NCBI RefSeq assembly: GCF_000832305.1
Contig: NZ_CP010537.1
Coordinates: 1,240,001 to 1,304,000 of the forward strand
Length of the DNA stretch: 64,000 nucleotides
Direction of reading: 5' to 3'
Source: Cupriavidus basilensis
Lineage (GTDB): Bacteria > Pseudomonadota > Gammaproteobacteria > Burkholderiales > Burkholderiaceae
Shown piece after piece: positions 1 through 64,000 of the stretch. The notes under the pieces were generated by a model. The model was not told where the DNA came from. It did not search any database and saw only the letters and a list, made by a program, of their open reading frames with translations. The position numbers were made by a program, and so were the translations under genes. How positions within the stretch are numbered: position 1 is the first letter of the stretch; every line of letters begins with the position of its first letter.

Positions 1-7
1 TGACTGG

Positions 8-925
8 CTAACTCGCTAGCAGGCCGCCGCACCTAGCGGCCTGCGCCCATTGCACGAACCCGGCATGGCGCGCCAGCAGGCGGCGTGCCGTGTTGTAGTC
101 CGGCGAATCGATGCGCGGGCCCTGCGCGGGCTTGCCGTCGCGCGCCGCCTCGTACCTGCCAACCCTGTCTTGCGCCTGCGCGACCTGCTGCGCCGATGGT
201 GTCAGCGCGGCGTGTATCGCGGCGACCTGATGCGGGAACACCGTGCATTTCGCCTTCAGCCCGATCCGCCGGGCCCAGGCGAGGTCCGCAGCCAGCGCCG
301 TAGCATCCTGGTAGTTGAACGGACAGTCGATCGGCACGCAGCCTGCGGCGATGCAGTCCACCAGGAAGCGCGCGCGCACATGATGCAGCTCGATGCCGTC
401 CGGGCCGCGCACCGCGTCAAGATCCGCGCTCAGGTCTTCCGCCGCCAGCAGGCAGGCACTGACGCGCGGGCTGGCCGACAGGATGGCTGGCGCGGCAACG
501 ATGCCCCGCGCTGATTCCAACGTCGGCACGATCTCGGTGTGGCCATGCGGCAGGCCAAGCTCGCGCTCAAGGCCGGTGATCTGCTGGTCGAGCGCCAGGA
601 TCTGCGCGCCCGACTCGGTGTGCGGCAGCAGGACCGCCGCGGGCGCACCCGGCAGCACGCCGTGCAGGTCATCCAGCCCGTCGCCATCCAGCTTGTTGAT
701 GCGCACGGCGCCGACAATGCCGCGTGCCCGGCATTCGCCCATCAGGGCGGCGATCCGCGCGCGCGCCGCGGGACGGTCCGCGGGGCTGGTGAATTCCTCC
801 AGGTCGGCGACCACCACATCCGGGCCGCTTTCCAGCGCCGCGTGCTGGCGCACGGGGTCCAGGCCGGGCACGAACAGCCAGCTGCGCCGCAGTCCTGGCG
901 GCCGTCTTGTCGCTTGGGCGTTCAT
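8..925 (-). CDS. CitE-like / HpcH-HpaI family C-C lyase
   Basis: A 305-residue member of the citrate lyase beta subunit-like (HpcH/HpaI aldolase) family. Such enzymes cleave or form acyl-CoA or 2-oxo acid C-C bonds in a metal-dependent TIM barrel. Family landmarks are visible: RSWLFVPG (14-21), the acidic DLEEF strand (41-45), Arg75 in AVRIN, PTLESARG with Glu137, the metal-type AAEDLSADL (161-169) and a C-terminal TVFPHQV. CitE usually has DLED and a Lys where this protein has DLEE and LPHTES, so the substrate probably differs from citrate or malyl-CoA. The start codon overlaps the stop of the upstream RraA-like gene (ATGA), so the two are translationally coupled, and GGGAGA precedes the start. 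It is the last gene of the permease-RraA-CitE operon. The fold is clear; the substrate is unknown. Confidence 0.85.
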   Translation of the reverse strand: MNAQATRRPPGLRRSWLFVPGLDPVRQHAALESGPDVVVADLEEFTSPADRPAARARIAALMGECRARGIVGAVRINKLDGDGLDDLHGVLPGAPAAVLLPHTESGAQILALDQQITGLERELGLPHGHTEIVPTLESARGIVAAPAILSASPRVSACLLAAEDLSADLDAVRGPDGIELHHVRARFLVDCIAAGCVPIDCPFNYQDATALAADLAWARRIGLKAKCTVFPHQVAAIHAALTPSAQQVAQAQDRVGRYEAARDGKPAQGPRIDSPDYNTARRLLARHAGFVQWAQAARCGGLLAS

Positions 926-1578
926 GGCGTTTCTCCCGTGGCGGGCGCGTGGCCATCGCCCTGGAACAGCACGGCACTGGCCGGCTCGCCCGCCTGCAGC
1001 CGGGCCAGGATTGCCGGCTCGGCTTGATCGGAAGCCAGCGCCTGGCCGATGATGCCGGCGGCGACTTCCGGCGCCAGGAACAGCACGCCGTTGTCATCCG
1101 CCAGCACGATGTCTCCCGGGTTGACGGTGACGCCGCCGCAGATCACCGGCGCATTGACGGCGCTGCCGCCGTCGTCGATGCGCTTGGTGGTCAGCACGCT
1201 GGTGCCGCGCGCGAACACCGGCATCCCCATGGCGCGCAGCTCCAGGATGTCCGTCACCACGCCGTCCACGATGATGCCCCTGGCGCCGGCGCACAAGGCC
1301 GCGGTGCCGGTGACGGCGCCAACGGGGGCATGCGCATGGTCGCCGCAGGCATCGATCACCAGCACATCGCCGGGCGCGAGGCTGGCCAGCGCCCGGTTCA
1401 CGGCAATGGCGTTGGGCGTGGCCAGGCGCAGCGTGACGGCACGGCCAACGACCTTCACGTTGGGCGCGAGCGCGCGGATCTCGTGGCTGGCAAAGCCGTC
1501 TTCAAGGAAGTGCCCGAGCGTGGGGAAGCTCACGCGTTCAAGCTGGCGCAGCAGCGCCGTGTCAAGTCTGGCTTGCAT
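922..1578 (-). CDS. RraA-like / HMG-aldolase family protein
   Basis: A 218-residue member of the RraA / 4-hydroxy-4-methyl-2-oxoglutarate aldolase family. True aldolases of this family use a divalent metal and an Arg-Asp pair to split 4-hydroxy-4-carboxy 2-oxo acids to pyruvate. The glycine-rich core is present: HAPVGAVTG, GARGIIVDGVVTD, ICGGVTVNPGDIVLADDNGV. In the VDGxxRD motif the Arg that normally binds pyruvate is Thr109 here, while Asp110 is kept, so ordinary aldolase chemistry is doubtful. The ATG at 1578 has a weak GTGAG upstream; an in-frame GTG at 1587, abutting the permease stop, would add three residues. The gene lies between the permease and the CitE-like lyase and overlaps the latter by four bases. 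The family is clear, the function is not. Confidence 0.8.
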   Translation of the reverse strand: MQARLDTALLRQLERVSFPTLGHFLEDGFASHEIRALAPNVKVVGRAVTLRLATPNAIAVNRALASLAPGDVLVIDACGDHAHAPVGAVTGTAALCAGARGIIVDGVVTDILELRAMGMPVFARGTSVLTTKRIDDGGSAVNAPVICGGVTVNPGDIVLADDNGVLFLAPEVAAGIIGQALASDQAEPAILARLQAGEPASAVLFQGDGHAPATGETP

Positions 1579-1587
1579 GGCGCTCAC

Positions 1588-2940
1588 TCAGGACAGCGAG
1601 GTGGTGGCGTCCACCCCGGTGGCCGCCGCCGGGGCATGCCTGCTGAGCGTCTCGGCCAGCAGCAACAGCGCGACGGCGGAAATCAGCGCGGAGCCGATCA
1701 TGTACCACGCAACGGAAGAGCCGCGGCCCGTGGCGGACAGCAACGCGGTGGTGATGATCGGCGTGGCGGCGCTCCCCAGCAGCCCGGACAGCATGTAGCT
1801 GATCGACAGGCCCGAGTAACGCACCTTGGTGCCGAACAGCTCCGCCAGGAACGTGGCGATCGGGCCGTAGTTGGCCGCGAAGGCGCTCATCATCAGCAGG
1901 TAGCCGAGCAGGGCGAACGAGAACACCTTGGTGTCCAGCAGCCAGAACAGCGGGAAGGCCAGCAGCGCCTCGGCGATGATGCCGCCGATGATCACCGGCT
2001 TGCGGCCCACCTTGTCCGACAGCAGGCCAAACAGCGGCAGCAGCACGATGCACAGCGCGCACGAGAGCAGCGCGATGGTGAGCATCTGATTGCGGGAGAA
2101 GCCAAGCGTCTGCGTGCCGTACGTCAGCCCGAACGCCACGATCAGGTTGAAGGCCGTGCCGGTCGACATCGTCGCGATGCCGCCCAGCAGGACCTGCTTC
2201 CACGATTTCGTCAGCACTTCGGCCAGCGGAATCTTCACCTGCGCGGCGGTGGCCTTGACCTTGCTGAACGACGGCGTTTCCGACGTGTTCAGGCGGATGT
2301 ACATGCCCACGCCCACCAGCAAGACGCTGGCCAGGAACGGAATGCGCCAGCCCCAGGACAGCAGCGCCTCATTCGGCAGCACGGCATTGCAGAGCAGGAA
2401 CGCCAGGTTGGCGATCAGCGTGCCGGCGGGCACGCCGATCTGCACCCACGATCCGTACAGGCCGCGCTTGTCGGCCGGGGCGTGTTCCACCGCCATCAGC
2501 ACCGCGCCGCCCCACTCGCCGCCCAGGGCCAGGCCCTGTATCACGCGCAAGGTGAGCAGCAGGATGGGCGCCCAGATACCGATCGAGCGGTAGTCCGGCA
2601 GCAGGCCGATGGCAAAGGTGGCCGAGCCCATCATGATGAGCGAGATCAGCAGCATGGACTTGCGGCCGACCTTGTCGCCGAAGTGGCCGAACAGCGCGGC
2701 GCCGAGGATACGGGCCAGATAGGCCGATGCGAAGGTGCCAAAGGCGAGCAGCGTGCCGGTGAGCGGGTCGAAGGCCGGGAAGAAGACCTTGTTGAAGACC
2801 AGGGCCGAGGCCGTGGCGAAGATAAACAGGTCATACCACTCGACCGTGGTGCCGATGACGCTGGCCGCGGCGATCTTCTTCATGTTGCGGGGCGCTCGCC
2901 CGGCTTCGGGCTGGTGGATGGGGGCGTGGTCGGGGTTCAT
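1588..2940 (-). CDS. MFS permease, metabolite:H+ symporter (MHS) type
   Basis: A 450-residue inner-membrane transporter of the MHS branch of the major facilitator superfamily (relatives of ShiA, ProP and KgtP), which take up organic acids or osmolytes with protons. The N-terminal EWYDLFIFATAS segment, the GHFGDKVGRK loop between TM2 and TM3 and the RVIQGLALGGEWGGA segment are diagnostic, and twelve hydrophobic segments can be followed. It is the first gene of the minus-strand operon ending with the RraA-like and CitE-like genes. Two GntR-type operators (3028 and 3102) lie upstream of its start. It presumably imports the compound handled by this locus; the substrate cannot be read from the sequence. 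Confidence 0.9.
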   Translation of the reverse strand: MNPDHAPIHQPEAGRAPRNMKKIAAASVIGTTVEWYDLFIFATASALVFNKVFFPAFDPLTGTLLAFGTFASAYLARILGAALFGHFGDKVGRKSMLLISLIMMGSATFAIGLLPDYRSIGIWAPILLLTLRVIQGLALGGEWGGAVLMAVEHAPADKRGLYGSWVQIGVPAGTLIANLAFLLCNAVLPNEALLSWGWRIPFLASVLLVGVGMYIRLNTSETPSFSKVKATAAQVKIPLAEVLTKSWKQVLLGGIATMSTGTAFNLIVAFGLTYGTQTLGFSRNQMLTIALLSCALCIVLLPLFGLLSDKVGRKPVIIGGIIAEALLAFPLFWLLDTKVFSFALLGYLLMMSAFAANYGPIATFLAELFGTKVRYSGLSISYMLSGLLGSAATPIITTALLSATGRGSSVAWYMIGSALISAVALLLLAETLSRHAPAAATGVDATTSLS

Positions 2941-3027
2941 GAGGCTTTCCAGTAATGCGCGCAGGCTTGGGCACGCGTGAGGTAAGGGGGCCGGTGCTAG
3001 GTGATGCTTTAGGTATTTTTGTTCGGG

Positions 3028-3112
3028 TGGTCAGGCCAATATAGCGTAGATGGCCGATAAATTAAGCGTAATAGGTAGTTGTTCTAGGTCAGGTGGGCGG
3101 GTGGTCCGGCCT
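3028..3112. promoter_or_regulatory. Two GntR-family operators upstream of the permease operon
   Basis: TGGTCAGGCCA at 3028-3038 and TGGTCCGGCCT at 3102-3112 match the repeated motif found around the adjacent FadR-type regulator (consensus TGGTCNGNCCA, close to the TGGTnnnACCA half-site arrangement of FadR-subfamily proteins). They lie in the 374-bp gap between the regulator and the minus-strand permease. The gap otherwise holds only AT-rich DNA (about 3005-3090) and no gene, so the permease operon probably has its own regulated promoter. Confidence 0.6.
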
Positions 3113-3314
3113 GTTGTGGCGAATTTCACCACTTCGGCTTCGTTAACGCAAGCCACGTGCCAACAACAAAAGTGCCTAAATAGCACTTTTCGTTAAGGTC
3201 TGCGTGTGGAATTGGTGCGAAAGTGGGCGGCTGGGGGAGCCAGGTTGGGCCTGGCTTGCACCAGCGATGTGCGCTCGGACCCGGTATGTCCGGCCCGGCA
3301 AGGGTCTGTCTGGC

Positions 3315-4064
3315 CTACTCGGCGATGTCTTCGGACAGGCGCGACACAATCGCCAGCAGGTGGAACGACATGGCGTGGCGCGCCCGGATGGGGTCCCGCG
3401 CCACAATCGCGCTGACGATGCGGTCGTGCTCGCCAACCGCCGCGCGCCAGGCAGACGCGTCCACAAAGTGCTTGTCGAGCCGCTTATACAAGGGGCTGGC
3501 TTCGCACAGATCCCATACATGGGTGACCACCGATGCCAGCGCCGCATTGCCGCAAGCATCGGCGATGGCCTGGTGGAAGGCTCGGTCATGCGCGAAGTCG
3601 CCAGCTTCCGGCGACTGATCGGGGTTCATCTTCCGGTGCGCCTCTTCGATGGCGGCGATCTGCTCGGGGGTGCCTTGCTGGGCCGCCAGCGCCGCGCATT
3701 CCGGTTCGAACAGCGTGCGCGTCTCGATCAGCTCGAACGGGCTGGCTTCCAGCGCCGCGCCCAGGCGGGCATCGATCTCGGCAGCCGGATCGGGCTCGGT
3801 GCCGTTGGTGGCGGCCTGCCCGTTCTCCTTGGGTTCCAGCACGAATACGCCGCTGCCGACGCGCACCTCGATATAGCCGCCGATCTCGAGCGCGATCAAC
3901 GCTTCGCGCAAGGTCGAGCGCGCGACGTTGAGCTGCTCGGCCAGCTCGCGCTCCGCGGGCAGGCGCTCGCCGGGGGCGAACTCGCCTGCGCTGATTTTCT
4001 TGGCAATCTGGTCGGCGATCAGCCGGTAAAGGCGCTGCGCTGAAACCGCTTGAAGTAAGGACAT
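3315..4064 (-). CDS. GntR family regulator, FadR/FCD subfamily
   Basis: A 249-residue transcription factor. An N-terminal winged helix-turn-helix (about 8-75, with ERLPAERELAEQLNVARSTL) is followed by an all-helical FCD ligand domain (about 105-235). The FCD domain carries metal-site-type residues in HDRAFHQAI, VVTHVWDL and GEHDRIV, and such domains bind small carboxylates. The gene lies between the two operons it most likely controls. Operator-like sites flank it on both sides: two before the permease operon, two upstream of its own start (4093 and 4176) and three before the aminotransferase. Autoregulation and control of both operons are inferred from those sites. Confidence 0.9.
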   Translation of the reverse strand: MSLLQAVSAQRLYRLIADQIAKKISAGEFAPGERLPAERELAEQLNVARSTLREALIALEIGGYIEVRVGSGVFVLEPKENGQAATNGTEPDPAAEIDARLGAALEASPFELIETRTLFEPECAALAAQQGTPEQIAAIEEAHRKMNPDQSPEAGDFAHDRAFHQAIADACGNAALASVVTHVWDLCEASPLYKRLDKHFVDASAWRAAVGEHDRIVSAIVARDPIRARHAMSFHLLAIVSRLSEDIAE

Positions 4065-4092
4065 GAAGGCAAGGCCGCTGCAAATTGACTGA

Positions 4093-4186
4093 TGGTCTGA
4101 TCAATACAGCAAAACCCGGTGTCTGTTCAAGGGGCAGGGTGGGTTTCTCCCCGCTTTCCGGGGCGCCTGCGGGAGTGGTCCGGCCA
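4093..4186. promoter_or_regulatory. GntR-type operators upstream of the regulator gene
   Basis: TGGTCTGATCA at 4093-4103 and TGGTCCGGCCA at 4176-4186 lie 29 and 112 bp upstream of the regulator's ATG on the minus strand. The second and the site at 3028 both continue into CAATAT, so conservation extends beyond the 11-bp core. The position fits autoregulation. Confidence 0.6.
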
Positions 4187-4298
4187 ATATGGCCTCGGAT
4201 TGGCGGCAATCCGGGTGTGCGCTTCGGGTGCTTTCGGTCAACTTTCCCGCACATCGCTGTGCGTGTTCCGGGCAAAACGTGAAGTAATCGCCATCAAT

Positions 4299-4445
4299 TG
4301 GACTGACCACCCTGTCAAAAAATCAAAAGTTTTGGCATTTTTTCTGCGAAAGCCATAGAATTGGTCCGGCCATCGGTTGAGTTACAAGCCAGGCGACGCA
4401 AAAAGCGGCTTTAGCGCCATCCGACGGGTCGCACTGGTCTGACCC
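4299..4445 (+). promoter_or_regulatory. Promoter of the aminotransferase operon with three GntR operators
   Basis: Three sites lie here: TGGACTGACCA (4299-4309; the reverse complement fits the consensus), TGGTCCGGCCA (4362-4372) and TGGTCTGACCC (4435-4445). A sigma70-like promoter can be drawn as TTGGCA (4332-4337), an 18-bp spacer and TAGAAT (4356-4361), which puts the middle operator directly over the start point. That arrangement suits repression. Spacings between the last sites (63 and 73 bp) would permit looping or cooperative binding. Confidence 0.6.
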
Positions 4446-4506
4446 TAAGCCTGACCCGGAGTGCTTTCCCCCGATTTCCCGGCCGGCCCCTCGTGGCGCT
4501 AGCCGT

Positions 4507-4529
4507 CCAGATCCAGATCCAGATCCAGA
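4507..4529 (+). repeat. Short tandem hexamer repeat CCAGAT in the leader
   Basis: Three full CCAGAT units plus a partial CCAGA lie in the untranslated leader, 36 bp before the chosen aminotransferase start. An upstream in-frame CTG/GTG-type start would read through the repeat as Gln-Ile pairs, but no good ribosome site supports that. The copy number of such repeats can vary by slippage; whether it matters here is unknown. Confidence 0.6.
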
Positions 4530-4564
4530 CAAGACAGCAGGACACCAATGCAATGGAGCATGCA

Positions 4565-5827
4565 ATGAAGAACGCAGACCTGGTACGCCGCAAAGATGCC
4601 GCCACGCCCCGTGGCGTTGGTGTGATGTGCAACTTCTATGCCGAGCGCGCCGAAAACTCGGAACTGTGGGATGTCGAAGGCAACCGCTACATCGACTTCG
4701 CGGCCGGCATCGCCGTGCTCAATACCGGTCACCGCCATCCGCGCCTGGTGCAAGCCATGCAGGCGCAGATGGAGCGCTTCACGCACACCGCCTACCAGAT
4801 CGTGCCCTACGCCAGCTATATCGAACTGGCCGAGAAGATCAACGCCCGCGCGCCGGGCGCGTTCGCCAAGAAGACCGCGTTTTTCACCACCGGCGCCGAG
4901 GCCGTCGAGAACGCCATCAAGATTGCCCGTGCGGCCACCGGGCGCCCTGGCGTCATTGCCTTCTCTGGCGGTTTCCACGGCCGCACCATGATGGGCATGG
5001 CGCTGACCGGCAAGGTCGTGCCGTACAAGGTGGGGTTTGGCCCGTTCCCGGGCGACGTGTTCCACGCGCCCTACCCGTACGGGTTGCATGGCGTGAGCGT
5101 GCAGGATTCGATCAACGCGCTGCACCAGTTGTTCAAGGCGGACGTGGACCCGAAGCGGGTCGCGGCCATCATCTTCGAGCCGGTCCAGGGCGAGGGCGGT
5201 TTCAACGTGGCACCCGCCGAGTTCGTGCGCGCGCTGCGCGCCATCTGCGACGAGCACGGCATCCTGCTGGTGGCCGATGAGGTGCAGACGGGATTTGGCC
5301 GCACCGGCAAGCTCTTCGCCATGGAGCACTACGACGTCACGCCGGACCTGACCACCATGGCCAAGAGCCTGGCCGGCGGCATGCCTTTGTCGGCCGTTTG
5401 CGGCCGGGCCGAGATCATGGACGCGCCGGCCCCCGGCGGGCTGGGCGGCACCTACGCCGGCAACCCGCTGGCGGTGGCTTCGGCGCTGGCGGTGCTGGAC
5501 GTGCTGGAGAGCGAGAAGCTGATCGAGCGCGGCGCCGCGCTCGGCCAGCGGCTGCAGGACAAGCTCGATGGCCTGAAGTCGCGCGTGCCGGAGATCGGCG
5601 AGGTGCGCGGCGTGGGCGCCATGATTGCCGTGGAGTTCCGCAAGGCCGACGGCCGCCCCGATCCCGAATTCACGCGGCAAGTGCAAGACCGCGCCCTGGA
5701 GCGCGGCCTGCTGCTGCTCTCCTGCGGAGTCTACGGCAACGTGGTGCGCTTCCTGTTCCCGCTGACCATCCCCGATGCCGTGATGGACGAAGGGCTGGGC
5801 ATCCTGGAGGCCGCGCTCCTGCAGTAA
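4565..5827 (+). CDS. gabT: Class III PLP aminotransferase, 4-aminobutyrate transaminase type
   Basis: A 420-residue class III aminotransferase very like GabT (about 420-426 residues). It moves an omega-amino group (GABA, beta-alanine or similar) to 2-oxoglutarate, giving a semialdehyde. The PLP Lys267 sits in TTMAKSLAGG, Asp238 in VADEVQTGFGRTG, and the phosphate-binding segment is TTGAEAVENAIK (108-119). The ATG at 4565 is preceded by GGAG at a good distance and gives the usual family N-terminus MKNADL; the ATG at 4553 would add four residues. It is the first gene of a plus-strand operon with a ThDP enzyme, a carbamoylase and an aldehyde dehydrogenase. The context suggests it acts on the amine released by the carbamoylase, so the true substrate may not be GABA. 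Confidence 0.88.
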   Translation: MKNADLVRRKDAATPRGVGVMCNFYAERAENSELWDVEGNRYIDFAAGIAVLNTGHRHPRLVQAMQAQMERFTHTAYQIVPYASYIELAEKINARAPGAFAKKTAFFTTGAEAVENAIKIARAATGRPGVIAFSGGFHGRTMMGMALTGKVVPYKVGFGPFPGDVFHAPYPYGLHGVSVQDSINALHQLFKADVDPKRVAAIIFEPVQGEGGFNVAPAEFVRALRAICDEHGILLVADEVQTGFGRTGKLFAMEHYDVTPDLTTMAKSLAGGMPLSAVCGRAEIMDAPAPGGLGGTYAGNPLAVASALAVLDVLESEKLIERGAALGQRLQDKLDGLKSRVPEIGEVRGVGAMIAVEFRKADGRPDPEFTRQVQDRALERGLLLLSCGVYGNVVRFLFPLTIPDAVMDEGLGILEAALLQ

Positions 5828-5933
5828 CCGCCGGCGCGCAAGCCCAGGCCCGCAAACATCGCATTCAAGACTTCGAAGGATCGCCGCACCCAGGCTGAAG
5901 CGCGCGGCGATCGCAAAAACGGAATTCACGACC

Positions 5934-7661
5934 ATGAACAAGCAATCGCCGCAAGCACTGCCGGCGCGCACAGCGCGCAACGGCGGCCAGATCCTCATCG
6001 ACCAACTGATCATCCAGGGCGTGAAACGCGTCTTCCTGGTGCCGGGCGAAAGCTATCTGCCTTGCATCGATGCGCTGTACGACCATCAGGACAAGATCCA
6101 GCCCATCGTGTGCCGGCAAGAGAGCGGGGCGGGCTATATGGCGGAGGCGCAAGGCAAGCTGACCGGCGAGCCCGGCATCTGCTTTGTCACGCGCGGCCCC
6201 GGCGCCACCAATGCCAGCATCGCCGTGCACACCGCCTACCAGGATTCGACCCCCATGATCCTGTTCGTTGGCCAGGTCGGCAACGATTTCTACGAGCGCG
6301 AAGCGTTCCAGGAGGTCGACTACCGCCGCATGTTTGGCCAGATGACCAAATGGGTGGCGCAGATCGACCGCACCGAGCGCATTCCCGAATTCATCGCGCG
6401 CGCCTTCGCGGTGGCCACCAGCGGGCGGCCCGGCCCGGTCGTGCTGGCGTTGCCCGAAGACACGCTGTGGGGCAAGGCCACGGTGGCCGACGTGCCACGT
6501 TACCGCCGTGCCCACAGCGCGCCGACGCCCGACGCCGTGGCCTCGCTGGCCGAACTGATCGAGCAGGCGGAGCGCCCGTTCCTGCTGCTGGGCGGATCGG
6601 GCTGGACGCCGGCGGCCTCGCGGCAGATGGAAGGGTTTGCCGAGCGCTTCGCGCTGCCGGTCGGGGTAGCCTGGCGCCGCCTGGAGTGCTTCGACAACCA
6701 TCATCCCAACTTTGCCGGGCACGTGGGCTGGGCCATGCCCGAATCGCTGCGCAAGCGCGTACAGGAAAGCGACCTGCTGATCGCCGTGGGCACGCGCATG
6801 GGCGAGGCCACCAGCGAGGGCTACACGGTGGTGGAAAGCCCGCTGCCCAGGCAGAGGCTGGTCCATGTGTACCCCGACGCCAATGAGCTTGGCCGCGTGT
6901 TTCATCCCACGCTGCCGATTGCCGCGGACGTGGTTTCGTTTGCCGCCGCGGTGGCCGAACTCTCCCCATCGCGTTCCCCGGGGGCGCGCAACGCCGGGCA
7001 CGACGCCCACCAGGTGTACCTGGCCGAGCAGGAACCCAAGGCCGCGCCGGGCGCCCTCAACCTCAACGTGGCCGCCTGCCACGTCCGCGACAACGTGCCG
7101 CAGGACACCTGCATTACCGTTGGCGCGGGCAACTATGCCTTGTATCCGCATGCCTACTACCGCTTCAAGGGCGTTGGCACCAGCCTCGCGCCGACCGTGG
7201 GATCGATGGGCTACGGCCTGCCGGCGGCCATTGCCGCCAAGCTCGAGAACCCCGATCGCACCGTGATCTGCTATGCGGGCGATGGTTGCTTCCAGATGAA
7301 CCTGCAGGAACTCGGCGTTGCCATGCAGTACCGGGTCGGCATCGTCGTGCTGGTCTTCAACAACGGCATCTGGGGCACCATCCGCGCGCACCAGGAGCGC
7401 GAGTTCCCGGGCCGCACCGTGGCGCTTGGCTTCGACAATCCGGAGTTCAGCGAACTGATCCGCGCCTATCGCGGGTATGGAGAAATTGTCGCCAGCGATG
7501 AAGCGTTCGGTCCCGCTTTTGCGCGTGCCCTTGCATTCGCCAACACCCAGCAGCTGCCTGCCTTGCTGGAGCTGCGTTATGACGCGGACGGCATCGCGCC
7601 GGGCATGACCTTGTCGCAGATCCGCTCGGACGCACTTGCCCGGCAAGCGGGCGCGAAGTAA
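5934..7661 (+). CDS. Thiamine diphosphate-dependent enzyme (acetolactate synthase-like)
   Basis: A 575-residue enzyme with the three domains of the acetolactate synthase / 2-oxo acid decarboxylase superfamily: an N-terminal Pyr domain with the cofactor-activating Glu63 (CRQESGAGYMAEAQG), a central domain near 200-330, and a C-terminal PP domain with the GDG...NN metal motif (GDGCFQMNLQEL and VFNNGIWG). It should decarboxylate or carboligate a 2-oxo acid or activated aldehyde. It lacks close similarity to one named branch by eye, so decarboxylase, carboligase and hydrolase roles all remain possible. It lies between a transaminase and a carbamoylase/ALDH pair. A transaminase - oxo-acid decarboxylase - aldehyde dehydrogenase sequence would make sense but is an inference. 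Confidence 0.82.
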   Translation: MNKQSPQALPARTARNGGQILIDQLIIQGVKRVFLVPGESYLPCIDALYDHQDKIQPIVCRQESGAGYMAEAQGKLTGEPGICFVTRGPGATNASIAVHTAYQDSTPMILFVGQVGNDFYEREAFQEVDYRRMFGQMTKWVAQIDRTERIPEFIARAFAVATSGRPGPVVLALPEDTLWGKATVADVPRYRRAHSAPTPDAVASLAELIEQAERPFLLLGGSGWTPAASRQMEGFAERFALPVGVAWRRLECFDNHHPNFAGHVGWAMPESLRKRVQESDLLIAVGTRMGEATSEGYTVVESPLPRQRLVHVYPDANELGRVFHPTLPIAADVVSFAAAVAELSPSRSPGARNAGHDAHQVYLAEQEPKAAPGALNLNVAACHVRDNVPQDTCITVGAGNYALYPHAYYRFKGVGTSLAPTVGSMGYGLPAAIAAKLENPDRTVICYAGDGCFQMNLQELGVAMQYRVGIVVLVFNNGIWGTIRAHQEREFPGRTVALGFDNPEFSELIRAYRGYGEIVASDEAFGPAFARALAFANTQQLPALLELRYDADGIAPGMTLSQIRSDALARQAGAK

Positions 7662-7687
7662 TGGCCACGACGGCAAGGAGAGAGACC

Positions 7688-8935
7688 ATGAGCATGCTGG
7701 CAATCAACGGCGAGCGCCTGTGGCAGTCACTGATGGACCTCGCCGCGATCGGCGCCACGCCCAAGGGCGGCAATGCGCGCCTGGCGCTGACGGCGCTGGA
7801 TGGGCAGGGGCGCGACCTGGTGACCGGTTGGATGCGCGCAGCCGGACTGAGCGTGACGGTCGACCAGGTCGGCAATATCTTTGCCCGCCGGGCTGGGCGC
7901 AACAACGCGCTGGCGCCGGTCATGACCGGCAGCCATATCGACACGCAGCCCACCGGCGGCAAGTTCGACGGTTGCTATGGCGTGCTGGCCGGCCTGGAAG
8001 TCATGCGCACCCTGAACGACCACGGCATCACCACCGAGGCCCCGCTCGAAGTGGCCATCTGGACCAATGAAGAAGGCTCGCGTTTTGTCCCGGTGATGAT
8101 GGGTTCCGGCGTGTTTGCCGGCGTCTTTGCGCTGCAGACCGCGCTGTCGGCCACCGATGTGGCGGGCAAGCGGGTGGCGGATGAACTGGCGGCCATCGGC
8201 TATGCCGGCGACGCGGAAGTTGGCCGCAAGGTTGGCGCCTACTTCGAAGCCCATATCGAACAGGGGCCGGTGCTCGAGGCCGAGGGCAACGTGATCGGCG
8301 TGGTGACCGGATCGCTGGGCCTGCGCTGGTACGACGTCACCGTGACCGGCATGGAGGCGCACGCTGGCCCCACGCCGATGCCGCTGCGCATGGACGCGCT
8401 CTATGGCGCCACGTTCCTGATGCAGGAAGTGATCCGCATCGCCAACGACTTCGCGCCGCACGGGCGCGGCACGGTGGGCGTGGTCAAGGTCCATCCGTCG
8501 TCGCGCAATGTCATTCCCGGGGCGGTGACGTTCACGGTCGACCTGCGCCATCTCGACCCGGTGCGGCTTGCCGCGATGGATGCGCGCTTTCGCGCGGCTT
8601 GCGCCGCCGTCGCGGACGGCACCACCACCGGCGCGGCCCTGGATGTGGTTGTGCAAGACGTGCAGTACTTCGCGCCCACGCCGTTCGCGCCCGAGCTGAT
8701 CCGCCACGTGCGCCAGGAAGCCGCCGCGCGGGGCTACAGCCATCAGGACATCGTCACGGGCGCGGGCCATGACGCGGTCTATATCGCCGGCGTGGCGCCC
8801 ACCGCGATGATCTTCGTGCCATGCAAGGACGGCATCAGCCACAACGAAATCGAAGACGCCAAGCCGGAGCATCTGGAAGCCGGGGCCAATGTGCTGCTCG
8901 GCGCCATGGTGGCGCAGGCGAACGCGAGCGCCTAA
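7688..8935 (+). CDS. M20 family Zn-dependent carbamoylase / amidohydrolase (HyuC/AmaB/AllC type)
   Basis: A 415-residue binuclear zinc amidohydrolase of the N-carbamoyl-L-amino acid hydrolase / beta-ureidopropionase / allantoate amidohydrolase group. Metal ligands are recognisable: His83 in GSHIDT, Asp94 in GGKFDGCYG, Glu128-Glu129 in NEEG, His189 in HIEQGP and a late His in ISHNEIE. Such enzymes release CO2, ammonia and an amino acid from an N-carbamoyl or ureido acid. The ATG at 7688 follows AAGGAG by 7 nt; an earlier ATG overlapping the ThDP gene stop (TAATG at 7661) has no such site. With the omega-aminotransferase and ALDH, a beta-ureidopropionate-like route is attractive, but the exact substrate is undetermined. 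Confidence 0.85.
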   Translation: MSMLAINGERLWQSLMDLAAIGATPKGGNARLALTALDGQGRDLVTGWMRAAGLSVTVDQVGNIFARRAGRNNALAPVMTGSHIDTQPTGGKFDGCYGVLAGLEVMRTLNDHGITTEAPLEVAIWTNEEGSRFVPVMMGSGVFAGVFALQTALSATDVAGKRVADELAAIGYAGDAEVGRKVGAYFEAHIEQGPVLEAEGNVIGVVTGSLGLRWYDVTVTGMEAHAGPTPMPLRMDALYGATFLMQEVIRIANDFAPHGRGTVGVVKVHPSSRNVIPGAVTFTVDLRHLDPVRLAAMDARFRAACAAVADGTTTGAALDVVVQDVQYFAPTPFAPELIRHVRQEAAARGYSHQDIVTGAGHDAVYIAGVAPTAMIFVPCKDGISHNEIEDAKPEHLEAGANVLLGAMVAQANASA

Positions 8936-8971
8936 GCGGGCCGAAACCCCAATGAATGCCAGGAATCCACG

Positions 8972-10471
8972 ATGAGTGACTTGAGAGATCTCGCCTATTG
9001 GCGCAAGCAGGCAGCAACGGTATCGATCCGTTCGCAAGCCTATATCGATGGCCGCTGGGCCGACGCCGCCGACGGCGCCACCTTCGAGACCATCAACCCC
9101 GCCACCGGCAAGGCGCTCGCCCGCGTCGCGGCCTGCGGCGCGCAGGACGTCGACCGCGCGGTAGCCGCGGCGCGCAAGGCGTTTCAGTCCGGCGTCTGGT
9201 CGGACACGCCGCGCAGCGCCAGGAAGGCCACGCTGCTAAGGCTGTCGCACCTGATCGAGACGCATCGCGAAGAGCTTGCGTTGCTGGAAACGCTCGACAT
9301 GGGCAAGCCCATTGCCGAGACGCTGCAATACGACATCCCTGAAGCCGGCCGCACCTACGCCTGGTATGCCGAAGCCATTGACAAGATCTACGATGAGATC
9401 GCGCCGACGGGCCCCGGCGTGCTGGCCACCATCACGCGCGAGCCGCTAGGCGTGGTGGCGGCGGTCGTGCCCTGGAACTACCCGCTGCTGATGGCCAGCT
9501 GGAAGGTGGCGCCCGCGCTGGCCGCCGGCAACAGCGTGGTGCTCAAGCCCGCGGAGCAGTCCCCGCTCACTGCGCTGCGGCTGGCGGAACTCGCCGAAGA
9601 AGCGGGCATCCCGGCGGGCGTTTTCAATGTGGTGCCAGGTCTTGGGGCCGCCGCCGGGCAGGCACTGGGCCGCCATCCCGACGTGGACTGCATTGCCTTT
9701 ACCGGTTCCACCGCCACCGGCAAGCGCTTCATGGAGTATTCCGGCCAGTCCAATCTCAAGCGCGTCTGGCTCGAGTGCGGCGGCAAGTCTCCGCATATCG
9801 TCTTTGACGACTGCCCCGACCTGGACCGCGCCGCGCAGGCCGCCGCCATCGGCATCTTCAGCAACCAGGGCGAGATCTGCATCGCCGGTTCGCGCCTCTA
9901 TGTGCAAAGCGGCATCTACGACGCGTTCATGGAGAAGCTGGAAGCGCACGCAGCGCGCATGCAGCCGGGCGACCCGCTCGACCCCGCCACCGCCATGGGC
10001 GCCATCGTCGACGGCGCGCAACTGCAGCGGGTGATGTCCTATGTGAAGAGCGGCGAGGACGAAGGCGCCCGCCTGCGCGCCGGCGGCAAGCGCGCGCACA
10101 CGGACAGTGGCGGCTTCTACATGCAGCCCACCATCTTCGAGTGCCCCACGCAGTCGCTCACCATCGTGCGCGAAGAGATCTTTGGCCCGGTGCTGGCGGT
10201 GACCCGCTTCGAGTCCGAGGAAGAGGCCATCCGCATGGCCAACGATTCGCCCTACGGGCTGGGCTCGGGACTCTGGACTTCCAACCTGTCCCGCGCCCAC
10301 CGGGTTTCGCGCAAGCTGCAGGCGGGGCTGGTGTGGGTCAACTGCTATATGGACAGCGACGTGACGGTGCCGTTTGGCGGCGTGAAGCAGTCGGGCTCGG
10401 GGCGGGACAAGTCACTGCATGCGCTGGACAAGTACACGGACCTGAAGACCACGTGGATCAGCCTGGCGTGA
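8972..10471 (+). CDS. NAD(P)+-dependent aldehyde dehydrogenase
   Basis: A 499-residue ALDH-superfamily enzyme, closest in look to the gamma-aminobutyraldehyde/betaine aldehyde group (PuuC-like). Asn169 (VVPWNYP), the cofactor loop FTGSTATGKR (243-252), the general base Glu268 (LECGGKSP) and the nucleophile Cys303 (NQGEICIAGSR) are all present. It should oxidise the semialdehyde made by the upstream aminotransferase or the aldehyde made by the ThDP enzyme. It is the last gene of the operon, 36 bp after the carbamoylase. It ends convergently with the LuxR-type gene, with a GC-rich palindrome in the 38-bp gap. Confidence 0.92.
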   Translation: MSDLRDLAYWRKQAATVSIRSQAYIDGRWADAADGATFETINPATGKALARVAACGAQDVDRAVAAARKAFQSGVWSDTPRSARKATLLRLSHLIETHREELALLETLDMGKPIAETLQYDIPEAGRTYAWYAEAIDKIYDEIAPTGPGVLATITREPLGVVAAVVPWNYPLLMASWKVAPALAAGNSVVLKPAEQSPLTALRLAELAEEAGIPAGVFNVVPGLGAAAGQALGRHPDVDCIAFTGSTATGKRFMEYSGQSNLKRVWLECGGKSPHIVFDDCPDLDRAAQAAAIGIFSNQGEICIAGSRLYVQSGIYDAFMEKLEAHAARMQPGDPLDPATAMGAIVDGAQLQRVMSYVKSGEDEGARLRAGGKRAHTDSGGFYMQPTIFECPTQSLTIVREEIFGPVLAVTRFESEEEAIRMANDSPYGLGSGLWTSNLSRAHRVSRKLQAGLVWVNCYMDSDVTVPFGGVKQSGSGRDKSLHALDKYTDLKTTWISLA

Positions 10472-10482
10472 CCAGGCAATGC

Positions 10483-10502
10483 GCCGGCCGGCCAAGGCCG
10501 GC
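10483..10502. terminator. GC-rich hairpin between convergent genes
   Basis: A 7-bp all-GC stem (10483-10489 with 10496-10502) sits inside the repeat GGCCGGCC-AA-GGCCGGCC in the 38-bp gap between the aldehyde dehydrogenase and the convergent LuxR-type gene. There is no U tract, so intrinsic termination is uncertain. Confidence 0.35.
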
Positions 10503-10509
10503 CAGCCGC

Positions 10510-11274
10510 TCAGAGCAGTTCCATCTGCCGCACGGTGGGGGCGTGGCGGCGTGCCAGCGCCAACGCCGGCACGCCGCCAACCGGCCACGCCAGGCTAAAG
10601 CCTTGTTGCCGTGCCTTGTAGGCGGCCTCTTCCTTGCCAGCCACCTGGAGATGCCTGTACATGGCGCGGGCATGCGTCTTGACCGTCGGCGCCGAGATAT
10701 TCAGCAGGCGGCCTACGGTCTTGACCGCATGCCCTCGGGAGAGCAGTACCAGCACGTCATACTGGCGTTGCGTCAATCCCAGTTGCGTTGCTTCTCGTGT
10801 CAGCCGCTGGCTCCCGGCGGCGGGCCGCGGTGCCAGCGCAGCCGAGGGCAAGGCGGGCAAGGCGGGTAAGGCGGGGAACAGTGAAAGCTGGCTCGCGCCG
10901 GCACGCTCCGGCTGACGGGTGGCGATACGCCGGATGGCGGTCCTGAGCACGTCGAGCGGGGCGGATTTCGGCAGGCAGCCGCAGAAGCCTTCGGTGATCT
11001 CGCCTTGCGGCAGCTGCAGCGGCACGGTATCGCAGAGCAGCAGCACGCGCGGCGCGGCCCATAGCCTGCGTGCCTGGCCGAGCCATTGCCAGCCCGTGTC
11101 GGCATCGGCGGGCATGCCAAAGACGATCAGGTCAGGGCTGCCGCCGGCGTGCAAATGCGCAGGGATTTCACCCGGGTCGATGGCAGCGACTTGCGCGATG
11201 CCTGCAATACTCTCCAGCAGCGTGAGCATTGCAATCCGGAGCAATGGATGGCTTTCAACGAGCACCACGTTCAT
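10510..11274 (-). CDS. LuxR/NarL-type regulator with degenerate receiver domain
   Basis: A 254-residue protein: an N-terminal receiver-like domain (about 1-115, starting VVLVESHPLLR), an Ala/Pro/Leu-rich linker near 150-175 with repeated ALP units, and a C-terminal LuxR helix-turn-helix (LTQRQYDVLVLLSRG, then ISAPTVKTHARAMYRHL). In NarL-type receivers the phospho-acceptor Asp lies three residues before the MP of DxNMP; here that position is Val51 (LIVFGMPAD), so classical phosphorylation is unlikely. The start at 11274 has GGGAG upstream. No histidine kinase is adjacent. It is convergent with the ALDH operon. Its targets cannot be read from the sequence. Confidence 0.82.
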   Translation of the reverse strand: MNVVLVESHPLLRIAMLTLLESIAGIAQVAAIDPGEIPAHLHAGGSPDLIVFGMPADADTGWQWLGQARRLWAAPRVLLLCDTVPLQLPQGEITEGFCGCLPKSAPLDVLRTAIRRIATRQPERAGASQLSLFPALPALPALPSAALAPRPAAGSQRLTREATQLGLTQRQYDVLVLLSRGHAVKTVGRLLNISAPTVKTHARAMYRHLQVAGKEEAAYKARQQGFSLAWPVGGVPALALARRHAPTVRQMELL

Positions 11275-11702
11275 GCCGTAACTCCCCGTACAAGCGCAAA
11301 TACAAATGCAAGTGCAACGGAGACAGGCTGAACCCACGGGGATGGCACGACACTGCCAGCGCCGACCAGCGCTTGCGGCAGGATTTTGCAATCCCCGGAT
11401 TTCCGACCCTGCCCTGGCGGACCCGCCAGGGCGGCTCTGTGCGTCGTAGAGCCTGCCCGAATATGTCATGTTTTTTATCTTGAAAGATATTAGGTTCGGA
11501 TCATGCTTGAAATCAAGTAGGCATGTTGCGTGGATGAAACTTGACATTCCGATCAAACTGCTCGATATGCGTGTCAAATGCGCTCTTCTGACTATCTTCG
11601 TGCAGCGGTCACGGTGTCAGGCACCTCGCGCCTCACCGGCCCGGGTCGCGATCTTGGCGACGGAGTTGCCCCAGCCGACGCACGGGGCGGGCCGCGCGTG
11701 CC
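11275..11702. other. Intergenic region with an AT-rich island
   Basis: No gene is supported. An AT-rich island at about 11458-11590 stands out from the GC-rich surroundings and holds two small inverted repeats, ATCTTGAAAGAT (11477-11488) and CTTGAAATCAAG (11506-11517). It also holds a consensus -35-like TTGACA (11541-11546) with GATATG 17 bp further on (plus strand), but no plus-strand gene follows. The island probably contains the LuxR-type gene's control region. Confidence 0.4.
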
Positions 11703-12158
11703 TCATGCCGCCAGGGCATCCTCGCCGCAGGCGTCGGCGTCGGTCCCGCACGCTGCATGTAGCGCAGACGCGAGGATCATGGCTTCGGCGTTGCGCGGCG
11801 GCGGCCGGCAGGGGCGCGGGCGGTAGACGGCCTGGCCCTTGGCGATGGGCAGGCCGCTGAGGGCGCACACGCCAGCCTCGCGCGCCGATATCGCAGCCCA
11901 GATCTGAGCGCCGTAGCGGCAATGGGTGGGGTCGCGCCAGCTGATCACCGCCAAGGTGGGGCTGGGCCGCTCCACCACGCTGACGATGGCGGTGTGGCGG
12001 CGGCGCCGGGGATCTTCCTCATCGGGCCAGGCGCAGTCGGCGTACAGCTGGAAGGCCTGACGCGCATTGAGCAGGCCGATGGTGCTGTCCCACGGGTCGG
12101 GGCGGTCCGCTTGCGCACATGGGGTGGATGATGTGGCGGGATTCGGGTGCGCTGGCAT
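11703..12158 (-). CDS. DUF3331 domain-containing protein
   Basis: A 151-residue small cytoplasmic protein of the DUF3331 family, known mainly from Burkholderia and Cupriavidus. It has the family core SVVERPSPTLAVISW, the DPTHCRYGAQ segment and CALSGLPIAKGQAVYRPR. Conserved cysteines in THCRY and GVCALSG suggest a small zinc-binding or redox fold, which is an inference. The ATG at 12158 follows a GGAG at about 10 nt; an upstream in-frame start at 12242 lacks one. No function is established for the family. Confidence 0.75.
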   Translation of the reverse strand: MPAHPNPATSSTPCAQADRPDPWDSTIGLLNARQAFQLYADCAWPDEEDPRRRRHTAIVSVVERPSPTLAVISWRDPTHCRYGAQIWAAISAREAGVCALSGLPIAKGQAVYRPRPCRPPPRNAEAMILASALHAACGTDADACGEDALAA

Positions 12159-14955
<2,797 letters not shown>

Positions 14956-15209
14956 CGTCTGGCAGAGGCACGTTCCTCCAGTCTCGCCATTCGCACCCAT
15001 TCGGCTGACGGGCTGCACATGTTCACTACAGAACATGCTGCGCCCCCCTGGTTCCCTGCTGCCCTGAATGCCAGGGTGGGCAATGCTGCCGGATACCGTG
15101 GGCCGCACTTTTATGTGCGATTGCAGCAAAAATCGGCAATCGTCCTTGAACAATGGGTCGTTCCATCCTATAACCATCCCATTGGATGGTATTTGGATGG
15201 CGAACGGCG

Positions 15210-15641
15210 ATGGGTGAGCAACAAAAGGCACTTGTGGCGCAACCCCGCCCGAAAGGCGGCGAAACCGAGAAGATCACGATCAATCTCGGCCCGGTCGATC
15301 TCGGCCAGATCGACCTGCTGGTCGAGGAAGGCTTTTACTCGAACCGTACCGACCTGATCCGCACCGCGATCCGCAACCAGCTTGCGATCCACGCGCAGGC
15401 CGTCAGCGAGACCGTGACGCGGCGCGCGCTGGTGCTTGGCCTGCAGCATTTCTCCCGCCAGGACCTGGAGGCGGCGCAAGCCGCGCACCAGCGCCTGGAT
15501 ATCCATGTGCTGGGACTGGCCAGCATCGCATCCGATGTCACGCCCGAGCTTGCCCTCGCCACGATCGAGTCGATCGTGGTGCTGGGCGCTTTCCATGCCT
15601 CCGCCGCCGTCAAGGCCGCGCTGGCCGGCCGCATCCGCTAA
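15210..15641 (+). CDS. Ribbon-helix-helix (CopG/ParD-like) transcriptional regulator
   Basis: A small protein (143 residues from the ATG at 15210, or 151 from 15186; neither has a strong ribosome site). An RHH DNA-binding unit (about 22-60) reads [18 protein letters not shown] then [17 protein letters not shown], followed by a helical C-terminal part. It ends 58 bp before the PHB depolymerase-type esterase on the same strand, so it may regulate that gene or polyester turnover; this is inferred from adjacency only. No toxin partner is seen next to it, so a toxin-antitoxin role is unlikely. Confidence 0.8.
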
Positions 15642-15699
15642 GCCGCCAGGCAACGGGAAGCCTAACGCCAAAGGCACGTGGAAGGACACCAAGGACACC

Positions 15700-16770
15700 A
15701 TGACGAAGAAGAACGAAGAATTTCTGGCTTCCATGCAGGAAGCCATGGCGCTGCTGCGCACCGCGGGGCCGCTGGAAGCCACCGAGGTCATTGCGCGCGC
15801 ATTGCGCGGCAACAGCGCAGTGCCCAATGCCGGCTTCCAGCCCGCGCAAGTTGTCGAGGCGCTGCTGCCACGCCAGGCGCAGGAGAGCGCAGCGCAACCC
15901 GACGTGCGGGACACAGGCCACTTCACCACCTGGCGCCATGCCGGACACGCCGGCCAGCGCGCCTACAAGCTCTACGTGCCCGCCGGCTTCGAGGGCCAGC
16001 GCCTGCCGCTGGTGGTGATGCTGCACGGCTGTACGCAGGACGCCGACGATTTTGCGGCGGGTACCCGCATGAATGCGCTGGCGAAGCAGCACGGTTTCCT
16101 GGTTGCCTACCCGATCCAGCCCGCGGCGGCGAACCCGTCCAAATGCTGGAACTGGTTCAATCCGGGCGACCAGCAGCGCGAGCTGGGCGAGCCGTCGCTG
16201 ATCGCGGGCATCACGCGGGAAGTCATGGCCAGCCATGCGGTCGATCCCGATCGCGTGTACGTGGCCGGCTTGTCCGCCGGCGGCGCCATGGCTGCCGTGA
16301 TGGTGCATGCCTATCCCGACCTGTATGCCGCGGCGGGAATTCACTCCGGCTTGCCGTATGCCAGCGCGCATGACTTGCCATCGGCGCTCGCCGCGATGAA
16401 GGGTGGCGCGCTGGCGGGCACGCACATGGCGAAAGCGCAGGCCGCGCCGTTGCGGCCCCTGATCGTCTTCCAGGCAGACGCGGATACGACCGTGCATGTG
16501 TCCAACGCCGACCGGCTGCTGCGAGCATTCCAGCATGACGGTGAGCAGGACGGCCCGCGCCGGGGCAGGCAGAACGGGCGCGCCTTCACGCGGCGTCAGT
16601 TGAAGTCACGCGACGGCGTTGACGCTGAGTATTGGCTGCTTCATGGCGCATCGCATGCGTGGGCGGGTGGCAGTACGCATGGCTCGTACACCGATGCGAG
16701 CGGGCCCGATGCCAGCGCGGAGATGGTGCGGTTTTTCCTGGCGCATCCGTTGAATCCGTTGAAGAAGTAA
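15700..16770 (+). CDS. PHB depolymerase-family esterase, no signal peptide
   Basis: A 356-residue alpha/beta hydrolase resembling the catalytic domain of type I extracellular poly(3-hydroxybutyrate) depolymerases. The oxyanion segment [14 protein letters not shown] (106-119), the lipase-box Ser192 (AGLSAGG), an Asp in QADADTTV (259-266) and His319 (GASHAWAGG) form a plausible triad. There is no signal peptide and no substrate-binding domain, so it is probably intracellular, as in the PhaZd group of Ralstonia/Cupriavidus. Residues 1-60 are a helical extension. The upstream RHH protein gene is on the same strand. It could also act on other esters. Confidence 0.82.
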
Positions 16771-16870
16771 GCAGTGGCACGGGCGCGCAGACCTGAATGC
16801 CCTGCACGCCTCGAGCCTTCGTGCGCGCCGCCAGTGCTTGCGCAAACTCCAGCGACAGGCGACGACGCCT

Positions 16871-17413
16871 TTACCCCGCCACCTGGTAGTTGCCGCGCAG
16901 CTCGGTGACGTCGCAGTTGTGGCCCTCGCCGCCGCGGTCCACCACCAGGAAGCGCGCCGTGCCTTGCGTGACGATCAGCGAGTGATGCCAGGCGCCGCGC
17001 TTGTAGTTCACGCCTTGCCTGCCGTTGGTGACGAACACGCGGATGGCCGATTCGTCGATCTGGTCGCCAACGGGCGCCACGACCACGAGGAAGGCGGCCT
17101 CGTCCAGGGGCACGAAGGCCTGGCTGCCCAGCGGGTGCCGCTCCATGGCGCGGATGCCGAGCGGCAGCGCATAAGGCTGCGCGTCGAAGAAGCTGATCAG
17201 CGCCCGGCCGCCCTGCGTGCCGACATCGACGCTGGCAAGGTCGTCATAGCGCAGCGTCATGCCGCCATTGATCACCATCGGCGCGCGCCCCTCGCTTTCG
17301 ATGACATCGCCAAACGGGGCGAATGCGGCTACGGTCAGTGGCTCCACCTGCAGGCACACCGGCGCTTGGGATGGCAGTGGGGGCTGGATCGCCGTCTCGT
17401 CGGGAGCAGACAC
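16871..17413 (-). CDS. allA: Ureidoglycolate lyase
   Basis: A 180-residue cupin-fold enzyme of the AllA family that splits ureidoglycolate to glyoxylate and urea, a late step of allantoin use. Family blocks are clear: AFAPFGDVIE, MERHPLGSQAFVPL, NGRQGVNYKRGAWHHSL and FLVVDRGGEGHNCDV. A GTG start at 17413 with AGAGGA 8 nt upstream is preferred over an in-frame start at 17527, which would put the operator inside the gene. It is divergent from an MFS permease, with two identical GntR-type palindromes between them. No other ureide gene is adjacent, so the pathway is either split elsewhere in the genome or the substrate differs. Confidence 0.92.
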   Translation of the reverse strand: MSAPDETAIQPPLPSQAPVCLQVEPLTVAAFAPFGDVIESEGRAPMVINGGMTLRYDDLASVDVGTQGGRALISFFDAQPYALPLGIRAMERHPLGSQAFVPLDEAAFLVVVAPVGDQIDESAIRVFVTNGRQGVNYKRGAWHHSLIVTQGTARFLVVDRGGEGHNCDVTELRGNYQVAG

Positions 17414-17477
17414 GTTTTTCCTCTTGTCATGGGTAAGAAGTGGCCGGGGAAGGCGCCTGGCCAATCTCCGTGGATCA

Positions 17478-17621
17478 ACTGGTAATACCAGTGGTGCCAG
17501 TATCCGATTGTCAATGAGCGGCGTCAAGGCGCTTGTATTACAGGGTTTACGCCGCTTTCCTTGTGGAAATGCCGTGACGTATCCTTCGCCATCTCCAAGA
17601 AAACAGACTGGTAATACCAGT
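17478..17621. promoter_or_regulatory. Twin identical palindromic operators for a GntR regulator
   Basis: The perfect 15-bp palindrome ACTGGTAATACCAGT occurs twice, at 17478-17492 and 17607-17621, in the 246-bp gap between allA and the divergent permease. The TGGTnnnACCA core is the classical FadR-subfamily operator. One copy lies 65 bp upstream of the allA start, the other 39 bp upstream of the permease start. The likely binder is the GntR protein encoded downstream of the permease (19119-19847). Confidence 0.75.
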
Positions 17622-17659
17622 TGAGATAACGAGCCGAGCCACCCGAGGAGGAAACCGCC

Positions 17660-18985
17660 GTGTCCCTGACCACCGCCCCATCGCTAGCCCCCGAGCCCGC
17701 CGCCGCCCACGCGGCGGCGCGGGAAAACGCCGTCTACCGCAAGGTGGCGTGGCGCCTGCTGCCGTTCCTGATGCTCTGTTATGTCGTGGCCTACCTGGAC
17801 CGCGTCAACGTGGGGTTTGCCAAGCTGCATATGCTTGGCGACCTGCAGTTCAGCGAGTCCGCCTACGGGCTGGGCGCCGGCCTGTTCTTCATCGGGTACT
17901 TCTTCTTCGAAGTGCCGAGCAATGTGCTGATGCACCGCATCGGCGCCAAGGCGACCATTTCGCGCATCATGATCATGTGGAGCGTGATTTCGGCGGCGAT
18001 GGTGTTCGTGCAGACCACCACGCAGTTCTACGTGCTGCGCTTCCTGCTCGGCGCGGCCGAGGCGGGCTTTTACCCCGGCATGATCCTGTACCTGACCTAC
18101 TGGTTCCCGTCGCACCGCCGCGCGCGCATGGTGGCGCTGTTCATGTGCGCGATCCCGGTGTCGGGCATCTTTGGCGGCCCGCTCTCCGGCTTCATCATGG
18201 AGTCCATGCAGGGCGTGGCGGGGCTGCGCGGCTGGCAATGGATGTTCCTGATCGAAGCGCTGCCTTCGCTGCTGGTCGGCGTTGCCGTGCTGGCCTACCT
18301 GGACAACAGCATCCGCTCGGCGCGCTGGCTCACGCAGAGCGAGAAGGACCTGCTGGAGCGCAACATCGCCAACGAGAACGCCACCAAAGGCGGGCACATG
18401 ACCATGCGGCAGCTGTTCTCGGACCGCCGCATCATCAAGATGGCCTGCATCTGCTTTTGCACGGTGATGGGCCAGTACGGACTGACGTTCTGGCTGCCGT
18501 CCCTGATCCGGCAGGCCGGCGTGAGCGGCGCGCTGCATATCGGCTTGCTGACGGCCATCCCGTTCTCCGTCGCCGTGTGTTCGATGATCCTGGTCAGCCG
18601 CAGCTCCGACCGCATGCGCGAACGCCGCTGGCACCTGATCGTGCCGTTTTGCTGCGGCGCCGCCGGCCTGGCGCTGAGCGCGATCTTCAGCGACAACGTG
18701 GTGCTCTCGCTCGCCGCGCTGGCGCTCGCTGCGGGCGGCAGCCTGGCCACGTCGCCGTTGTTCTGGAGCCTGCCGACCGCGCTGCTGTCCGGTGCGGGCG
18801 CCGCTGCCGGCATCGCCATGATCAACTCGTTCGCCAACCTGGCGGGTTTTGTCAGCCCTTACATGATCGGCCTGATCAAGGATGCGACGCAGAGCACCAA
18901 CCTGGCCATGTTCGTGCTGGCTGGCGTGCTGCTTTGCGGCGCGGCGCTGACCTATACGGTGCCGGCGCGGCTGGTGAACAAGTAA
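17660..18985 (+). CDS. MFS permease, anion:cation symporter (ACS) family
   Basis: A 441-residue twelve-helix transporter of the ACS branch (relatives carry sugar acids, tartrate, phthalate and allantoate). The N-terminal YVVAYLDRVNVGFAKL and the FIGYFFFEVPSNV segment are characteristic. It starts at GTG 17660 with GGAGGAAA upstream; there is no nearby in-frame ATG. It is divergent from allA and shares the twin operators. A ureide or related organic acid such as allantoate or ureidoglycolate is a reasonable substrate guess. Confidence 0.88.
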   Translation: MSLTTAPSLAPEPAAAHAAARENAVYRKVAWRLLPFLMLCYVVAYLDRVNVGFAKLHMLGDLQFSESAYGLGAGLFFIGYFFFEVPSNVLMHRIGAKATISRIMIMWSVISAAMVFVQTTTQFYVLRFLLGAAEAGFYPGMILYLTYWFPSHRRARMVALFMCAIPVSGIFGGPLSGFIMESMQGVAGLRGWQWMFLIEALPSLLVGVAVLAYLDNSIRSARWLTQSEKDLLERNIANENATKGGHMTMRQLFSDRRIIKMACICFCTVMGQYGLTFWLPSLIRQAGVSGALHIGLLTAIPFSVAVCSMILVSRSSDRMRERRWHLIVPFCCGAAGLALSAIFSDNVVLSLAALALAAGGSLATSPLFWSLPTALLSGAGAAAGIAMINSFANLAGFVSPYMIGLIKDATQSTNLAMFVLAGVLLCGAALTYTVPARLVNK

Positions 18986-19118
18986 GTCGGGCAGGTATGC
19001 GATGGCGCTGCCCGGGGCGTGCTCCGGGCGGGCCGTCGAGTACAATTTGCCGTCGATCCGGCGGCCAAGCGCCGGCCCCCCATCTTTCACGATTCCGCGC
19101 CGGACTTCATCGCACCCA

Positions 19119-19847
19119 ATGGTCACAGCTACCGCCATCTCCGCCAACGCCGCGAACCTGATCCGCGAGTGGATCGAGGGCGGCAAGTACCCGGCCGGCT
19201 CGCTGTTGCCCTCGCAGCGCGACCTGTCGGAGCTGCTCGGCATCAGCCGCACCTCGCTGCGCGAGGCGTTGTCCACGCTGCAGGGGCTCGGGCTGGTGGT
19301 CTCGCGCCCCGGCAAGGGCGTGTACGTGGCCGCCGACGCTGGCGACGGCACGCCGCCGCCATGGCGTTTCTCCAAATCGCATTCGCTGACCGATATCTAC
19401 CAGTTGCGCTTCGCGCTGGAGGGCTTCACCGTGGGACTGGCCGCGGCGGCGCTGCTGCCGGAAGACATCGACGCCCTGCGCGAGAACACCGAGGCCATGC
19501 GGGTGTGCATCGACGCGTCCGACTTCACGCAGGCCGCCCGGCTGGACTTTGATTTTCATATGCGCATCATCGCGATCGCCGGCAACCGCGCCATCGCCGA
19601 TATCCTGCGCAACAGCACTGACGTCATGCAGGAAAGCCAGCGTTTGCCGTTCTACCAGCGCGGCAGCCGCCTTGCCACCTACACCGAGCATTGCGCCATC
19701 ATCGACGCCTTGGCCGCGGGCGACGCCAGCCTGGCCCAGCGCGCCATGTCGGATCACATCGTCCGGGCGGCCCAGCGCGCGGGCGTGCATTTCCCCGCGG
19801 GCAGCCGCGCGGGCGACGGGGTGGCGCCGGGCCATCTCCCCGGCTGA
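19119..19847 (+). CDS. GntR family regulator, FadR/FCD subfamily
   Basis: A 242-residue repressor-type protein: winged HTH at about 8-75 (GSLLPSQRDLSELLGISRTSLRE region) and an FCD domain from about 90, with acidic/His positions in DFDFHMRIIAI and TEHCAIIDAL. The ATG at 19119 is chosen because the HTH begins shortly after; an upstream in-frame start would add 39 low-complexity residues. It follows the ACS permease by 133 bp on the same strand. The two perfect TGGTAATACCA palindromes in the allA-permease gap are its likely targets. Confidence 0.88.
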   Translation: MVTATAISANAANLIREWIEGGKYPAGSLLPSQRDLSELLGISRTSLREALSTLQGLGLVVSRPGKGVYVAADAGDGTPPPWRFSKSHSLTDIYQLRFALEGFTVGLAAAALLPEDIDALRENTEAMRVCIDASDFTQAARLDFDFHMRIIAIAGNRAIADILRNSTDVMQESQRLPFYQRGSRLATYTEHCAIIDALAAGDASLAQRAMSDHIVRAAQRAGVHFPAGSRAGDGVAPGHLPG

Positions 19848-19966
19848 GCGGGCCTGGCGCACGGAGCCGATAAAGGCATCCAGGATTTCTCCTAAAGTTT
19901 CCGCGCGCATCGCCGTTATCCAGACGACGAAGCAGGCGTGGTCCACTAAAAAGGGGAGATGCAGCA

Positions 19967-21163
19967 ATGATGTCATTTGCCAACCTGACCATCCGTACGC
20001 GCCTTGGCGTGGGATTCGCGGTGGTTTTGCTCTTGATGGCCGCGGCAATCGCGGCCGGGCTGGACCGCTTACCCGGAGCCGGCGGCGGTGACGCGCAGCA
20101 AGCCATCGATGGCGCGCGTACATTGATGTTTACCCTATGGCTTGTCGCGCTTCTGGTGGGCGCCGCCTTTACCTACGGCATTGCGCGCAGCATCGCCGAG
20201 CCGCTAGGCGAGGCTGTCTATATCGCCGAGACCGTGGCCTCCGGCGACCTCAGCAAGGAATTCGAAACCGAGCGCAAGGGCGAGTTCGGCCGCTTGCTGG
20301 CCGGCATGGGCGAGATGGAGGACATGCTCACGGACCTGGTGACCCGCATCAAGGAATCGACCGATTCCATCACCGATGCCTCCAGGCAGATCGCCGCCGG
20401 CAATGCCGACCTCTCGCAGCGCACGGAGGAGCAGGCCTCGGCGCTGCAGGAAACCGCATCGAGCATGGGCGAGCTGACCGCCATGGTCAGGCAGAACACC
20501 GAGCGCGCGCACGCGGCCAATGAGCTGGCGGCCAACGCCTCGCACATTGCGCAGCGCGGCGGTGCCGTGGTGGGCGAGGTGGTGGAAACCATGCAGGCGA
20601 TCAGCGCCAGTTCCAAGAAAGTCGTCGACATCATCGACGTGATCGAGGGCATCGCGTTCCAGACCAATATCCTGGCGCTCAACGCTGCCGTGGAAGCGGC
20701 GCGCGCGGGCGAGCAAGGGCGTGGCTTTGCCGTGGTGGCCGGCGAGGTGCGCACGCTGGCGCAGCGCAGCGCCGCGGCGGCCAAGGAAATCCGCGGCCTG
20801 ATCGGCGACTCGGTTGAGCAGGTGCGCAACGGCTCCGCGCGGGTGGAGCATGCCGGCCAGACCATGCGCGAGATCGTGACGGCGTCCGGCCAGGTCACCA
20901 CCATCCTGGGCGAGATTTCGGTGGCATCGGCGCAGCAGAGCGGCGGCATCGAGCAGGTCAATCAAGCCGTGATGCAAATGGATGCGGTCACGCAGCAGAA
21001 TGCCGCGCTGGTGGAACAAGCCGCCGCCGCCGCATCGGCCCTGGCGGAACAGGCGCACCAGTTGCAGAACGCGGTGGGCGAGTTCAAGCTGGAAGCCACC
21101 CCCGACGACGACGCCCCTGGGCAACATCGCTTTGCCGGCACGCTGCAGGGCGCGCACGCCTGA
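19967..21163 (+). CDS. Methyl-accepting chemotaxis protein with almost no periplasmic domain
   Basis: A 398-residue chemoreceptor. TM1 is about 13-31 and TM2 about 52-70, with only about 20 residues between them, where Tsr/Tar-type receptors carry about 150. A HAMP domain (about 71-123) and a complete cytoplasmic signalling domain follow, including the hairpin tip [20 protein letters not shown] and [16 protein letters not shown]. The receptor therefore lacks a usual ligand pocket; it may sense membrane state, internal signals or a partner protein. AGGGGAGA precedes the ATG, and a second ATG follows at once. No other chemotaxis gene is adjacent. Confidence 0.9.
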
Positions 21164-21760
21164 GCGCTGGCGGCAGGCCTTGTGATGCGGGCGCGGCTTG
21201 CATGCCGCGTCCCGGTCAAATCGGGTTGTATTTCTTACACGGATGGTGGGCATTTACCGCCATGGTGTTCTTGCCAGTCTCCCTGCGCACTCCATTTTTC
21301 CTCCGCGCAAGCAGGATGCGTGCCTGATTTGGCATCGGCGCGGATTACCACATGGTCGCGCCAAATGGGGCGATTGTGGATGTGGGCGGACGGCGCTAGC
21401 ACGTTCTTCCCTGCCTGATCCGGCCTCATGCGATCCGGCGGCCGGATTCCGGGTGCGCGCAGGGCATGGATCGATCGCATTCCATGACGACGCGCAACGT
21501 CAACGCAATCGGCGTCGTCTAAACTCAATCGGGATACAAGCCTGGAGCCGGCCACGATGGCGGCTCCGGGTGCAGGCTGCGCGCACATTGAACCGACGTG
21601 TCTGTTACTTTGTTTCTTGCCGTGGCGTGGCCTGCGTCCGGGCTGGTATCCGGCGAGCGCCGTCATGGGCGCGCCGATGGTTGACGGACGGTGGCTTGCG
21701 TGGTCGCACAAGGCGCGGCCCTGTCCGGTTTGTCCCCCACAGAAAAAAAGAGGATTAAAG
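21164..21760. other. Intergenic region between the chemoreceptor and HiPIP genes
   Basis: About 600 bp without a convincing gene. Open frames here lack ribosome sites and family motifs. No hairpin with a T tract was recognised after the chemoreceptor. The last 30 bp hold an A-rich stretch and AGAGGA, which serve the HiPIP gene. Confidence 0.35.
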
Positions 21761-22081
21761 ATGTCAACTCGTCGTCATTTCTTGAAAGGCATTCCTATCA
21801 TCGCGGCGGCCGGCGCGCTGGGTGTTTCCCTGCCAGCCCGGGCACAGGGAAGCGGCCCGATGGTGGATGAAAAGGACCCGCAGGCGGTCGGCCTTGGCTA
21901 CAAGGCGGATTCGTCGAAGGTGGACAAGGCCAAGTACCCGAAGCACGACGCCAGCCAGCATTGCGGCAACTGCCAGCTCTTCCAAGGCAAGGCGGCGGAC
22001 GCAAGCGGCGGCTGCCCGCTGTTCGCCGGCAAGCAGGTCGCGACCAAGGGCTGGTGCAGTGCGTGGGTGAAGAAGGCGTGA
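21761..22081 (+). CDS. High-potential iron-sulfur protein (HiPIP)
   Basis: A 106-residue periplasmic [4Fe-4S] electron carrier. A twin-arginine-type leader (STRRHFLKG, then a hydrophobic stretch to about 28) is followed by a mature protein with the four HiPIP cysteines: Cys68 and Cys71 (HCGNCQLF), Cys85 (GGCPLF) and Cys99 (GWCSAW). The Tat route fits folding of the cluster in the cytoplasm. AGAGGA lies upstream of the ATG. No partner oxidoreductase is adjacent. HiPIPs of this kind feed electrons to terminal oxidases or enzymes. Confidence 0.95.
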   Translation: MSTRRHFLKGIPIIAAAGALGVSLPARAQGSGPMVDEKDPQAVGLGYKADSSKVDKAKYPKHDASQHCGNCQLFQGKAADASGGCPLFAGKQVATKGWCSAWVKKA

Positions 22082-22088
22082 AGAAAGC

Positions 22089-22136
22089 TTGATGCAGCTT
22101 GATGCAGGTTGATGGCGGCTTGATGCCGGCTTGATG
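22089..22136 (+). repeat. Five TTGATG repeats at 10-11 bp spacing
   Basis: TTGATG occurs at 22089, 22099, 22109, 22120 and 22131, each embedded in a GCTTGATGC-like unit, directly after the HiPIP stop codon. The spacing equals one DNA helical turn. No function is known. Confidence 0.7.
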
Positions 22137-22141
22137 CCGTG

Positions 22142-22183
22142 AAGGCGGCGCTCGCGCGTTTGGGCGCGTGCGCCGCCTTTTTT
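22142..22183 (+). terminator. Intrinsic terminator after HiPIP
   Basis: A perfect 10-bp stem, AAGGCGGCGC (22142-22151) with GCGCCGCCTT (22170-22179), extended by four inner GC pairs, is followed by a T run to 22183. It lies between the HiPIP gene and the convergent M81 gene and should end the HiPIP transcript. Confidence 0.88.
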
Positions 22184-22186
22184 CGT

Positions 22187-23644
22187 TCAGGCATCGATCG
22201 GCCACTTGGGCCGGTGAATGTGCCGATAGGGCAGGGAACGCAAATCGAGCGAGACCGAGCCTGGCGCGTCCGCATAGATGACATGGCGCGCAATCCGCGA
22301 GAACGCGGTGTGGAAGTGCTGCGCGGACTTGACGACGATCAGCGTCTTTTCGGGCAGACGGCAGCCGAGCTGCGTGAAGACATCGGTGTCCAGCGCCTGC
22401 GCGCGCCGCGTGATCAGCACGATCTCGATGCCATCCGCCTCCACCAGCGCCGCGTTGCCCACCGCCGCCGGCGCGCCCGACAGCCCAGTCATGATCATGT
22501 CCGGGACCAGCGCCTTCACGGTGCAAGCCAGGTCGATGGGCGCGCCGGACATCGGGCTGACCTTGCCGCCGATGCGCAGCGCCAGGCGCGCGCCCACGCC
22601 GGCACTAAAGGCAATACGCACAGCGATGGGATCCCACAGGGGGCCCACCGCCACGTTGCCGATGCCCCGCTCGCGCAAGCGATGCAGCAGGAACGTGGCA
22701 TCGCCCGCCGCGCCGCCGCCGGGGTTGTCGGCCGCATCCGCGATCACCACGGGCGCGCCGCCCGGCGCCTTGGCCAACGCCAGCGCCTGGTCGATGGCCG
22801 CATCCGGGCCAGGGTAAGCGGGCGTCAGGGTCTCGCGCATGCGGATCAGCTCGTCGGCCAGGCGCCGCGCCAGCCGGCGCGCGGCTGCGCCGTCGCCATC
22901 CGCGTACACCAGCAGCTTGGTGCCCATGTCCGGCACGTCGCCCCAAGGGAAGCCATGTGCCACGGAGACCGAGAGGATGCCATCGTGTCCCTCCAGTGCG
23001 ATCAGCCGGTCGACATAGCTGCGTGCCGGCTCCTGGTTGGTCCGGATGGTGACGACCATCGCGCAGTCGGCCACCGCCGCCACGGGGGCGATGTGTCCCG
23101 CCACCTGCGCCGCGCATAGGTCGACCAGCTCCAGCGCTCGCTCGCGGATATCGGTGTGCGGATATTCCTTGTAGGCCACCAGGATGTCGGCATGCGCCAC
23201 CATGTCATCCGACAGGTGGCAGTGCGGGTCCAGCTCGGCGCCGATCACCACGCCGGGGCCAACCAGCGCGCGCACGCGGGTGAGCAGGTCGCCCTCGCAG
23301 TCCGCGTAGCCATCGGCCACCATGGCGCCGTGCAGGCCCAACACCACCATGTCGACGGGCAGCGCCCGCCGCAGGTCGCCGAGCAGCTCATCGCGCAGTG
23401 CCTCATAGGCGTGGCGCGTGGTGACGCCGCCAGGCTGAGCGCCCGCGGCCATGCCCTCGATCACCACCCAGCCGCGCGCGCGGCCGCGTTCTCGCGCGGC
23501 CCACAGCGGGCCGCTGAACACGGTCATCTCCGGCGGGTGCGTGCCTGCGGGAAAGTAGCCGCGGTCGACGAACGCATCGAGCGCGGTCGGCAGCGGGGCG
23601 AAGGTGTTGGTCTCGGTGGCCAGCGAGCCGGTAAAAACGCGCAT
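22187..23644 (-). CDS. M81 family metallopeptidase (MlrC-like)
   Basis: A 485-residue protein of the M81 / microcystinase C family. The N-terminal domain (MRVFTGSLATETNTFAPLPT, then GLHGAMVADG and GAELDPHCH with likely metal ligands Asp and His) and the C-terminal MlrC domain (VIADAADNPGGGAAGD, VGPLWDPIAV) are complete. Members hydrolyse peptide or amide bonds of small compounds; most substrates are unknown. It lies 11 bp downstream of a Bug-type receptor gene on the same strand, a frequent pairing in Burkholderiales that suggests uptake and hydrolysis of one compound. The start at 23644 is the first ATG of the conserved N-terminus. Confidence 0.88.
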   Translation of the reverse strand: MRVFTGSLATETNTFAPLPTALDAFVDRGYFPAGTHPPEMTVFSGPLWAARERGRARGWVVIEGMAAGAQPGGVTTRHAYEALRDELLGDLRRALPVDMVVLGLHGAMVADGYADCEGDLLTRVRALVGPGVVIGAELDPHCHLSDDMVAHADILVAYKEYPHTDIRERALELVDLCAAQVAGHIAPVAAVADCAMVVTIRTNQEPARSYVDRLIALEGHDGILSVSVAHGFPWGDVPDMGTKLLVYADGDGAAARRLARRLADELIRMRETLTPAYPGPDAAIDQALALAKAPGGAPVVIADAADNPGGGAAGDATFLLHRLRERGIGNVAVGPLWDPIAVRIAFSAGVGARLALRIGGKVSPMSGAPIDLACTVKALVPDMIMTGLSGAPAAVGNAALVEADGIEIVLITRRAQALDTDVFTQLGCRLPEKTLIVVKSAQHFHTAFSRIARHVIYADAPGSVSLDLRSLPYRHIHRPKWPIDA

Positions 23645-23655
23645 GATCCGCCGGC

Positions 23656-24642
23656 CTAGTCCGCGGTGGCGCCAGAGGCCTTGACCACCGCGCCCCATTT
23701 GGTGATTTCCGAGCCGACAAACTGGCGCAGCGCCTCAGGCGTGCCGCCGCCCGGCGTCGCCACCATCGCGGCGAGCTTCTCGCGGGTCTCCTTCTCGGCC
23801 ATGATCGCGTTGACTTCCTTGTTCAGCGTATCGACGACGTTGCCCGGCGTGCCAGCGGGCAGGAAGAGCGCATACCACGACACCACTTCATAGCCCTTCA
23901 ACCCGCCCGCATCCACGGTGGGGATCTCCGGCGCGAAGGGCTGCGGGCTGGCGCTGGTCACGGCCAGCGCGCGCAGCTTGCCGCTCTTGATCAGCGGCAT
24001 GACCGACGGCGCCGTATCGAACATCACCTGCACCTGGCCCGCCATCAGGTCGGTCAGCGCCGGCGCCGGCGCGCTGCCCTTGTACTGCACGTGCTCCATC
24101 TGGATGCCCGCCATCATCTTGAACAACTCCGCCGACAGCCGCGTGGACGAGCCCGCGCCGGACGAGGCGAAAAAGATGCCCTTGGGATGCGCTTTGGCAT
24201 AGCTGATGAACTCCGCCACCGTCGTGGCCGGCACCGACGGGTTCACCGCCATGATGTTCGGGAAGCGCGTGAGCAGCACCACCGGCGCGAAGTCCTTCTG
24301 GAAGTCGAAGGGCAGCTTCTTGTACAGCGAGACATTGATGGTGCTGGCATTGGAGCCTAGCAGGATGGTGTAGCCATCATTGGGCGAGCGCGCCACGCCG
24401 GCCGCCGCGATATTGCTGGCCGCGCCAGGACGGTTCTCGACCACGAAGCTCTGCCCGAGCCGTTCCGACAGCCGGTTGGCCACCAGCCGCGCCACGGCAT
24501 CGGAGGAGCCGCCGGGCGCGTAACCGACCACGATCTTCACGGGTTTGACCGGGTAGGCGGGGTCTTGCGGCGCCGCGCCCGCGGTCTGGTGACAGAGCAC
24601 GCCCAAGGTTGCGGCTGCCAGGATTGAAGCGAAGGGTTTCAT
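23656..24642 (-). CDS. Tripartite tricarboxylate transporter receptor (Bug family)
   Basis: A 328-residue periplasmic solute-binding protein. A signal peptide (about 1-23, ending QTAGA) is followed by the Bug fold with YPVKPVKIVVGYAPGGSSDAVAR, VVENRPGAASNIAA and the PDGY-like PNDGYTILLG. Bug proteins bind carboxylates or amides. No TctA/TctB membrane genes are adjacent, which is common for orphan Bug receptors in this group. It is divergent from a LysR regulator, with a LysR box between them, and is upstream of the M81 peptidase in one operon. Confidence 0.92.
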   Translation of the reverse strand: MKPFASILAAATLGVLCHQTAGAAPQDPAYPVKPVKIVVGYAPGGSSDAVARLVANRLSERLGQSFVVENRPGAASNIAAAGVARSPNDGYTILLGSNASTINVSLYKKLPFDFQKDFAPVVLLTRFPNIMAVNPSVPATTVAEFISYAKAHPKGIFFASSGAGSSTRLSAELFKMMAGIQMEHVQYKGSAPAPALTDLMAGQVQVMFDTAPSVMPLIKSGKLRALAVTSASPQPFAPEIPTVDAGGLKGYEVVSWYALFLPAGTPGNVVDTLNKEVNAIMAEKETREKLAAMVATPGGGTPEALRQFVGSEITKWGAVVKASGATAD

Positions 24643-24740
24643 GCTTTGTTTGCTCGAAGGGGATCGTGGTCGCGGATTTGCCGCCCGCACATTATTCGCA
24701 ATTCCAGTCGTCCGAATCAATGTAAGCTTGCTGGGAAATT

Positions 24741-24757
24741 GTTGCCTATTTGGCAAC
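24741..24757. promoter_or_regulatory. LysR-type operator (T-N11-A box)
   Basis: A perfect inverted repeat, GTTGCC-TATTT-GGCAAC, lies in the 163-bp gap between the Bug gene and the divergent LysR gene. It contains T-N11-A (24743 to 24755), the classical LysR-family motif, and is set in locally AT-rich DNA. Its position midway between the two start codons fits autoregulation plus control of the Bug-M81 operon. Confidence 0.7.
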
Positions 24758-24805
24758 GATTTGCGGAGTTTGAGGCGGCCAGGAAACGTGAAACAGGAAC
24801 GGAAC

Positions 24806-25723
24806 ATGGAAGGCGGACTGAGCGCGCGGCGCCTGCAGTATTTCTTCGAAGCGGTCAACACAGGGTCGGTGCGCGGCGCGGCCGAGCGCCTTGGCGTGGA
24901 GCCGTCGATCGTCAGCCGGCAGATCCAGCTGCTGGAGACTGAGCTAGGCGTGGCGCTGCTGGAGCGCAAAGGCCGGGGCATCGTGCCCACGGAGGTGGCC
25001 GCGATCGTGATGGACCATTGCCGCGACCGCCAGGCCAGCGAACAAGCGCTGATGGCCCGGCTCGATGAAGTGAACGGCCTGCAGCGCGGGGATATCCAGC
25101 TGGTGGCCAGCGAGGGCTTTGTCGATATCCTGATGAGCGGGGTGGTGGACGCGTTCTGCCGGCAATATCCCGGCATCCGCGTCTCGCTCAAGGTGGCGGG
25201 CGCCTCCGACGCCGTGCGCGCGGTGGCGCACGACGACGCGCATATCGGCGTCGTGTTCGGCGCGCCCGCGGACCCCGCCGTTCGCGTGGTCACGGCGCGC
25301 ACGCATCCGCTCTGCGTGATCGCCTGGCCCGACCATCCGCTCGCGCGGCAGCGCAAACGGCCCGCCTTGAAGGACGTGGCGCGCTATCCGGTGGCGCTGA
25401 TGGCGCCGGGATTCGGCTTGCGCCAGCTGATCCAGATGGCCGAGATGTCCGAGAACATCGTTCTCACGCCCAGCTTTGTCGCCAACTCCATCCTCACGCT
25501 CAAGCGCTATGTCGAGTGCCGCCTTGGCCTGACCTTCACCTCCTCGAATTCCGTGGTGAAGGAAGTCGCCAGGGGCGAGCTGGTGGCGCTGCGCACCACT
25601 AACCCCATCTTCGAGGCCGCGCAGTCGCGCCTGATCGTCAGGGCCAACCGGCCGCTGTCCAGCGCGGCACGCGGCATGCTTGAGCGCATCGAAGCGTCGC
25701 CGTTGTTTTGTGGCGGGCAATGA
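24806..25723 (+). CDS. LysR family transcriptional regulator
   Basis: A 305-residue LTTR: HTH at about 6-65 (RRLQYFFEAVNTGSVRGAAE, then PSIVSRQIQLLE) and a periplasmic-binding-like effector domain from about 95. The ATG at 24806 follows AGGAACGGA. It is divergent from the Bug-M81 operon and has a T-N11-A box in the shared gap, so it is very likely that operon's regulator. The effector is probably the ligand of the Bug receptor. Confidence 0.93.
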   Translation: MEGGLSARRLQYFFEAVNTGSVRGAAERLGVEPSIVSRQIQLLETELGVALLERKGRGIVPTEVAAIVMDHCRDRQASEQALMARLDEVNGLQRGDIQLVASEGFVDILMSGVVDAFCRQYPGIRVSLKVAGASDAVRAVAHDDAHIGVVFGAPADPAVRVVTARTHPLCVIAWPDHPLARQRKRPALKDVARYPVALMAPGFGLRQLIQMAEMSENIVLTPSFVANSILTLKRYVECRLGLTFTSSNSVVKEVARGELVALRTTNPIFEAAQSRLIVRANRPLSSAARGMLERIEASPLFCGGQ

Positions 25724-25763
25724 GGGCCAGCGGGCTTGCCCGGCGCCAGGCGGGAGATGCCGG

Positions 25764-25783
25764 GCGCCGCGAAAGCGCGGCGC
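25764..25783 (+). terminator. GC-rich hairpin downstream of the LysR gene
   Basis: A perfect 8-bp stem, GCGCCGCG with CGCGGCGC, closed by an AAAG tetraloop, lies 40 bp after the LysR stop codon. Only two T residues follow, so it is either a weak terminator or an mRNA-stabilising hairpin. Confidence 0.45.
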
Positions 25784-25925
25784 TTGTGAATGTCTGGTCC
25801 GGGCAGGCGAACGAAGAGAACGCCTTGTGCCACTCCCGGCTTTCCCGCTTGAGATTGACCGCATCGAACGTGCGCTGGGCGATCCGCTCGAAGCCCGGCT
25901 GGCTGCTCGCAGGCATGGCAGCGGC

Positions 25926-26414
25926 TTAGCCCGGCATGGATGCCTGGGACAGGCTCGCCGTGGCTGGCGCCGCGGCGAGCCGTGCCGCGCGGCAAAGCGC
26001 GGTGGCTGTCGCAAGGCCCTGCGCCACGACGGCCATTGGCCGGTACAGCGCCGTGGCCAGCACCGAAGCCATGCGCTCTTGCGTCAACGGGCCAAATGCG
26101 GCAAGGCACCTCTCCAGCGGCGGGGACGTCTCGGCGGCGATCAGGAATGCCAGGATTTCCGTGCCGGCCTCGCCCAGGCCGGCGGCTTGCGCCAGGGCCG
26201 TGGCGCGGGGCCAGGCCGGATATGCGGTGATGTAGGCGGGGTCGGCAGCGTAGCGGACGGCTTGTGCGATATCCGGGTCTTGCGCCGCCAATTGCACCCG
26301 CCGAGGATCTTGCGCCAGCTCCGCGCGCCGCAACAGGCGTCGTATCCAATGGCAGACCACGGCGGGCGGCGGCATGTCATTCGTCATATCGGCGCTGGGT
26401 GCGGCAGGGAGCAT
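25926..26414 (-). CDS. Hypothetical protein
   Basis: A 162-residue protein rich in Ala and Leu that I do not recognise. It appears mostly helical, with no signal peptide or transmembrane helix and no clear catalytic motif. It lies 42 bp downstream of the MarR-fold gene on the same strand and probably shares its transcript. The start is uncertain: the ATG at 26414 has only a weak GCGGA site, and in-frame ATGs at 26387 and 26375 are possible. A long frame on the opposite strand also exists but has no recognisable motif. Confidence 0.45.
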   Translation of the reverse strand: MLPAAPSADMTNDMPPPAVVCHWIRRLLRRAELAQDPRRVQLAAQDPDIAQAVRYAADPAYITAYPAWPRATALAQAAGLGEAGTEILAFLIAAETSPPLERCLAAFGPLTQERMASVLATALYRPMAVVAQGLATATALCRAARLAAAPATASLSQASMPG

Positions 26415-26456
26415 CGGGGTTCCGCTTTGTTGATTTGTATGTGGGTTTGCTTGTTT

Positions 26457-26927
26457 TCAGTGGGCCAGTTCCACCCGGCGTTCCGCTTGGCGCCCAAGCC
26501 GCACGCTGTGGTCGTGCAGCGTGGCCTTCATGCGCCTGAGCGAAGCCGTCAGCGCGTGGCGTTCCTCTGTGCTGAAGGGGGCCACGGAGACGGAGTGGAG
26601 CGCCTTCAACCCTTTCCAGACGCGGTCTACCTTAGGCTCGGCCCACGCGGGAATCATCGGCCGGCCGGCGGGATCGTATGCGATCCAGCCGTCGGCATGC
26701 AAGGCGTCCAGCAGGCTTTCCGAGTGCGCCGCGGATATCAGCAACTGGCCCAGGTAAGGCTCATGGCGAACGAACTCTTCCTGGCGGATAGCGCGCAGCA
26801 AGATCCATTTCGGATAGTCGAGTCCAGCATCGCACAGAGTCTGGTCCAGCACGCGCTGCCATTCGCGCACGCTGTCCATCAAGGCAAGAAGTACGGATTC
26901 CGTCGGTTCGAGAGCCTTAGGCTGCAT
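26457..26927 (-). CDS. Small MarR-fold-like hypothetical protein
   Basis: A 156-residue protein whose layout resembles MarR regulators: an N-terminal dimerisation helix (REWQRVLDQTLCDAGLDYP), a winged-helix core (LLDALHADGWIAYDPAGRP) and C-terminal helices (FSTEERHALTASLRRMKATL). AGGAGA precedes the ATG at good spacing, which supports a real gene. The recognition helix is less clear than in bona fide MarR proteins. It is the first gene of a two-gene unit with an unknown protein. The assignment rests on pattern only. Confidence 0.6.
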   Translation of the reverse strand: MQPKALEPTESVLLALMDSVREWQRVLDQTLCDAGLDYPKWILLRAIRQEEFVRHEPYLGQLLISAAHSESLLDALHADGWIAYDPAGRPMIPAWAEPKVDRVWKGLKALHSVSVAPFSTEERHALTASLRRMKATLHDHSVRLGRQAERRVELAH

Positions 26928-27207
26928 TGCTTTATCTCCTGTCTTTCGGGCTTGCCGCCAGACCAGGGGCCGGTGCTTGGCCGGCCCGGGCGGCGCAGGG
27001 GATGCGGCGGGCGTCGCCTGCCTTGATTTCCTGCGGAGCAGACATTAGCAGACAACCTCTGCTATGGCGAAGTGTCCCTGCGGGTCAACGGGTCTGATAG
27101 TGCATTACGCGGCGCAAACCAAGGGAAAATCCCGAGCGGCTTGTCCGGTGCGCATCACGCCGGCGTTCGCGCCGTGAACTTCGGTGCGGCTGCGGGCCGG
27201 CGTTGTT

Positions 27208-27969
27208 TTACAGTTCGATGACAAGGCCCGGATTGAAACCCGGGTTTTCGAGCTTGCCTTCCCGTGCGTAGCCGCGCGGGTTGCACACCACGCGGGTGGC
27301 GCCCAGGCGATAGTCGAAGCTGTCATGGGTGTGTCCGTGCACCCAGAGCGCAGGCTGCCATGCCGCGATTTCCTGGCGCAGGTCGGAGACGAAGCTGGCG
27401 TTGAGGTGCGAGCCGGCGAACTTGGGGCTGATGCTCAGCGGTGACGGCGCGAAGTGCGTGATGACCACGGTCTGGCCGTCGTGGGGCGCCTGGAACCGCT
27501 GCGCCAGCCAGGCTACCGAGTCCCTGAACAGCGCCTGCGACGTGGCGGGCGTGAAGCGCTCGTCGAAATCCGGCGCAACGCGGATGCGGGAGAAGTCGCG
27601 CATCAGTGACTGGGCGTCGCGCAGGCCATCCTCGCGCTGCTGCGGGGAGGCGAACAAGCGGTAGTCGGACCACAGCGTGCAGCCGAGAAAGCGCACGCCA
27701 CGGTAATGCCATTCCGAGCGCTCCAGCACCTGTACCTGCGTGCCGGCCGCGCCGGCGCGCAGGGCGTCCATGGTGGTGGCCAGGTCGCTGCCGTAGAACT
27801 CGTGGTTGCCAGCCACGTACAGGGTGGGCAGGGTGGCGGCCGCGGCCCATGCCATGGCTTCCCGGGGGCGCCAGATGTCGCCAGCCAGTATCATCACGTC
27901 GACATCGGGATTCGGAAAGTCCATCGGATAGACCGAAAGATGCAGGTCCGAAACCAAGCCAATTTTCAT
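27208..27969 (-). CDS. Calcineurin-like metallophosphoesterase
   Basis: A 253-residue binuclear metal phosphoesterase. All motifs are present in order: D-x-H (VSDLHLS, 7-13), GD (LAGDIW), GNHE (AGNHEFYG), the THFAPS His and the final GHTH (VHGHTHDSF). It is a stand-alone catalytic domain without signal peptide, so it is cytoplasmic. AAGGAGAG precedes the ATG at 27969. It is divergent from an AraC-type regulator. The substrate (cyclic nucleotide, nucleotide or other phosphoester) cannot be told. Confidence 0.9.
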   Translation of the reverse strand: MKIGLVSDLHLSVYPMDFPNPDVDVMILAGDIWRPREAMAWAAAATLPTLYVAGNHEFYGSDLATTMDALRAGAAGTQVQVLERSEWHYRGVRFLGCTLWSDYRLFASPQQREDGLRDAQSLMRDFSRIRVAPDFDERFTPATSQALFRDSVAWLAQRFQAPHDGQTVVITHFAPSPLSISPKFAGSHLNASFVSDLRQEIAAWQPALWVHGHTHDSFDYRLGATRVVCNPRGYAREGKLENPGFNPGLVIEL

Positions 27970-28064
27970 GCGTCTCTCCTTGGGGGGATCTGGCGATGCC
28001 AATCCCGGCACCATGCCTGAATTGCAATCCATCACCATCAATGTCCGCGGGGGCCCATAGAGTA

Positions 28065-28913
28065 ATGCTACAGCCGGATTCGCGATCTTCACCGGACGTT
28101 CCCGCGCTGGCAGGCACGGTGGGGCGCTACTGCGAAGCCCGGCCCTGGGCTGAGCTCCAGCCGCACTTTCAGTGCGTGTGGACCAGCGTCTTGCCAGCTG
28201 ACCACGCCGGTGCGATCGCCGTCGTGCCGGACGGCTGCGTGGATGTGCTCTGGCGCGCGGGCCGGCTGCTGGTGGTCGGGCCTGACATCACCGCAGCCCG
28301 GCCGGACCTGGCGCCCGGCGCGGCGGTGCTGGGTGCGCGCTTTCAACCGGGCGCGGCGCTGCCCTGGCTGGGCCTGCCCATGTCGGAGATTGTCGGGAGG
28401 CAGGTCGAGCTGGCCGAGCTGTGGGGGGCGCGTGGGCGGGAATTTGCCGGGAGGATGGAGGAGGCCGCGGCTGCAGGGCGCGAGGTGGAAGTATTCCAGA
28501 GCCAGTTGGCACAGATGGCGTTGCGCGTCGACGCCCCGAGCCGCGAGGCGGCAGCCATTTTCGCGCTGGTGCAGGCCAATGCCGGCATGGCGGGCGAGAC
28601 GATTCCCCTGCTCCTGCGCCGGCTGGGCCTTGGCGAGCGCACGCTGCGGCGCCGCAGCGTCGAGCATTTCGGCTATGGCGCGAAGACGCTGGAGCGGATC
28701 CTGCGGTTCCAGCGTGCGTTGTCGCTGGCGCACGACTCGACGCAGCGGGCAGGCAACGGCGCAGGCAGGGCGGACAGGTCTGATTTTGGGCTGGCCGCGC
28801 TCGCGGCGGATGCGGGCTACGCCGACCAGGCCCACCTGAGCCGGGAGATCCAGTCGCTGTGCGGCATGACGGCGTCGGCCCTGCTGCGCCAGTTGCGCGC
28901 GCCAAAGGCTTGA
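28065..28913 (+). CDS. AraC family transcriptional regulator
   Basis: A 282-residue regulator: an N-terminal DUF6597-type domain (VVPDGCVDVLWRAG, then VGPDITAARPDLAPG and GARFQPGAALPWLG) and a C-terminal AraC HTH pair (about 185-280: LRRLGLGERTLRRRSVEHFGY region and AADAGYADQAHLSREI). The start at 28065 is tentative; an in-frame ATG at 28041 would add eight residues, and neither has a strong ribosome site. A glyoxalase-fold gene follows 76 bp downstream on the same strand and may be its target. Confidence 0.85.
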   Translation: MLQPDSRSSPDVPALAGTVGRYCEARPWAELQPHFQCVWTSVLPADHAGAIAVVPDGCVDVLWRAGRLLVVGPDITAARPDLAPGAAVLGARFQPGAALPWLGLPMSEIVGRQVELAELWGARGREFAGRMEEAAAAGREVEVFQSQLAQMALRVDAPSREAAAIFALVQANAGMAGETIPLLLRRLGLGERTLRRRSVEHFGYGAKTLERILRFQRALSLAHDSTQRAGNGAGRADRSDFGLAALAADAGYADQAHLSREIQSLCGMTASALLRQLRAPKA

Positions 28914-28989
28914 TTGGCCGTTTTGTTCAAGCCTTGCCGCGGCATCCGGGTGAAAATGGAGTTCCTTATCCATCACCAGGGAGTTCGCC

Positions 28990-29343
28990 ATGGGCACCAG
29001 AGGCCAGGACCGGCAGATCGACAACATCGAGTTCAATGTCAGCGACATCGCGCGCAGCAAGGCGTTCTATGGCGCAGCCTTCGGCTGGACCTTTACCGAC
29101 TACGGCCCCGCCTACTGCGAGTTCACCGATGGCCGGCTGACCGGTGGCTTCACCACCGGCGAAGCGGTTCGCCCCGGCGGGCCGCTCGTGATCCTGTACG
29201 CGGATGATCTGGCGCTGGCGCAGCGGGGTGTGGAAGCTGCCGGCGGCACCGTGGTCCGGGCGGTCTTCTCGTTCCCGGGCGGGCGGCGTTTCCACTTCCG
29301 CGACCCGGACGGCTACGAGCTGGCGGTGTGGTCGGCGGCATAG
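28990..29343 (+). CDS. VOC family (glyoxalase/bleomycin-resistance fold) protein
   Basis: A 117-residue vicinal-oxygen-chelate protein with two beta-alpha-beta modules: DNIEFNVSDIARSKAFYGAA near the start and GGRRFHFRDPDGYELAVWS at the end, with Glu in GYELAVW as a likely metal ligand. AGGGAG precedes the ATG. These small proteins act as dioxygenases, isomerases or antibiotic binders; the role here is unknown. It is downstream of an AraC regulator with a domain often paired with VOC proteins. Confidence 0.88.
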   Translation: MGTRGQDRQIDNIEFNVSDIARSKAFYGAAFGWTFTDYGPAYCEFTDGRLTGGFTTGEAVRPGGPLVILYADDLALAQRGVEAAGGTVVRAVFSFPGGRRFHFRDPDGYELAVWSAA

Positions 29344-29567
29344 CGCAGGCGCGCAGCCAGGCGCCGCCTTAGTCATCATCCTGGTCAGCTGCCTATCCGC
29401 CGGCGACGCCGTCGCCTGCAGATATTCGCGTTATCCCGTATTGTGTCGGCTTGCCATGCCCTCTCTCGCATCGGGAGGGTGAGCCATGGTGCATGTATCA
29501 AACAATCGGGCAGGGCGCCGGCGCATCGCGCGCGGCTTCCCGGGCGCGGCGGTAACTGGCAAAGACA

Positions 29568-30983
29568 GTGTCGAACACAGCAGAATCCAATCTCCCCCCT
29601 CGCGTGGCGGACGCGCCCATGACGCCGCTGGAGCGCCGCGGCATGGCTGCCATCCTGGTGGCGGTCTCACTCGCTACGCTCGATACGGCAATCGCCAACA
29701 CCGCACTTCCCAACATCGCGGCCTCGCTGCATGCCACCCCGGCGGCATCGGTCTGGGTCATCAACGCCTACCAGCTCGCCATGGTGGCCACGCTGCTGCC
29801 GTTCGCGGCGCTGGGCGGCATCGTCGGGCACCGGCGCGTGTATCTCGGCGGCCTGATGCTGTTCATCGCCGCATCGGTAGTCTGCGCGCTTTCCTGGTCG
29901 CTGCCCACGCTGGTTGCAGCCCGGTTGCTGCAGGGCGTGGGCGCCAGCGCCATCATGAGCGTGAACGCGGCGCTGATCAGCGCGATCTTTCCACCGCACC
30001 GGCTCGGGCGTGGCGTCGGGCTCAATGCGCTGGTGGTTGGCGTGTCGTTTGCGGTGGGGCCCACGGTGGCCTCGATCATCCTGTCGCTGGGGCCGTGGCC
30101 GTGGCTGTTTGCCGTGAACCTGCCGATCGGCTTGCTGGCGCTCTACATCGCCTGGCCCGCGCTGCCCCGGACGATGCGCGGCGCGCACCGCTTTGACCGC
30201 GTCGCCGCGGGGCTCAACGTGGTGATGTTCGCCTCGCTGATCTTCGCGCTGGGCGAGGGCGCGCAACGCGCGCCGCTGGGGCAGTCGCTGGCGGCGCTGG
30301 CCTTGTTCCTGGTGGCGTTCGTGCTGATGCTGCGCCGCGAGCGCGGCCATCCCGCACCGATGCTGCCCGTCGATTTGCTCAAGCGGCCCATGTTCGCGCT
30401 GTCGACCATGACCGCGATCTGCTCGTTCGCCGCGCAGGGGCTGGCCTTCGTGTCGCTGCCGTTCTACTTCGAGAGCGTGCTGGGGCGCAGCCCGATCGAG
30501 ACGGGTTTCCTGATGACGCCGTGGTCGGCGGTGGTGGCGCTGATGGCGCCGCTGGCCGGGCGGCTGTCCGACCGCTATGCGCCCGGTTTGCTCGGCGGCG
30601 TGGGGCTGGCGGTGATGTGCATGGGCATGGCGTCGCTGGCGCTGCTGCCGGCCCATCCCAGCGCCCTGGATATCGGCATCCGCATGGCGATTTGCGGCGC
30701 GGGATTCGGCTTCTTCCAGTCGCCCAACCTCAAGGCGCTGATGTCGAGCGCGCCGCGCGAGCGCGCCGGCGGCGCCAGTGGCGTGATTGCCACCGCGCGC
30801 CTGCTCGGCCAGGCAACCGGTGCGGCGCTGGTCGCGCTTAGCTTCGGCATTGCGGGCCGCTACGGCCCCACCCTGGCGCTGGCGATCGGCGCGGGCTTCG
30901 CGGGCGTGGCCAGTATCGCCAGCGGGCTGCGCCTGATCACGCGTGAGGCGGGCGCGGCTGCGCTGCAGCCCACGGGCAAGTGA
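29568..30983 (+). CDS. MFS drug efflux transporter, DHA2 (14-TM) family
   Basis: A 471-residue inner-membrane antiporter of the DHA2 group. ATLDTAIANTALPNIA (TM1 motif), WVINAYQLAM (TM2), GGIVGHRRVYLGG (loop 2-3 motif A) and the RLLQGVGASAIMS motif C-like segment are all typical. It likely exports drugs or dyes with proton exchange. The start is GTG at 29568, giving MSNTAESN; the ATG at 29619 is a shorter alternative. It stands alone with no adjacent TetR/MarR gene or membrane-fusion partner. Confidence 0.88.
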   Translation: MSNTAESNLPPRVADAPMTPLERRGMAAILVAVSLATLDTAIANTALPNIAASLHATPAASVWVINAYQLAMVATLLPFAALGGIVGHRRVYLGGLMLFIAASVVCALSWSLPTLVAARLLQGVGASAIMSVNAALISAIFPPHRLGRGVGLNALVVGVSFAVGPTVASIILSLGPWPWLFAVNLPIGLLALYIAWPALPRTMRGAHRFDRVAAGLNVVMFASLIFALGEGAQRAPLGQSLAALALFLVAFVLMLRRERGHPAPMLPVDLLKRPMFALSTMTAICSFAAQGLAFVSLPFYFESVLGRSPIETGFLMTPWSAVVALMAPLAGRLSDRYAPGLLGGVGLAVMCMGMASLALLPAHPSALDIGIRMAICGAGFGFFQSPNLKALMSSAPRERAGGASGVIATARLLGQATGAALVALSFGIAGRYGPTLALAIGAGFAGVASIASGLRLITREAGAAALQPTGK

Positions 30984-31027
30984 CCGGCAGCCGGTAGTTC
31001 AGCGGCGCCGTCGTTGCCGTTGCTGCC

Positions 31028-32005
31028 TCAAAAGCCCACCGGCGCGTGTGGCACGTAGGGCGCCTCCAGCGCGGCGATTTCCTCGGCGGTGAGGCCGAGC
31101 GAGAGCGCTGCCACGGCATCCTCGATATGGTGGGGCTTGGATGCCCCAATGATCGGCGAGGTGATCTCCCGCTTCTGCGACAACCACGCCAGCGCCACCT
31201 GGGCAGGCGGTACGCCGCGCGCCTGCGCAATGGCGTGCACCTGTTCCACCACCACACGGTCCGACGCCTCGGTATCGCGGTACAGCGTCTTGCCAAACGT
31301 GTCGCTCTCCTCGCGGGCGCTGCCGGCATGCCACGGCCGGGTCAGGCGGCCGCGCGCCAGCGGGCTCCACGGCATCACCGCGATGCCCTCGGCGGCGCAC
31401 AGCGGCAGCATCTCGCGCTCCTCTTCGCGGTTCAGCAGGTTCACATGGTCCTGCATGCTGGCGAACTGCGTCCAGCCGTGCAGGCGCGAGGTGTAGATGG
31501 CCTTCGAAAACTGCCAGGCATACATCGAGGACGCGCCGATATAGCGCGCCTTGCCCGCCTTGACCACATCGTGCAGCGCTTCGAGGGTTTCCTCGATGGG
31601 CGTATGCGGATCCCAGCGGTGGATCTGGTACAGGTCGACGTAGTCGGTGCCCAGGCGGCGCAGGCTGTTGTCGATCTCGGCCAGGATGGCGCGGCGCGAC
31701 AGGCCGGCCCCGTTCGGGCCGGGGCGCATGCGGCCGTGGACCTTGGTGGCGATCACCACGTCGTCGCGGCTGGCGAAGTCTTTCAGCGCGCGGCCGACGA
31801 TTTCCTCGGAGGTGCCGTCGGAATAGACGTTGGCGGTATCGAAGAAGTTGATGCCGGCCTCGATCGCCTGCCGGATCAGCGGGCGGCTGGCTGGCTCGCC
31901 AAGCGTCCAGGGGTGGTTGCCGCGCTCGGGCACGCCGTAGGTCATGCAGCCCAGGCACAGCCGGGAGACTTTCAGTCCCGTCGCGCCAAACCTTACATAG
32001 TCCAT
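31028..32005 (-). CDS. Aldo/keto reductase
   Basis: A 325-residue NADPH-dependent AKR with a TIM barrel. The family signatures are present: the catalytic Asp-Tyr region (FFDTANVYSDGTSEE), Lys in VIATKVHG, His in YQIHRWD and the C-terminal cofactor segment IIGASKPHHIEDA. AAGGAGAGG precedes the ATG. It resembles the general YajO-type group that reduces a wide range of aldehydes. It is convergent with the DHA2 efflux gene. Decayed genes lie just upstream. Confidence 0.93.
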   Translation of the reverse strand: MDYVRFGATGLKVSRLCLGCMTYGVPERGNHPWTLGEPASRPLIRQAIEAGINFFDTANVYSDGTSEEIVGRALKDFASRDDVVIATKVHGRMRPGPNGAGLSRRAILAEIDNSLRRLGTDYVDLYQIHRWDPHTPIEETLEALHDVVKAGKARYIGASSMYAWQFSKAIYTSRLHGWTQFASMQDHVNLLNREEEREMLPLCAAEGIAVMPWSPLARGRLTRPWHAGSAREESDTFGKTLYRDTEASDRVVVEQVHAIAQARGVPPAQVALAWLSQKREITSPIIGASKPHHIEDAVAALSLGLTAEEIAALEAPYVPHAPVGF

Positions 32006-32103
32006 CTTGCCTCTCCTTGAATGCGTCGCTGCCGTCGCTGCCGGGCGGTGGGCCCGCGGCGGACTCCGGCATGGTATGCCAATTCCAGCGAAGACGACGG
32101 TGC

Positions 32104-32385
32104 TCAGGGCAGCACGTAGCCGCCATCGACGAACAAGGTGGATCTGGTCATCGGCCGAGGCGATCTTGGGCGCGGCTTCGTGCACGGCGTGGTACTGGCC
32201 CCGGAACTAGCTGCGAAATGGGCTTTCCACCGCATCGTGGCCATCGCTGTGGATGGACGCGACCTGGTAGGCGGCGCCGGGTGCGAACAGGTAATCGAGG
32301 CGGGCGATCCTGGCGAAGAACGCTGCGACCGATTCGCGCTCCGTCATATCGACCACATCCACAGCGTTCGGCGAAATAGGACGGC
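32104..32385 (-). pseudogene. Decayed short-chain dehydrogenase (SDR) gene
   Basis: Reading the minus strand in three frames recovers pieces of one SDR in order. First VVDMTERESVAAFFARIARL followed by DYLFAPGAAY and ESPFRS, then a stop; in a second frame QYHAVHEAAPKIAS; in a third the typical SDR C-terminus TLFVDGGYVLP and a stop codon at 32104-32106. Frameshifts and loss of the middle (no YxxxK active site) mark it as dead. Upstream (about 32386-32475), PEINAWLSLPQAPETL suggests a second, unrelated remnant, possibly of a redoxin-like gene. The 32006-32486 gap holds no intact gene. Confidence 0.65.
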
Positions 32386-32486
32386 GACCACAGTGCGCCG
32401 CCCCAGCGTTTCTGGCGCTTGCGGCAGCGAGAGCCAGGCGTTGATTTCCGGGCGACCGTTGAAGCGTGTCGATGCCCTATCGCGGG

Positions 32487-33341
32487 CTAAGGGGTTGCCG
32501 GCTTGAGGTTGGGGCTTCGGCGCGCCTCGCCAAGGCGCTGCACAAAGAAGGACAGGATTTCGTCGCGTGCGGCTACTGTCGGTTCGCCAGCTTCGTCAAT
32601 CAGGTGGACGGTGACGACGCTGTGCGGGCAAGGCACGTGCTGGGCAAAGAAGGCAGGGGCATCGGGGTTGGCGGCACTGTCTGGCAGCGCGCGTCCCACG
32701 AACCGCTCGCCAAGGGCCTCGGCATAGGCGGCAAAGCGTTCTGCCCTGCAAAACCGATCGCCTTCAAATCGATACGCCAGCACCGTGAGATCCTCCCGCT
32801 CGAGCCGCTCGCGTACCGCGGCGAGCTCCCCGGGCGCCATTTCGATGCCGCCCGGATCCTCCAACGGCAACGAAGGCTGGCAGATCACCGGCGCGAGCAT
32901 CGCCGGCTCCAGCATCATCGACAGTGCGAAGTTGCCGGTGAAACACATGCCGATGGCGCCGACGCCGGGGCCGCCGCACTCCTGGTGCGCCTGCTTTGCC
33001 AGCGCCCTCAGCCACTGTGTCACCGGGCTCGATTGATTGGCAGCAAATGCGCGAAACTCCGCGCTAACGCAGGCGCGGCGAAAGACCGCAGCACCTGCCT
33101 CGGCGTCCGGCACGGCGCCGTCGCGGCCGAAGAGCGACGGCATGTAGACCGTCAAGCCCGCATCGCGTACCCACCGGGCAAAGCGTGCGACGTGCGGGCT
33201 GATGCCCGGCATCTCCGTCATGACGATCACGGCTGGCCCTGTGCCGGCCACGTGGACCACCTTGGCCACGCCGTCGAGCGTGATCGTGCGGTGCGTGAAA
33301 TCGTCAAGGCGGTCTTCTTCCTTCATGCTGCGTATCACCAT
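32487..33341 (-). CDS. Dienelactone hydrolase family protein
   Basis: A 284-residue alpha/beta hydrolase of the DLH family. The catalytic triad can be placed as Cys133 (IGMCFTGNF), Asp195 (FEGDRFC) and His240 (CPHSVVTV). The length exceeds the classic 230-240 residues because of extra N-terminal residues, and the ATG at 33341 has GGGAGA upstream. DLH enzymes open lactone rings in aromatic breakdown, but many relatives act on other esters. It is followed downstream by the decayed SDR remnant, and the tautomerase-like gene lies upstream on the same strand. Confidence 0.85.
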   Translation of the reverse strand: MVIRSMKEEDRLDDFTHRTITLDGVAKVVHVAGTGPAVIVMTEMPGISPHVARFARWVRDAGLTVYMPSLFGRDGAVPDAEAGAAVFRRACVSAEFRAFAANQSSPVTQWLRALAKQAHQECGGPGVGAIGMCFTGNFALSMMLEPAMLAPVICQPSLPLEDPGGIEMAPGELAAVRERLEREDLTVLAYRFEGDRFCRAERFAAYAEALGERFVGRALPDSAANPDAPAFFAQHVPCPHSVVTVHLIDEAGEPTVAARDEILSFFVQRLGEARRSPNLKPATP

Positions 33342-33367
33342 GGCATCGTCTCCCGTACGCTGGATGG

Positions 33368-33778
33368 TCAGGCCGCATCGGCCAGATGCTGCAGGTGCCC
33401 GTAGCCGGCCACCTTCGCGAAGCGAGGCAACTGCCAGACATCCCCATTGCCCCCCCAGGTGCCGTCCGGCACATCGTGGAGCTTCACCGAGGTGGCCAGC
33501 CGCCGCTGGTCGTCGGCTGGCTGTGCCTGCTGGAAGGCATCGTGCATCAGCCGCACGTACAACGCCCTGGCCGGCGCATCCAGCACGCCAGCGGGCACAT
33601 GGACCGTCGCGAGCCAGGGCAGCACCTGCGATGACATGTCGACGCCGCCGCACGTCCACAGGCCGGCCTGCGCTTCTTCGATCACGACCCAGATTGCGAA
33701 GCGCTTGTGCGGGTCGTCGGGCATGCACTCCGCCACAGCGGCGGCGTCGCTGATGCGGCGGGCGTTACCCCCAGCCAA
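33368..33778 (-). CDS. Tautomerase-like protein, possibly frameshifted at the N-terminus
   Basis: A 136-residue reading frame that looks like two 4-oxalocrotonate-tautomerase-type units in tandem: FAIWVVIEEAQAGLWTCGG (end of a first unit) and PWLATVHVPAGVLDAPARAL with GTWGGNG (second unit). The first residue is a TTG (33778) with no ribosome site. A better N-terminus, MTPRVKALHPPFD, lies in another frame from an ATG at 33818, so a single indel near 33775-33790 may have broken the gene. It lies 26 bp upstream of the dienelactone hydrolase. The family call is moderate. Confidence 0.5.
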   Translation of the reverse strand: MAGGNARRISDAAAVAECMPDDPHKRFAIWVVIEEAQAGLWTCGGVDMSSQVLPWLATVHVPAGVLDAPARALYVRLMHDAFQQAQPADDQRRLATSVKLHDVPDGTWGGNGDVWQLPRFAKVAGYGHLQHLADAA

Positions 33779-33828
33779 TATCGAACGGCGGGTGAAGGGC
33801 CTTGACGCGGGGCGTCATCGGCGACCAT

Positions 33829-34275
33829 TCAATGGCGCAGGTGATGTGGCGCATCCTCGTCGCCGTCTTCGGGGCCTAGGGTCGCCGCAGGCGCCCAGGT
33901 GTCGATGGAAAGCGCCGCGTCGATCGCAGCCAATTGGCGGAGCGTTTGCGGCGAGACGTGGACGCCGACGTTTTCGATATCCCCCTCGCAGAACAGAAAG
34001 CACAGAATGTAGCCATCGCTGCCGAGCGCCACACGGATGTGCTGATACATGGGGGAGATCTTCTCTATCAGCGACATGATGTGCTCATCCGCTGAAAATC
34101 CCTCGATCTCGTCGCGGGAAGTCATTTTCAGGACCGAGTGAGGAACGACGCCCAGCGCTCGGAGTTCCCCTTTCCGAGAATAGTCATAGGTGCTGAGCCC
34201 TAGGGTGTCGGCAAGCGCCTCGGGATCGAATTGATCGCCATAGAAACAAAGGCTCGCATACATTCTGGTTAGCAT
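33829..34275 (-). CDS. DUF4279 domain-containing protein
   Basis: A 148-residue cytoplasmic protein with the DUF4279 pattern: ASLCFYGDQFDPEALADTLGLS, then a RKGEL segment and a GSDGYILCFLFCEGDIENVGV core. These proteins are of unknown function and are often found singly or near contact-dependent or toxin loci; none is seen here. The ATG at 34275 has GGGAA upstream; an in-frame ATG at 34263 is possible. It is oriented toward the tautomerase-like gene. Confidence 0.72.
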   Translation of the reverse strand: MLTRMYASLCFYGDQFDPEALADTLGLSTYDYSRKGELRALGVVPHSVLKMTSRDEIEGFSADEHIMSLIEKISPMYQHIRVALGSDGYILCFLFCEGDIENVGVHVSPQTLRQLAAIDAALSIDTWAPAATLGPEDGDEDAPHHLRH

Positions 34276-34735
34276 TTTTCCCGTTCCGTGCGTGCAATGT
34301 CTTGAGACTGTCTCGTCATGGCTTGATCTCCGGCGCAGCCTGGTGCTCTCGCTGGACGCAATCATGGGTGCCACTTCCGATCCTGGATTCGCTACTTGGG
34401 TTCAACGCCGGAGAACAGTGAGTGTCCGCAGGATCTCGTGAGACATCGGCACCGGGCCGCGGCCGGCATTCACGCTTTATCGGTTGGGGAGATTGTACAA
34501 AGAACTGCGCGAATAAAGATGGTGCGCGCGGATGGGCCAGCGGGAAGTCGGGGCCCGGATACGCGCGTCGGCTTGCTGGCTGTCCGTTCGTGGCTCCCCC
34601 GCCGAACGCAATCCGTGCGTCATTCGTTTTTCTTCTTCCGCCCCCTTTTTCCCCTTTCCCCCCTTCCGGGCCAGCCGGCCAGCCGCGAGAGTAGAATCTC
34701 GCAAAATTTTTCGCTCGTGGCGCACGGGAATCGAC
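34276..34735. other. Intergenic region with a polypyrimidine tract
   Basis: No gene is supported between the DUF4279 gene and the divergent aromatic-acid permease. The plus strand carries a 41-nt run of C and T broken by a single G (34627-34667), followed by AT-rich DNA with TAGAAT at 34692-34697, a possible -10 for the permease. The tract could form unusual DNA structure, but nothing shows a role. Confidence 0.45.
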
Positions 34736-36031
34736 ATGACACAAGGCAACGCCAATGCCAACGCCGCTGCGGTGACCGGGCTGGAGCCGGCCGCGGCAGC
34801 AAATCCACCGCACGGCCGGCAAGGCCTCACGGAACAGGAGCAGGGCGCTTACGCCCGCAAGGCCGTGATCGCCTCGGCGGTCGGCTACGCGCTGGACGGC
34901 TTCGACCTGCTTATCCTCGGCTTTATCCTGAGCGCGGTGTCTGCCGGCCTCGGGCTGACCAGCACCCAGGCGGGCTCGCTGGTCACCTGGACGCTGGTGG
35001 GTGCGGTGGCCGGCGGCATCTTCTTCGGCATCCTGAGCGACTACGTGGGCCGGGTGAAGGTGCTGACCTGGACCATCCTGCTGTTTGCCGTCTTTACCGG
35101 GCTGTGCGCGCTGGCGCAAGGCTACTGGGATCTGCTGGCCTACCGGACCATCGCCGGCTTTGGCCTTGGCGGCGAGTTCGGCATCGGCATGGCGCTGGCC
35201 ACCGAGGCCTGCCGGCCCGGCCAGCGTGCCCGCGTTTCCTCCTATGTGGGCCTTGGCTGGCAGGCGGGCGTGCTTGCCGCGGCGCTGCTGACGCCGGTGC
35301 TGCTGCCTTATATCGGCTGGCGCGGCATGTTTGCCATCGGCGTGCTGCCGGCGGTGGCGTCGTTCGTGGTGCGCCGCTTTGTCGGCGAGCCGGAGGTGTT
35401 CGTTGCCAGCAACAAGGTGGCGCGCAAGGGCAACCCGCTCAAGATGCTGGTGGCGGATGCCGCGACCGCGCGTGCCAGCCTGGGCGTGGTGGTGCTGTGC
35501 TCGGTGCAGAACTTCGGCTACTACGGCCTGATGATCTGGATGCCGACCTACCTGGCCAAGCAGTTCAATTACTCGCTGACCAAGTCCGCGCTGTGGACCT
35601 CGGTGACCATCGTCGGCATGGCCTTCGGGATCTGGGTGTTCGGCCAGCTCGCGGACCGCGTCGGCCGCCGGCCCACCTTCCTGATCTACCAGGCCGGGGC
35701 AGTGGTGATGGTCTTTGTCTACTCCCAGCTGTCGACGCCCTATGCGCTGCTGTTCGGCGGCGCGGTGATGGGCCTGTTCGTCAACGGCATGATCGGCGGC
35801 TATGGGGCGCTGATCTCGGAGCTGTATCCCACGCAGGCCCGCGCCACCGCGCAGAACGTGCTGTTCAATATCGGCCGTGGCGTGGGCGGCTTTGGCCCGC
35901 TGGCGGTCGGTGCGCTGGCCGCCAGCTATTCGTTTGGCACCGCGATTGCCGTGCTGGCGTCGATCTATGTGCTGGATATCCTGGCTACGCTGTTCCTGAT
36001 TCCGGAGCGCAAGGGCACCGCGCTGGAGTAG
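34736..36031 (+). CDS. MFS permease, aromatic acid:H+ symporter (AAHS) family
   Basis: A 431-residue transporter of the AAHS branch (PcaK, BenK, MhpT relatives). YALDGFDLLILGFILS in TM1, with the DGFD motif that is essential in PcaK, and GILSDYVGRVKVL in loop 2-3 are diagnostic, as is RTIAGFGLGGEFG. It should import an aromatic or related acid with protons. The ATG at 34736 has GGGAA upstream. No aromatic pathway gene is immediately adjacent, and the efflux operon is convergent 21 bp away. Confidence 0.9.
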   Translation: MTQGNANANAAAVTGLEPAAAANPPHGRQGLTEQEQGAYARKAVIASAVGYALDGFDLLILGFILSAVSAGLGLTSTQAGSLVTWTLVGAVAGGIFFGILSDYVGRVKVLTWTILLFAVFTGLCALAQGYWDLLAYRTIAGFGLGGEFGIGMALATEACRPGQRARVSSYVGLGWQAGVLAAALLTPVLLPYIGWRGMFAIGVLPAVASFVVRRFVGEPEVFVASNKVARKGNPLKMLVADAATARASLGVVVLCSVQNFGYYGLMIWMPTYLAKQFNYSLTKSALWTSVTIVGMAFGIWVFGQLADRVGRRPTFLIYQAGAVVMVFVYSQLSTPYALLFGGAVMGLFVNGMIGGYGALISELYPTQARATAQNVLFNIGRGVGGFGPLAVGALAASYSFGTAIAVLASIYVLDILATLFLIPERKGTALE

Positions 36032-36052
36032 CCGGGACCCTTAGTCCAACCC

Positions 36053-37477
36053 TTAAGCTCCGCTCTGCACCGCCGGCCCTCCCAGCGCCTTGTACAAGGT
36101 CGTGATGTTCACCAGCCGGTCGAACCGGTTGCGCGCCGCCGCCACCGCTGCCTGGCGCAACGTCTCCTTGGCATCGAGCCAGGGCTGCAGCGCGGTGGCG
36201 CCGGCGCGGTAGCGCGCCGCGCCAAGCCGCTCCGCCCGGCTCGCGGACTCCAGCGATTCCCCCAGCCGATCCGCGCGCACGCCCAGCCCCGCATGATCGG
36301 ACAGCGCGTTTTCCACTTCGGCAAAGGCCGTGTACAGCGACTGCCGGTATTGCACCACTGTTTCCTGGTACTCGTTCTGCGACACCTGTATCGTCAGCTG
36401 CGTGGTGTTCCATTGCAGGAAGGGCAGGCTCAGCCCGGCGCCGAGCAGGGCGGTGGGGTCGCGCAGCAGCGAAGCCAGCGCCGCGCTGCCGGTGCCGACG
36501 ATGCCGGTCAGCGTCAGCTTGGGGTAGAAGCTGGCGCGGGTCGCGTCGGCGTTTGCCAGGGCGGCGCGCAGGCGCCATTCGGCCTGCCGCACGTCGGGCC
36601 GACGTCCGACAACCGCGGCGGGAATGCCGGCGGCGATGCGCGGCAGCGCTTCGACGGGCAAGGCCTGCGGCTCGGCCACGCCGTGCCCGGGCGGACGGTT
36701 GAACAGGATGGCCAGGGCCTGGCGGTTTTCGCTGCGCTGCTGGTCCAGCACGGTACGCTCGGCCAGCAGGGCGGCCAGTTGCTGCTCGGCTTGCGCCAGG
36801 TCCAGGCCGGACACCGCGCCGGCGCGGTAGCGCGCGGCCACCAGGCCAAGCGTGCGCCGTGCGTCCGTCAGGCTTTGGCCGGAGATGTCGATCAGTTCGT
36901 TCAACAGCCCGGCGCGCCAGTACAGCGTGGCCGTGGTGGCCGCCAGGGCGATGGTTGCGGCTTCCAGGTCGGCCGCGCTCGCGCGCGCTTCCCAGTCCGC
37001 CGCGCCGCGCAGGCTGGCCAGGCGCCCCCACAGGTCGATCTCATAGTTCACTGTCGCATTGATCCCCCCTTCGTCGCGCCGCCCGGGGCCGTCCAGGCTC
37101 CATTGGCGCGTGCCTCTGGCCTGCGCGCTCAGTTCGGGCGCGCGGTTGGTGGCGGCCAGCCCTGCGCGCAGCCGGGCGCGCTCGAAGCGCAGCGCGGCAA
37201 TGGCGAGATCGTTGTTGGTTGCCAGCGCGGACGCGACCAGCGCGCTCAGCTGTGGATCGCCAAATGCCTCCCACCAGGCGTGCGGCGCCAGCGCCGTGCC
37301 CGGCTGCCCGGCCGTGTCCTGCCGGGGCGCATGTTGCCAGTGCTGCGGCACGTCCAGCGCGGGATCCACCTCTGGCGTGCGCAGTCCGCTGCAAGCACTC
37401 AGGGCAACGGCAATCACCGGCAGCGCGACGAGCAGGCGCACTGGTCGCCGTGGCGAATGCGGACTGCGCCTATTCAT
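36053..37477 (-). CDS. NodT-family outer-membrane efflux lipoprotein
   Basis: A 474-residue outer-membrane factor. A signal with a lipobox (ALSAC, acylated Cys at about 30) precedes an OEP-type protein with two internal repeats, long helices and the usual WWEAFGDPQLSALV and LPVEALPRIAAGIPAAVVGR segments, where bad Arg/Pro spacing is absent. It forms the exit duct for the MacA-MacB pair. Its ATG overlaps the macB stop by eight bases, so the three genes form one operon macA-macB-OMF. GAGG precedes the start. Confidence 0.92.
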   Translation of the reverse strand: MNRRSPHSPRRPVRLLVALPVIAVALSACSGLRTPEVDPALDVPQHWQHAPRQDTAGQPGTALAPHAWWEAFGDPQLSALVASALATNNDLAIAALRFERARLRAGLAATNRAPELSAQARGTRQWSLDGPGRRDEGGINATVNYEIDLWGRLASLRGAADWEARASAADLEAATIALAATTATLYWRAGLLNELIDISGQSLTDARRTLGLVAARYRAGAVSGLDLAQAEQQLAALLAERTVLDQQRSENRQALAILFNRPPGHGVAEPQALPVEALPRIAAGIPAAVVGRRPDVRQAEWRLRAALANADATRASFYPKLTLTGIVGTGSAALASLLRDPTALLGAGLSLPFLQWNTTQLTIQVSQNEYQETVVQYRQSLYTAFAEVENALSDHAGLGVRADRLGESLESASRAERLGAARYRAGATALQPWLDAKETLRQAAVAAARNRFDRLVNITTLYKALGGPAVQSGA

Positions 37478-39470
37478 GGCCAAGCGCCTCGATCGGTTGC
37501 AGGCGCGCGGCGTTGCGCGCCGGCATATAGCCGAACACCACGCCGATCAGTGTCGAACACAGGAAGGCGCCGGCAACCGCGCCCGCGGAGAACACCATCT
37601 GCCATTGCGGGATCAGCAGCGCCAGCGCCAGCCCGACCAGGTAGGCCACGGTGGTGCCGATCACCCCGCCCAGCAGGCATACCAGCACGGCTTCGGTCAG
37701 GAATTGCATCAGCACGTCGCGCTGCCGGGCGCCCACGGCCATGCGGATGCCGATCTCGCGGGTGCGCTCGGTCACCGAGACCAGCATGATGTTCATCACG
37801 CCGATGCCGCCGACCAGCAGCGAGATCACGGCGACCGCCGACAAGAACAGCGTGAGCGCTTGCCCGGTGCGTTCCATGGTCTTGACGATGCTGTCCATGT
37901 TGTAGGTAAAGAAGTCCTTCTTGCCGTGGCGCAGCGTCAGCAGGCGCTCGATGGCTTGCTGGGCCGCCGCGCTGGGCTGGCCGTCGCGGATGCGCACGGA
38001 CAGCTCGTCGAAATGCGACTGGCCGAAGATGCGGCTGCCCGCGGTGGTGTAGGGCAGCCAGATATTGAGGCTGCTGCCGTTGTCGTCGAACATGGTCTTC
38101 TTCTCGCGCGCCACGCCGATCACCACGCAAGGCAGGTTGCCCACCAGGATGACCTGGCCCAGCGCGCTCAACGCATTGCCGAACAGCTTGCGGCGGGTCT
38201 TTTCGTCGATCACGGCCACTTGCGCGTGCCTGCGCAGCTCGTCCGGCAGGAAGGCCGCGCCTTGCGTCAGGCCCAGGCCACGCACGCGGAAGAAGCTGGC
38301 GCCCACGCCATGCACGGTGGCGTTGACATCGACGCTGCGGTACCTCAGCCGCTGGACCTTGCTGGTGATCGCGGTGGCGCTGTCCACATACGGCAGCGCG
38401 TGCAGGGCCTCGATATCGGCGGCCACCAGGGTGCGGATGCCGGCGGCGCGGTCGTCGCCAAAATCCTTGCCGGGGAAGATCTCGAGCGTGTTGGCGCCGA
38501 TGGCGCGGATATCGGCCATCACATAGCGCTTGGCGCCTTCGCCGATGGCCACGATCGACACCACGGAGGCGATGCCGATGATGATGCCCAGCATGGTCAG
38601 CGCGGTGCGCATGCGATGCGCCATCAAGGCGCCCCAGGCCATGGAAAAAGCCTCGGTGAAGCCCTGCCAGGCGCGTGCACGCCGCAGCGGGGCCTCGGCG
38701 TTGCCGCCGGCCCCCGGGGCCTGAGTGGCCGGCTTGGCTTGCACGAGGCCGCTGCCCGGCTCATCCTCGGCCTGCGGCGGCCGGTTGGCGCGGTCGGCCA
38801 CGATACGGCCGTCGGCGATCTCGATGATGCGCTCGGCGTTGCGCGCCAGTCCCATGTCGTGGGTGACGATGATCACCGTGTGGCCGAGCGCATGCAGCTC
38901 GCGCAGGATGGCCAGGACTTCCTTGCCGCTATGGCTGTCGAGCGCGCCCGTGGGCTCGTCCGCCAGGATCACCTGGCCGCCGTTGATCAGCGCGCGGGCA
39001 ATGCTCACGCGCTGCTGCTGGCCGCCGGAGAGCTGGGATGGGCGGTGCCCGGCGCGCTCGCCCAAGCCCAGCCGCTCCAGCAGTTGCAGCGCGCGGGCAC
39101 GGCGCGCGGCGCGGTCGGTGGCGGCGTAGATGGCCGGCATTTCCACGTTGTCCGCGGCGCAAAGCTGGGCCAGCAGATGGTAGCGCTGGAAGATAAAGCC
39201 GAAGCGCTCGCGGCGCAGGCGGGCCAGTGCGTCATCGTCCAGGGCCGCCACGTCCTGGCCTGCCACCAGGTAGCGCCCGGCGTTGGCCTGGTCCAGGCAG
39301 CCCAGGATGTTCATCAGCGTGGACTTGCCGGAGCCGGACGCGCCGACGATGGCGACCATCTCGCCCGCGCAGATGGCCAGGCTGACCTGGCGCAGCACGG
39401 GGATGTCCTGGTTGCCGGCGCGGAACGTGCGTTCCACATGCTGCAGCAGCAAGAGCGGGGCTTGCGTCAT
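37470..39470 (-). CDS. macB: MacB-type ABC efflux ATPase/permease
   Basis: A 666-residue fused ABC exporter. The nucleotide-binding domain is N-terminal (1-230): Walker A GASGSGKST, signature LSGGQQQR, Walker B ILADEPTGALD and a switch His in VTHDM. TM1 is about 285-305 (MLGIIIGIASVVSIVA), then a large periplasmic domain to about 530, and three C-terminal helices of the FtsX domain. With MacA and an outer-membrane factor it makes a mechanotransmission pump for macrolides, peptides or siderophores. The start overlaps the macA stop (ATGA). Confidence 0.94.
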   Translation of the reverse strand: MTQAPLLLLQHVERTFRAGNQDIPVLRQVSLAICAGEMVAIVGASGSGKSTLMNILGCLDQANAGRYLVAGQDVAALDDDALARLRRERFGFIFQRYHLLAQLCAADNVEMPAIYAATDRAARRARALQLLERLGLGERAGHRPSQLSGGQQQRVSIARALINGGQVILADEPTGALDSHSGKEVLAILRELHALGHTVIIVTHDMGLARNAERIIEIADGRIVADRANRPPQAEDEPGSGLVQAKPATQAPGAGGNAEAPLRRARAWQGFTEAFSMAWGALMAHRMRTALTMLGIIIGIASVVSIVAIGEGAKRYVMADIRAIGANTLEIFPGKDFGDDRAAGIRTLVAADIEALHALPYVDSATAITSKVQRLRYRSVDVNATVHGVGASFFRVRGLGLTQGAAFLPDELRRHAQVAVIDEKTRRKLFGNALSALGQVILVGNLPCVVIGVAREKKTMFDDNGSSLNIWLPYTTAGSRIFGQSHFDELSVRIRDGQPSAAAQQAIERLLTLRHGKKDFFTYNMDSIVKTMERTGQALTLFLSAVAVISLLVGGIGVMNIMLVSVTERTREIGIRMAVGARQRDVLMQFLTEAVLVCLLGGVIGTTVAYLVGLALALLIPQWQMVFSAGAVAGAFLCSTLIGVVFGYMPARNAARLQPIEALGHE

Positions 39471-40600
39471 GGCCTGGTCTCCGCGTTGACGACGCCGGCA
39501 TCGCCGGTGATGACGCGGTCGCCTTGCGTCAGGCCGCTGAGCACTTGCGCGTGCGCGCTGTTGCTCAGGCCGGTGCGCACCTGCACCGTCTCCACGCGCT
39601 GGTCCGGGCGCAGCACGCGGACTTCCATGCTGCCGTCCCGGCCGCGCGGCCCCAGCGCGGCCAGGGGCACCAGCAGCGTGTTCCTGGCTTCGCCCAGCAT
39701 GATGGCGACCTGCGCCGTCATATCGATGCGCAGCCTGCGGCCCGGATTGGGCACGTCGAACAACGCATTGAAGAACACGGCGTTGTTGATTTTCTCCGGC
39801 GACGGTTGAATGGCCTGCAGCGATGCGTGGTAGCGCCGGTCCGGCTCGCCCATGATGGTGAAGTAGACCGCCTGCCGGTCGGCGATGCGGATCACATCGG
39901 CCTCCGACACCTGCGCCTTGACGGTCATGGCATCCAGGTTGGCCAGCTTGAGGATGGTCGGTACCTGGTAGGACGCCACCACGGTCTGGCCCTCGAGCGT
40001 GGTGAGCGCCACCACCTCGCCGTCCATCGGCGCGACGATGCGGGTGTAGCCAAGGTCGATGCGGGCGGACTCTGCCTTGATGCTGAGCTGCGCGATATCG
40101 GCGTCCAGGGCGAGCAGCTCTGCCTCCAGCGAGCGCAGGTCGGCTTCGGCGATTTCAAGGTCCTGGCGCGAGGCCGCCTCCTGCGACTGCAGCTCGCGCT
40201 GGCGTTGCCAGTTCAGGCGGGCCTGGCGCAGGCGCGAGCGCTTGGCGTCACGCTGGGCCTTGCCGCTGGCCACGGCGGCATTTGCCTGGCGCAGCGCATT
40301 CTCCAGCAGCACCGGGTCGATCTGGGCCAGCAACTGGCCCTGCTTGACCTTGTCGCCGAGCTTCACCTTCAGCGATTTGAGCTGGCCATTGACCTGCGCG
40401 CCGACTTCAACCTGGCGGATGGGCTGCAATACGCCATTGGCCAGCACGGTGACTTCGAGGTCGCCGCGGGTGACGGTGGCGGTGATGTACTCGGGGTGCT
40501 TGCCGGGTGTCAGGCGCCAGGCCGCCAACGCAATGATGGCGGACAGGGTGAGCACGGCGATGATCAGGCCGTGCCTGCGGCGGTTTGGGGGATGAGCCAT
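39467..40600 (-). CDS. macA: MacA-type periplasmic adaptor (membrane fusion protein)
   Basis: A 377-residue adaptor: one N-terminal membrane anchor (about 12-29), lipoyl halves around GDLEVTVLANGVLQP and DLGYTRIVAPMDGEVV, a long alpha-helical hairpin (about 95-170) and beta-barrel and membrane-proximal domains. It couples the MacB ATPase to the outer-membrane factor. It is the first gene of the operon; its promoter must lie in the gap shared with the divergent MipA/OmpV gene. Confidence 0.93.
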   Translation of the reverse strand: MAHPPNRRRHGLIIAVLTLSAIIALAAWRLTPGKHPEYITATVTRGDLEVTVLANGVLQPIRQVEVGAQVNGQLKSLKVKLGDKVKQGQLLAQIDPVLLENALRQANAAVASGKAQRDAKRSRLRQARLNWQRQRELQSQEAASRQDLEIAEADLRSLEAELLALDADIAQLSIKAESARIDLGYTRIVAPMDGEVVALTTLEGQTVVASYQVPTILKLANLDAMTVKAQVSEADVIRIADRQAVYFTIMGEPDRRYHASLQAIQPSPEKINNAVFFNALFDVPNPGRRLRIDMTAQVAIMLGEARNTLLVPLAALGPRGRDGSMEVRVLRPDQRVETVQVRTGLSNSAHAQVLSGLTQGDRVITGDAGVVNAETRP

Positions 40601-41077
40601 TAGCGTTGCGGGGATCTACGGAAAAAGGATCAAGGTCAGGAGGCAATCTGCGGCGAATGTCTTGGGGAATAGGCGTAGAGGCTTATTCTTGAAATCAAAG
40701 GCTGTGGCGATGCATGAGGGGATTGTGAACGGACAGGCCTGCCGCGTCTGTGGGCAATCTATCCCCGCTTGTATGAAAGTGTGGCGATATGTGCGGCTTT
40801 GTCTTCGCGCCTGTGTTGGCGGCGCGCGCGGGGCGGTGGCTCGAAGATCCGGGCGCGCTTTGGCGGCGGGCGGACGGATCTCGCCGGGTGGATCGCATTG
40901 GTCTTGCCCGGCCAATGCGAATCGATTCTGGAGGCCAACGATTGCCCTGAAGCAGCGAAAATCAACTCAAGACAATTGCGCACAATTACGCACACTTTCG
41001 CGTCACTTTCCAACAGACACCGCTAGGCCCTGTCCCTAGACTCTGGGGCTTGATCCATGGGGGCTCAGGTGAATCGC
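40601..41077. other. Divergent control region, macA / mipA-like
   Basis: A 477-bp gap without a supported gene, noticeably more AT-rich at 40640-40720 and 40960-41030 than its neighbours. It must hold the promoters of the efflux operon (minus) and the MipA/OmpV gene (plus). No repeated operator was recognised. Confidence 0.4.
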
Positions 41078-41866
41078 ATGTTGAGAAGAAGATTGGAGAG
41101 ATCAATGTGGGCCGGCGCTTTTCTGGCCAGCGGCCTTGGCTGTGCCAGCGCGTATGCCGACAATGTCTACACGGTCGGACTGGGCCTGGGCGCCGCGCCG
41201 CGCTATGAGGGCAGCAACGAGTACCGGCTGATCGGCGGCCCGCTGTTCAGCGCGGAGTTCGGCAATGGGTTCTTCATCAGTCCGCTGCGCGGCGGCGCTG
41301 GCTACGGCCACACGTTCTCCAACGGCATGTTCGCGTCGTTTGGCCTCGACTACGACCTGGGCCGCACCGACAGCAAACGCTTCGACCTGCCGGGCTCCGA
41401 TCACCTGAAAGGCATGGGGCGGATCCCGGGTTCCCTGGTGGGGGCGTTGCAGGTCGGCATGCCGGTGTACGGCGCAGCCGTACTCAGCGTGACGCTCGAC
41501 GCGCCGATGACCAACCGCGACCGTGGCCTGAGCGGCCATATCGACCTGTCCGTGCCGGTGTACAAGGCCGGCAAGCACCTCGTCAGTGTCAGCCCCAGCC
41601 TGCATTTCGGCTCGCGCAAATACACCCAGACCTTCTACGGCGTGACCGATGCGCAAGCCGCGAACAGCCAGTTCCGCCCCTACACCACCAAGGCGGGATT
41701 CGACCGCGCCAGCGTGGCCGTGTCCTGGGAATACGAGATATCGCCCTCCTGGTCGGTAAACAGCACGGTGGCCGTGACCCGCTTGCTGGGTGACAGCGCC
41801 AACAGCCCGATCGTGCAGTCGAAACAGTCGTTCGTTGGCCTGGCTGCACTCAAGTACCGCTTCTAG
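41078..41866 (+). CDS. MipA/OmpV family outer-membrane protein
   Basis: A 262-residue beta-barrel outer-membrane protein. A signal peptide (through GCASAYA, about residue 28) is followed by the family start NVYTVGLGLGAAPRYEGSNEYR, alternating beta strands and the terminal aromatic ALKYRF typical of Bam substrates. The ATG at 41078 is chosen for the best signal peptide; the ATG at 41057 would add seven residues. MipA scaffolds murein enzymes in E. coli, but many relatives are linked to solute or antibiotic responses. It is divergent from the MacAB operon. Confidence 0.88.
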   Translation: MLRRRLERSMWAGAFLASGLGCASAYADNVYTVGLGLGAAPRYEGSNEYRLIGGPLFSAEFGNGFFISPLRGGAGYGHTFSNGMFASFGLDYDLGRTDSKRFDLPGSDHLKGMGRIPGSLVGALQVGMPVYGAAVLSVTLDAPMTNRDRGLSGHIDLSVPVYKAGKHLVSVSPSLHFGSRKYTQTFYGVTDAQAANSQFRPYTTKAGFDRASVAVSWEYEISPSWSVNSTVAVTRLLGDSANSPIVQSKQSFVGLAALKYRF

Positions 41867-41920
41867 CCGCACCGGCTGCGTAACTCCGTTCTGCTTTGCT
41901 CCTGTTCGCCGAGGGAAGAC

Positions 41921-42661
41921 ATGACACCGCGAATCCCCATCCTGATGTACCACCAGATCGATGCGCCGCCGCCGCGCGGCACACCGATGCGCAGCCTTGT
42001 GGTGGCCGCGCGCGATTTCTCCTGGCAGATGCGCCTGCTCCGGCTGATGGGCTATCGCGGCCTGGCCTTGCGCGACCTGCTGCCCTACCTGCGCGGCGAG
42101 AAGGCCGGCAAGGTGGTGGGCATCACGCTGGACGACGGCTACCGGAACAACCTGGAGCATGCGCTGCCAGTGCTGCAGCGTTGCGGGTTCAGCGCTACCT
42201 GCTATGCGGTCAGCAGCCTGGTGGGCAGGACCAATGCCTGGGACACGGCCATTGGCGTGCCGCAGACGCCGCTGATGACCGTGCCGGAACTGCGCACCTG
42301 GACCCGTGCGGGCATGGAAGTCGGCGCGCATACGCGCACCCATGTGGACCTGACCAGGATGGATGGCGATGCCGCGCGCGACCAGATCGCGGGCAGCAAG
42401 CTCGCGCTGCAAGATGCGCTCGGCGTGCCGGTCCGGCACTTCTGCTATCCCTATGGCGCATTCAATCAACCCGTCGCCGACCTGGTGCGGGAAGCCGGCT
42501 ACCACAGTGCGGTGACCACGCAGCGCGGCCGCGCCGCGATCGGCGGCAACCTGTTCGGCCTGCCGCGCGTGCTGGTCGCGCGGTCCTCGCATGCCGGGCA
42601 TGTCTTGCTGAAGCTGGCGACTGCCTATGAAGATCGCCGCGGCGCGGAGGTAGTGTCATGA
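41921..42661 (+). CDS. Polysaccharide deacetylase (NodB domain)
   Basis: A 246-residue carbohydrate esterase family 4 protein. The metal triad motifs are clear: TLDDGY (catalytic and metal Asp) and the HTRTH motif, with CYPYGAF as motif 3. No signal peptide is seen, so it acts in the cytoplasm or is exported another way. It removes N-acetyl groups from a sugar polymer or precursor. Its stop overlaps the glycosyltransferase start (ATGA), so the two work together, probably in surface glycan synthesis. Confidence 0.9.
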   Translation: MTPRIPILMYHQIDAPPPRGTPMRSLVVAARDFSWQMRLLRLMGYRGLALRDLLPYLRGEKAGKVVGITLDDGYRNNLEHALPVLQRCGFSATCYAVSSLVGRTNAWDTAIGVPQTPLMTVPELRTWTRAGMEVGAHTRTHVDLTRMDGDAARDQIAGSKLALQDALGVPVRHFCYPYGAFNQPVADLVREAGYHSAVTTQRGRAAIGGNLFGLPRVLVARSSHAGHVLLKLATAYEDRRGAEVVS

Positions 42662-43863
42662 TGCATGCTGACCGGGTCGCCGCGCTGTCCGCCGGCCAGC
42701 TGCGGGTGCTGGTGCTGAACTCCCGGCTGGATGGCGGCGGCATCGATTCGCACACGCTGTCGCTGTGCCGGGCCCTGCGGATGCAGGATTGCCTGGTGAG
42801 CCTGGCCGCGCCGGCGCGCGCCCGCTGGATCGACGCGGCGCAGGCCATGCCCGGCATCCAGGTGCTCGCGCTGGATGCCGGGCGAGCGGTCTGGCCGCTG
42901 GCGCTGTCACGCTATATCCGCGAGCAGCGCATCGATGTCATCCACGCGCATCACGGGCGCGATTACTGGGTAGCGATCGCGGCCTGGATGCTGTCCGGGC
43001 GAACCGCATCGGTGGTGGTGACGCGCCACCTGATGACCCAGCTCAAGGAGCGCACGCGCCGCTACCTGGCGGCGTTCTCCAACGTGATCGCGGTGTCCGA
43101 TGCGGTGCAGGAGTCGCTGCGCCGGGTCGATCCGGAGCGTGCCCTGCGGCTGCGGCGGATCTACTGCGGGATCGACACCGAGCGCTTTCGCCGCATCGCC
43201 ATGCGCGGCGATCGCGTGCGCGAGGCCCTTGGGCTGCCGCAGCACGCGTGGGTCTACGCGATGATCGGCGGGGCGCAGCGGCCCGACGGAAAGGGGCAAT
43301 TCTACTTCGTCAAGGCTGCGGCGAAGGTGCTGGCACGGCATCCGCATGCGCATTTCCTTTGCGTCGGCGAAGGCGACCTGATCCCGCAGTTGCGCCGCCA
43401 GGCGCAGGCGCTGGGCCTGGCCGGGCACATCCACTTCCTGCCGTTCGAGCATGATGTGGCGTCGCTGATGCAGGCGATCGATGTGCTGGTGCATCCGGCC
43501 GTGGGCAGCGAGGCGCTGGGGTTGGTGATACTGGAAGCGCTGAGCTGCAGCAAGCCAGTGATTGCCACCGCGCTGGACGGGATCCCCGAGACCTTTCTTG
43601 ACGGTGCGCACGGCGTGCTGGTTCCGCCGCGCGACACGCATGCCCTGGCGCAGGCCATGTGCCAGCTGGCGGCGGACCCCGGGCGCGCGGCCCGCATGGG
43701 GCGGCGCGGGCGCGGCTGGGTGGAGGTGAACTTCTCGCTGGCCTCGCTCGGGCGCGAAACCGTGCAGTTGTACCGGGACTGCGTGACGGCGGCGCGGCAT
43801 CGGGACAGGGCGCGCATCGCGCAAAGCGGGCAGGCCGCGCGGGCAACGTCGGAGCGGACCTGA
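42658..43863 (+). CDS. GT4 family glycosyltransferase
   Basis: A 401-residue retaining glycosyltransferase of GT-B fold. The N-terminal domain has the GGGIDSHTLSL glycine loop; the C-terminal nucleotide-sugar domain has MIGGAQRPDGKGQ, FLCVGEGD and the E-x7-E motif in SEALGLVILEALSC. It starts with an ATGATG inside the deacetylase stop. The C-terminal 30 residues are basic and low complexity. The pair could build or modify an exopolysaccharide or lipopolysaccharide. No other glycan gene is near. Confidence 0.9.
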   Translation: MMHADRVAALSAGQLRVLVLNSRLDGGGIDSHTLSLCRALRMQDCLVSLAAPARARWIDAAQAMPGIQVLALDAGRAVWPLALSRYIREQRIDVIHAHHGRDYWVAIAAWMLSGRTASVVVTRHLMTQLKERTRRYLAAFSNVIAVSDAVQESLRRVDPERALRLRRIYCGIDTERFRRIAMRGDRVREALGLPQHAWVYAMIGGAQRPDGKGQFYFVKAAAKVLARHPHAHFLCVGEGDLIPQLRRQAQALGLAGHIHFLPFEHDVASLMQAIDVLVHPAVGSEALGLVILEALSCSKPVIATALDGIPETFLDGAHGVLVPPRDTHALAQAMCQLAADPGRAARMGRRGRGWVEVNFSLASLGRETVQLYRDCVTAARHRDRARIAQSGQAARATSERT

Positions 43864-43900
43864 AACGGTGCGTTTCGGCACCAGGGTGGGGACAGTCGTC

Positions 43901-43924
43901 TATACTTGTCAGCATGCTAACAAG
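43901..43924 (+). promoter_or_regulatory. picR promoter -10 and operator
   Basis: A TATACT -10-like hexamer (43901-43906) runs into the near-perfect 20-bp palindrome CTTGTCAGCATGCTAACAAG (43905-43924), whose core TCAGCATGCTAA matches the motif found before every pic-island unit. The operator overlaps the -10 and start point, 14 bp before the MarR start codon, which fits autorepression. Confidence 0.7.
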
Positions 43925-43937
43925 TTTGGTGAGTTGA

Positions 43938-44468
43938 ATGTCCTCTGCAAAACGTCAAACGACGCGCTCCGCTGCTCCGATCGAGGATCCGGTGCAGTCC
44001 GAAGCGGACCCGGCCAAGGAGCTGCTCTGGGCGCGGCCCGGCTTCCTGGTGCGTCGCCTGCACCAGATCCACGTGGCCATGTTTTTCGAGGAATGCAAGT
44101 CTCCCAGCATCACGCCGGTGCAGTACGCCATCCTGACGGTATTGTCCGTGCTGCCGGGGCTGGACCAGACCGCGTTGGGGCAGGAAGTTGGTTTTGACCG
44201 CACCACTACCGCCGACGTGGTGCGCCGGCTGGAAGAACGTGGCCTGGTCGAGCGCAAGGACAATCCGGCCGACCGCCGCATGCGCCACGTGCACCTGACC
44301 AAGGAAGGGCAAACCGTGGTGGCGTCGCTGCGCGCGGACATGGAGCGTGCGCAGGAGCGCATGCTGGCACCGCTGCGCCCGGCGCAGCGCAAGGTGTTCA
44401 TGGACTTGCTGTCGACGCTGGTCGAGGCCAACAACGACTATAGCCGCACCGTGTTGCGCATCATGTAG
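43938..44468 (+). CDS. picR: MarR family regulator of the picolinate island (PicR/NicR-like)
   Basis: A 176-residue MarR repressor. The winged-helix core runs from about 55 to 125: PSITPVQYAILTVLSVLPG, TALGQEVGFDRTTTADVVRR and ERKDNPADRRMRHVHLT. The N-terminal RPGFLVRRLHQIHVAMFFEE is like NicR of nicotinate degraders and PicR of Alcaligenes. Loss of repression on binding a pyridine acid or intermediate is known for this group. The gene has its own operator, and nine copies of the motif across the island imply it is the local master repressor. It is convergent with the Rieske genes. Confidence 0.88.
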   Translation: MSSAKRQTTRSAAPIEDPVQSEADPAKELLWARPGFLVRRLHQIHVAMFFEECKSPSITPVQYAILTVLSVLPGLDQTALGQEVGFDRTTTADVVRRLEERGLVERKDNPADRRMRHVHLTKEGQTVVASLRADMERAQERMLAPLRPAQRKVFMDLLSTLVEANNDYSRTVLRIM

Positions 44469-44475
44469 GGACAGC

Positions 44476-44496
44476 GCGCCGGCATGGCGCCGGCGC
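44476..44496. terminator. Hairpin between convergent picR and Rieske genes
   Basis: A perfect 8-bp GC stem, GCGCCGGC (44476-44483) with GCCGGCGC (44489-44496), and loop ATGGC, lies in the 43-bp gap between two convergent transcripts. There is no T tract on either strand, so it is a probable but unproven bidirectional stop. Confidence 0.5.
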
Positions 44497-44511
44497 CTGG
44501 ACTACACCTGC

Positions 44512-45060
44512 TCATACCGGATAGACCAGGTCGTTGGCGATGATGGTGGTGTCGTACACGACCTGGCGCTCGGCCAGCAGCAGCTTGCCCTCGATGCGGG
44601 CGAAGCGGTCGTGATACGTGCCCGCCATGTGGATGGTGGTGGGACCCTCGACCAGCGTTTGCAGCAGCAGGAAGCTGGCCTGCGCCTGGATCTCGCCATA
44701 CTCGCTTTCATCGGTGACGCGCGTATTGGTGACGAGGTGCAGCATATAGCGCGGCGCGAACATCTGGGTGCGCGCAATCGCCACCGCCCGGTCGTGCATC
44801 ATGCCGCGGCCTTCGGCATAGACCAGCCCCACCGGCAGCCCGAGTTCCACGTTCTCCCGTGCGGTGACGCGGTAGATGCAATCCTCGGTAAAGAACTCGG
44901 GCCACGTTTCCACCATGCCGGCATCGAGCACGGCGCAGTATTCGCTGTGGAAGGCGTCGATCTCCATGCGCAGCGCTTGCGCGCGCGCGGGGGCCAGCTT
45001 GCAGGGGCGAAAGAGGCTATGGGCCATCGGTGTCATGGTTGGGGTGATTGTCAGTGTCAT
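44512..45060 (-). CDS. Rieske hydroxylase small (beta) subunit, PicB component
   Basis: A 182-residue ring-hydroxylating dioxygenase beta subunit of the NTF2-like fold, with FHSEYCAVLDAG, FFTEDCIYRVTAREN and the C-terminal AERQVVYDTTIIANDLVYPV (strands packing on alpha). It is structural in the alpha-beta hydroxylase. It is last in the minus-strand order ferredoxin - reductase - alpha - beta, 5 bp after alpha. The start at 45060 has no strong ribosome site, so it may rely on coupling; ATGs at 45036 and 45027 are alternatives. The four-component set matches the 6-hydroxypicolinate 3-monooxygenase of the pic pathway. Confidence 0.9.
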   Translation of the reverse strand: MTLTITPTMTPMAHSLFRPCKLAPARAQALRMEIDAFHSEYCAVLDAGMVETWPEFFTEDCIYRVTARENVELGLPVGLVYAEGRGMMHDRAVAIARTQMFAPRYMLHLVTNTRVTDESEYGEIQAQASFLLLQTLVEGPTTIHMAGTYHDRFARIEGKLLLAERQVVYDTTIIANDLVYPV

Positions 45061-45065
45061 GCGGC

Positions 45066-46355
45066 TCAGAACCCCATCACGCTGCGGTAGTACTGGTACA
45101 TGGCGCGGATCGCGGACTCCGAGATCAGCGAGTTGGCGGTGCCCACGTGTCCGGGATCGAGCTTCAGCACATTGCGCTCGGTGCTGGAGCGGCGCACGCC
45201 CTCCTGCACGAACTTCATCGCCTCGTTGTCCTCCAGGCCAAGGAAGCCGGCCGGGCCCATCAGGTTGCCCTGGCGCAGGCGGTGGCGCGTCATCTCCTCG
45301 GTGTCGTCCTCATAGCCGAACATGGTCCACTGCATCAGCATGCTGTCCGGGCCGTTGGGCACGATCTGGCGCACGCCCAGCGTGTTCATCTCGCGCTGCA
45401 CGATCAGGTTCGGCCAGATGGTCTGCATGGTGACGGACCACGGCGAATCGAACTCCTTGATGTACTCGAGGAAGCGGTCGTCCTGCAGGCGCATGCCTTC
45501 GTGGTAGGAGCGCATCTCCTTCTTGTTCTCGTCGCTCACCGCCGCGTACTTGTCTTCCTTCTTGGCCGAGGCCATGGTGCCGTGGCGGCCGTGCACCGGG
45601 TCCGCGATCATGGCGGAGTCGTTGCCGGCGACCAGCAGGCCAAACACCACCAGGAAGGAGTGCAGCAGCGTGGCGTGGTACGGGTCCTTCAGGTTCTCGT
45701 GGTACATCTTCCAGTTGCAGGGCAACTCGTTCTTGTAGTACCCGAGGATCTTGAGCGGCTTGCCGTTGAACACCACGTCGAAATCCTTGAGGATTTCCGG
45801 CGTCATATACACGTCCAGCGGTTCCATGTCGTTGGCGTAGGAGGCGAAGATCACTCCGTTGCGCGTGGCCACGTTCAGCTTCACCAGGCCATGGTCTTCA
45901 TTGCGGAAGTCCTTGGGCATGCCGCCGGCACGATTCACGCCGCGCTTGAACGGCACACCCTGCAGGTTGCCTTTCAGGTCGTAGGACCACTGGTGATACG
46001 GGCAGACGAACTCCTTGGCGTTGCCCTGGCCATGCCGGCAGAACTCCGCGCCGCGGTGTGCACAGCGGTTCTCGAAGACATTGACGCTGCCGTCTTCAGC
46101 GCGCGCCACGACCACGGGTGTCGGCCCGACGTAAGAGCGCTTGAAGTCGCCCGGGTTGGGAATCTCGGCCTCGAGCGCGACGAAATTCCATGAGCGGCCG
46201 CGGAAGATCTTCTCCAGTTCCAGGTCGTACACGGCATTGCTGGTGTACACCCAGTCCGGGATGAAATGCAGGGCGTCCTCCGGCCACTGGCAGGCGGCCA
46301 GTTCGGCATCCTTGGCGCGCGGCGTGCGGTTGATGACCGCATGGGTCTGGTACAT
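45066..46355 (-). CDS. Rieske hydroxylase large (alpha) subunit, PicB component
   Basis: A 429-residue oxygenase alpha subunit. The Rieske cluster ligands are Cys98 and His100 (RCAHRG) and Cys118 and His121 (CPYHQW). The mononuclear iron region reads ENLKDPYHATLLH with bridging Asp224 and ligands His227 and His232. It hydroxylates the ring of an aromatic acid using electrons from the adjacent ferredoxin and reductase. By analogy with PicB it should convert 6-hydroxypicolinate to 3,6-dihydroxypicolinate. GAGGAA precedes the ATG at 46355. Benzoate- or salicylate-type hydroxylase activity cannot be excluded by sequence alone, but the island context argues for a pyridine substrate. Confidence 0.9.
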   Translation of the reverse strand: MYQTHAVINRTPRAKDAELAACQWPEDALHFIPDWVYTSNAVYDLELEKIFRGRSWNFVALEAEIPNPGDFKRSYVGPTPVVVARAEDGSVNVFENRCAHRGAEFCRHGQGNAKEFVCPYHQWSYDLKGNLQGVPFKRGVNRAGGMPKDFRNEDHGLVKLNVATRNGVIFASYANDMEPLDVYMTPEILKDFDVVFNGKPLKILGYYKNELPCNWKMYHENLKDPYHATLLHSFLVVFGLLVAGNDSAMIADPVHGRHGTMASAKKEDKYAAVSDENKKEMRSYHEGMRLQDDRFLEYIKEFDSPWSVTMQTIWPNLIVQREMNTLGVRQIVPNGPDSMLMQWTMFGYEDDTEEMTRHRLRQGNLMGPAGFLGLEDNEAMKFVQEGVRRSSTERNVLKLDPGHVGTANSLISESAIRAMYQYYRSVMGF

Positions 46356-46369
46356 GTTTCGTTCCTCGT

Positions 46370-47656
46370 TCAGGATTGGGTCTCGCTCGCGCGCACGGCG
46401 GTGGCTTCGCGCGCCGCCTGCTTCAAGGGCAGGGCGGTGTCGCACAGCAAGCCGATATCGCAGGCGGTGCCTTGTTCGATCAGGTTGCGCAGCGGGCGCA
46501 GGTCGCCGCCCGCGTTGACGGCGATGGCGTGGCGCAGTTGTGCGCCGGCCATGCCAAGCAGCAGGAATCTGGGGGGCGTGTCGGCGCCGGGGGCTTCCAT
46601 GCTGCCGCGCAGCGTGTAGCGCAGCGCGGGGTCCATGGCGCCCAGCATCTGGATATTGCAGCCGAGCTGGTCGGTCCAGAACCAGGGCAAGGCGCTAGGG
46701 GCTGTCGGCACGCCGAGCATGGCGGCCGCGGCGATGCGGGCCTGCTCATTGGCGTTCTGCCACGACTCCAGGCGCATCTCCTGGCCAAACAACGGCTGGT
46801 ACTGGCTGGCGCAATCGCCGGCGGCAAACACACCCGGCGCGCTGGTGCGGCAGTGCGCGTCGACCTGGATGCCGCCGTTGCCCGGGTGGAGCGCAAGCCC
46901 GGCGGCCTCCGCCAGGCCCACATTGGGGTGCAGCCCGATGGCCACCACCGCCAGCGGCGCGCGCAGCGCGGTGCCGTCGGCCAGCATGACGGCAACCTCG
47001 TCCGCGGCCGGCGGGATCGACGCGATCCCGCAGCCCAGGCGCAGGTCGATGCCGAGGCCGCGCACGCGTTGCGCCAGCCAGTCCGAGAACACGCTCGGCA
47101 CGGCGCGCTGCAGCAACAGCGGCGCGGCTTCGACCACCGTCACCGCCAGCCCCATGGCGCGGGCGGTGGATGCGGTTTCCAGTCCAAGGAAACCGCCGCC
47201 GATCACCAGCACCGCGCGCTCACGGCGCAGCGCAGCCCGCAAGCCGCGCGCATCGGCGAGCGAGCGCAGGTAATGCACCCGGGGCTGCCCCTCGGGCAGG
47301 GCGGGCAGGGCGCGGGCACGCCCACCGGTAGCCAGCAGGCAGCGGCTGAAGGAAATCGCCTGGCCATCGGCGCAATGCGCCGTGGCGCTGGCGGGATCGA
47401 GCGAGGCCACGGTGGTGGCCAGGCGCAAGTCGATGCCTTGCTCGGCGTAGAAGCCCGGCGCGTGCACGCCGATGCGCTCGTCTTGCTGTTCGTCCGCCAG
47501 CACGGCCTTGGACAGCGGCGGGCGCTCATACGGCGCATGGGCCTCGCCGCCGACCATGACGATGCCACCGTCATGGCCCAGCGCGCGCAGCGCGGCTGCG
47601 GCCGTGGCGCCAGCCTGGCCGGCGCCGATGATCAGGATGGGAGCGTCCTGTGACAT
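46370..47656 (-). CDS. NAD(P)H:ferredoxin reductase (FAD), PicB component
   Basis: A 428-residue flavoprotein of the rubredoxin/ferredoxin reductase family (BphA4/CndA-like). An FAD Rossmann motif, IIGAGQAGATAA (9-20), a second NAD(P)H motif, VIGGGFLGLE, and the C-terminal FAD motif FAAGDCA are all present, followed by a reductase C-terminal domain. It passes electrons from NADH to the Rieske ferredoxin next to it. It lies 14 bp before alpha and 9 bp after the ferredoxin gene. Confidence 0.92.
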   Translation of the reverse strand: MSQDAPILIIGAGQAGATAAAALRALGHDGGIVMVGGEAHAPYERPPLSKAVLADEQQDERIGVHAPGFYAEQGIDLRLATTVASLDPASATAHCADGQAISFSRCLLATGGRARALPALPEGQPRVHYLRSLADARGLRAALRRERAVLVIGGGFLGLETASTARAMGLAVTVVEAAPLLLQRAVPSVFSDWLAQRVRGLGIDLRLGCGIASIPPAADEVAVMLADGTALRAPLAVVAIGLHPNVGLAEAAGLALHPGNGGIQVDAHCRTSAPGVFAAGDCASQYQPLFGQEMRLESWQNANEQARIAAAAMLGVPTAPSALPWFWTDQLGCNIQMLGAMDPALRYTLRGSMEAPGADTPPRFLLLGMAGAQLRHAIAVNAGGDLRPLRNLIEQGTACDIGLLCDTALPLKQAAREATAVRASETQS

Positions 47657-47665
47657 GGCCGGCGC

Positions 47666-47983
47666 TCAGGCGGTGACCATGACATCGACCAGGACATCGC
47701 TGTCCACGATCTTGACCGGGTAGACCTTGATGCCCTGGGTGGCGGGCGCGCACATGGCCTGGCCGGTGCGGATATCGAAGCGCGCCTGGTGCAGCGGGCA
47801 TTCGATGCAGCCATCTTCCAGGTAGCCGTCGGACAGCAGCGCGTACTGGTGCGTGCAGACGTTGTCGGTGACGAAGTACTCCCCTTCGCTGCGGTACAGG
47901 GCCAGCTGCGCTTCGCCAAGCGTGAGCGGCATCACTTCATCGTCCTGAAGCTGGCCGGTGGTGGCGATCTTGGTCCAAGCCAT
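47666..47983 (-). CDS. Rieske-type [2Fe-2S] ferredoxin, PicB component
   Basis: A 105-residue soluble Rieske ferredoxin. Cluster ligands are Cys43 and His45 (NVCTHQYA) and Cys62 and His65 (CPLHQARF). It shuttles electrons between the flavoprotein and the oxygenase. It is the first gene of the operon, with AAGGAG close before the ATG and a very short leader: the nearest operator ends only about 16 bp upstream of the start codon. Confidence 0.94.
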   Translation of the reverse strand: MAWTKIATTGQLQDDEVMPLTLGEAQLALYRSEGEYFVTDNVCTHQYALLSDGYLEDGCIECPLHQARFDIRTGQAMCAPATQGIKVYPVKIVDSDVLVDVMVTA

Positions 47984-47999
47984 GATGCATCTCCTTTAA

Positions 48000-48033
48000 T
48001 CAGTATGCTGAGTATTAATGATCAGTGTACTGA
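48000..48033 (-). promoter_or_regulatory. Paired PicR-type operators at the Rieske operon promoter
   Basis: On the minus strand the order is TCAGTACACTGA, a 10-bp AT-rich spacer TCATTAATAC, then TCAGCATACTGA. Plus-strand coordinates are 48022-48033 and 48000-48011. The spacer most likely holds the -10 (TTAATA or TAATAC), so bound repressor would sit on both sides of it; no strong -35 is seen. The two site centres are 22 bp apart, two helical turns. Confidence 0.78.
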
Positions 48034-48057
48034 TTTAAATTGCCGACTGAATCAGCG

Positions 48058-49116
48058 TTAACCCTCGAGTGTCGCCGAGGTGGCGGAATGGCCGTGCAGG
48101 GGCGTGGCGGCGCTGTCCGGGGCAGGGCGCGCCAGTGCGGCCCGGCGCTCCAGCAGGGCTTGCACCTCGCCCATGATGCCGCGGCGAAAGGTGAGCACGC
48201 AGACCACGAAGATCAGGCCTGTGACCATGCTGACCGACTCGCCCAGCGTATTGAACCAGTCCACGCCCGTCATCGCGGCCAGGCTGCTGCCGGCATCGCC
48301 GAGCTTGTTCTCGACCGCGACGATCACCAGCGCGCCCAGGATCGGCCCGGACAAGGTGCCCATGCCGCCCACCAGCGTCATCAGGATGACGGATCCGGAC
48401 ATGGCCCAGTGCACGTCGGTCAGCGTGGCAAAGCCGAGCACCAGCGTCTTCAATGCGCCTGCCAGGCCCGCCAGCGCGGACGACAGCACAAAGGCCAGCA
48501 GCTTGAACCTGTCCGTGTCATAGCCCAGCGAGATGGCGCGCGGCTCGTTTTCCTTGATGGCCCGCAGCACCTGGCCGAAGGGCGAGTTCACCACCCGCGC
48601 GATCAGCAGCAGTGCGGCGCCGGCCACGATGGACACCACGTAGTACATCGTCAGGTCGCCTTCCAGCGAGATCAGCCCGAACAGGCTGCCGCGCGGCACC
48701 GCCTGCAAGCCGTCCTCGCCGCCCGTCACCGGAGCCTGCAGGCAGAAGAAGTAGAACATCTGCGCCAGCGCCAGCGTCACCATCGCAAAGTAGATGCCCT
48801 GGCGCCGGATCGCCAGCGCGCCGAAGGCCAGGCCGAGCAGCGCGCCGAACGCCGTGCCGGCCAGCAGCCCGAGCTCCGGCGTGGCGTGCAGGGATTTCAT
48901 CACGTAGCCGCAGGCGTAGGCCGCGCCGCCAAAGAACGCGGCATGGCCGAATGACAGCAGCCCGGTAAAGCCCAGCAGCAGGTTGAAGGCGCAGGCAAAC
49001 AAGGCGAAGCACATCAGTTTCATCGCCAGCACCGGGTAGGCGCCGAGCAAGGGTGCAAGCGCGACGGCCGCCATCAGCAGGGCGCCGGTCAGTCTTGCGC
49101 GAGAGTCAGAGGTCAT
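48058..49116 (-). CDS. livM: Branched-chain-type ABC permease LivM
   Basis: A 352-residue inner-membrane permease of the LivM family: about ten hydrophobic segments, and the family patterns FNLLLGFTGLLSFGHAAFFG and AIKENEPRAISLGYDTDRFK (the coupling loop to the ATPases). Its ATG shares one base with the livH stop (TAATG). The unit also encodes LivH, LivF, LivG and a binding protein. Because the promoter carries PicR-type sites, the substrate is probably picolinate or a related pyridine acid rather than leucine. Confidence 0.92.
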   Translation of the reverse strand: MTSDSRARLTGALLMAAVALAPLLGAYPVLAMKLMCFALFACAFNLLLGFTGLLSFGHAAFFGGAAYACGYVMKSLHATPELGLLAGTAFGALLGLAFGALAIRRQGIYFAMVTLALAQMFYFFCLQAPVTGGEDGLQAVPRGSLFGLISLEGDLTMYYVVSIVAGAALLLIARVVNSPFGQVLRAIKENEPRAISLGYDTDRFKLLAFVLSSALAGLAGALKTLVLGFATLTDVHWAMSGSVILMTLVGGMGTLSGPILGALVIVAVENKLGDAGSSLAAMTGVDWFNTLGESVSMVTGLIFVVCVLTFRRGIMGEVQALLERRAALARPAPDSAATPLHGHSATSATLEG

Positions 49117-50000
49117 TATTTTTCCTTTCCGAACAGGCCGGCGGGGCGCACCATCAGCACGCACACCATGGCCACGAAGACGACGGTTGCCGAGGCTTCC
49201 GGGTAGAACACCTTGGTCATGCCTTCGAACACGCCCAGGCCCAGCCCGGTGAAGATGGAACCAAGGATCGAGCCCATGCCGCCGATCACCACCACGGCGA
49301 ACACGGTGATGATCAGGTTCTGGCCCATCAGCGGCGAGATCTGCATCACGGGCGCGGCCAGCACGCCGGCAAAGGCGGCCAGCCCCACGCCGAAGGCGTA
49401 GGTCAGCGTCACCAGCAACGGCACGTTGATGCCGAATGCTTCCACCATGCGCGGGTTCTCCGTGCCGGCGCGCAGGTAGGCGCCAAGCCGCGTCTTCTCG
49501 ATCACATACCAGGTGGCGAAGCACACCACCAGGGAGGCCGCCACCACCCAGGCTCGGTAGTTGGGCAGCACCATGAAGCCCACGCTGGTGGCGCCCGTCA
49601 GCGCTTCGGGCGTGGCGTAGGACAGGCCGGAGACGCCATACGCCGAGCGCAGCAGCCCTTCGATCAGCAGGCAGATGCCTAGCGTCAGCAGCAGGCCATA
49701 GAGGTGATCGAAGCGATAGAGCCGGCGCAGCATGGTGCGCTCCAGCACCACGCCCAGCACGCCGGTGACGAGCGGGGCGAGGATCAGCATCAGCCAATAG
49801 CTCAGCCCCAGGTAGGCCAGGCCCATCCAGGCCAGCACGGCGCCCAGCATGAACAGGGCGCCATGGGCAAAGTTGATGATATTGAGCAGGCCAAAGATGA
49901 CTGCCAGCCCAAGGCTCAGGATGGCGTAGAACGAGCCGTTGACGAGTCCGAGCAGCAACTGGCTCAGCAGGGCGGGCATGGGTATGCCAAAAAATTCCAT
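49116..50000 (-). CDS. livH: Branched-chain-type ABC permease LivH
   Basis: A 294-residue partner permease with about eight helices, NGSFYAILSLGLAVIFGLLN near the start, NFAHGALFMLGA and the GTENPRMVEAFGIN coupling loop. It forms the transmembrane pore with LivM. It follows livF by 12 bp. Confidence 0.92.
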   Translation of the reverse strand: MEFFGIPMPALLSQLLLGLVNGSFYAILSLGLAVIFGLLNIINFAHGALFMLGAVLAWMGLAYLGLSYWLMLILAPLVTGVLGVVLERTMLRRLYRFDHLYGLLLTLGICLLIEGLLRSAYGVSGLSYATPEALTGATSVGFMVLPNYRAWVVAASLVVCFATWYVIEKTRLGAYLRAGTENPRMVEAFGINVPLLVTLTYAFGVGLAAFAGVLAAPVMQISPLMGQNLIITVFAVVVIGGMGSILGSIFTGLGLGVFEGMTKVFYPEASATVVFVAMVCVLMVRPAGLFGKEK

Positions 50001-50012
50001 GACGATGGTTCC

Positions 50013-50771
50013 TTACACGCCAAGCAGGGCGTTCAGCGTGGGCATCTTGCGCGCGAGCGCGCTGGCGTCGAAGCACTCCACCATGCGCCCGTGCTCCATC
50101 ACGTAGAAGCGATCAGCGAGTGGCGCGGCGAAGCGGAAGTTCTGCTCCACCATGACGATGGTGTAGCCGCGTTTCTTGAGCGTGGTGATCATGCTGGCGA
50201 GGGTCTGGACGATGACGGGGGCCAGGCCTTCGGAGATTTCATCGAGCAGCAGCACGCTCGCGCGGGTGCGCAGGATGCGGGCGACGGCCAGCATCTGCTG
50301 CTCGCCGCCCGACATGCGCGTGCCCTGGCTCTTGCGGCGTTCCCACAGGTTGGGGAACATCGCGTAGATCTCGTCCAGCGGCATCGGCTCGCGGCCCGAC
50401 GTTGCAACGTCAGGCTTGAACACCGGCGGCAGCATCAGGTTTTCCTCGCACGACAGGCTGGAAAAGATCGCGCGTTCCTCGGGGCAATAGCCCAGGCCCA
50501 GCGGCGCGATGCGGTGTGTCTTCATGCCGATGGTCTCGGTGCCGTTGACGCGGATCGAGCCCTTGCGGGCGCCGGCCAGCCCCATGATGGCGCGCATGGT
50601 GGTGGTGCGGCCCGCGCCGTTGCGGCCCAGCACGGTGACGACCTCGCCCGGGTTGACGCGCAGGTCCACGCCGTGAAGGATGTGGGATTCGCCATACCAG
50701 GCGTGCAGGTCCTGGATCTGCAGGGCCGGGGTGGGCTGGCTCGTGGGTTGGTTCGTGAGTTGGCGCATCAT
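50013..50771 (-). CDS. livF: ABC transporter ATPase LivF, Walker A Lys replaced by Arg
   Basis: A 252-residue nucleotide-binding subunit. The Walker A motif reads GRNGAGRTT, with Arg55 where Lys is normal; the signature is RMSGGEQQ, Walker B LLLDEISEGLAP, and the switch His is replaced in VMVEQNF, as is usual for LivF. Some LivF relatives in this order are known to carry the same Lys-to-Arg change, so it may still bind ATP while LivG does most hydrolysis. The start is the first of an ATGATG overlapping the livG stop. Confidence 0.9.
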   Translation of the reverse strand: MMRQLTNQPTSQPTPALQIQDLHAWYGESHILHGVDLRVNPGEVVTVLGRNGAGRTTTMRAIMGLAGARKGSIRVNGTETIGMKTHRIAPLGLGYCPEERAIFSSLSCEENLMLPPVFKPDVATSGREPMPLDEIYAMFPNLWERRKSQGTRMSGGEQQMLAVARILRTRASVLLLDEISEGLAPVIVQTLASMITTLKKRGYTIVMVEQNFRFAAPLADRFYVMEHGRMVECFDASALARKMPTLNALLGV

Positions 50772-51544
50772 GCGGCCTGCACCGGTTCGCCGTCGGCCGT
50801 GCCCATGTACGCTTCCATCACTTGCGGGTTGCGCGTCATTTCCTCGTACGGCCCCTCCGCCAGGATGGCGCCGCGCTGGAGCACGGTGATGCGCTCGGCG
50901 ATGGACGACACCACGCTCATGTTGTGTTCCACCATCAGCACGGTGCGTCCCGCGCTAACCTGCTTGATCAAGGCGGTCACCACCTCCACATCCTCGTGCC
51001 CCATGCCTTGCGTGGGCTCGTCGAGCAGCATCAGCTCGGGGTCCATGGCCAGCGTGGTGGCGATCTCCAGCGCGCGCTTGCGGCCATAGGCCAGCTCGGC
51101 GGCCGGCAGGTCGGCAAAGCCTTCCAGGCCGACGGCCTTGAGCAGCGCGACCGCGCGGTCGTTGAGCTCGTCCAGCGAGCGCTTGCTCTTCCAGAAGTGA
51201 TAGGCGGTGCCGAGCTTGCGCTGCAGCGCCACCCGCACGTTCTCCATCACGGTGAGCTGCGGGAACACCGCCGAGATCTGGAAGGACCGGATCACGCCCT
51301 TGCGGGCGATCTGGGCGGGGCGCTCCCGCGTGATGTCCTCGCCGTTGAACAGGATGGTCCCGGCGGAGGGCGCGTGGAACTTCGTCAGCAGGTTGAAGCA
51401 CGTGGTCTTGCCGGCGCCATTGGGCCCGATCAGGGCGTGGATGGCGCCGCGCCGAACGCGCAGGTCGACCTTGCTGACGGCGGTGAAGCCCTTGAACGCC
51501 TTGGTGAGGCCTCGGGTTTCAAGGATGACGTCAGCCTGGCTCAT
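50768..51544 (-). CDS. livG: ABC transporter ATPase LivG
   Basis: A 258-residue nucleotide-binding subunit with an intact Walker A (GPNGAGKTT), LivG-type signature region LAYGRKRALEIA, Walker B (MLLDEPTQGMGHED) and switch His (MVEHNM). The C-terminus EAYMG is typical of LivG. It pairs with LivF on the LivH-LivM pore. It follows the binding-protein gene by 46 bp. Confidence 0.93.
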   Translation of the reverse strand: MSQADVILETRGLTKAFKGFTAVSKVDLRVRRGAIHALIGPNGAGKTTCFNLLTKFHAPSAGTILFNGEDITRERPAQIARKGVIRSFQISAVFPQLTVMENVRVALQRKLGTAYHFWKSKRSLDELNDRAVALLKAVGLEGFADLPAAELAYGRKRALEIATTLAMDPELMLLDEPTQGMGHEDVEVVTALIKQVSAGRTVLMVEHNMSVVSSIAERITVLQRGAILAEGPYEEMTRNPQVMEAYMGTADGEPVQAA

Positions 51545-51590
51545 GCGTGCTCCGCTTTTGGGTCTTGGCAGGTTGGTTCTGCATCGCGGC

Positions 51591-52829
51591 TCACTTCTTC
51601 ACCAGTGCGCATTCGCTGGCGGACAGCGGGCGGAATGCCGAGTCGCCGGGGATGGTGCCGAGGTACTTGACCAGGTCCCACGGGCCTTTCGACTCCGCCG
51701 GCGTCTTGGCCTGCGCCAGGTACATGTCATGCACCATGCGGCCATCCACGCGCACCTTGCCGGCATGCACGAAGTCGTCGTTGACCGCGAGGGCACGCAT
51801 CTTTTCCGCCACCGCCGGGCCATCCACCGTCCTGGCCGCCTCAACCGCCTTCAGGTAGTGCAGCACACCGGAATACACGCCGATCTGCCCGTGCGTCGGG
51901 TAAGCCTTGTGCTTGGCGTAGAAGCGCTCCACGAAGGCCTTCGACCTGGCGTCGAGGTCGAGCTTGAACGGGTCCACATAGGTCAGGCCCTGCGCCACGC
52001 CGGGGCCCAGGCTCTTCAGGTCGGTGATGAAGGTCGACGGCGTGATCACGGTCTGTCCGCCCTTGATCAGGCCGAACTCGCCCGCGGCCTTGACGCCGTT
52101 GATCATGTCGTTGCCGGCGTTGGCCAGCACCACCACCTTGGCCTTGGACGCAGAGGCGGCCACGATGGGGCTGCTGAAATCGCTGGCGTTAAGCGGATGC
52201 TTGGTGCTGCCCACGTTCTTGCCGCCGCTGGCCTCCACCTCCTTGCGGAAATCCGCTTCCAGCGACTGGCCCAGTGCGTAGTCCACGGTGATGTAGTACC
52301 AGCTGTTCTTGCCGTCGGCGATCAGCCGCTTGACCAGCGGCGCCGACACTGAATACGTATCCCAGCCCCAGTGAAAGCCGGTGGGCGAGCAGTTCTGGTT
52401 GGTCAGCGCCATGGCGCCGCCGGTGGAGACGATATTGATCTTCTGCTTTTGCCTGGCGATTTCCTGCACCGCCAGCGCGGTGGAGGAGTTGGGGAAATCG
52501 ATCACCATGTCCACGCCATCGGTGTCGAACCAGCGGCGCGCCAGCGACGAGGCGATGTCCGCCTTGTTCTGGTGGTCGCCGGAGAGCACCGTGACCGGCT
52601 TGCCGAGTGCCTTGCCGCCGAACTCGTCCACGGCCATCTGCGCCGCGAGCACCGAGCCGCGGCCCGAGAGATCGGCGTAGGAGCCGGACATATCGGTGAT
52701 CACGCCAACCTTGACGCCGTTGGCATCCGCCAGCGCGGAGGTGCTGCATAGCAGGGCGATCAGGGCGGGGATCAGCGCAGAAACCGGGGCAGAAACCGGG
52801 GTATGGCGTGCGTTGTGCAGAGACTTCAT
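51591..52829 (-). CDS. Periplasmic substrate-binding protein of the Liv-type importer
   Basis: A 412-residue type I periplasmic binding protein (LivJ/amide-urea-like group). A signal peptide (about 1-34, ending STSALA) precedes VGVITDMSGSYADLSGRGSV and GDHQNKADIASSLARRWFD. It is the first gene of the transporter operon. The paired PicR-type operators 78-110 bp upstream link its expression to pyridine catabolism. The ligand is therefore inferred to be picolinate or a hydroxylated form. Confidence 0.92.
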   Translation of the reverse strand: MKSLHNARHTPVSAPVSALIPALIALLCSTSALADANGVKVGVITDMSGSYADLSGRGSVLAAQMAVDEFGGKALGKPVTVLSGDHQNKADIASSLARRWFDTDGVDMVIDFPNSSTALAVQEIARQKQKINIVSTGGAMALTNQNCSPTGFHWGWDTYSVSAPLVKRLIADGKNSWYYITVDYALGQSLEADFRKEVEASGGKNVGSTKHPLNASDFSSPIVAASASKAKVVVLANAGNDMINGVKAAGEFGLIKGGQTVITPSTFITDLKSLGPGVAQGLTYVDPFKLDLDARSKAFVERFYAKHKAYPTHGQIGVYSGVLHYLKAVEAARTVDGPAVAEKMRALAVNDDFVHAGKVRVDGRMVHDMYLAQAKTPAESKGPWDLVKYLGTIPGDSAFRPLSASECALVKK

Positions 52830-52906
52830 GGGGGCGCTCCAGACAGGGTGAATTGGGGTTCGGGAACCGGGGTGGAAAACCAGATGGCTTCGTCTTGGTG
52901 CAGCGT

Positions 52907-52939
52907 TCAGTATGCTGACTATTAAATACAGTGTACTGA
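52907..52939 (-). promoter_or_regulatory. Paired PicR-type operators at the ABC importer promoter
   Basis: Minus-strand order: TCAGTACACTGT (52928-52939), a 9-bp AT-rich spacer ATTTAATAG, then TCAGCATACTGA (52907-52918). The arrangement is almost the same as before the Rieske operon, with a -10-like TTTAAT or TAATAG between the sites. Confidence 0.78.
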
Positions 52940-53005
52940 GCAAATTTCGCGCCAGAGGACGAAGCCGGGCTACAGGGCTACAGGGCTACAGGGGGCACGG
53001 CGGGC

Positions 53006-54610
53006 TCAGGTATCCAGGTTGCGGCCACGGGTCTCGGGCACGAACACCATGCCGACGACAAAGGCGATGGCGGCGATCGAGACCGGATACCAGAGGCCGA
53101 AGTACACATTGCCGCTGGACACGTTCATCGCCGTCACGACGAACGACAGCATGCCGCCCACCCAGCCCGCACCGAGGTGGAAGGGCAGGGACAGCGACGT
53201 GTAGCGGATGCGCGCCGGGAACAGCTCGACCATGAACGCCGCCAGCGGGCCGTACACCATGGCGAGCAAGAGAATGGGGATCAGCAACATCAGGAACAGC
53301 ATCGGGCGGTTGATGGCGGCCGGGTCTGCATGCTCTGTCCAGCCGGCGGCCACCAGCGCCTGCTTGATCGCCGCTTTGTCAAAGCCCTGCAGCGTGGTGC
53401 CGCCGATGCGCAAAGCAGGCTGCGCGCCGGCATCGATCTGCGTGAATTCGTAGCCGACGCCAAGATCCGTCAGGTAGCCCTTGACCTTGTCGCACGCCGA
53501 CACCGGCTCGGCAAACAGGCGGAAGTGGCAATCGCCGGCGCGCAGCTGCACCGTGTTGCGCTGCTGGAACTGCTCCAGCGCCGGGTTGGCGTAGTGCGTC
53601 AGCGCCCTGAAGATGGGCTGGGTGGTCAGCGCCGCCAGCAGGCAGGCGGCCATCATGATGTGCTTGCGGCCGATCCGGTCCGACAGCCAGCCGAAGAACA
53701 GGTAGCAGGGCGTGGCGATCACCAGTGCGATGCCGATCAGCAGGTGCACCAGCTCCAGCGGCACGTGCAGCGTCTTGTTGACGAAGAACATCGTGTAGAA
53801 ATGACCAGTGCCGAAGATGGCGCCGAGCCCGGATGCCACCACGAACAGCAGCAGCACGTACTTCAGGTTGGCCCAGTTCGTGAAGCTGTCCAGGATGGGG
53901 GATTTCGACGTGGCATTGCCGGCCTTCATGCGCGCGAAGATCGGCGACTCATGCAGCTTGCCGCGGATATAGACCGACACCACCAGCATCAGGAACGAGA
54001 CCAGGAACGGCAAGCGCCAGCCCCATTCGCGGAACTGCGCCTCGGTGAGCAATGTCTTGAGCAGGTACACGACCAGCAGCGACGAGAGCAGGCCGAGTGT
54101 GGCCGTGGTCTGCAGGGAACTGGTGTAGAGGCCGCGTTTTTCCACCGGAGAATGCTCGGCGACGTAGGTCACCGCGCCACCCACTTCGCCGCCCAGCGCC
54201 AGCCCCTGCAGCAGGCGCAGCACCACCAGCAGGATGGTGGCGGTGATGCCGATCTGGCCATAGGTGGGTAACAATCCGACGCCCACCGTGGCGATCCCCA
54301 TGAGCAGGATCGTCACCAGGAAGGTGTGCTTGCGGCCGATCTTGTCGCCCAGCCGGCCGAACAGCAACGCCCCGACCGGGCGCACCAGGAAGCCCGCGCC
54401 GAAGGTGGCAAGGCTGGCGAGGAAGGCCGTGGTCTCGTTGCCGGGCGGGAAGAACAATGCACCAAAGTAGACCGCCAGCGCCGCGTAGATGTAAAAGTCG
54501 TACCACTCCATCAGCGCCCCGAAGGACGACGCGAGGATCACCTTGCGTTCTTCCCTTGTCATGCCCTGCTTGCGCACGGCGGCACCGTCATTGGCCAGGC
54601 TGATCGTCAT
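53006..54610 (-). CDS. MHS-type MFS permease with a ~100-residue periplasmic insertion
   Basis: A 534-residue transporter of the MHS family: EWYDFYIYAALAVYFGALFF in TM1, GRLGDKIGRKHTF in loop 2-3 and RLLQGLALGGEVGG in TM4. MHS permeases usually have 420-450 residues. The extra length is an insertion of about 98 residues (338-436) between TM9 and TM10, predicted periplasmic, with Cys361 and Cys373 that might form a disulfide. It ends as usual with FVPETRGRN. It has its own PicR-type paired operators and is probably a second uptake route for picolinate or an intermediate. Confidence 0.88.
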   Translation of the reverse strand: MTISLANDGAAVRKQGMTREERKVILASSFGALMEWYDFYIYAALAVYFGALFFPPGNETTAFLASLATFGAGFLVRPVGALLFGRLGDKIGRKHTFLVTILLMGIATVGVGLLPTYGQIGITATILLVVLRLLQGLALGGEVGGAVTYVAEHSPVEKRGLYTSSLQTTATLGLLSSLLVVYLLKTLLTEAQFREWGWRLPFLVSFLMLVVSVYIRGKLHESPIFARMKAGNATSKSPILDSFTNWANLKYVLLLFVVASGLGAIFGTGHFYTMFFVNKTLHVPLELVHLLIGIALVIATPCYLFFGWLSDRIGRKHIMMAACLLAALTTQPIFRALTHYANPALEQFQQRNTVQLRAGDCHFRLFAEPVSACDKVKGYLTDLGVGYEFTQIDAGAQPALRIGGTTLQGFDKAAIKQALVAAGWTEHADPAAINRPMLFLMLLIPILLLAMVYGPLAAFMVELFPARIRYTSLSLPFHLGAGWVGGMLSFVVTAMNVSSGNVYFGLWYPVSIAAIAFVVGMVFVPETRGRNLDT

Positions 54611-54663
54611 GGTCGTTTCTCTCCGGGGGCAGGTCAGCCTGCCCGTGTGTGTGCTCCACACTG

Positions 54664-54697
54664 TCAGCATGCTGAATAATTTCAATCAGTGTACTGA
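54664..54697 (-). promoter_or_regulatory. Paired PicR-type operators at the MFS permease promoter
   Basis: Minus-strand order: TCAGTACACTGA (54686-54697), a 10-bp AT-rich spacer TTGAAATTAT, then TCAGCATGCTGA (54664-54675). It repeats the Rieske and importer promoter plan. The nearest site is 54 bp upstream of the permease start. Confidence 0.78.
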
Positions 54698-54742
54698 GCA
54701 GAATTTGTCAGTGTTATGGGGGTTAACCCTTTTGGCTCCGGC

Positions 54743-54791
54743 TAGACATTCCTCAACCTCGTTGCTATATTAAAAATGCTCAGCATACTGA
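54743..54791 (+). promoter_or_regulatory. Promoter and PicR-type operator of the lower-pathway operon
   Basis: A good sigma70-like promoter, TAGACA (54743-54748), a 17-bp spacer and TATATT (54766-54771), is followed by a single operator TCAGCATACTGA at 54780-54791. The operator covers about +2 to +13, a classical repressor position. The leader to the picC ATG is about 85 nt. Confidence 0.75.
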
Positions 54792-54865
54792 TCAATTAGC
54801 TAGACCCGAGCTAGACCCGTGCTAGCCCCCCAGCAAGCCCCCACCCAGACAGGAGTCGCCACAGC

Positions 54866-55828
54866 ATGACGAGAATTCGGAAGATTGCCCTGGAAGAGCA
54901 CTTCATGGCCCCCGGCTTCCAGGCCTATTCGAAGGGATACCTCCAGCACATCGACGCAGCGGTCATGGCCGATCTCGCCAGGCGCCTGGCGGATTTCGAC
55001 GACATCCGCATTGGCGAGATGGACCGCGCCGGCATCGATATCACCATCCTGTCGCAGACCGGCCCGGGCGTGCAGGGCGAGACGGATCGCGTCGCCGCCA
55101 TTGGCCGCGCCCGTGAGAACAACGACTTCCTGGCGGCGCAGGTGGCGCGCCACCCCACGCGCTTCGCCGGCTTTGCCGCGCTGCCGATGCATGACCCCGC
55201 GACCGCCGCGCAGGAGTTGGAGCGCGCCGTGACGCAGCTTGGCTTCAAGGGCTCGCTGGTCAACGGCCATACGCAGGGCGTGTACTACGACGATCCTTCC
55301 TATGACGTGTTCTGGGAGCGCATGCAAGCGCTGGACGTGCCCATGTACCTGCATCCGGCCGATGCGTTTGTCGCGCCGCATGTGTATTCGGGCCATCCGG
55401 AAATCAGCGGCGCGGCCTGGGGCTGGGGCGTGGAGACGGCCAGCCACGCGCTGCGCCTGGTGTTCAGCGGCGTGTTCGACCGCTTCCCCCGGCTCAAGCT
55501 CATCCTTGGCCATATGGGCGAAGGGCTGGCGTTCCAGCGCTGGCGCTTCGACAGCCGCTTTGCGGTGTACTCGCATGGCATCAAGCTGGCGAAGAAACCG
55601 TCGGAATACATCGGCAGCAATATCGTGATCACCACGTCGGGCGTGTGCTCGCCGGCTGCGCTGAATGGCGCCATTGCCGAGATGGGCGCGGAGGCCGTGC
55701 TGTTCTCGGTCGACTATCCCTACGAATCCACGGCGATCGCGGCGGATTTTATCGAGCAGGCGCCGATGGACGAGGCCACCCGCCGCCTTGTCTGCCATGG
55801 CAATGCCGAACGCATTCTCAAGCTTTGA
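54866..55828 (+). CDS. picC: Amidohydrolase-2 family decarboxylase, 3,6-dihydroxypicolinate type
   Basis: A 320-residue metal-dependent non-oxidative decarboxylase related to gamma-resorcylate decarboxylase. The metal and catalytic residues line up: Glu10 and His12 (ALEEHF), His163 (MYLHPAD), His216 (LGHMGEG) and Asp283 (FSVDYPYES). In the pic pathway PicC removes CO2 from 3,6-dihydroxypicolinate to give 2,5-dihydroxypyridine. Here it is the first gene of a plus-strand operon with the ring-opening and maleamate steps, and its promoter has a PicR-type operator. CAGGAG lies before the ATG. The reaction is assigned from family plus context. Confidence 0.9.
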   Translation: MTRIRKIALEEHFMAPGFQAYSKGYLQHIDAAVMADLARRLADFDDIRIGEMDRAGIDITILSQTGPGVQGETDRVAAIGRARENNDFLAAQVARHPTRFAGFAALPMHDPATAAQELERAVTQLGFKGSLVNGHTQGVYYDDPSYDVFWERMQALDVPMYLHPADAFVAPHVYSGHPEISGAAWGWGVETASHALRLVFSGVFDRFPRLKLILGHMGEGLAFQRWRFDSRFAVYSHGIKLAKKPSEYIGSNIVITTSGVCSPAALNGAIAEMGAEAVLFSVDYPYESTAIAADFIEQAPMDEATRRLVCHGNAERILKL

Positions 55829-55851
55829 ACCCCGAAACAACGGAGCGCCCC

Positions 55852-56604
55852 GTGCAAAAGACTTTCCGGATCGGCCAGATCGTGCCGAGTTCCAACACCA
55901 CGATGGAAACCGAAATCCCCGCGATGCTGCTCGCGCGCCAGCAGGTGCGGCCCGAGCGGTTCACCTTCCACTCCAGCCGCATGCGCATGAAGAAGGTGGT
56001 CAAGGAAGAGCTTGCCGCGATGGACGGCGAGTCCGACCGCTGCGCGCTGGAGCTGAGCGACGCCCGCGTCGATGTGCTGGGCTATGCCTGCCTGGTGGCC
56101 ATCATGGCGATGGGCCACGGCTATCACCGCGTCTCGGAGAAGCGCCTGCAGGCCCATACGGCGGCCAACGGCGCCGACGCGCCGGTGGTCACCAGCGCCG
56201 GTGCGCTGATCGACGCGCTCAAGGTGATCGGCGCCAAGCGTATCGCCGTGGTCGCGCCCTACATGAAGCCGCTGACCGAACTGGTGGTGGACTACATCCG
56301 CAACGAAGGCTACGAAGTGGTGGACTGGCGCGCGCTGGAAATCCCCGACAACCTTGAGGTCGGCCGCCACGACCCCGCCAGGCTGCCCGGCATCGTCGCG
56401 CAGATGAACACCAGGGATGTGGACGCCATCGTGCTGTCCGCCTGCGTGCAGATGCCATCCCTGCCGGCGGTAGCCAAGGTCGAAGCGATGACTGGCAAGC
56501 CGGTCATCACCGCCGCCATCGCCACCACCTACGCCATCCTCAAGCAGCTCGACCTGGAGCCCGTGGTGCCGGGCGCTGGCGCCTTGCTCTCGGGCGCTTA
56601 CTGA
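55852..56604 (+). CDS. picG: Maleate cis-trans isomerase
   Basis: A 250-residue Asp/Glu racemase-superfamily enzyme that turns maleate into fumarate, the last step before the TCA cycle. The two catalytic cysteines are Cys80 (LGYACLVAIM) and Cys198 (LSACVQMPS), and the N-terminal VPSSNTTMETEIP binds substrate. The start is GTG at 55852 with CGGAG before it. The same activity is called NicE in nicotinate clusters. In Alcaligenes picG was reported outside the main cluster, whereas here it is the second gene of the lower operon. Confidence 0.93.
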   Translation: MQKTFRIGQIVPSSNTTMETEIPAMLLARQQVRPERFTFHSSRMRMKKVVKEELAAMDGESDRCALELSDARVDVLGYACLVAIMAMGHGYHRVSEKRLQAHTAANGADAPVVTSAGALIDALKVIGAKRIAVVAPYMKPLTELVVDYIRNEGYEVVDWRALEIPDNLEVGRHDPARLPGIVAQMNTRDVDAIVLSACVQMPSLPAVAKVEAMTGKPVITAAIATTYAILKQLDLEPVVPGAGALLSGAY

Positions 56605-56605
56605 G

Positions 56606-57451
56606 ATGAGTACCTTTGTTTGCGGCGGCAACGTACACGCCAACGGCATCCGCCAGCACTATCTCCGCTATGGCGGCCGCTGCGGCGAGCGCGTGACGCG
56701 CGATCCGGTGATCGTGGTGCCGGGCATCACCAGCCCGGCCATCACCTGGGGCTTCGTTGGTGCTCGCCTGGGCGAGCAGTTCGATACCTATGTGCTGGAT
56801 GTGCGCGGACGCGGCCTGTCGTCTGCGTCTGACACGCTGGACTACAGCCTGGACGCCCAGGCGGCCGACGTGTTGGCATTCGCGCAGGCGATGAACCTGC
56901 CCAGCTACAGCGTGGTGGGCCATTCGATGGGTGCGCGCATCGGCATCCGTGCCGCACGCGGCCAGCCTGCCGGGCTGGCGCGGCTGGTGATGGTGGATCC
57001 GCCGGTGTCCGGTCCGGGCCGGCGCGGCTATCCCGCGCAGCTCGCCTGGTATGTGGACTCCATGGCGGTGGCGCGCCACGGCGTGGACATCGAGACCATG
57101 CGGCGCTTCTGTCCCACCTGGACCGACGAGCAACTGGCGTTGCGCGCCGAATGGCTGCACACCTGCGACGAGCGCGCCGTGCTGGCCAGCTTCCAGGGCT
57201 TTCACACCGACGATGTGCACGCCGACTTGCCGGGCATTGGCATTCCCGCCTTGTTGATGGTGGCCGGCCGTGGCGATGTGGTGCGCACGGAGGATATCGA
57301 AGAGATTCGCGGGCTGCTGCCGCAGCTTGAAGTCAGCCATGTGCCGGGCGCCGGCCACATGATTCCCTGGGACGACGAGGACGGCTTCTACAACGCGCTG
57401 GGCGCCTTCCTCGGCGCCGAAATCGTCCCCCGGCAACAGGCCGCGGCCTGA
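56606..57451 (+). CDS. picE: N-formylmaleamate deformylase (alpha/beta hydrolase)
   Basis: A 281-residue alpha/beta hydrolase like NicD/PicE, which hydrolyses N-formylmaleamate to maleamate and formate. The triad is Ser107 (VGHSMGAR), Asp131 (MVDPPVSG) and His251 (GAGHMIPWDD); the oxyanion loop is VPGITSPAITW. It starts one base after the isomerase stop, so it is coupled. Released formate must be handled elsewhere, as no formate dehydrogenase is seen in the window. Confidence 0.92.
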   Translation: MSTFVCGGNVHANGIRQHYLRYGGRCGERVTRDPVIVVPGITSPAITWGFVGARLGEQFDTYVLDVRGRGLSSASDTLDYSLDAQAADVLAFAQAMNLPSYSVVGHSMGARIGIRAARGQPAGLARLVMVDPPVSGPGRRGYPAQLAWYVDSMAVARHGVDIETMRRFCPTWTDEQLALRAEWLHTCDERAVLASFQGFHTDDVHADLPGIGIPALLMVAGRGDVVRTEDIEEIRGLLPQLEVSHVPGAGHMIPWDDEDGFYNALGAFLGAEIVPRQQAAA

Positions 57452-57490
57452 ACTGCCGATCTGCCGATCGACCGATCATGAGGAGAGAAC

Positions 57491-58537
57491 ATGCCAGTCA
57501 GTGACCACGCCCTGATCCAGGCCTGGAAACAGGTCCTCACGCTGTCCCGGCTCGCGCCCGGGCAGACCGTCACCATTCTTACCAGTGCCGCCACGCATCC
57601 GCAGACGCTGTCTTGCGCGCTGGTTGCCACTCAGGCGATGGGCGCCATCGTCAATCGCCTGGACCTGCCGCCCGTCAACGCGGACAAGGCCTTGAGCCGC
57701 GATCCGCTGGCTTACCTGGGCACGACGGCGCTCACCGGCAACCGCGCGGCCATTGCCGCGCTCAAAGAGAGCGACCTGGTGCTGGACCTGATGACGTTGC
57801 TGTTCTCGCCCGAGCAGCACGATATCCTCAAGACCGGCACCAAGATCCTGCTGGCGGTGGAGCCGCCCGAAGTGCTGGTGCGCATGGTGCCCAGCGAAGC
57901 CGACCGCGAGCGCGTGAGCGCCGCCAACGCGCGGTTGTCACGCGCGAAGGAGATGACGGTGACATCTGACGCGGGCACCGACCTGCGCTGCCCGCTCGGC
58001 GAGTTTCCCGCCATCAGCGAGTACGGTTTCGTCGACGAGCCGGGGCGCTGGGATCACTGGCCCAGCGGCTTCGTGCTGACCTGGCCGAACGAGGGCGGCG
58101 CGAGCGGGCGCATCGTGCTGGACCGTGGCGACATCCTGCTGCCGCAGAAGGGCTACGTGGCGGACCGGGTGGCGCTGACGGTGGAACGCGGCTTTGCCAC
58201 ACGCATCGAAGGTGGCCTGGACGCCGAGTTGCTGAACGACTACATGGCGTCGTTCAACGATCCGCAAGCCTATGCCATCTCGCACATCGGCTGGGGCCTG
58301 CAACCGCGCGCGCGGTGGTCCACGCTGGGCCTGTATGACAGGGAAGCCTCGATCGGCATGGACGCGCGCGCCTACGAGGGCAATTTCCTGTTCTCGCTCG
58401 GCCCCAACAACGAGGCAGGCGGCCGCCGCACCACCGCCTGCCATATCGATATCCCGTTGCGCAACTGCACCGTGAGCCTGGACGGCGAGGAAGTGGTCCG
58501 GCAAGGCAAGGTACTGGACGGATGGAGCAGCAAATGA
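57491..58537 (+). CDS. picD: 2,5-dihydroxypyridine 5,6-dioxygenase
   Basis: A 348-residue Fe(II) extradiol-type dioxygenase with an M29 leucyl-aminopeptidase-like fold (NicX/PicD). The iron ligands fall at His265 (AISHIGWGL), His318 and Asp320 (ACHIDIPLRN), the same numbers as I recall for P. putida NicX. It opens the pyridine ring of 2,5-dihydroxypyridine to N-formylmaleamate. GAGGAGAG precedes the ATG. Its stop overlaps the start of the amidase gene. Confidence 0.94.
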   Translation: MPVSDHALIQAWKQVLTLSRLAPGQTVTILTSAATHPQTLSCALVATQAMGAIVNRLDLPPVNADKALSRDPLAYLGTTALTGNRAAIAALKESDLVLDLMTLLFSPEQHDILKTGTKILLAVEPPEVLVRMVPSEADRERVSAANARLSRAKEMTVTSDAGTDLRCPLGEFPAISEYGFVDEPGRWDHWPSGFVLTWPNEGGASGRIVLDRGDILLPQKGYVADRVALTVERGFATRIEGGLDAELLNDYMASFNDPQAYAISHIGWGLQPRARWSTLGLYDREASIGMDARAYEGNFLFSLGPNNEAGGRRTTACHIDIPLRNCTVSLDGEEVVRQGKVLDGWSSK

Positions 58538-59163
58538 CGAGACATGGCGAACTCCCCACCTACGAGCGCCAGGGCTTCGGCACGCAACTGCCGCTGCAGG
58601 GCCCCGCAGGCCTGCTGATCGTCGACTTCGTCAACGGCTTCGCCGATCCGGCGATGTTCGGAGGCGGCAATATCGGCGAGGCCATCGCCAACACGGTGCC
58701 GCTGCTGGACCACGCGCGGGCACAGGGCTGGGCGGTGGCGCACAGCCGCATCGTGTTTGCCGACGACGACGGCGATCAGAACATCTTCACGCTGAAGGTG
58801 CCCGGCCTGCTGACGCTGAAGGAGCAAGGGCCGGCCAGCGCGATCGTTGCGCAGCTGGCCGCGCGCGATGGCGAGCTGGTGGTGCGCAAGACCGTGCCGT
58901 CCGCATTTTTCGGCACGTCGCTGGCGGCGTGGCTGACGCAGCGCGGCGTGCGCACGCTGGTGGTGGCCGGCGCGGTCACCAGCGGCTGCGTGCGCGCCAG
59001 CGTGGTCGATGCCATGTCGCACGGATTCCGCCCGCTGGTGGTGTCGGACTGCGTGGGCGACCGCGCGCTCCAGCCGCACGCGGCCAGTTTGTTCGACATG
59101 GAGCAGAAGTACGCCGCGGTGATGCCGCGCGAGCAGGCGCTGGCGGCGCTGGCCCGGCTCTGA
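58534..59163 (+). CDS. picF: Maleamate amidohydrolase (isochorismatase family)
   Basis: A 209-residue cysteine hydrolase like NicF/PicF that converts maleamate to maleate and ammonia. The triad Asp31 (LIVDFVNGF), Lys119 (VVRKTVPSAF) and Cys152 (TSGCVRAS) is complete. The ATG at 58534 overlaps the dioxygenase stop (ATGA) with GGAG upstream; an in-frame ATG at 58522 is less likely. This step frees the ring nitrogen as ammonia. It is the last gene of the lower operon. Confidence 0.93.
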   Translation: MTRHGELPTYERQGFGTQLPLQGPAGLLIVDFVNGFADPAMFGGGNIGEAIANTVPLLDHARAQGWAVAHSRIVFADDDGDQNIFTLKVPGLLTLKEQGPASAIVAQLAARDGELVVRKTVPSAFFGTSLAAWLTQRGVRTLVVAGAVTSGCVRASVVDAMSHGFRPLVVSDCVGDRALQPHAASLFDMEQKYAAVMPREQALAALARL

Positions 59164-59260
59164 GCGGCGCCCGGTGCGCACGCTGATGCGCACCATGCGC
59201 GTGCATCGGCTGAAGCCCCAATTGACGGACGCGGCCTGTTTCGTCAATGTGTCGATAAGC

Positions 59261-59272
59261 TCAGTGCACTGA
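59261..59272 (+). promoter_or_regulatory. PicR-type operator upstream of the Mo-hydroxylase operon
   Basis: A single perfect palindrome, TCAGTGCACTGA, lies 142 bp before the large-subunit ATG. A -35/-10 pair could not be set with confidence; TTGACG at 59222-59227 lacks a well-spaced -10. It suggests separate PicR control of the first pathway enzyme. Confidence 0.65.
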
Positions 59273-59414
59273 ATATGTCCCGCTGGATGTGCAATCAGGC
59301 AGGTGCGCGGAAATTGCTTGCCGGCCTGCTGGTTGCCCGGCTATCGGCTACCCACGAACCCACGAACCCCACGAAGCAGTCACGGACGGCGGCAAGCCCG
59401 GGCTGGAGCAATGT

Positions 59415-61823
59415 ATGGACAAAGACCACATCGAGAATCAAGGCGGGCAGGGCGTAGGCGCGCGCGTGGCGCGCAAGGAGGACGCGCGCCACCTGCATGG
59501 CAAGGGCCGCTTCGTCGCCGACATCGCCATGCCCGGCCTGCAGGAAGTCGCGTTCCTGCGCAGCCCAATGGCGCATGCGCGGCTGCTGGCGCTGCACAAG
59601 CCGCAAGGGCTGGAGCATGCGGTGATCGGGCGGGACGATATGCATGGCGCGCTCGATATCGTGGCCGACTCGGCTTTCCCGTCATACCAGCCGTCGGCGC
59701 AGCCGCCCCTGGCCGCCGGCAAGGTCCGCTTTGTCGGCGAGCCCATCGCCATGGCCTTCGCGCCGACCCGCGCGCAGGCCGAGGACATCGCCGAGCGCAT
59801 CGTCGCGGAGCTGGATGAGTTGCCGGCGCTTACCGATGTGGATGGCGCACGGCAGGCCAGCGGCACCACGCGCGTGCACGAGCACTGGAAGAACAACCAC
59901 TTCCTCACACTCACCGCCGACAAGAATTTCGACACGCTCAGCAAGACGGCCTCCGTGGTAGTCAGCCGCAAGATCGACCTGGCGCGCCAGTGCATGGTGC
60001 CGATGGAAGGCAAGGCTGTGCTGGCCTACTGGGACCACCAGTTCGACCAGCTGATCGTCTACAGCGCCACCCAGGTGCCGCACATGATCCGCACGGTGCT
60101 GAGCCATTGCCTGGGCCTGGAGCAGGAAAAAGTCCGCGTGATCTCGCCCGACGTGGGCGGCGCCTTTGGCTACAAATGCGTGCTGCAGCAAGAGGAGCTG
60201 TGCATCGCCTGGCTGGCCATGACGTACCGCAAGCCGTTCCGCTTTATCGAAGACCGGCGCGAGCACCTGACCGCGGGCGCCAACTCGCGCGAGCACCACT
60301 ACGAGGTCACGGCCTACGCCGATGCGCGCGGGCGCTTGCTGGCGCTGGACGCCAGGATCGCCATCGATGGCGGCGCCTATTCGGTGTGGCCCTTCACCAT
60401 CGGCCTTGAACCCGGCCAGGCCATCGGCAACCTGCCGGGGCCGTACGCCTTCGACGGCTACCGCTGCATCACGGAATGCGTGGCCACCAACAAGCCCGGC
60501 TTTGTCCCGTACCGGGGCGTGGCGCGCACGGGCGTGTGCTTTGCCATGGAACTGCTGATGGATGCGCTGGCGCGCGAGGTCAAGCGCGAGCCGTGGGAGA
60601 TCCGCTGCGAGAACCTGGTCCAGCCGGAATCCATGCCCTATGTCAACGTCACCAACAAGCACTTCGATGGCGGCGACTACCCGGCCAGCGTGCGCAAGGC
60701 CGCGCAGATGATCGGGCTGGCGGGCATCCGTGAGCGCCAGCGTCAAAGGCTGAACGATCCTTCGGCGGGCTCGCGCTATCTCGGCGTGGGCTTTGGCACC
60801 TACACCGAGCAATCGGCGCACGGCACCTCGGTGTTCGCCGCCTGGGGCACGCCGGTGATTCCCGGCTTCGATTCCGCCACCGTGCGCATCACGCCGGATG
60901 GCGGGCTGGAAGTGCGCGTAGGCGTGCACTCGCATGGCCAGGGCATGGAAACCACCTTTGCCCAGATCGCCAACGAGATCCTCGGCATCGATGTGTCGCG
61001 CGTGAAGGTCGTGCACGGGGACACCGGCGTGACGCCGTTCTCCACCGGCACCTATGCCTCGCGCTCGCTGGTGATGTCGGGCGGCGCGGTATCGCGCGCT
61101 TGCAAGGCGCTGGTGCCGCGCCTGCTGAAGATCGGCGCGCATATGCTGCAGCGTCCCGAGGGCGAGGCGACGCTGGCTGGTGGATCGGTCAAGGCGGGCG
61201 ACGCCGCCGTGCCGATCAGCGAAATCGCCAACGCCTGGTATATCAACCCGCAGCGGCTGCCCGCCAATGTGGATCCCACCGGGCTGGAAACCACCATGGG
61301 CTACAAGCCCAGCGTGGATACCGGCAGCTTCACGTACTCCACCCACGCCGCGCTGGTGGAGGTGGACACCGATTCCGGCCACGTCGAGATCCTCGACTAC
61401 GTGGTCGTGGAAGACTGCGGGACCATGGTCAACCCCATGGTGGTGGAAGGGCAGACTTATGGCGGCGTGGCGCAGGGCATCGGCACGGCCATGTTCGAGG
61501 AGATGCGCTACGACGGCAACGGCCAGCCGCTGGCCTCCACGCTGGCCGACTACATGCTGCCCGGCCCGACCGAAATCCCCTCGATCCGCATCCACCATTT
61601 CGAGACGCCGTCGCCGCATACGGAATTCGGCGCCAAGGGCATGGGCGAGGGCGGCGCCATCGCGCCCCCCGCGGCCATCTTCAACGCGGTCAACGACGCG
61701 CTGGGCAGTTTCGGCGTGGAGTTGCTGGAGACCCCGCTCACGCCGCGCAAGGTGCTCGAAGCGCTGGCCCGCGCCGAGCAAGCCCGCGAGCCGCAAGCCA
61801 CGCCAACCAGAGAGGCGGCCTGA
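59415..61823 (+). CDS. Molybdenum hydroxylase large subunit (xanthine dehydrogenase family), PicA-type
   Basis: An 802-residue Mo-cofactor subunit. The aldehyde oxidase/xanthine dehydrogenase N-terminal domain (ARKEDARHLHGKGRFVADI) is followed by Mo-binding blocks: PDVGGAFGYK, RGVARTGVCF, the SHGQGMET loop and the catalytic Glu745 in GMGEGGAIAPP. Together with the next two genes it should hydroxylate a pyridine acid next to the ring nitrogen (picolinate to 6-hydroxypicolinate). The ATG at 59415 has GGAG 8 nt upstream. The set resembles the CO-dehydrogenase-like L-M-S order, but the active-site loop is of the hydroxylase type and lacks an obvious CoxL AYXCSFR motif. Confidence 0.88.
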   Translation: MDKDHIENQGGQGVGARVARKEDARHLHGKGRFVADIAMPGLQEVAFLRSPMAHARLLALHKPQGLEHAVIGRDDMHGALDIVADSAFPSYQPSAQPPLAAGKVRFVGEPIAMAFAPTRAQAEDIAERIVAELDELPALTDVDGARQASGTTRVHEHWKNNHFLTLTADKNFDTLSKTASVVVSRKIDLARQCMVPMEGKAVLAYWDHQFDQLIVYSATQVPHMIRTVLSHCLGLEQEKVRVISPDVGGAFGYKCVLQQEELCIAWLAMTYRKPFRFIEDRREHLTAGANSREHHYEVTAYADARGRLLALDARIAIDGGAYSVWPFTIGLEPGQAIGNLPGPYAFDGYRCITECVATNKPGFVPYRGVARTGVCFAMELLMDALAREVKREPWEIRCENLVQPESMPYVNVTNKHFDGGDYPASVRKAAQMIGLAGIRERQRQRLNDPSAGSRYLGVGFGTYTEQSAHGTSVFAAWGTPVIPGFDSATVRITPDGGLEVRVGVHSHGQGMETTFAQIANEILGIDVSRVKVVHGDTGVTPFSTGTYASRSLVMSGGAVSRACKALVPRLLKIGAHMLQRPEGEATLAGGSVKAGDAAVPISEIANAWYINPQRLPANVDPTGLETTMGYKPSVDTGSFTYSTHAALVEVDTDSGHVEILDYVVVEDCGTMVNPMVVEGQTYGGVAQGIGTAMFEEMRYDGNGQPLASTLADYMLPGPTEIPSIRIHHFETPSPHTEFGAKGMGEGGAIAPPAAIFNAVNDALGSFGVELLETPLTPRKVLEALARAEQAREPQATPTREAA

Positions 61824-61829
61824 ACCATC

Positions 61830-62657
61830 ATGAAAGCAGCTGCATTCACCTATCACGCGGCCCCCACGCTGGCCGCCACCTGCGCCGAGCTGGCGGACCG
61901 CACCGACAACGCCAAGGTCATGGGCGGCGGGCAGTCCATGGGCCCGATGCTTAACCTGCGCCTGACGCGCCCCGATGCCATCTACGATCTGTCGAAGCTA
62001 GCCGAGTTACGCACGGTCACCCTGCTGCAGGATCGCGTGCGCATCGGCGCGGCGGTCACCCATGCACAGATCGAGGATGGCGAATTCCCGGCACTGCGCG
62101 GCGGCATGCTGCAATCGGTGGCGAGCGGCATTGCCTACCGCGCCATCCGCAATCGCGGCACCATCGGCGGCAGCCTGGCGCACGCCGATCCCGCGGCGGA
62201 CTGGGTGGTGGTGCTGACCGCCGTCGGCGCGCAGATCGAGCTGGCATCGAAGGCCGGCACGCGCATCGTCCCCATGACGGCGTTCATGCTGGGTGCGTAC
62301 ACCACCGCGCTCACCGAAGGCGAGCTGATCTGCGCTGTTCACGTGCCGAGCCAGCCCGATACGGCACGCTGGGGCTACCACAAGCTGTGCCGCAAGACCG
62401 GCGAGTTCGCCGAGGCCAGCTGCGCCGCGTACTTCGATCCGTCCACGCGCTTCGCCCGCATCGCGCTGGGCGCGCTCGACGGCGCGCCGGCGCTGCTGCG
62501 CGGCCTCGCCAACGACATTGCCGCCCAAGGCCCCGCCGCGCTCACGCCGCAGGCCGTGCTGGCCGCCGTGACGCAAGCCACGCCGGCCAAGGATGCGATC
62601 GACCGCAAGCTGTGCTGCGCAGCGGTTACTCGCTGCATCGAACAACTATTCAACTGA
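61830..62657 (+). CDS. Molybdenum hydroxylase FAD (medium) subunit
   Basis: A 275-residue FAD-binding subunit. The FAD motifs MGGGQSMGPMLNLRL and TIGGSLAHADPAADW (the TxGGxxAxxxPA pattern) are present, with a CO-dehydrogenase flavoprotein C-terminal domain from about 165. It carries electrons from the Fe-S subunit to an external acceptor. It lies 6 bp after the large subunit gene. Confidence 0.93.
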   Translation: MKAAAFTYHAAPTLAATCAELADRTDNAKVMGGGQSMGPMLNLRLTRPDAIYDLSKLAELRTVTLLQDRVRIGAAVTHAQIEDGEFPALRGGMLQSVASGIAYRAIRNRGTIGGSLAHADPAADWVVVLTAVGAQIELASKAGTRIVPMTAFMLGAYTTALTEGELICAVHVPSQPDTARWGYHKLCRKTGEFAEASCAAYFDPSTRFARIALGALDGAPALLRGLANDIAAQGPAALTPQAVLAAVTQATPAKDAIDRKLCCAAVTRCIEQLFN

Positions 62658-62665
62658 GGGCCGCG

Positions 62666-63835
62666 GTGGAAACCATCACACTGACAATCAATGGCCGCGC
62701 CGCTGCCGGCGCCTGCGCGCACCGCACCCACCTGGGCGACTTCCTGCGCGACGCACAGGGCCTGACCGGCACCCACCTGGGCTGCGAGCACGGGGTTTGC
62801 GGCGCCTGCACCGTGCTGGTCGACGACAAGCCCGTGCGCTCGTGCATCACCTTTGCCAGCGCCTGCGCCGGCAGCAACGTGGTGACCATCGAAGGCTATG
62901 ACGACGACCCCGTGATGCGCGACCTGCGCACCGCGTTCAACCAGCACCACGCGCTGCAATGCGGCTACTGCACGCCCGGCATGCTGGCCACCGCGCGCGA
63001 CATCGTGCTGCGGCTGCCGGATGCCGACGAGGCCACCATCCGCCATGAGCTATCGGGCAACCTCTGCCGCTGCACGGGCTATATGGGGATCGTGGCCGCG
63101 ATCAGCTCGGTGCTGGCACTGCGCAAGCCGCCTGCAGCGGGCAAGGCGGCGCAAGCCGTAGCTGCGACCGTAAAACGCGAATTCGCTTGCTTCACGCCTG
63201 CGGCCGACAGCGCCGTCCAGGCCCACGCCGAGCCTGCCGCCAGGGAAGAAGCCGAGCGCAGCGCCGACAAAAAGGGCTGGTCGCGCATCGACGGCAGCTT
63301 CAAGGTGCCGTTCCCGGCCGATGACGTGTGGCGCTTCATGGCGGACCTGCCGGCGGTGGCAAGCTGCCTGCCGGGCGCGGCGCTCACCGAGCAGGACGGC
63401 GATCGCGTCAAGGGGCACGTGGCGATCAAGTTCGGGCCGATGGCGGCGCGCTTCAACGGCGCGGCGCGGCTGGAGCGCGACGACGCGAACCGGCGCGGCG
63501 TGCTCAAGGGCGCGGGGCAGGATTCGCTGAGCAACTCCAAGGCCGCCGGCGATATCACCTATGTGCTGCAGGCGATATCGGCGGGCGAGACCGAAGTGCT
63601 GATCGACCTGCAGTACGCCCTGCAAGGCCCGCTGGCGCAGTTCTCACGCTCGGGGCTGGTGCGCGATTTCGTGCGGCGCATGATGGCGGACTTCGGCAAG
63701 AACGTCGCCCGCAAGATGGACCCGTCGTTGTCGCAGAGCGAGCGCAGCCAGGCCACGCAGATGAACCCGGTATCGATGATGCTGGGGGTGATGTGGGAGA
63801 GGGTGAAGCGGCTGTTTGGCGGCGGGCGGGATTAA
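62666..63835 (+). CDS. Molybdenum hydroxylase [2Fe-2S] subunit fused to a CoxG domain
   Basis: A 389-residue fusion. Residues 1-155 are a normal two-cluster Fe-S subunit: Cys40, 45, 48 and 60 for the plant-type cluster and Cys99, 102, 134 and 136 for the second (CGYCTPGM, GNLCRCTGY). A linker of about 50 residues leads to a CoxG/SRPBCC domain (about 206-360: SFKVPFPADDVWRFMADLPAVA start, CLPGA, GHVAIKFGPM) and a short amphipathic C-terminal end. Separate CoxG proteins anchor Mo-hydroxylases to the membrane, so the fusion may tie the complex to the respiratory chain. The start is GTG at 62666, with GAGGG at the preceding stop; it lies 8 bp after the FAD gene. Confidence 0.92.
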   Translation: METITLTINGRAAAGACAHRTHLGDFLRDAQGLTGTHLGCEHGVCGACTVLVDDKPVRSCITFASACAGSNVVTIEGYDDDPVMRDLRTAFNQHHALQCGYCTPGMLATARDIVLRLPDADEATIRHELSGNLCRCTGYMGIVAAISSVLALRKPPAAGKAAQAVAATVKREFACFTPAADSAVQAHAEPAAREEAERSADKKGWSRIDGSFKVPFPADDVWRFMADLPAVASCLPGAALTEQDGDRVKGHVAIKFGPMAARFNGAARLERDDANRRGVLKGAGQDSLSNSKAAGDITYVLQAISAGETEVLIDLQYALQGPLAQFSRSGLVRDFVRRMMADFGKNVARKMDPSLSQSERSQATQMNPVSMMLGVMWERVKRLFGGGRD

Positions 63836-64000
63836 GGCCCCGGGGCAGGGATGGAGGGTGGCAGCGCTTGCCTATGCAGCGGTGATAGCCAGAGAGATGC
63901 GGCATGCGGCAGCGATTTGATGATGCAGGCATCGGATGGCCCTATTTTCAAACGGCGTGTGCGGTGTCTGCGGTGTGTGTCAGCAGTGACTTGTTCCCGA
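63836..64000. other. Window end, no gene recognised
   Basis: The last 165 bp after the Mo-hydroxylase operon show no start of a gene I can support and no T-tailed hairpin. The island boundary on this side may lie beyond the window. Confidence 0.3.

What the first reader, a model, noticed from the sequence alone, without database searches (positions are those of the whole stretch)
43905..59272. Nine-copy MarR operator motif marks every promoter of the island
The 12-bp palindrome TCAGYRYRCTGA (one T-to-A edge variant) occurs at 43909, 48000, 48022, 52907, 52928, 54664, 54686, 54780 and 59261, always in a gap upstream of a pic-island gene and not seen elsewhere in the window. It covers the regulator, Rieske, ABC importer, MFS permease, lower-pathway and Mo-hydroxylase units. 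This defines a regulon from sequence alone.
Basis: partly seen in the sequence, partly recalled or inferred. Interest (0 to 1): 0.8.

Follow-up and report, generated by a model that had tools for sequence, protein, structure and literature searches.

The report
PicR repressor sites across picolinate cluster
The nine short palindromes are real and are best read as binding sites through which one repressor switches a whole pyridine-acid (picolinate) degradation cluster; this kind of control is already known from a related bacterium, but here it has paired sites and an unexplained second conserved DNA element.

Summary
The motif is real. Genome-wide there are 30 exact places, 7 of them here; tandem pairs occur only here. 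The host is Cupriavidus-like. Of 148 related genomes 21 carry the tandem pair, all among the 23 with a PicR orthologue of about 78% identity or more. Sites recur at the same promoters in the 20 clusters compared, with few misses, and beside pic genes in other genera. Best reading: operators of a MarR repressor orthologous to PicR, over or next to predicted promoter elements. PicR of Alcaligenes faecalis JQ135 is published, so this is a new member of a known kind. Beyond the finding: the picR operator is degenerate in one half in 23 of 23; a second element, AGGGTTAAC, keeps a fixed register with the picB and MFS operators in 20 of 20; different importers adjoin the operators in different genera. 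Binding, ligand and transcription starts are untested.

The parts
43938..44468 (+). picR, MarR-family regulator (176 aa)
   Evidence: Pfam MarR 7.6e-14; the only match in its own genome at E<=1e-15
43909..43920 (+). degenerate operator TCAGCATGCTAA, 2 bp after the predicted picR -10 (TATACT 43901-43906)
   Evidence: TATACT-N1-2-TCAG-N4 followed by CTAA (8) or CATA (15) in 23 of 23
48000..48011 (-). proximal operator of the picB (Rieske) unit
48022..48033 (-). distal operator of the picB unit, TCAGTACACTGA in gene direction; predicted -10 TAATAC at 48012-48017 lies between the two
   Evidence: distal sequence identical in 20 of 20
48057..48065 (-). second conserved element AGGGTTAAC, 32 bp (start to start) from the distal operator
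   Evidence: 20 of 20
52907..52918 (-). operator of the ABC importer unit
   Evidence: exact in 19 of 20, one mismatch in 1
52928..52939 (-). imperfect partner operator (ACAGTGTACTGA on the + strand); a one-mismatch partner is seen in 4 of 20 only
54664..54675 (-). proximal operator of the MFS (MHS-type) permease
54686..54697 (-). distal operator of the MFS permease
54722..54730 (-). second conserved element AGGGTTAAC, 33 bp (start to start) from the distal operator
   Evidence: 20 of 20
54743..54771 (+). predicted picC promoter TAGACA-N17-TATATT
   Evidence: read by eye
54780..54791 (+). operator of the lower-pathway unit picCGEDF
   Evidence: an exact site in 20 of 20
59261..59272 (+). operator of the Mo-hydroxylase unit picA
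   Evidence: exact in 16 of 19
44512..47983 (-). picB-like unit: Rieske oxygenase beta and alpha, reductase, ferredoxin
   Evidence: Pfam for alpha, reductase and ferredoxin; beta named from its translation and place
48058..52829 (-). branched-chain-type ABC importer: two permease, two ATPase and one binding-protein genes
   Evidence: Pfam for four of the five; the second permease assigned by place and translation
53006..54610 (-). MFS permease, metabolite/H+ symporter-like (below that model's cut-off)
54866..59163 (+). picC, picG, picE, picD, picF
   Evidence: Pfam amidohydrolase, alpha/beta hydrolase and isochorismatase for C, E, F and none for D; pic names given by gene order as in PMC10142695 and by recall
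59415..63835 (+). picA: Mo-binding and FAD subunits and a 2Fe-2S-like subunit with a C-terminal extension
   Evidence: Pfam for the first two; the third read from its translation only

Best explanation
The motif is the operator of a PicR-type MarR repressor. PicR dimers sit on TCAG-YRTR-CTGA-like palindromes over or beside the predicted promoter elements and keep RNA polymerase off the units. The picB and MFS promoters carry two dimers about 22 bp (two helical turns) apart. A pathway pyridine acid (6-hydroxypicolinate in JQ135, recalled) releases PicR and the units come on together. PicR limits itself through a weaker, one-half-degenerate operator. Shown: sites, positions, conservation, co-occurrence with picR. 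Inferred: binding, repression, ligand, promoter positions, weaker affinity of the picR site.
For: Genome-wide confinement; tandem pair in 21 of 148 genomes, all among the 23 with a PicR orthologue, reversed-pattern control 0 in all 148. The two PicR genomes without pairs are G051, whose cluster is deleted, and G052 (86% complete), whose picR stretch is contained in the UYMMa02A locus L099, where no pic gene or site lies within about 10 kb either side. Occupancy in 20 clusters: picB pair 20/20, importer 19/20 exact, MFS 20/20, picC 20/20, picA 16/19; picR 23/23 degenerate. At least one exact site in each of nine further pic loci outside the genus: L103-L109, L113 and the G064 cluster L073/L091. 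In Variovorax the picB-unit site (one mismatch) lies exactly between TTGACG and GATAAT. The recognition-helix region is nearly invariant in the orthologues, and R39 and H45 align with BpsR Arg26 and His32, contacts of 6-hydroxynicotinate.
Against: No binding or expression data. Start sites are predicted by eye, and the picB promoter shows no good -35 in Cupriavidus. picA lacks a site in 3 of 19 relatives. The PicR-like gene of G062 (about 61%) has neither a pic cluster nor a good site nearby. At the picB promoter of five other genera (L103-L107) the best site has one mismatch. R39 and H45 are also invariant in the more distant MarR homologues aligned, so they do not single out PicR, and BpsR His23 aligns with Phe36. 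The substrate rests on gene order and PicC similarity; NCBIfam gave no match above its cut-off for any of 10 proteins.
Confidence: 0.87

Rival explanations
1. The palindromes are sites of another regulator (a global factor or a second MarR), and picR sits there by chance.
For: Binding untested; other MarR homologues exist in the relatives.
Against: The tandem pair is found in none of the 125 sampled genomes lacking a close PicR, which a general factor would not give; a site of this kind upstream of picR itself is kept in 23 of 23.
Confidence: 0.06
2. The conserved palindromes are RNA hairpins or terminators rather than protein sites.
For: They are inverted repeats in intergenic DNA.
Against: TCAG-N4-CTGA would make only a 4-bp stem; the sites lie upstream of genes next to predicted -10 elements, often in direct tandem about 22 bp apart. 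I ran no folding test.
Confidence: 0.02
3. An addition rather than an alternative: composite control, PicR repression plus an unknown activator at AGGGTTAAC, about 56 bp (centre to centre) upstream of the proximal operator of the picB and MFS promoters.
For: AGGGTTAAC invariant in 20 of 20 at both promoters, starting 32 (picB) or 33 bp (MFS) before the distal operator position; the composite of operator and AT-N4-GTT in the same 21 of 148 genomes and no other, 36 places, reversed control 0; AAACCC-like sequence in a similar register in loci L105-L107; no good -35 at the Cupriavidus picB promoter while Variovorax and Polaromonas have TTGACG and no GTTAAC.
Against: AGGGTTAAC occurs in 60 of 60 genus genomes sampled, with or without pic; 12 of its places that I read have several different ORF layouts (no families assigned); no factor identified and no other regulator recognised in the cluster; AGGGTTAAC itself is not at the picB promoters of the other genera; in L082 and L083 the distal MFS operator is decayed while the element stays; the AAACCC pattern was chosen after seeing the sequences.
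Confidence: 0.4

Closest known systems
PicR and the pic cluster of Alcaligenes faecalis JQ135 (Xu et al. 2022, doi 10.1128/aem.00172-22; title seen in reference lists, paper not held, details recalled)
   Same: MarR gene with picB, picA and picCDEF homologues; the recalled operator TCAG-N4-CTNN, with variable right-hand bases, fits the sites here and partly the degenerate picR site (8 of 23 keep CT, 15 have CA)
   Different: Recalled: three sites and four operons; here nine sites, tandem pairs, ABC importer and MFS units, and a second element
pic cluster of Bordetella bronchiseptica RB50 (PMC10142695; passages read)
   Same: picG between picC and picE; picR, picA and picB genes in one cluster
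   Different: That paper characterises PicC; the passages I read give no operators
BpsR of Bordetella (PMC6837509, passages read; that PDB 6pco and 6pcp are BpsR is recalled)
   Same: MarR regulator of a pyridine-acid pathway; Arg and His ligand contacts align
   Different: Sequence match only 49 bits; His23 aligns with Phe36; the paper calls the exact BpsR recognition sequence unclear
PcaV (PDB 4fht)
   Same: Best sequence match among solved structures (85 bits)
   Different: Regulator of another pathway (protocatechuate, recalled)

Membership tests
PicR regulon | MarR-family gene within a pic-like cluster | tested here: met
PicR regulon | TCAG-N4-CT palindromes upstream of pic units | tested here: met
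   the JQ135 consensus is recalled
PicR regulon | sites conserved with the regulator across species | tested here: met
PicR regulon | orthology to JQ135 PicR by direct sequence comparison | not tested
   the JQ135 sequence was not retrieved; named relatives found are listed
PicR regulon | in vitro binding and release by 6-hydroxypicolinate | not testable with these tools
   needs protein
MarR family | winged-helix MarR domain | tested here: met
   PF01047 7.6e-14; MarR-type PDB matches
BpsR-type 6-hydroxynicotinate sensor | Tyr15, His23, Arg26 and His32 contacts kept | tested here: not met
   Arg26 and His32 kept, His23 is Phe36, Tyr15 lies outside the alignment

The most novel reading that the evidence does not exclude
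The picB and MFS promoters are rigid composite switches: an unidentified activator bound at AGGGTTAAC works with, or is gated by, two phased PicR dimers, with a related arrangement kept in Alcaligenaceae; the pic cluster would then be under dual control that the PicR model as I recall it lacks.
Probability: 0.4. Interest if true: 0.5.

Novelty: new member of a known kind. Interest (0 to 1): 0.4.

Why it matters
It gives a well-defined catabolic regulon for picolinate, a toxic pyridine acid, in Cupriavidus and other Burkholderiales. It shows one operator beside different importer types in different genera, and it exposes a second conserved promoter element that simple reporters could test.

Tried and rejected
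Chance confined to the window: rejected by the genome-wide counts. Further regulon members: the 23 exact places outside the island mostly have CpG spacers and lie under long frames; no convincing extra member, but only 10 of the 23 were scanned for families, and CpG spacers do occur at some pic-adjacent sites of other genera (L073, L105, L107, L113), so the CpG argument is not absolute. A relaxed pair search gave one place outside the island, C1:1498925, with two mismatches, against one for the reversed control; not followed. AGGGTTAAC as a pic-specific word: rejected, 60 of 60 genus genomes have it. An early pattern for it, with CAG added downstream and one mismatch allowed, missed both island copies and gave fewer hits than its reversed control. 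Its third copy in this genome lies between a divergent SDR gene and a hydantoinase gene and pointed to no factor. A literature search for the 8-mer gave 86 papers, 10 listed, none evidently relevant by title and abstract opening. PicC at order level: 2 of 399 genomes at a strict cut-off, the own genome being one. NCBIfam gave no pic-specific names. PicR operators in print: searches showed no held paper that gives them; the library lacks most subscription journals.
Full report
What is there. The window lies at C2:1240001-1304000 of an 8.42 Mb, two-contig genome. It is a Cupriavidus or very close: the nearest named relative of its PicR is C. basilensis OR16, 98%. The cluster holds a MarR gene, a Rieske oxygenase system, a branched-chain-type ABC importer, an MFS permease, lower-pathway genes and a molybdenum hydroxylase. 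That set fits the pic cluster described for Alcaligenes and Bordetella (PMC10142695, passages read). The substrate itself is inferred: NCBIfam had no match above its cut-off for 10 proteins, and PicC is 76% identical to a Bordetella protein annotated only as amidohydrolase.

The motif. All nine are intergenic in a cluster that is 5.2% intergenic, and every gap of 74 bp or more has at least one. Genome-wide, 7 of 30 exact places are here (pattern read backwards 3), and two sites in tandem (spacing 8-12) occur at three places, all here (reversed 0). Twenty of the 23 outside places have a CpG in the spacer. In the fetched Cupriavidus pic loci (38 stretches), 128 of 145 TCAG-N4-CTGA places have spacers CATA/TATG or TACA/TGTA, so the motif is tighter than TCAGYRYRCTGA; that count includes a few coding places and overlaps between adjacent stretches. 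Some pic-adjacent sites of other genera do have CpG spacers.

Across species. PicR orthologues of about 78% identity or more occur in 23 of 148 related genomes sampled. The tandem pair occurs in 21 of the same 148, all among the 23, with the reversed pattern at 0. I compared 20 of these 23 clusters; G048 (fragmented), G051 and G052 were left out. Exact sites: picB pair 20 of 20 (spacing 22 bp in 16, 21 in 3, 23 in 1), importer 19 of 20, MFS 20 of 20, picC 20 of 20, picA 16 of 19, one contig ending before picA. In G051 the cluster is lost between the Rieske alpha gene and picA3 while picR stays. Outside the genus, Variovorax, Polaromonas, Eoetvoesiella, Neopusillimonas, two Pusillimonas and Pigmentiphaga loci, G185 and G064 each carry at least one exact site next to pic genes or a neighbouring importer. 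At the picB promoter of L103-L107 the best site has one mismatch. A PicR-like gene of about 61% in G062 has no pic cluster and no good site nearby.

Promoter anatomy (predicted by eye; no start sites known). picR: TATACT, one or two bases, then TCAG-N4 followed by CTAA (8) or CATA (15), never CTGA, in 23 of 23. picC: TAGACA-N17-TATATT here and TGGACT-N17-TAGAAT in most relatives, with the operator about 8-10 bp downstream of the -10. picA: a TTGAC-type -35 upstream and the operator near the likely start. picB: one operator where the -35/-10 spacer should be, a TA-rich -10-like stretch, then the second operator; in Variovorax the spacer site lies exactly between TTGACG and GATAAT. Bound PicR would therefore block polymerase. 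The one-sided decay of the picR operator, kept in all 23, suggests weaker self-repression; this is inference.

Regulator. PicR's best solved relatives by sequence are PcaV (85 bits) and HosA (65), then MexR and the 6pcp chain (about 49 each), which I take to be BpsR (identity recalled, residue numbering agrees). Arg39 and His45 align with BpsR Arg26 and His32, which contact the carboxylate and ring nitrogen of 6-hydroxynicotinate (PMC6837509, passages; alignment), while BpsR His23 is Phe36 here. Both residues are also invariant in the more distant homologues aligned, so this supports a carboxylated aromatic ligand in general, not picolinate in particular.

A second element. AGGGTTAAC is invariant upstream of both the picB and MFS sites in 20 of 20, starting 32 or 33 bp before the distal operator position (in L082 and L083 that distal MFS operator is itself decayed). 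The composite of operator and AT-N4-GTT is found in the same 21 of 148 genomes, 36 places, reversed control 0. In this genome the 9-mer occurs three times, two of them here, against 17 for the word read backwards, but it is present in 60 of 60 genus genomes sampled, 2 to 19 times each, and the 12 places that I read have several ORF layouts, some shared between genomes (L117 and L119 agree in 194 of 200 bases). So the fixed geometry, not the word, is the evidence. In L105-L107 the word AAMCCCYWAT occurs four times, all next to PicR sites, three at 39 bp and one at 26; in Polaromonas L104 it occurs three times, one of them about 40 bp from the one-mismatch picB site and two elsewhere. I chose that word after reading the sequences, so it is a lead.

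Importers. Sites stand near a TRAP solute-binding protein in Variovorax, Eoetvoesiella and G185, near an NMT1-type ABC binding protein in Pigmentiphaga, and at branched-chain-type ABC and MFS genes in Cupriavidus. Only 10 neighbouring proteins were scanned in the other genera.

Known or new. Recalled from the abstract of Xu et al. 2022: PicR of A. faecalis JQ135 is a MarR repressor binding TCAG-N4-CTNN palindromes and released by 6-hydroxypicolinate. The paper is not held; its title was seen in two reference lists. On that basis this is a new member of a known kind, with an enlarged operator set. The second element is the part I cannot match to anything known.

Noticed in passing
48057-48065 and 54722-54730: AGGGTTAAC, invariant in 20 of 20 relatives and in fixed register with the operators; factor unknown.
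   Followed up: partly
L065 (G051): Cluster deleted between the Rieske alpha gene and picA3; picR and its degenerate operator remain as an orphan.
   Followed up: partly
L103, L105, L109, L113: Other importer types (TRAP, NMT1-type ABC) lie near the same operator in other genera.
   Followed up: partly
L115 (G000 C1:2208178): Third genomic AGGGTTAAC, between a divergent SDR gene and a hydantoinase gene, with TTGTGATCACAA nearby.
   Followed up: partly
L109:9624-9656: A further exact tandem pair (21 bp apart) in Pigmentiphaga, about 350 bp upstream of picR and before a divergent reading frame; that frame was not identified.
   Followed up: no
62657-63835: The 2Fe-2S-like subunit of picA appears to carry a C-terminal CoxG-like extension (read by eye from the translation).
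   Followed up: no
53006-54610: The MFS permease seems to have an inserted stretch of roughly 100 residues in its C-terminal half (read by eye from the translation).
   Followed up: no
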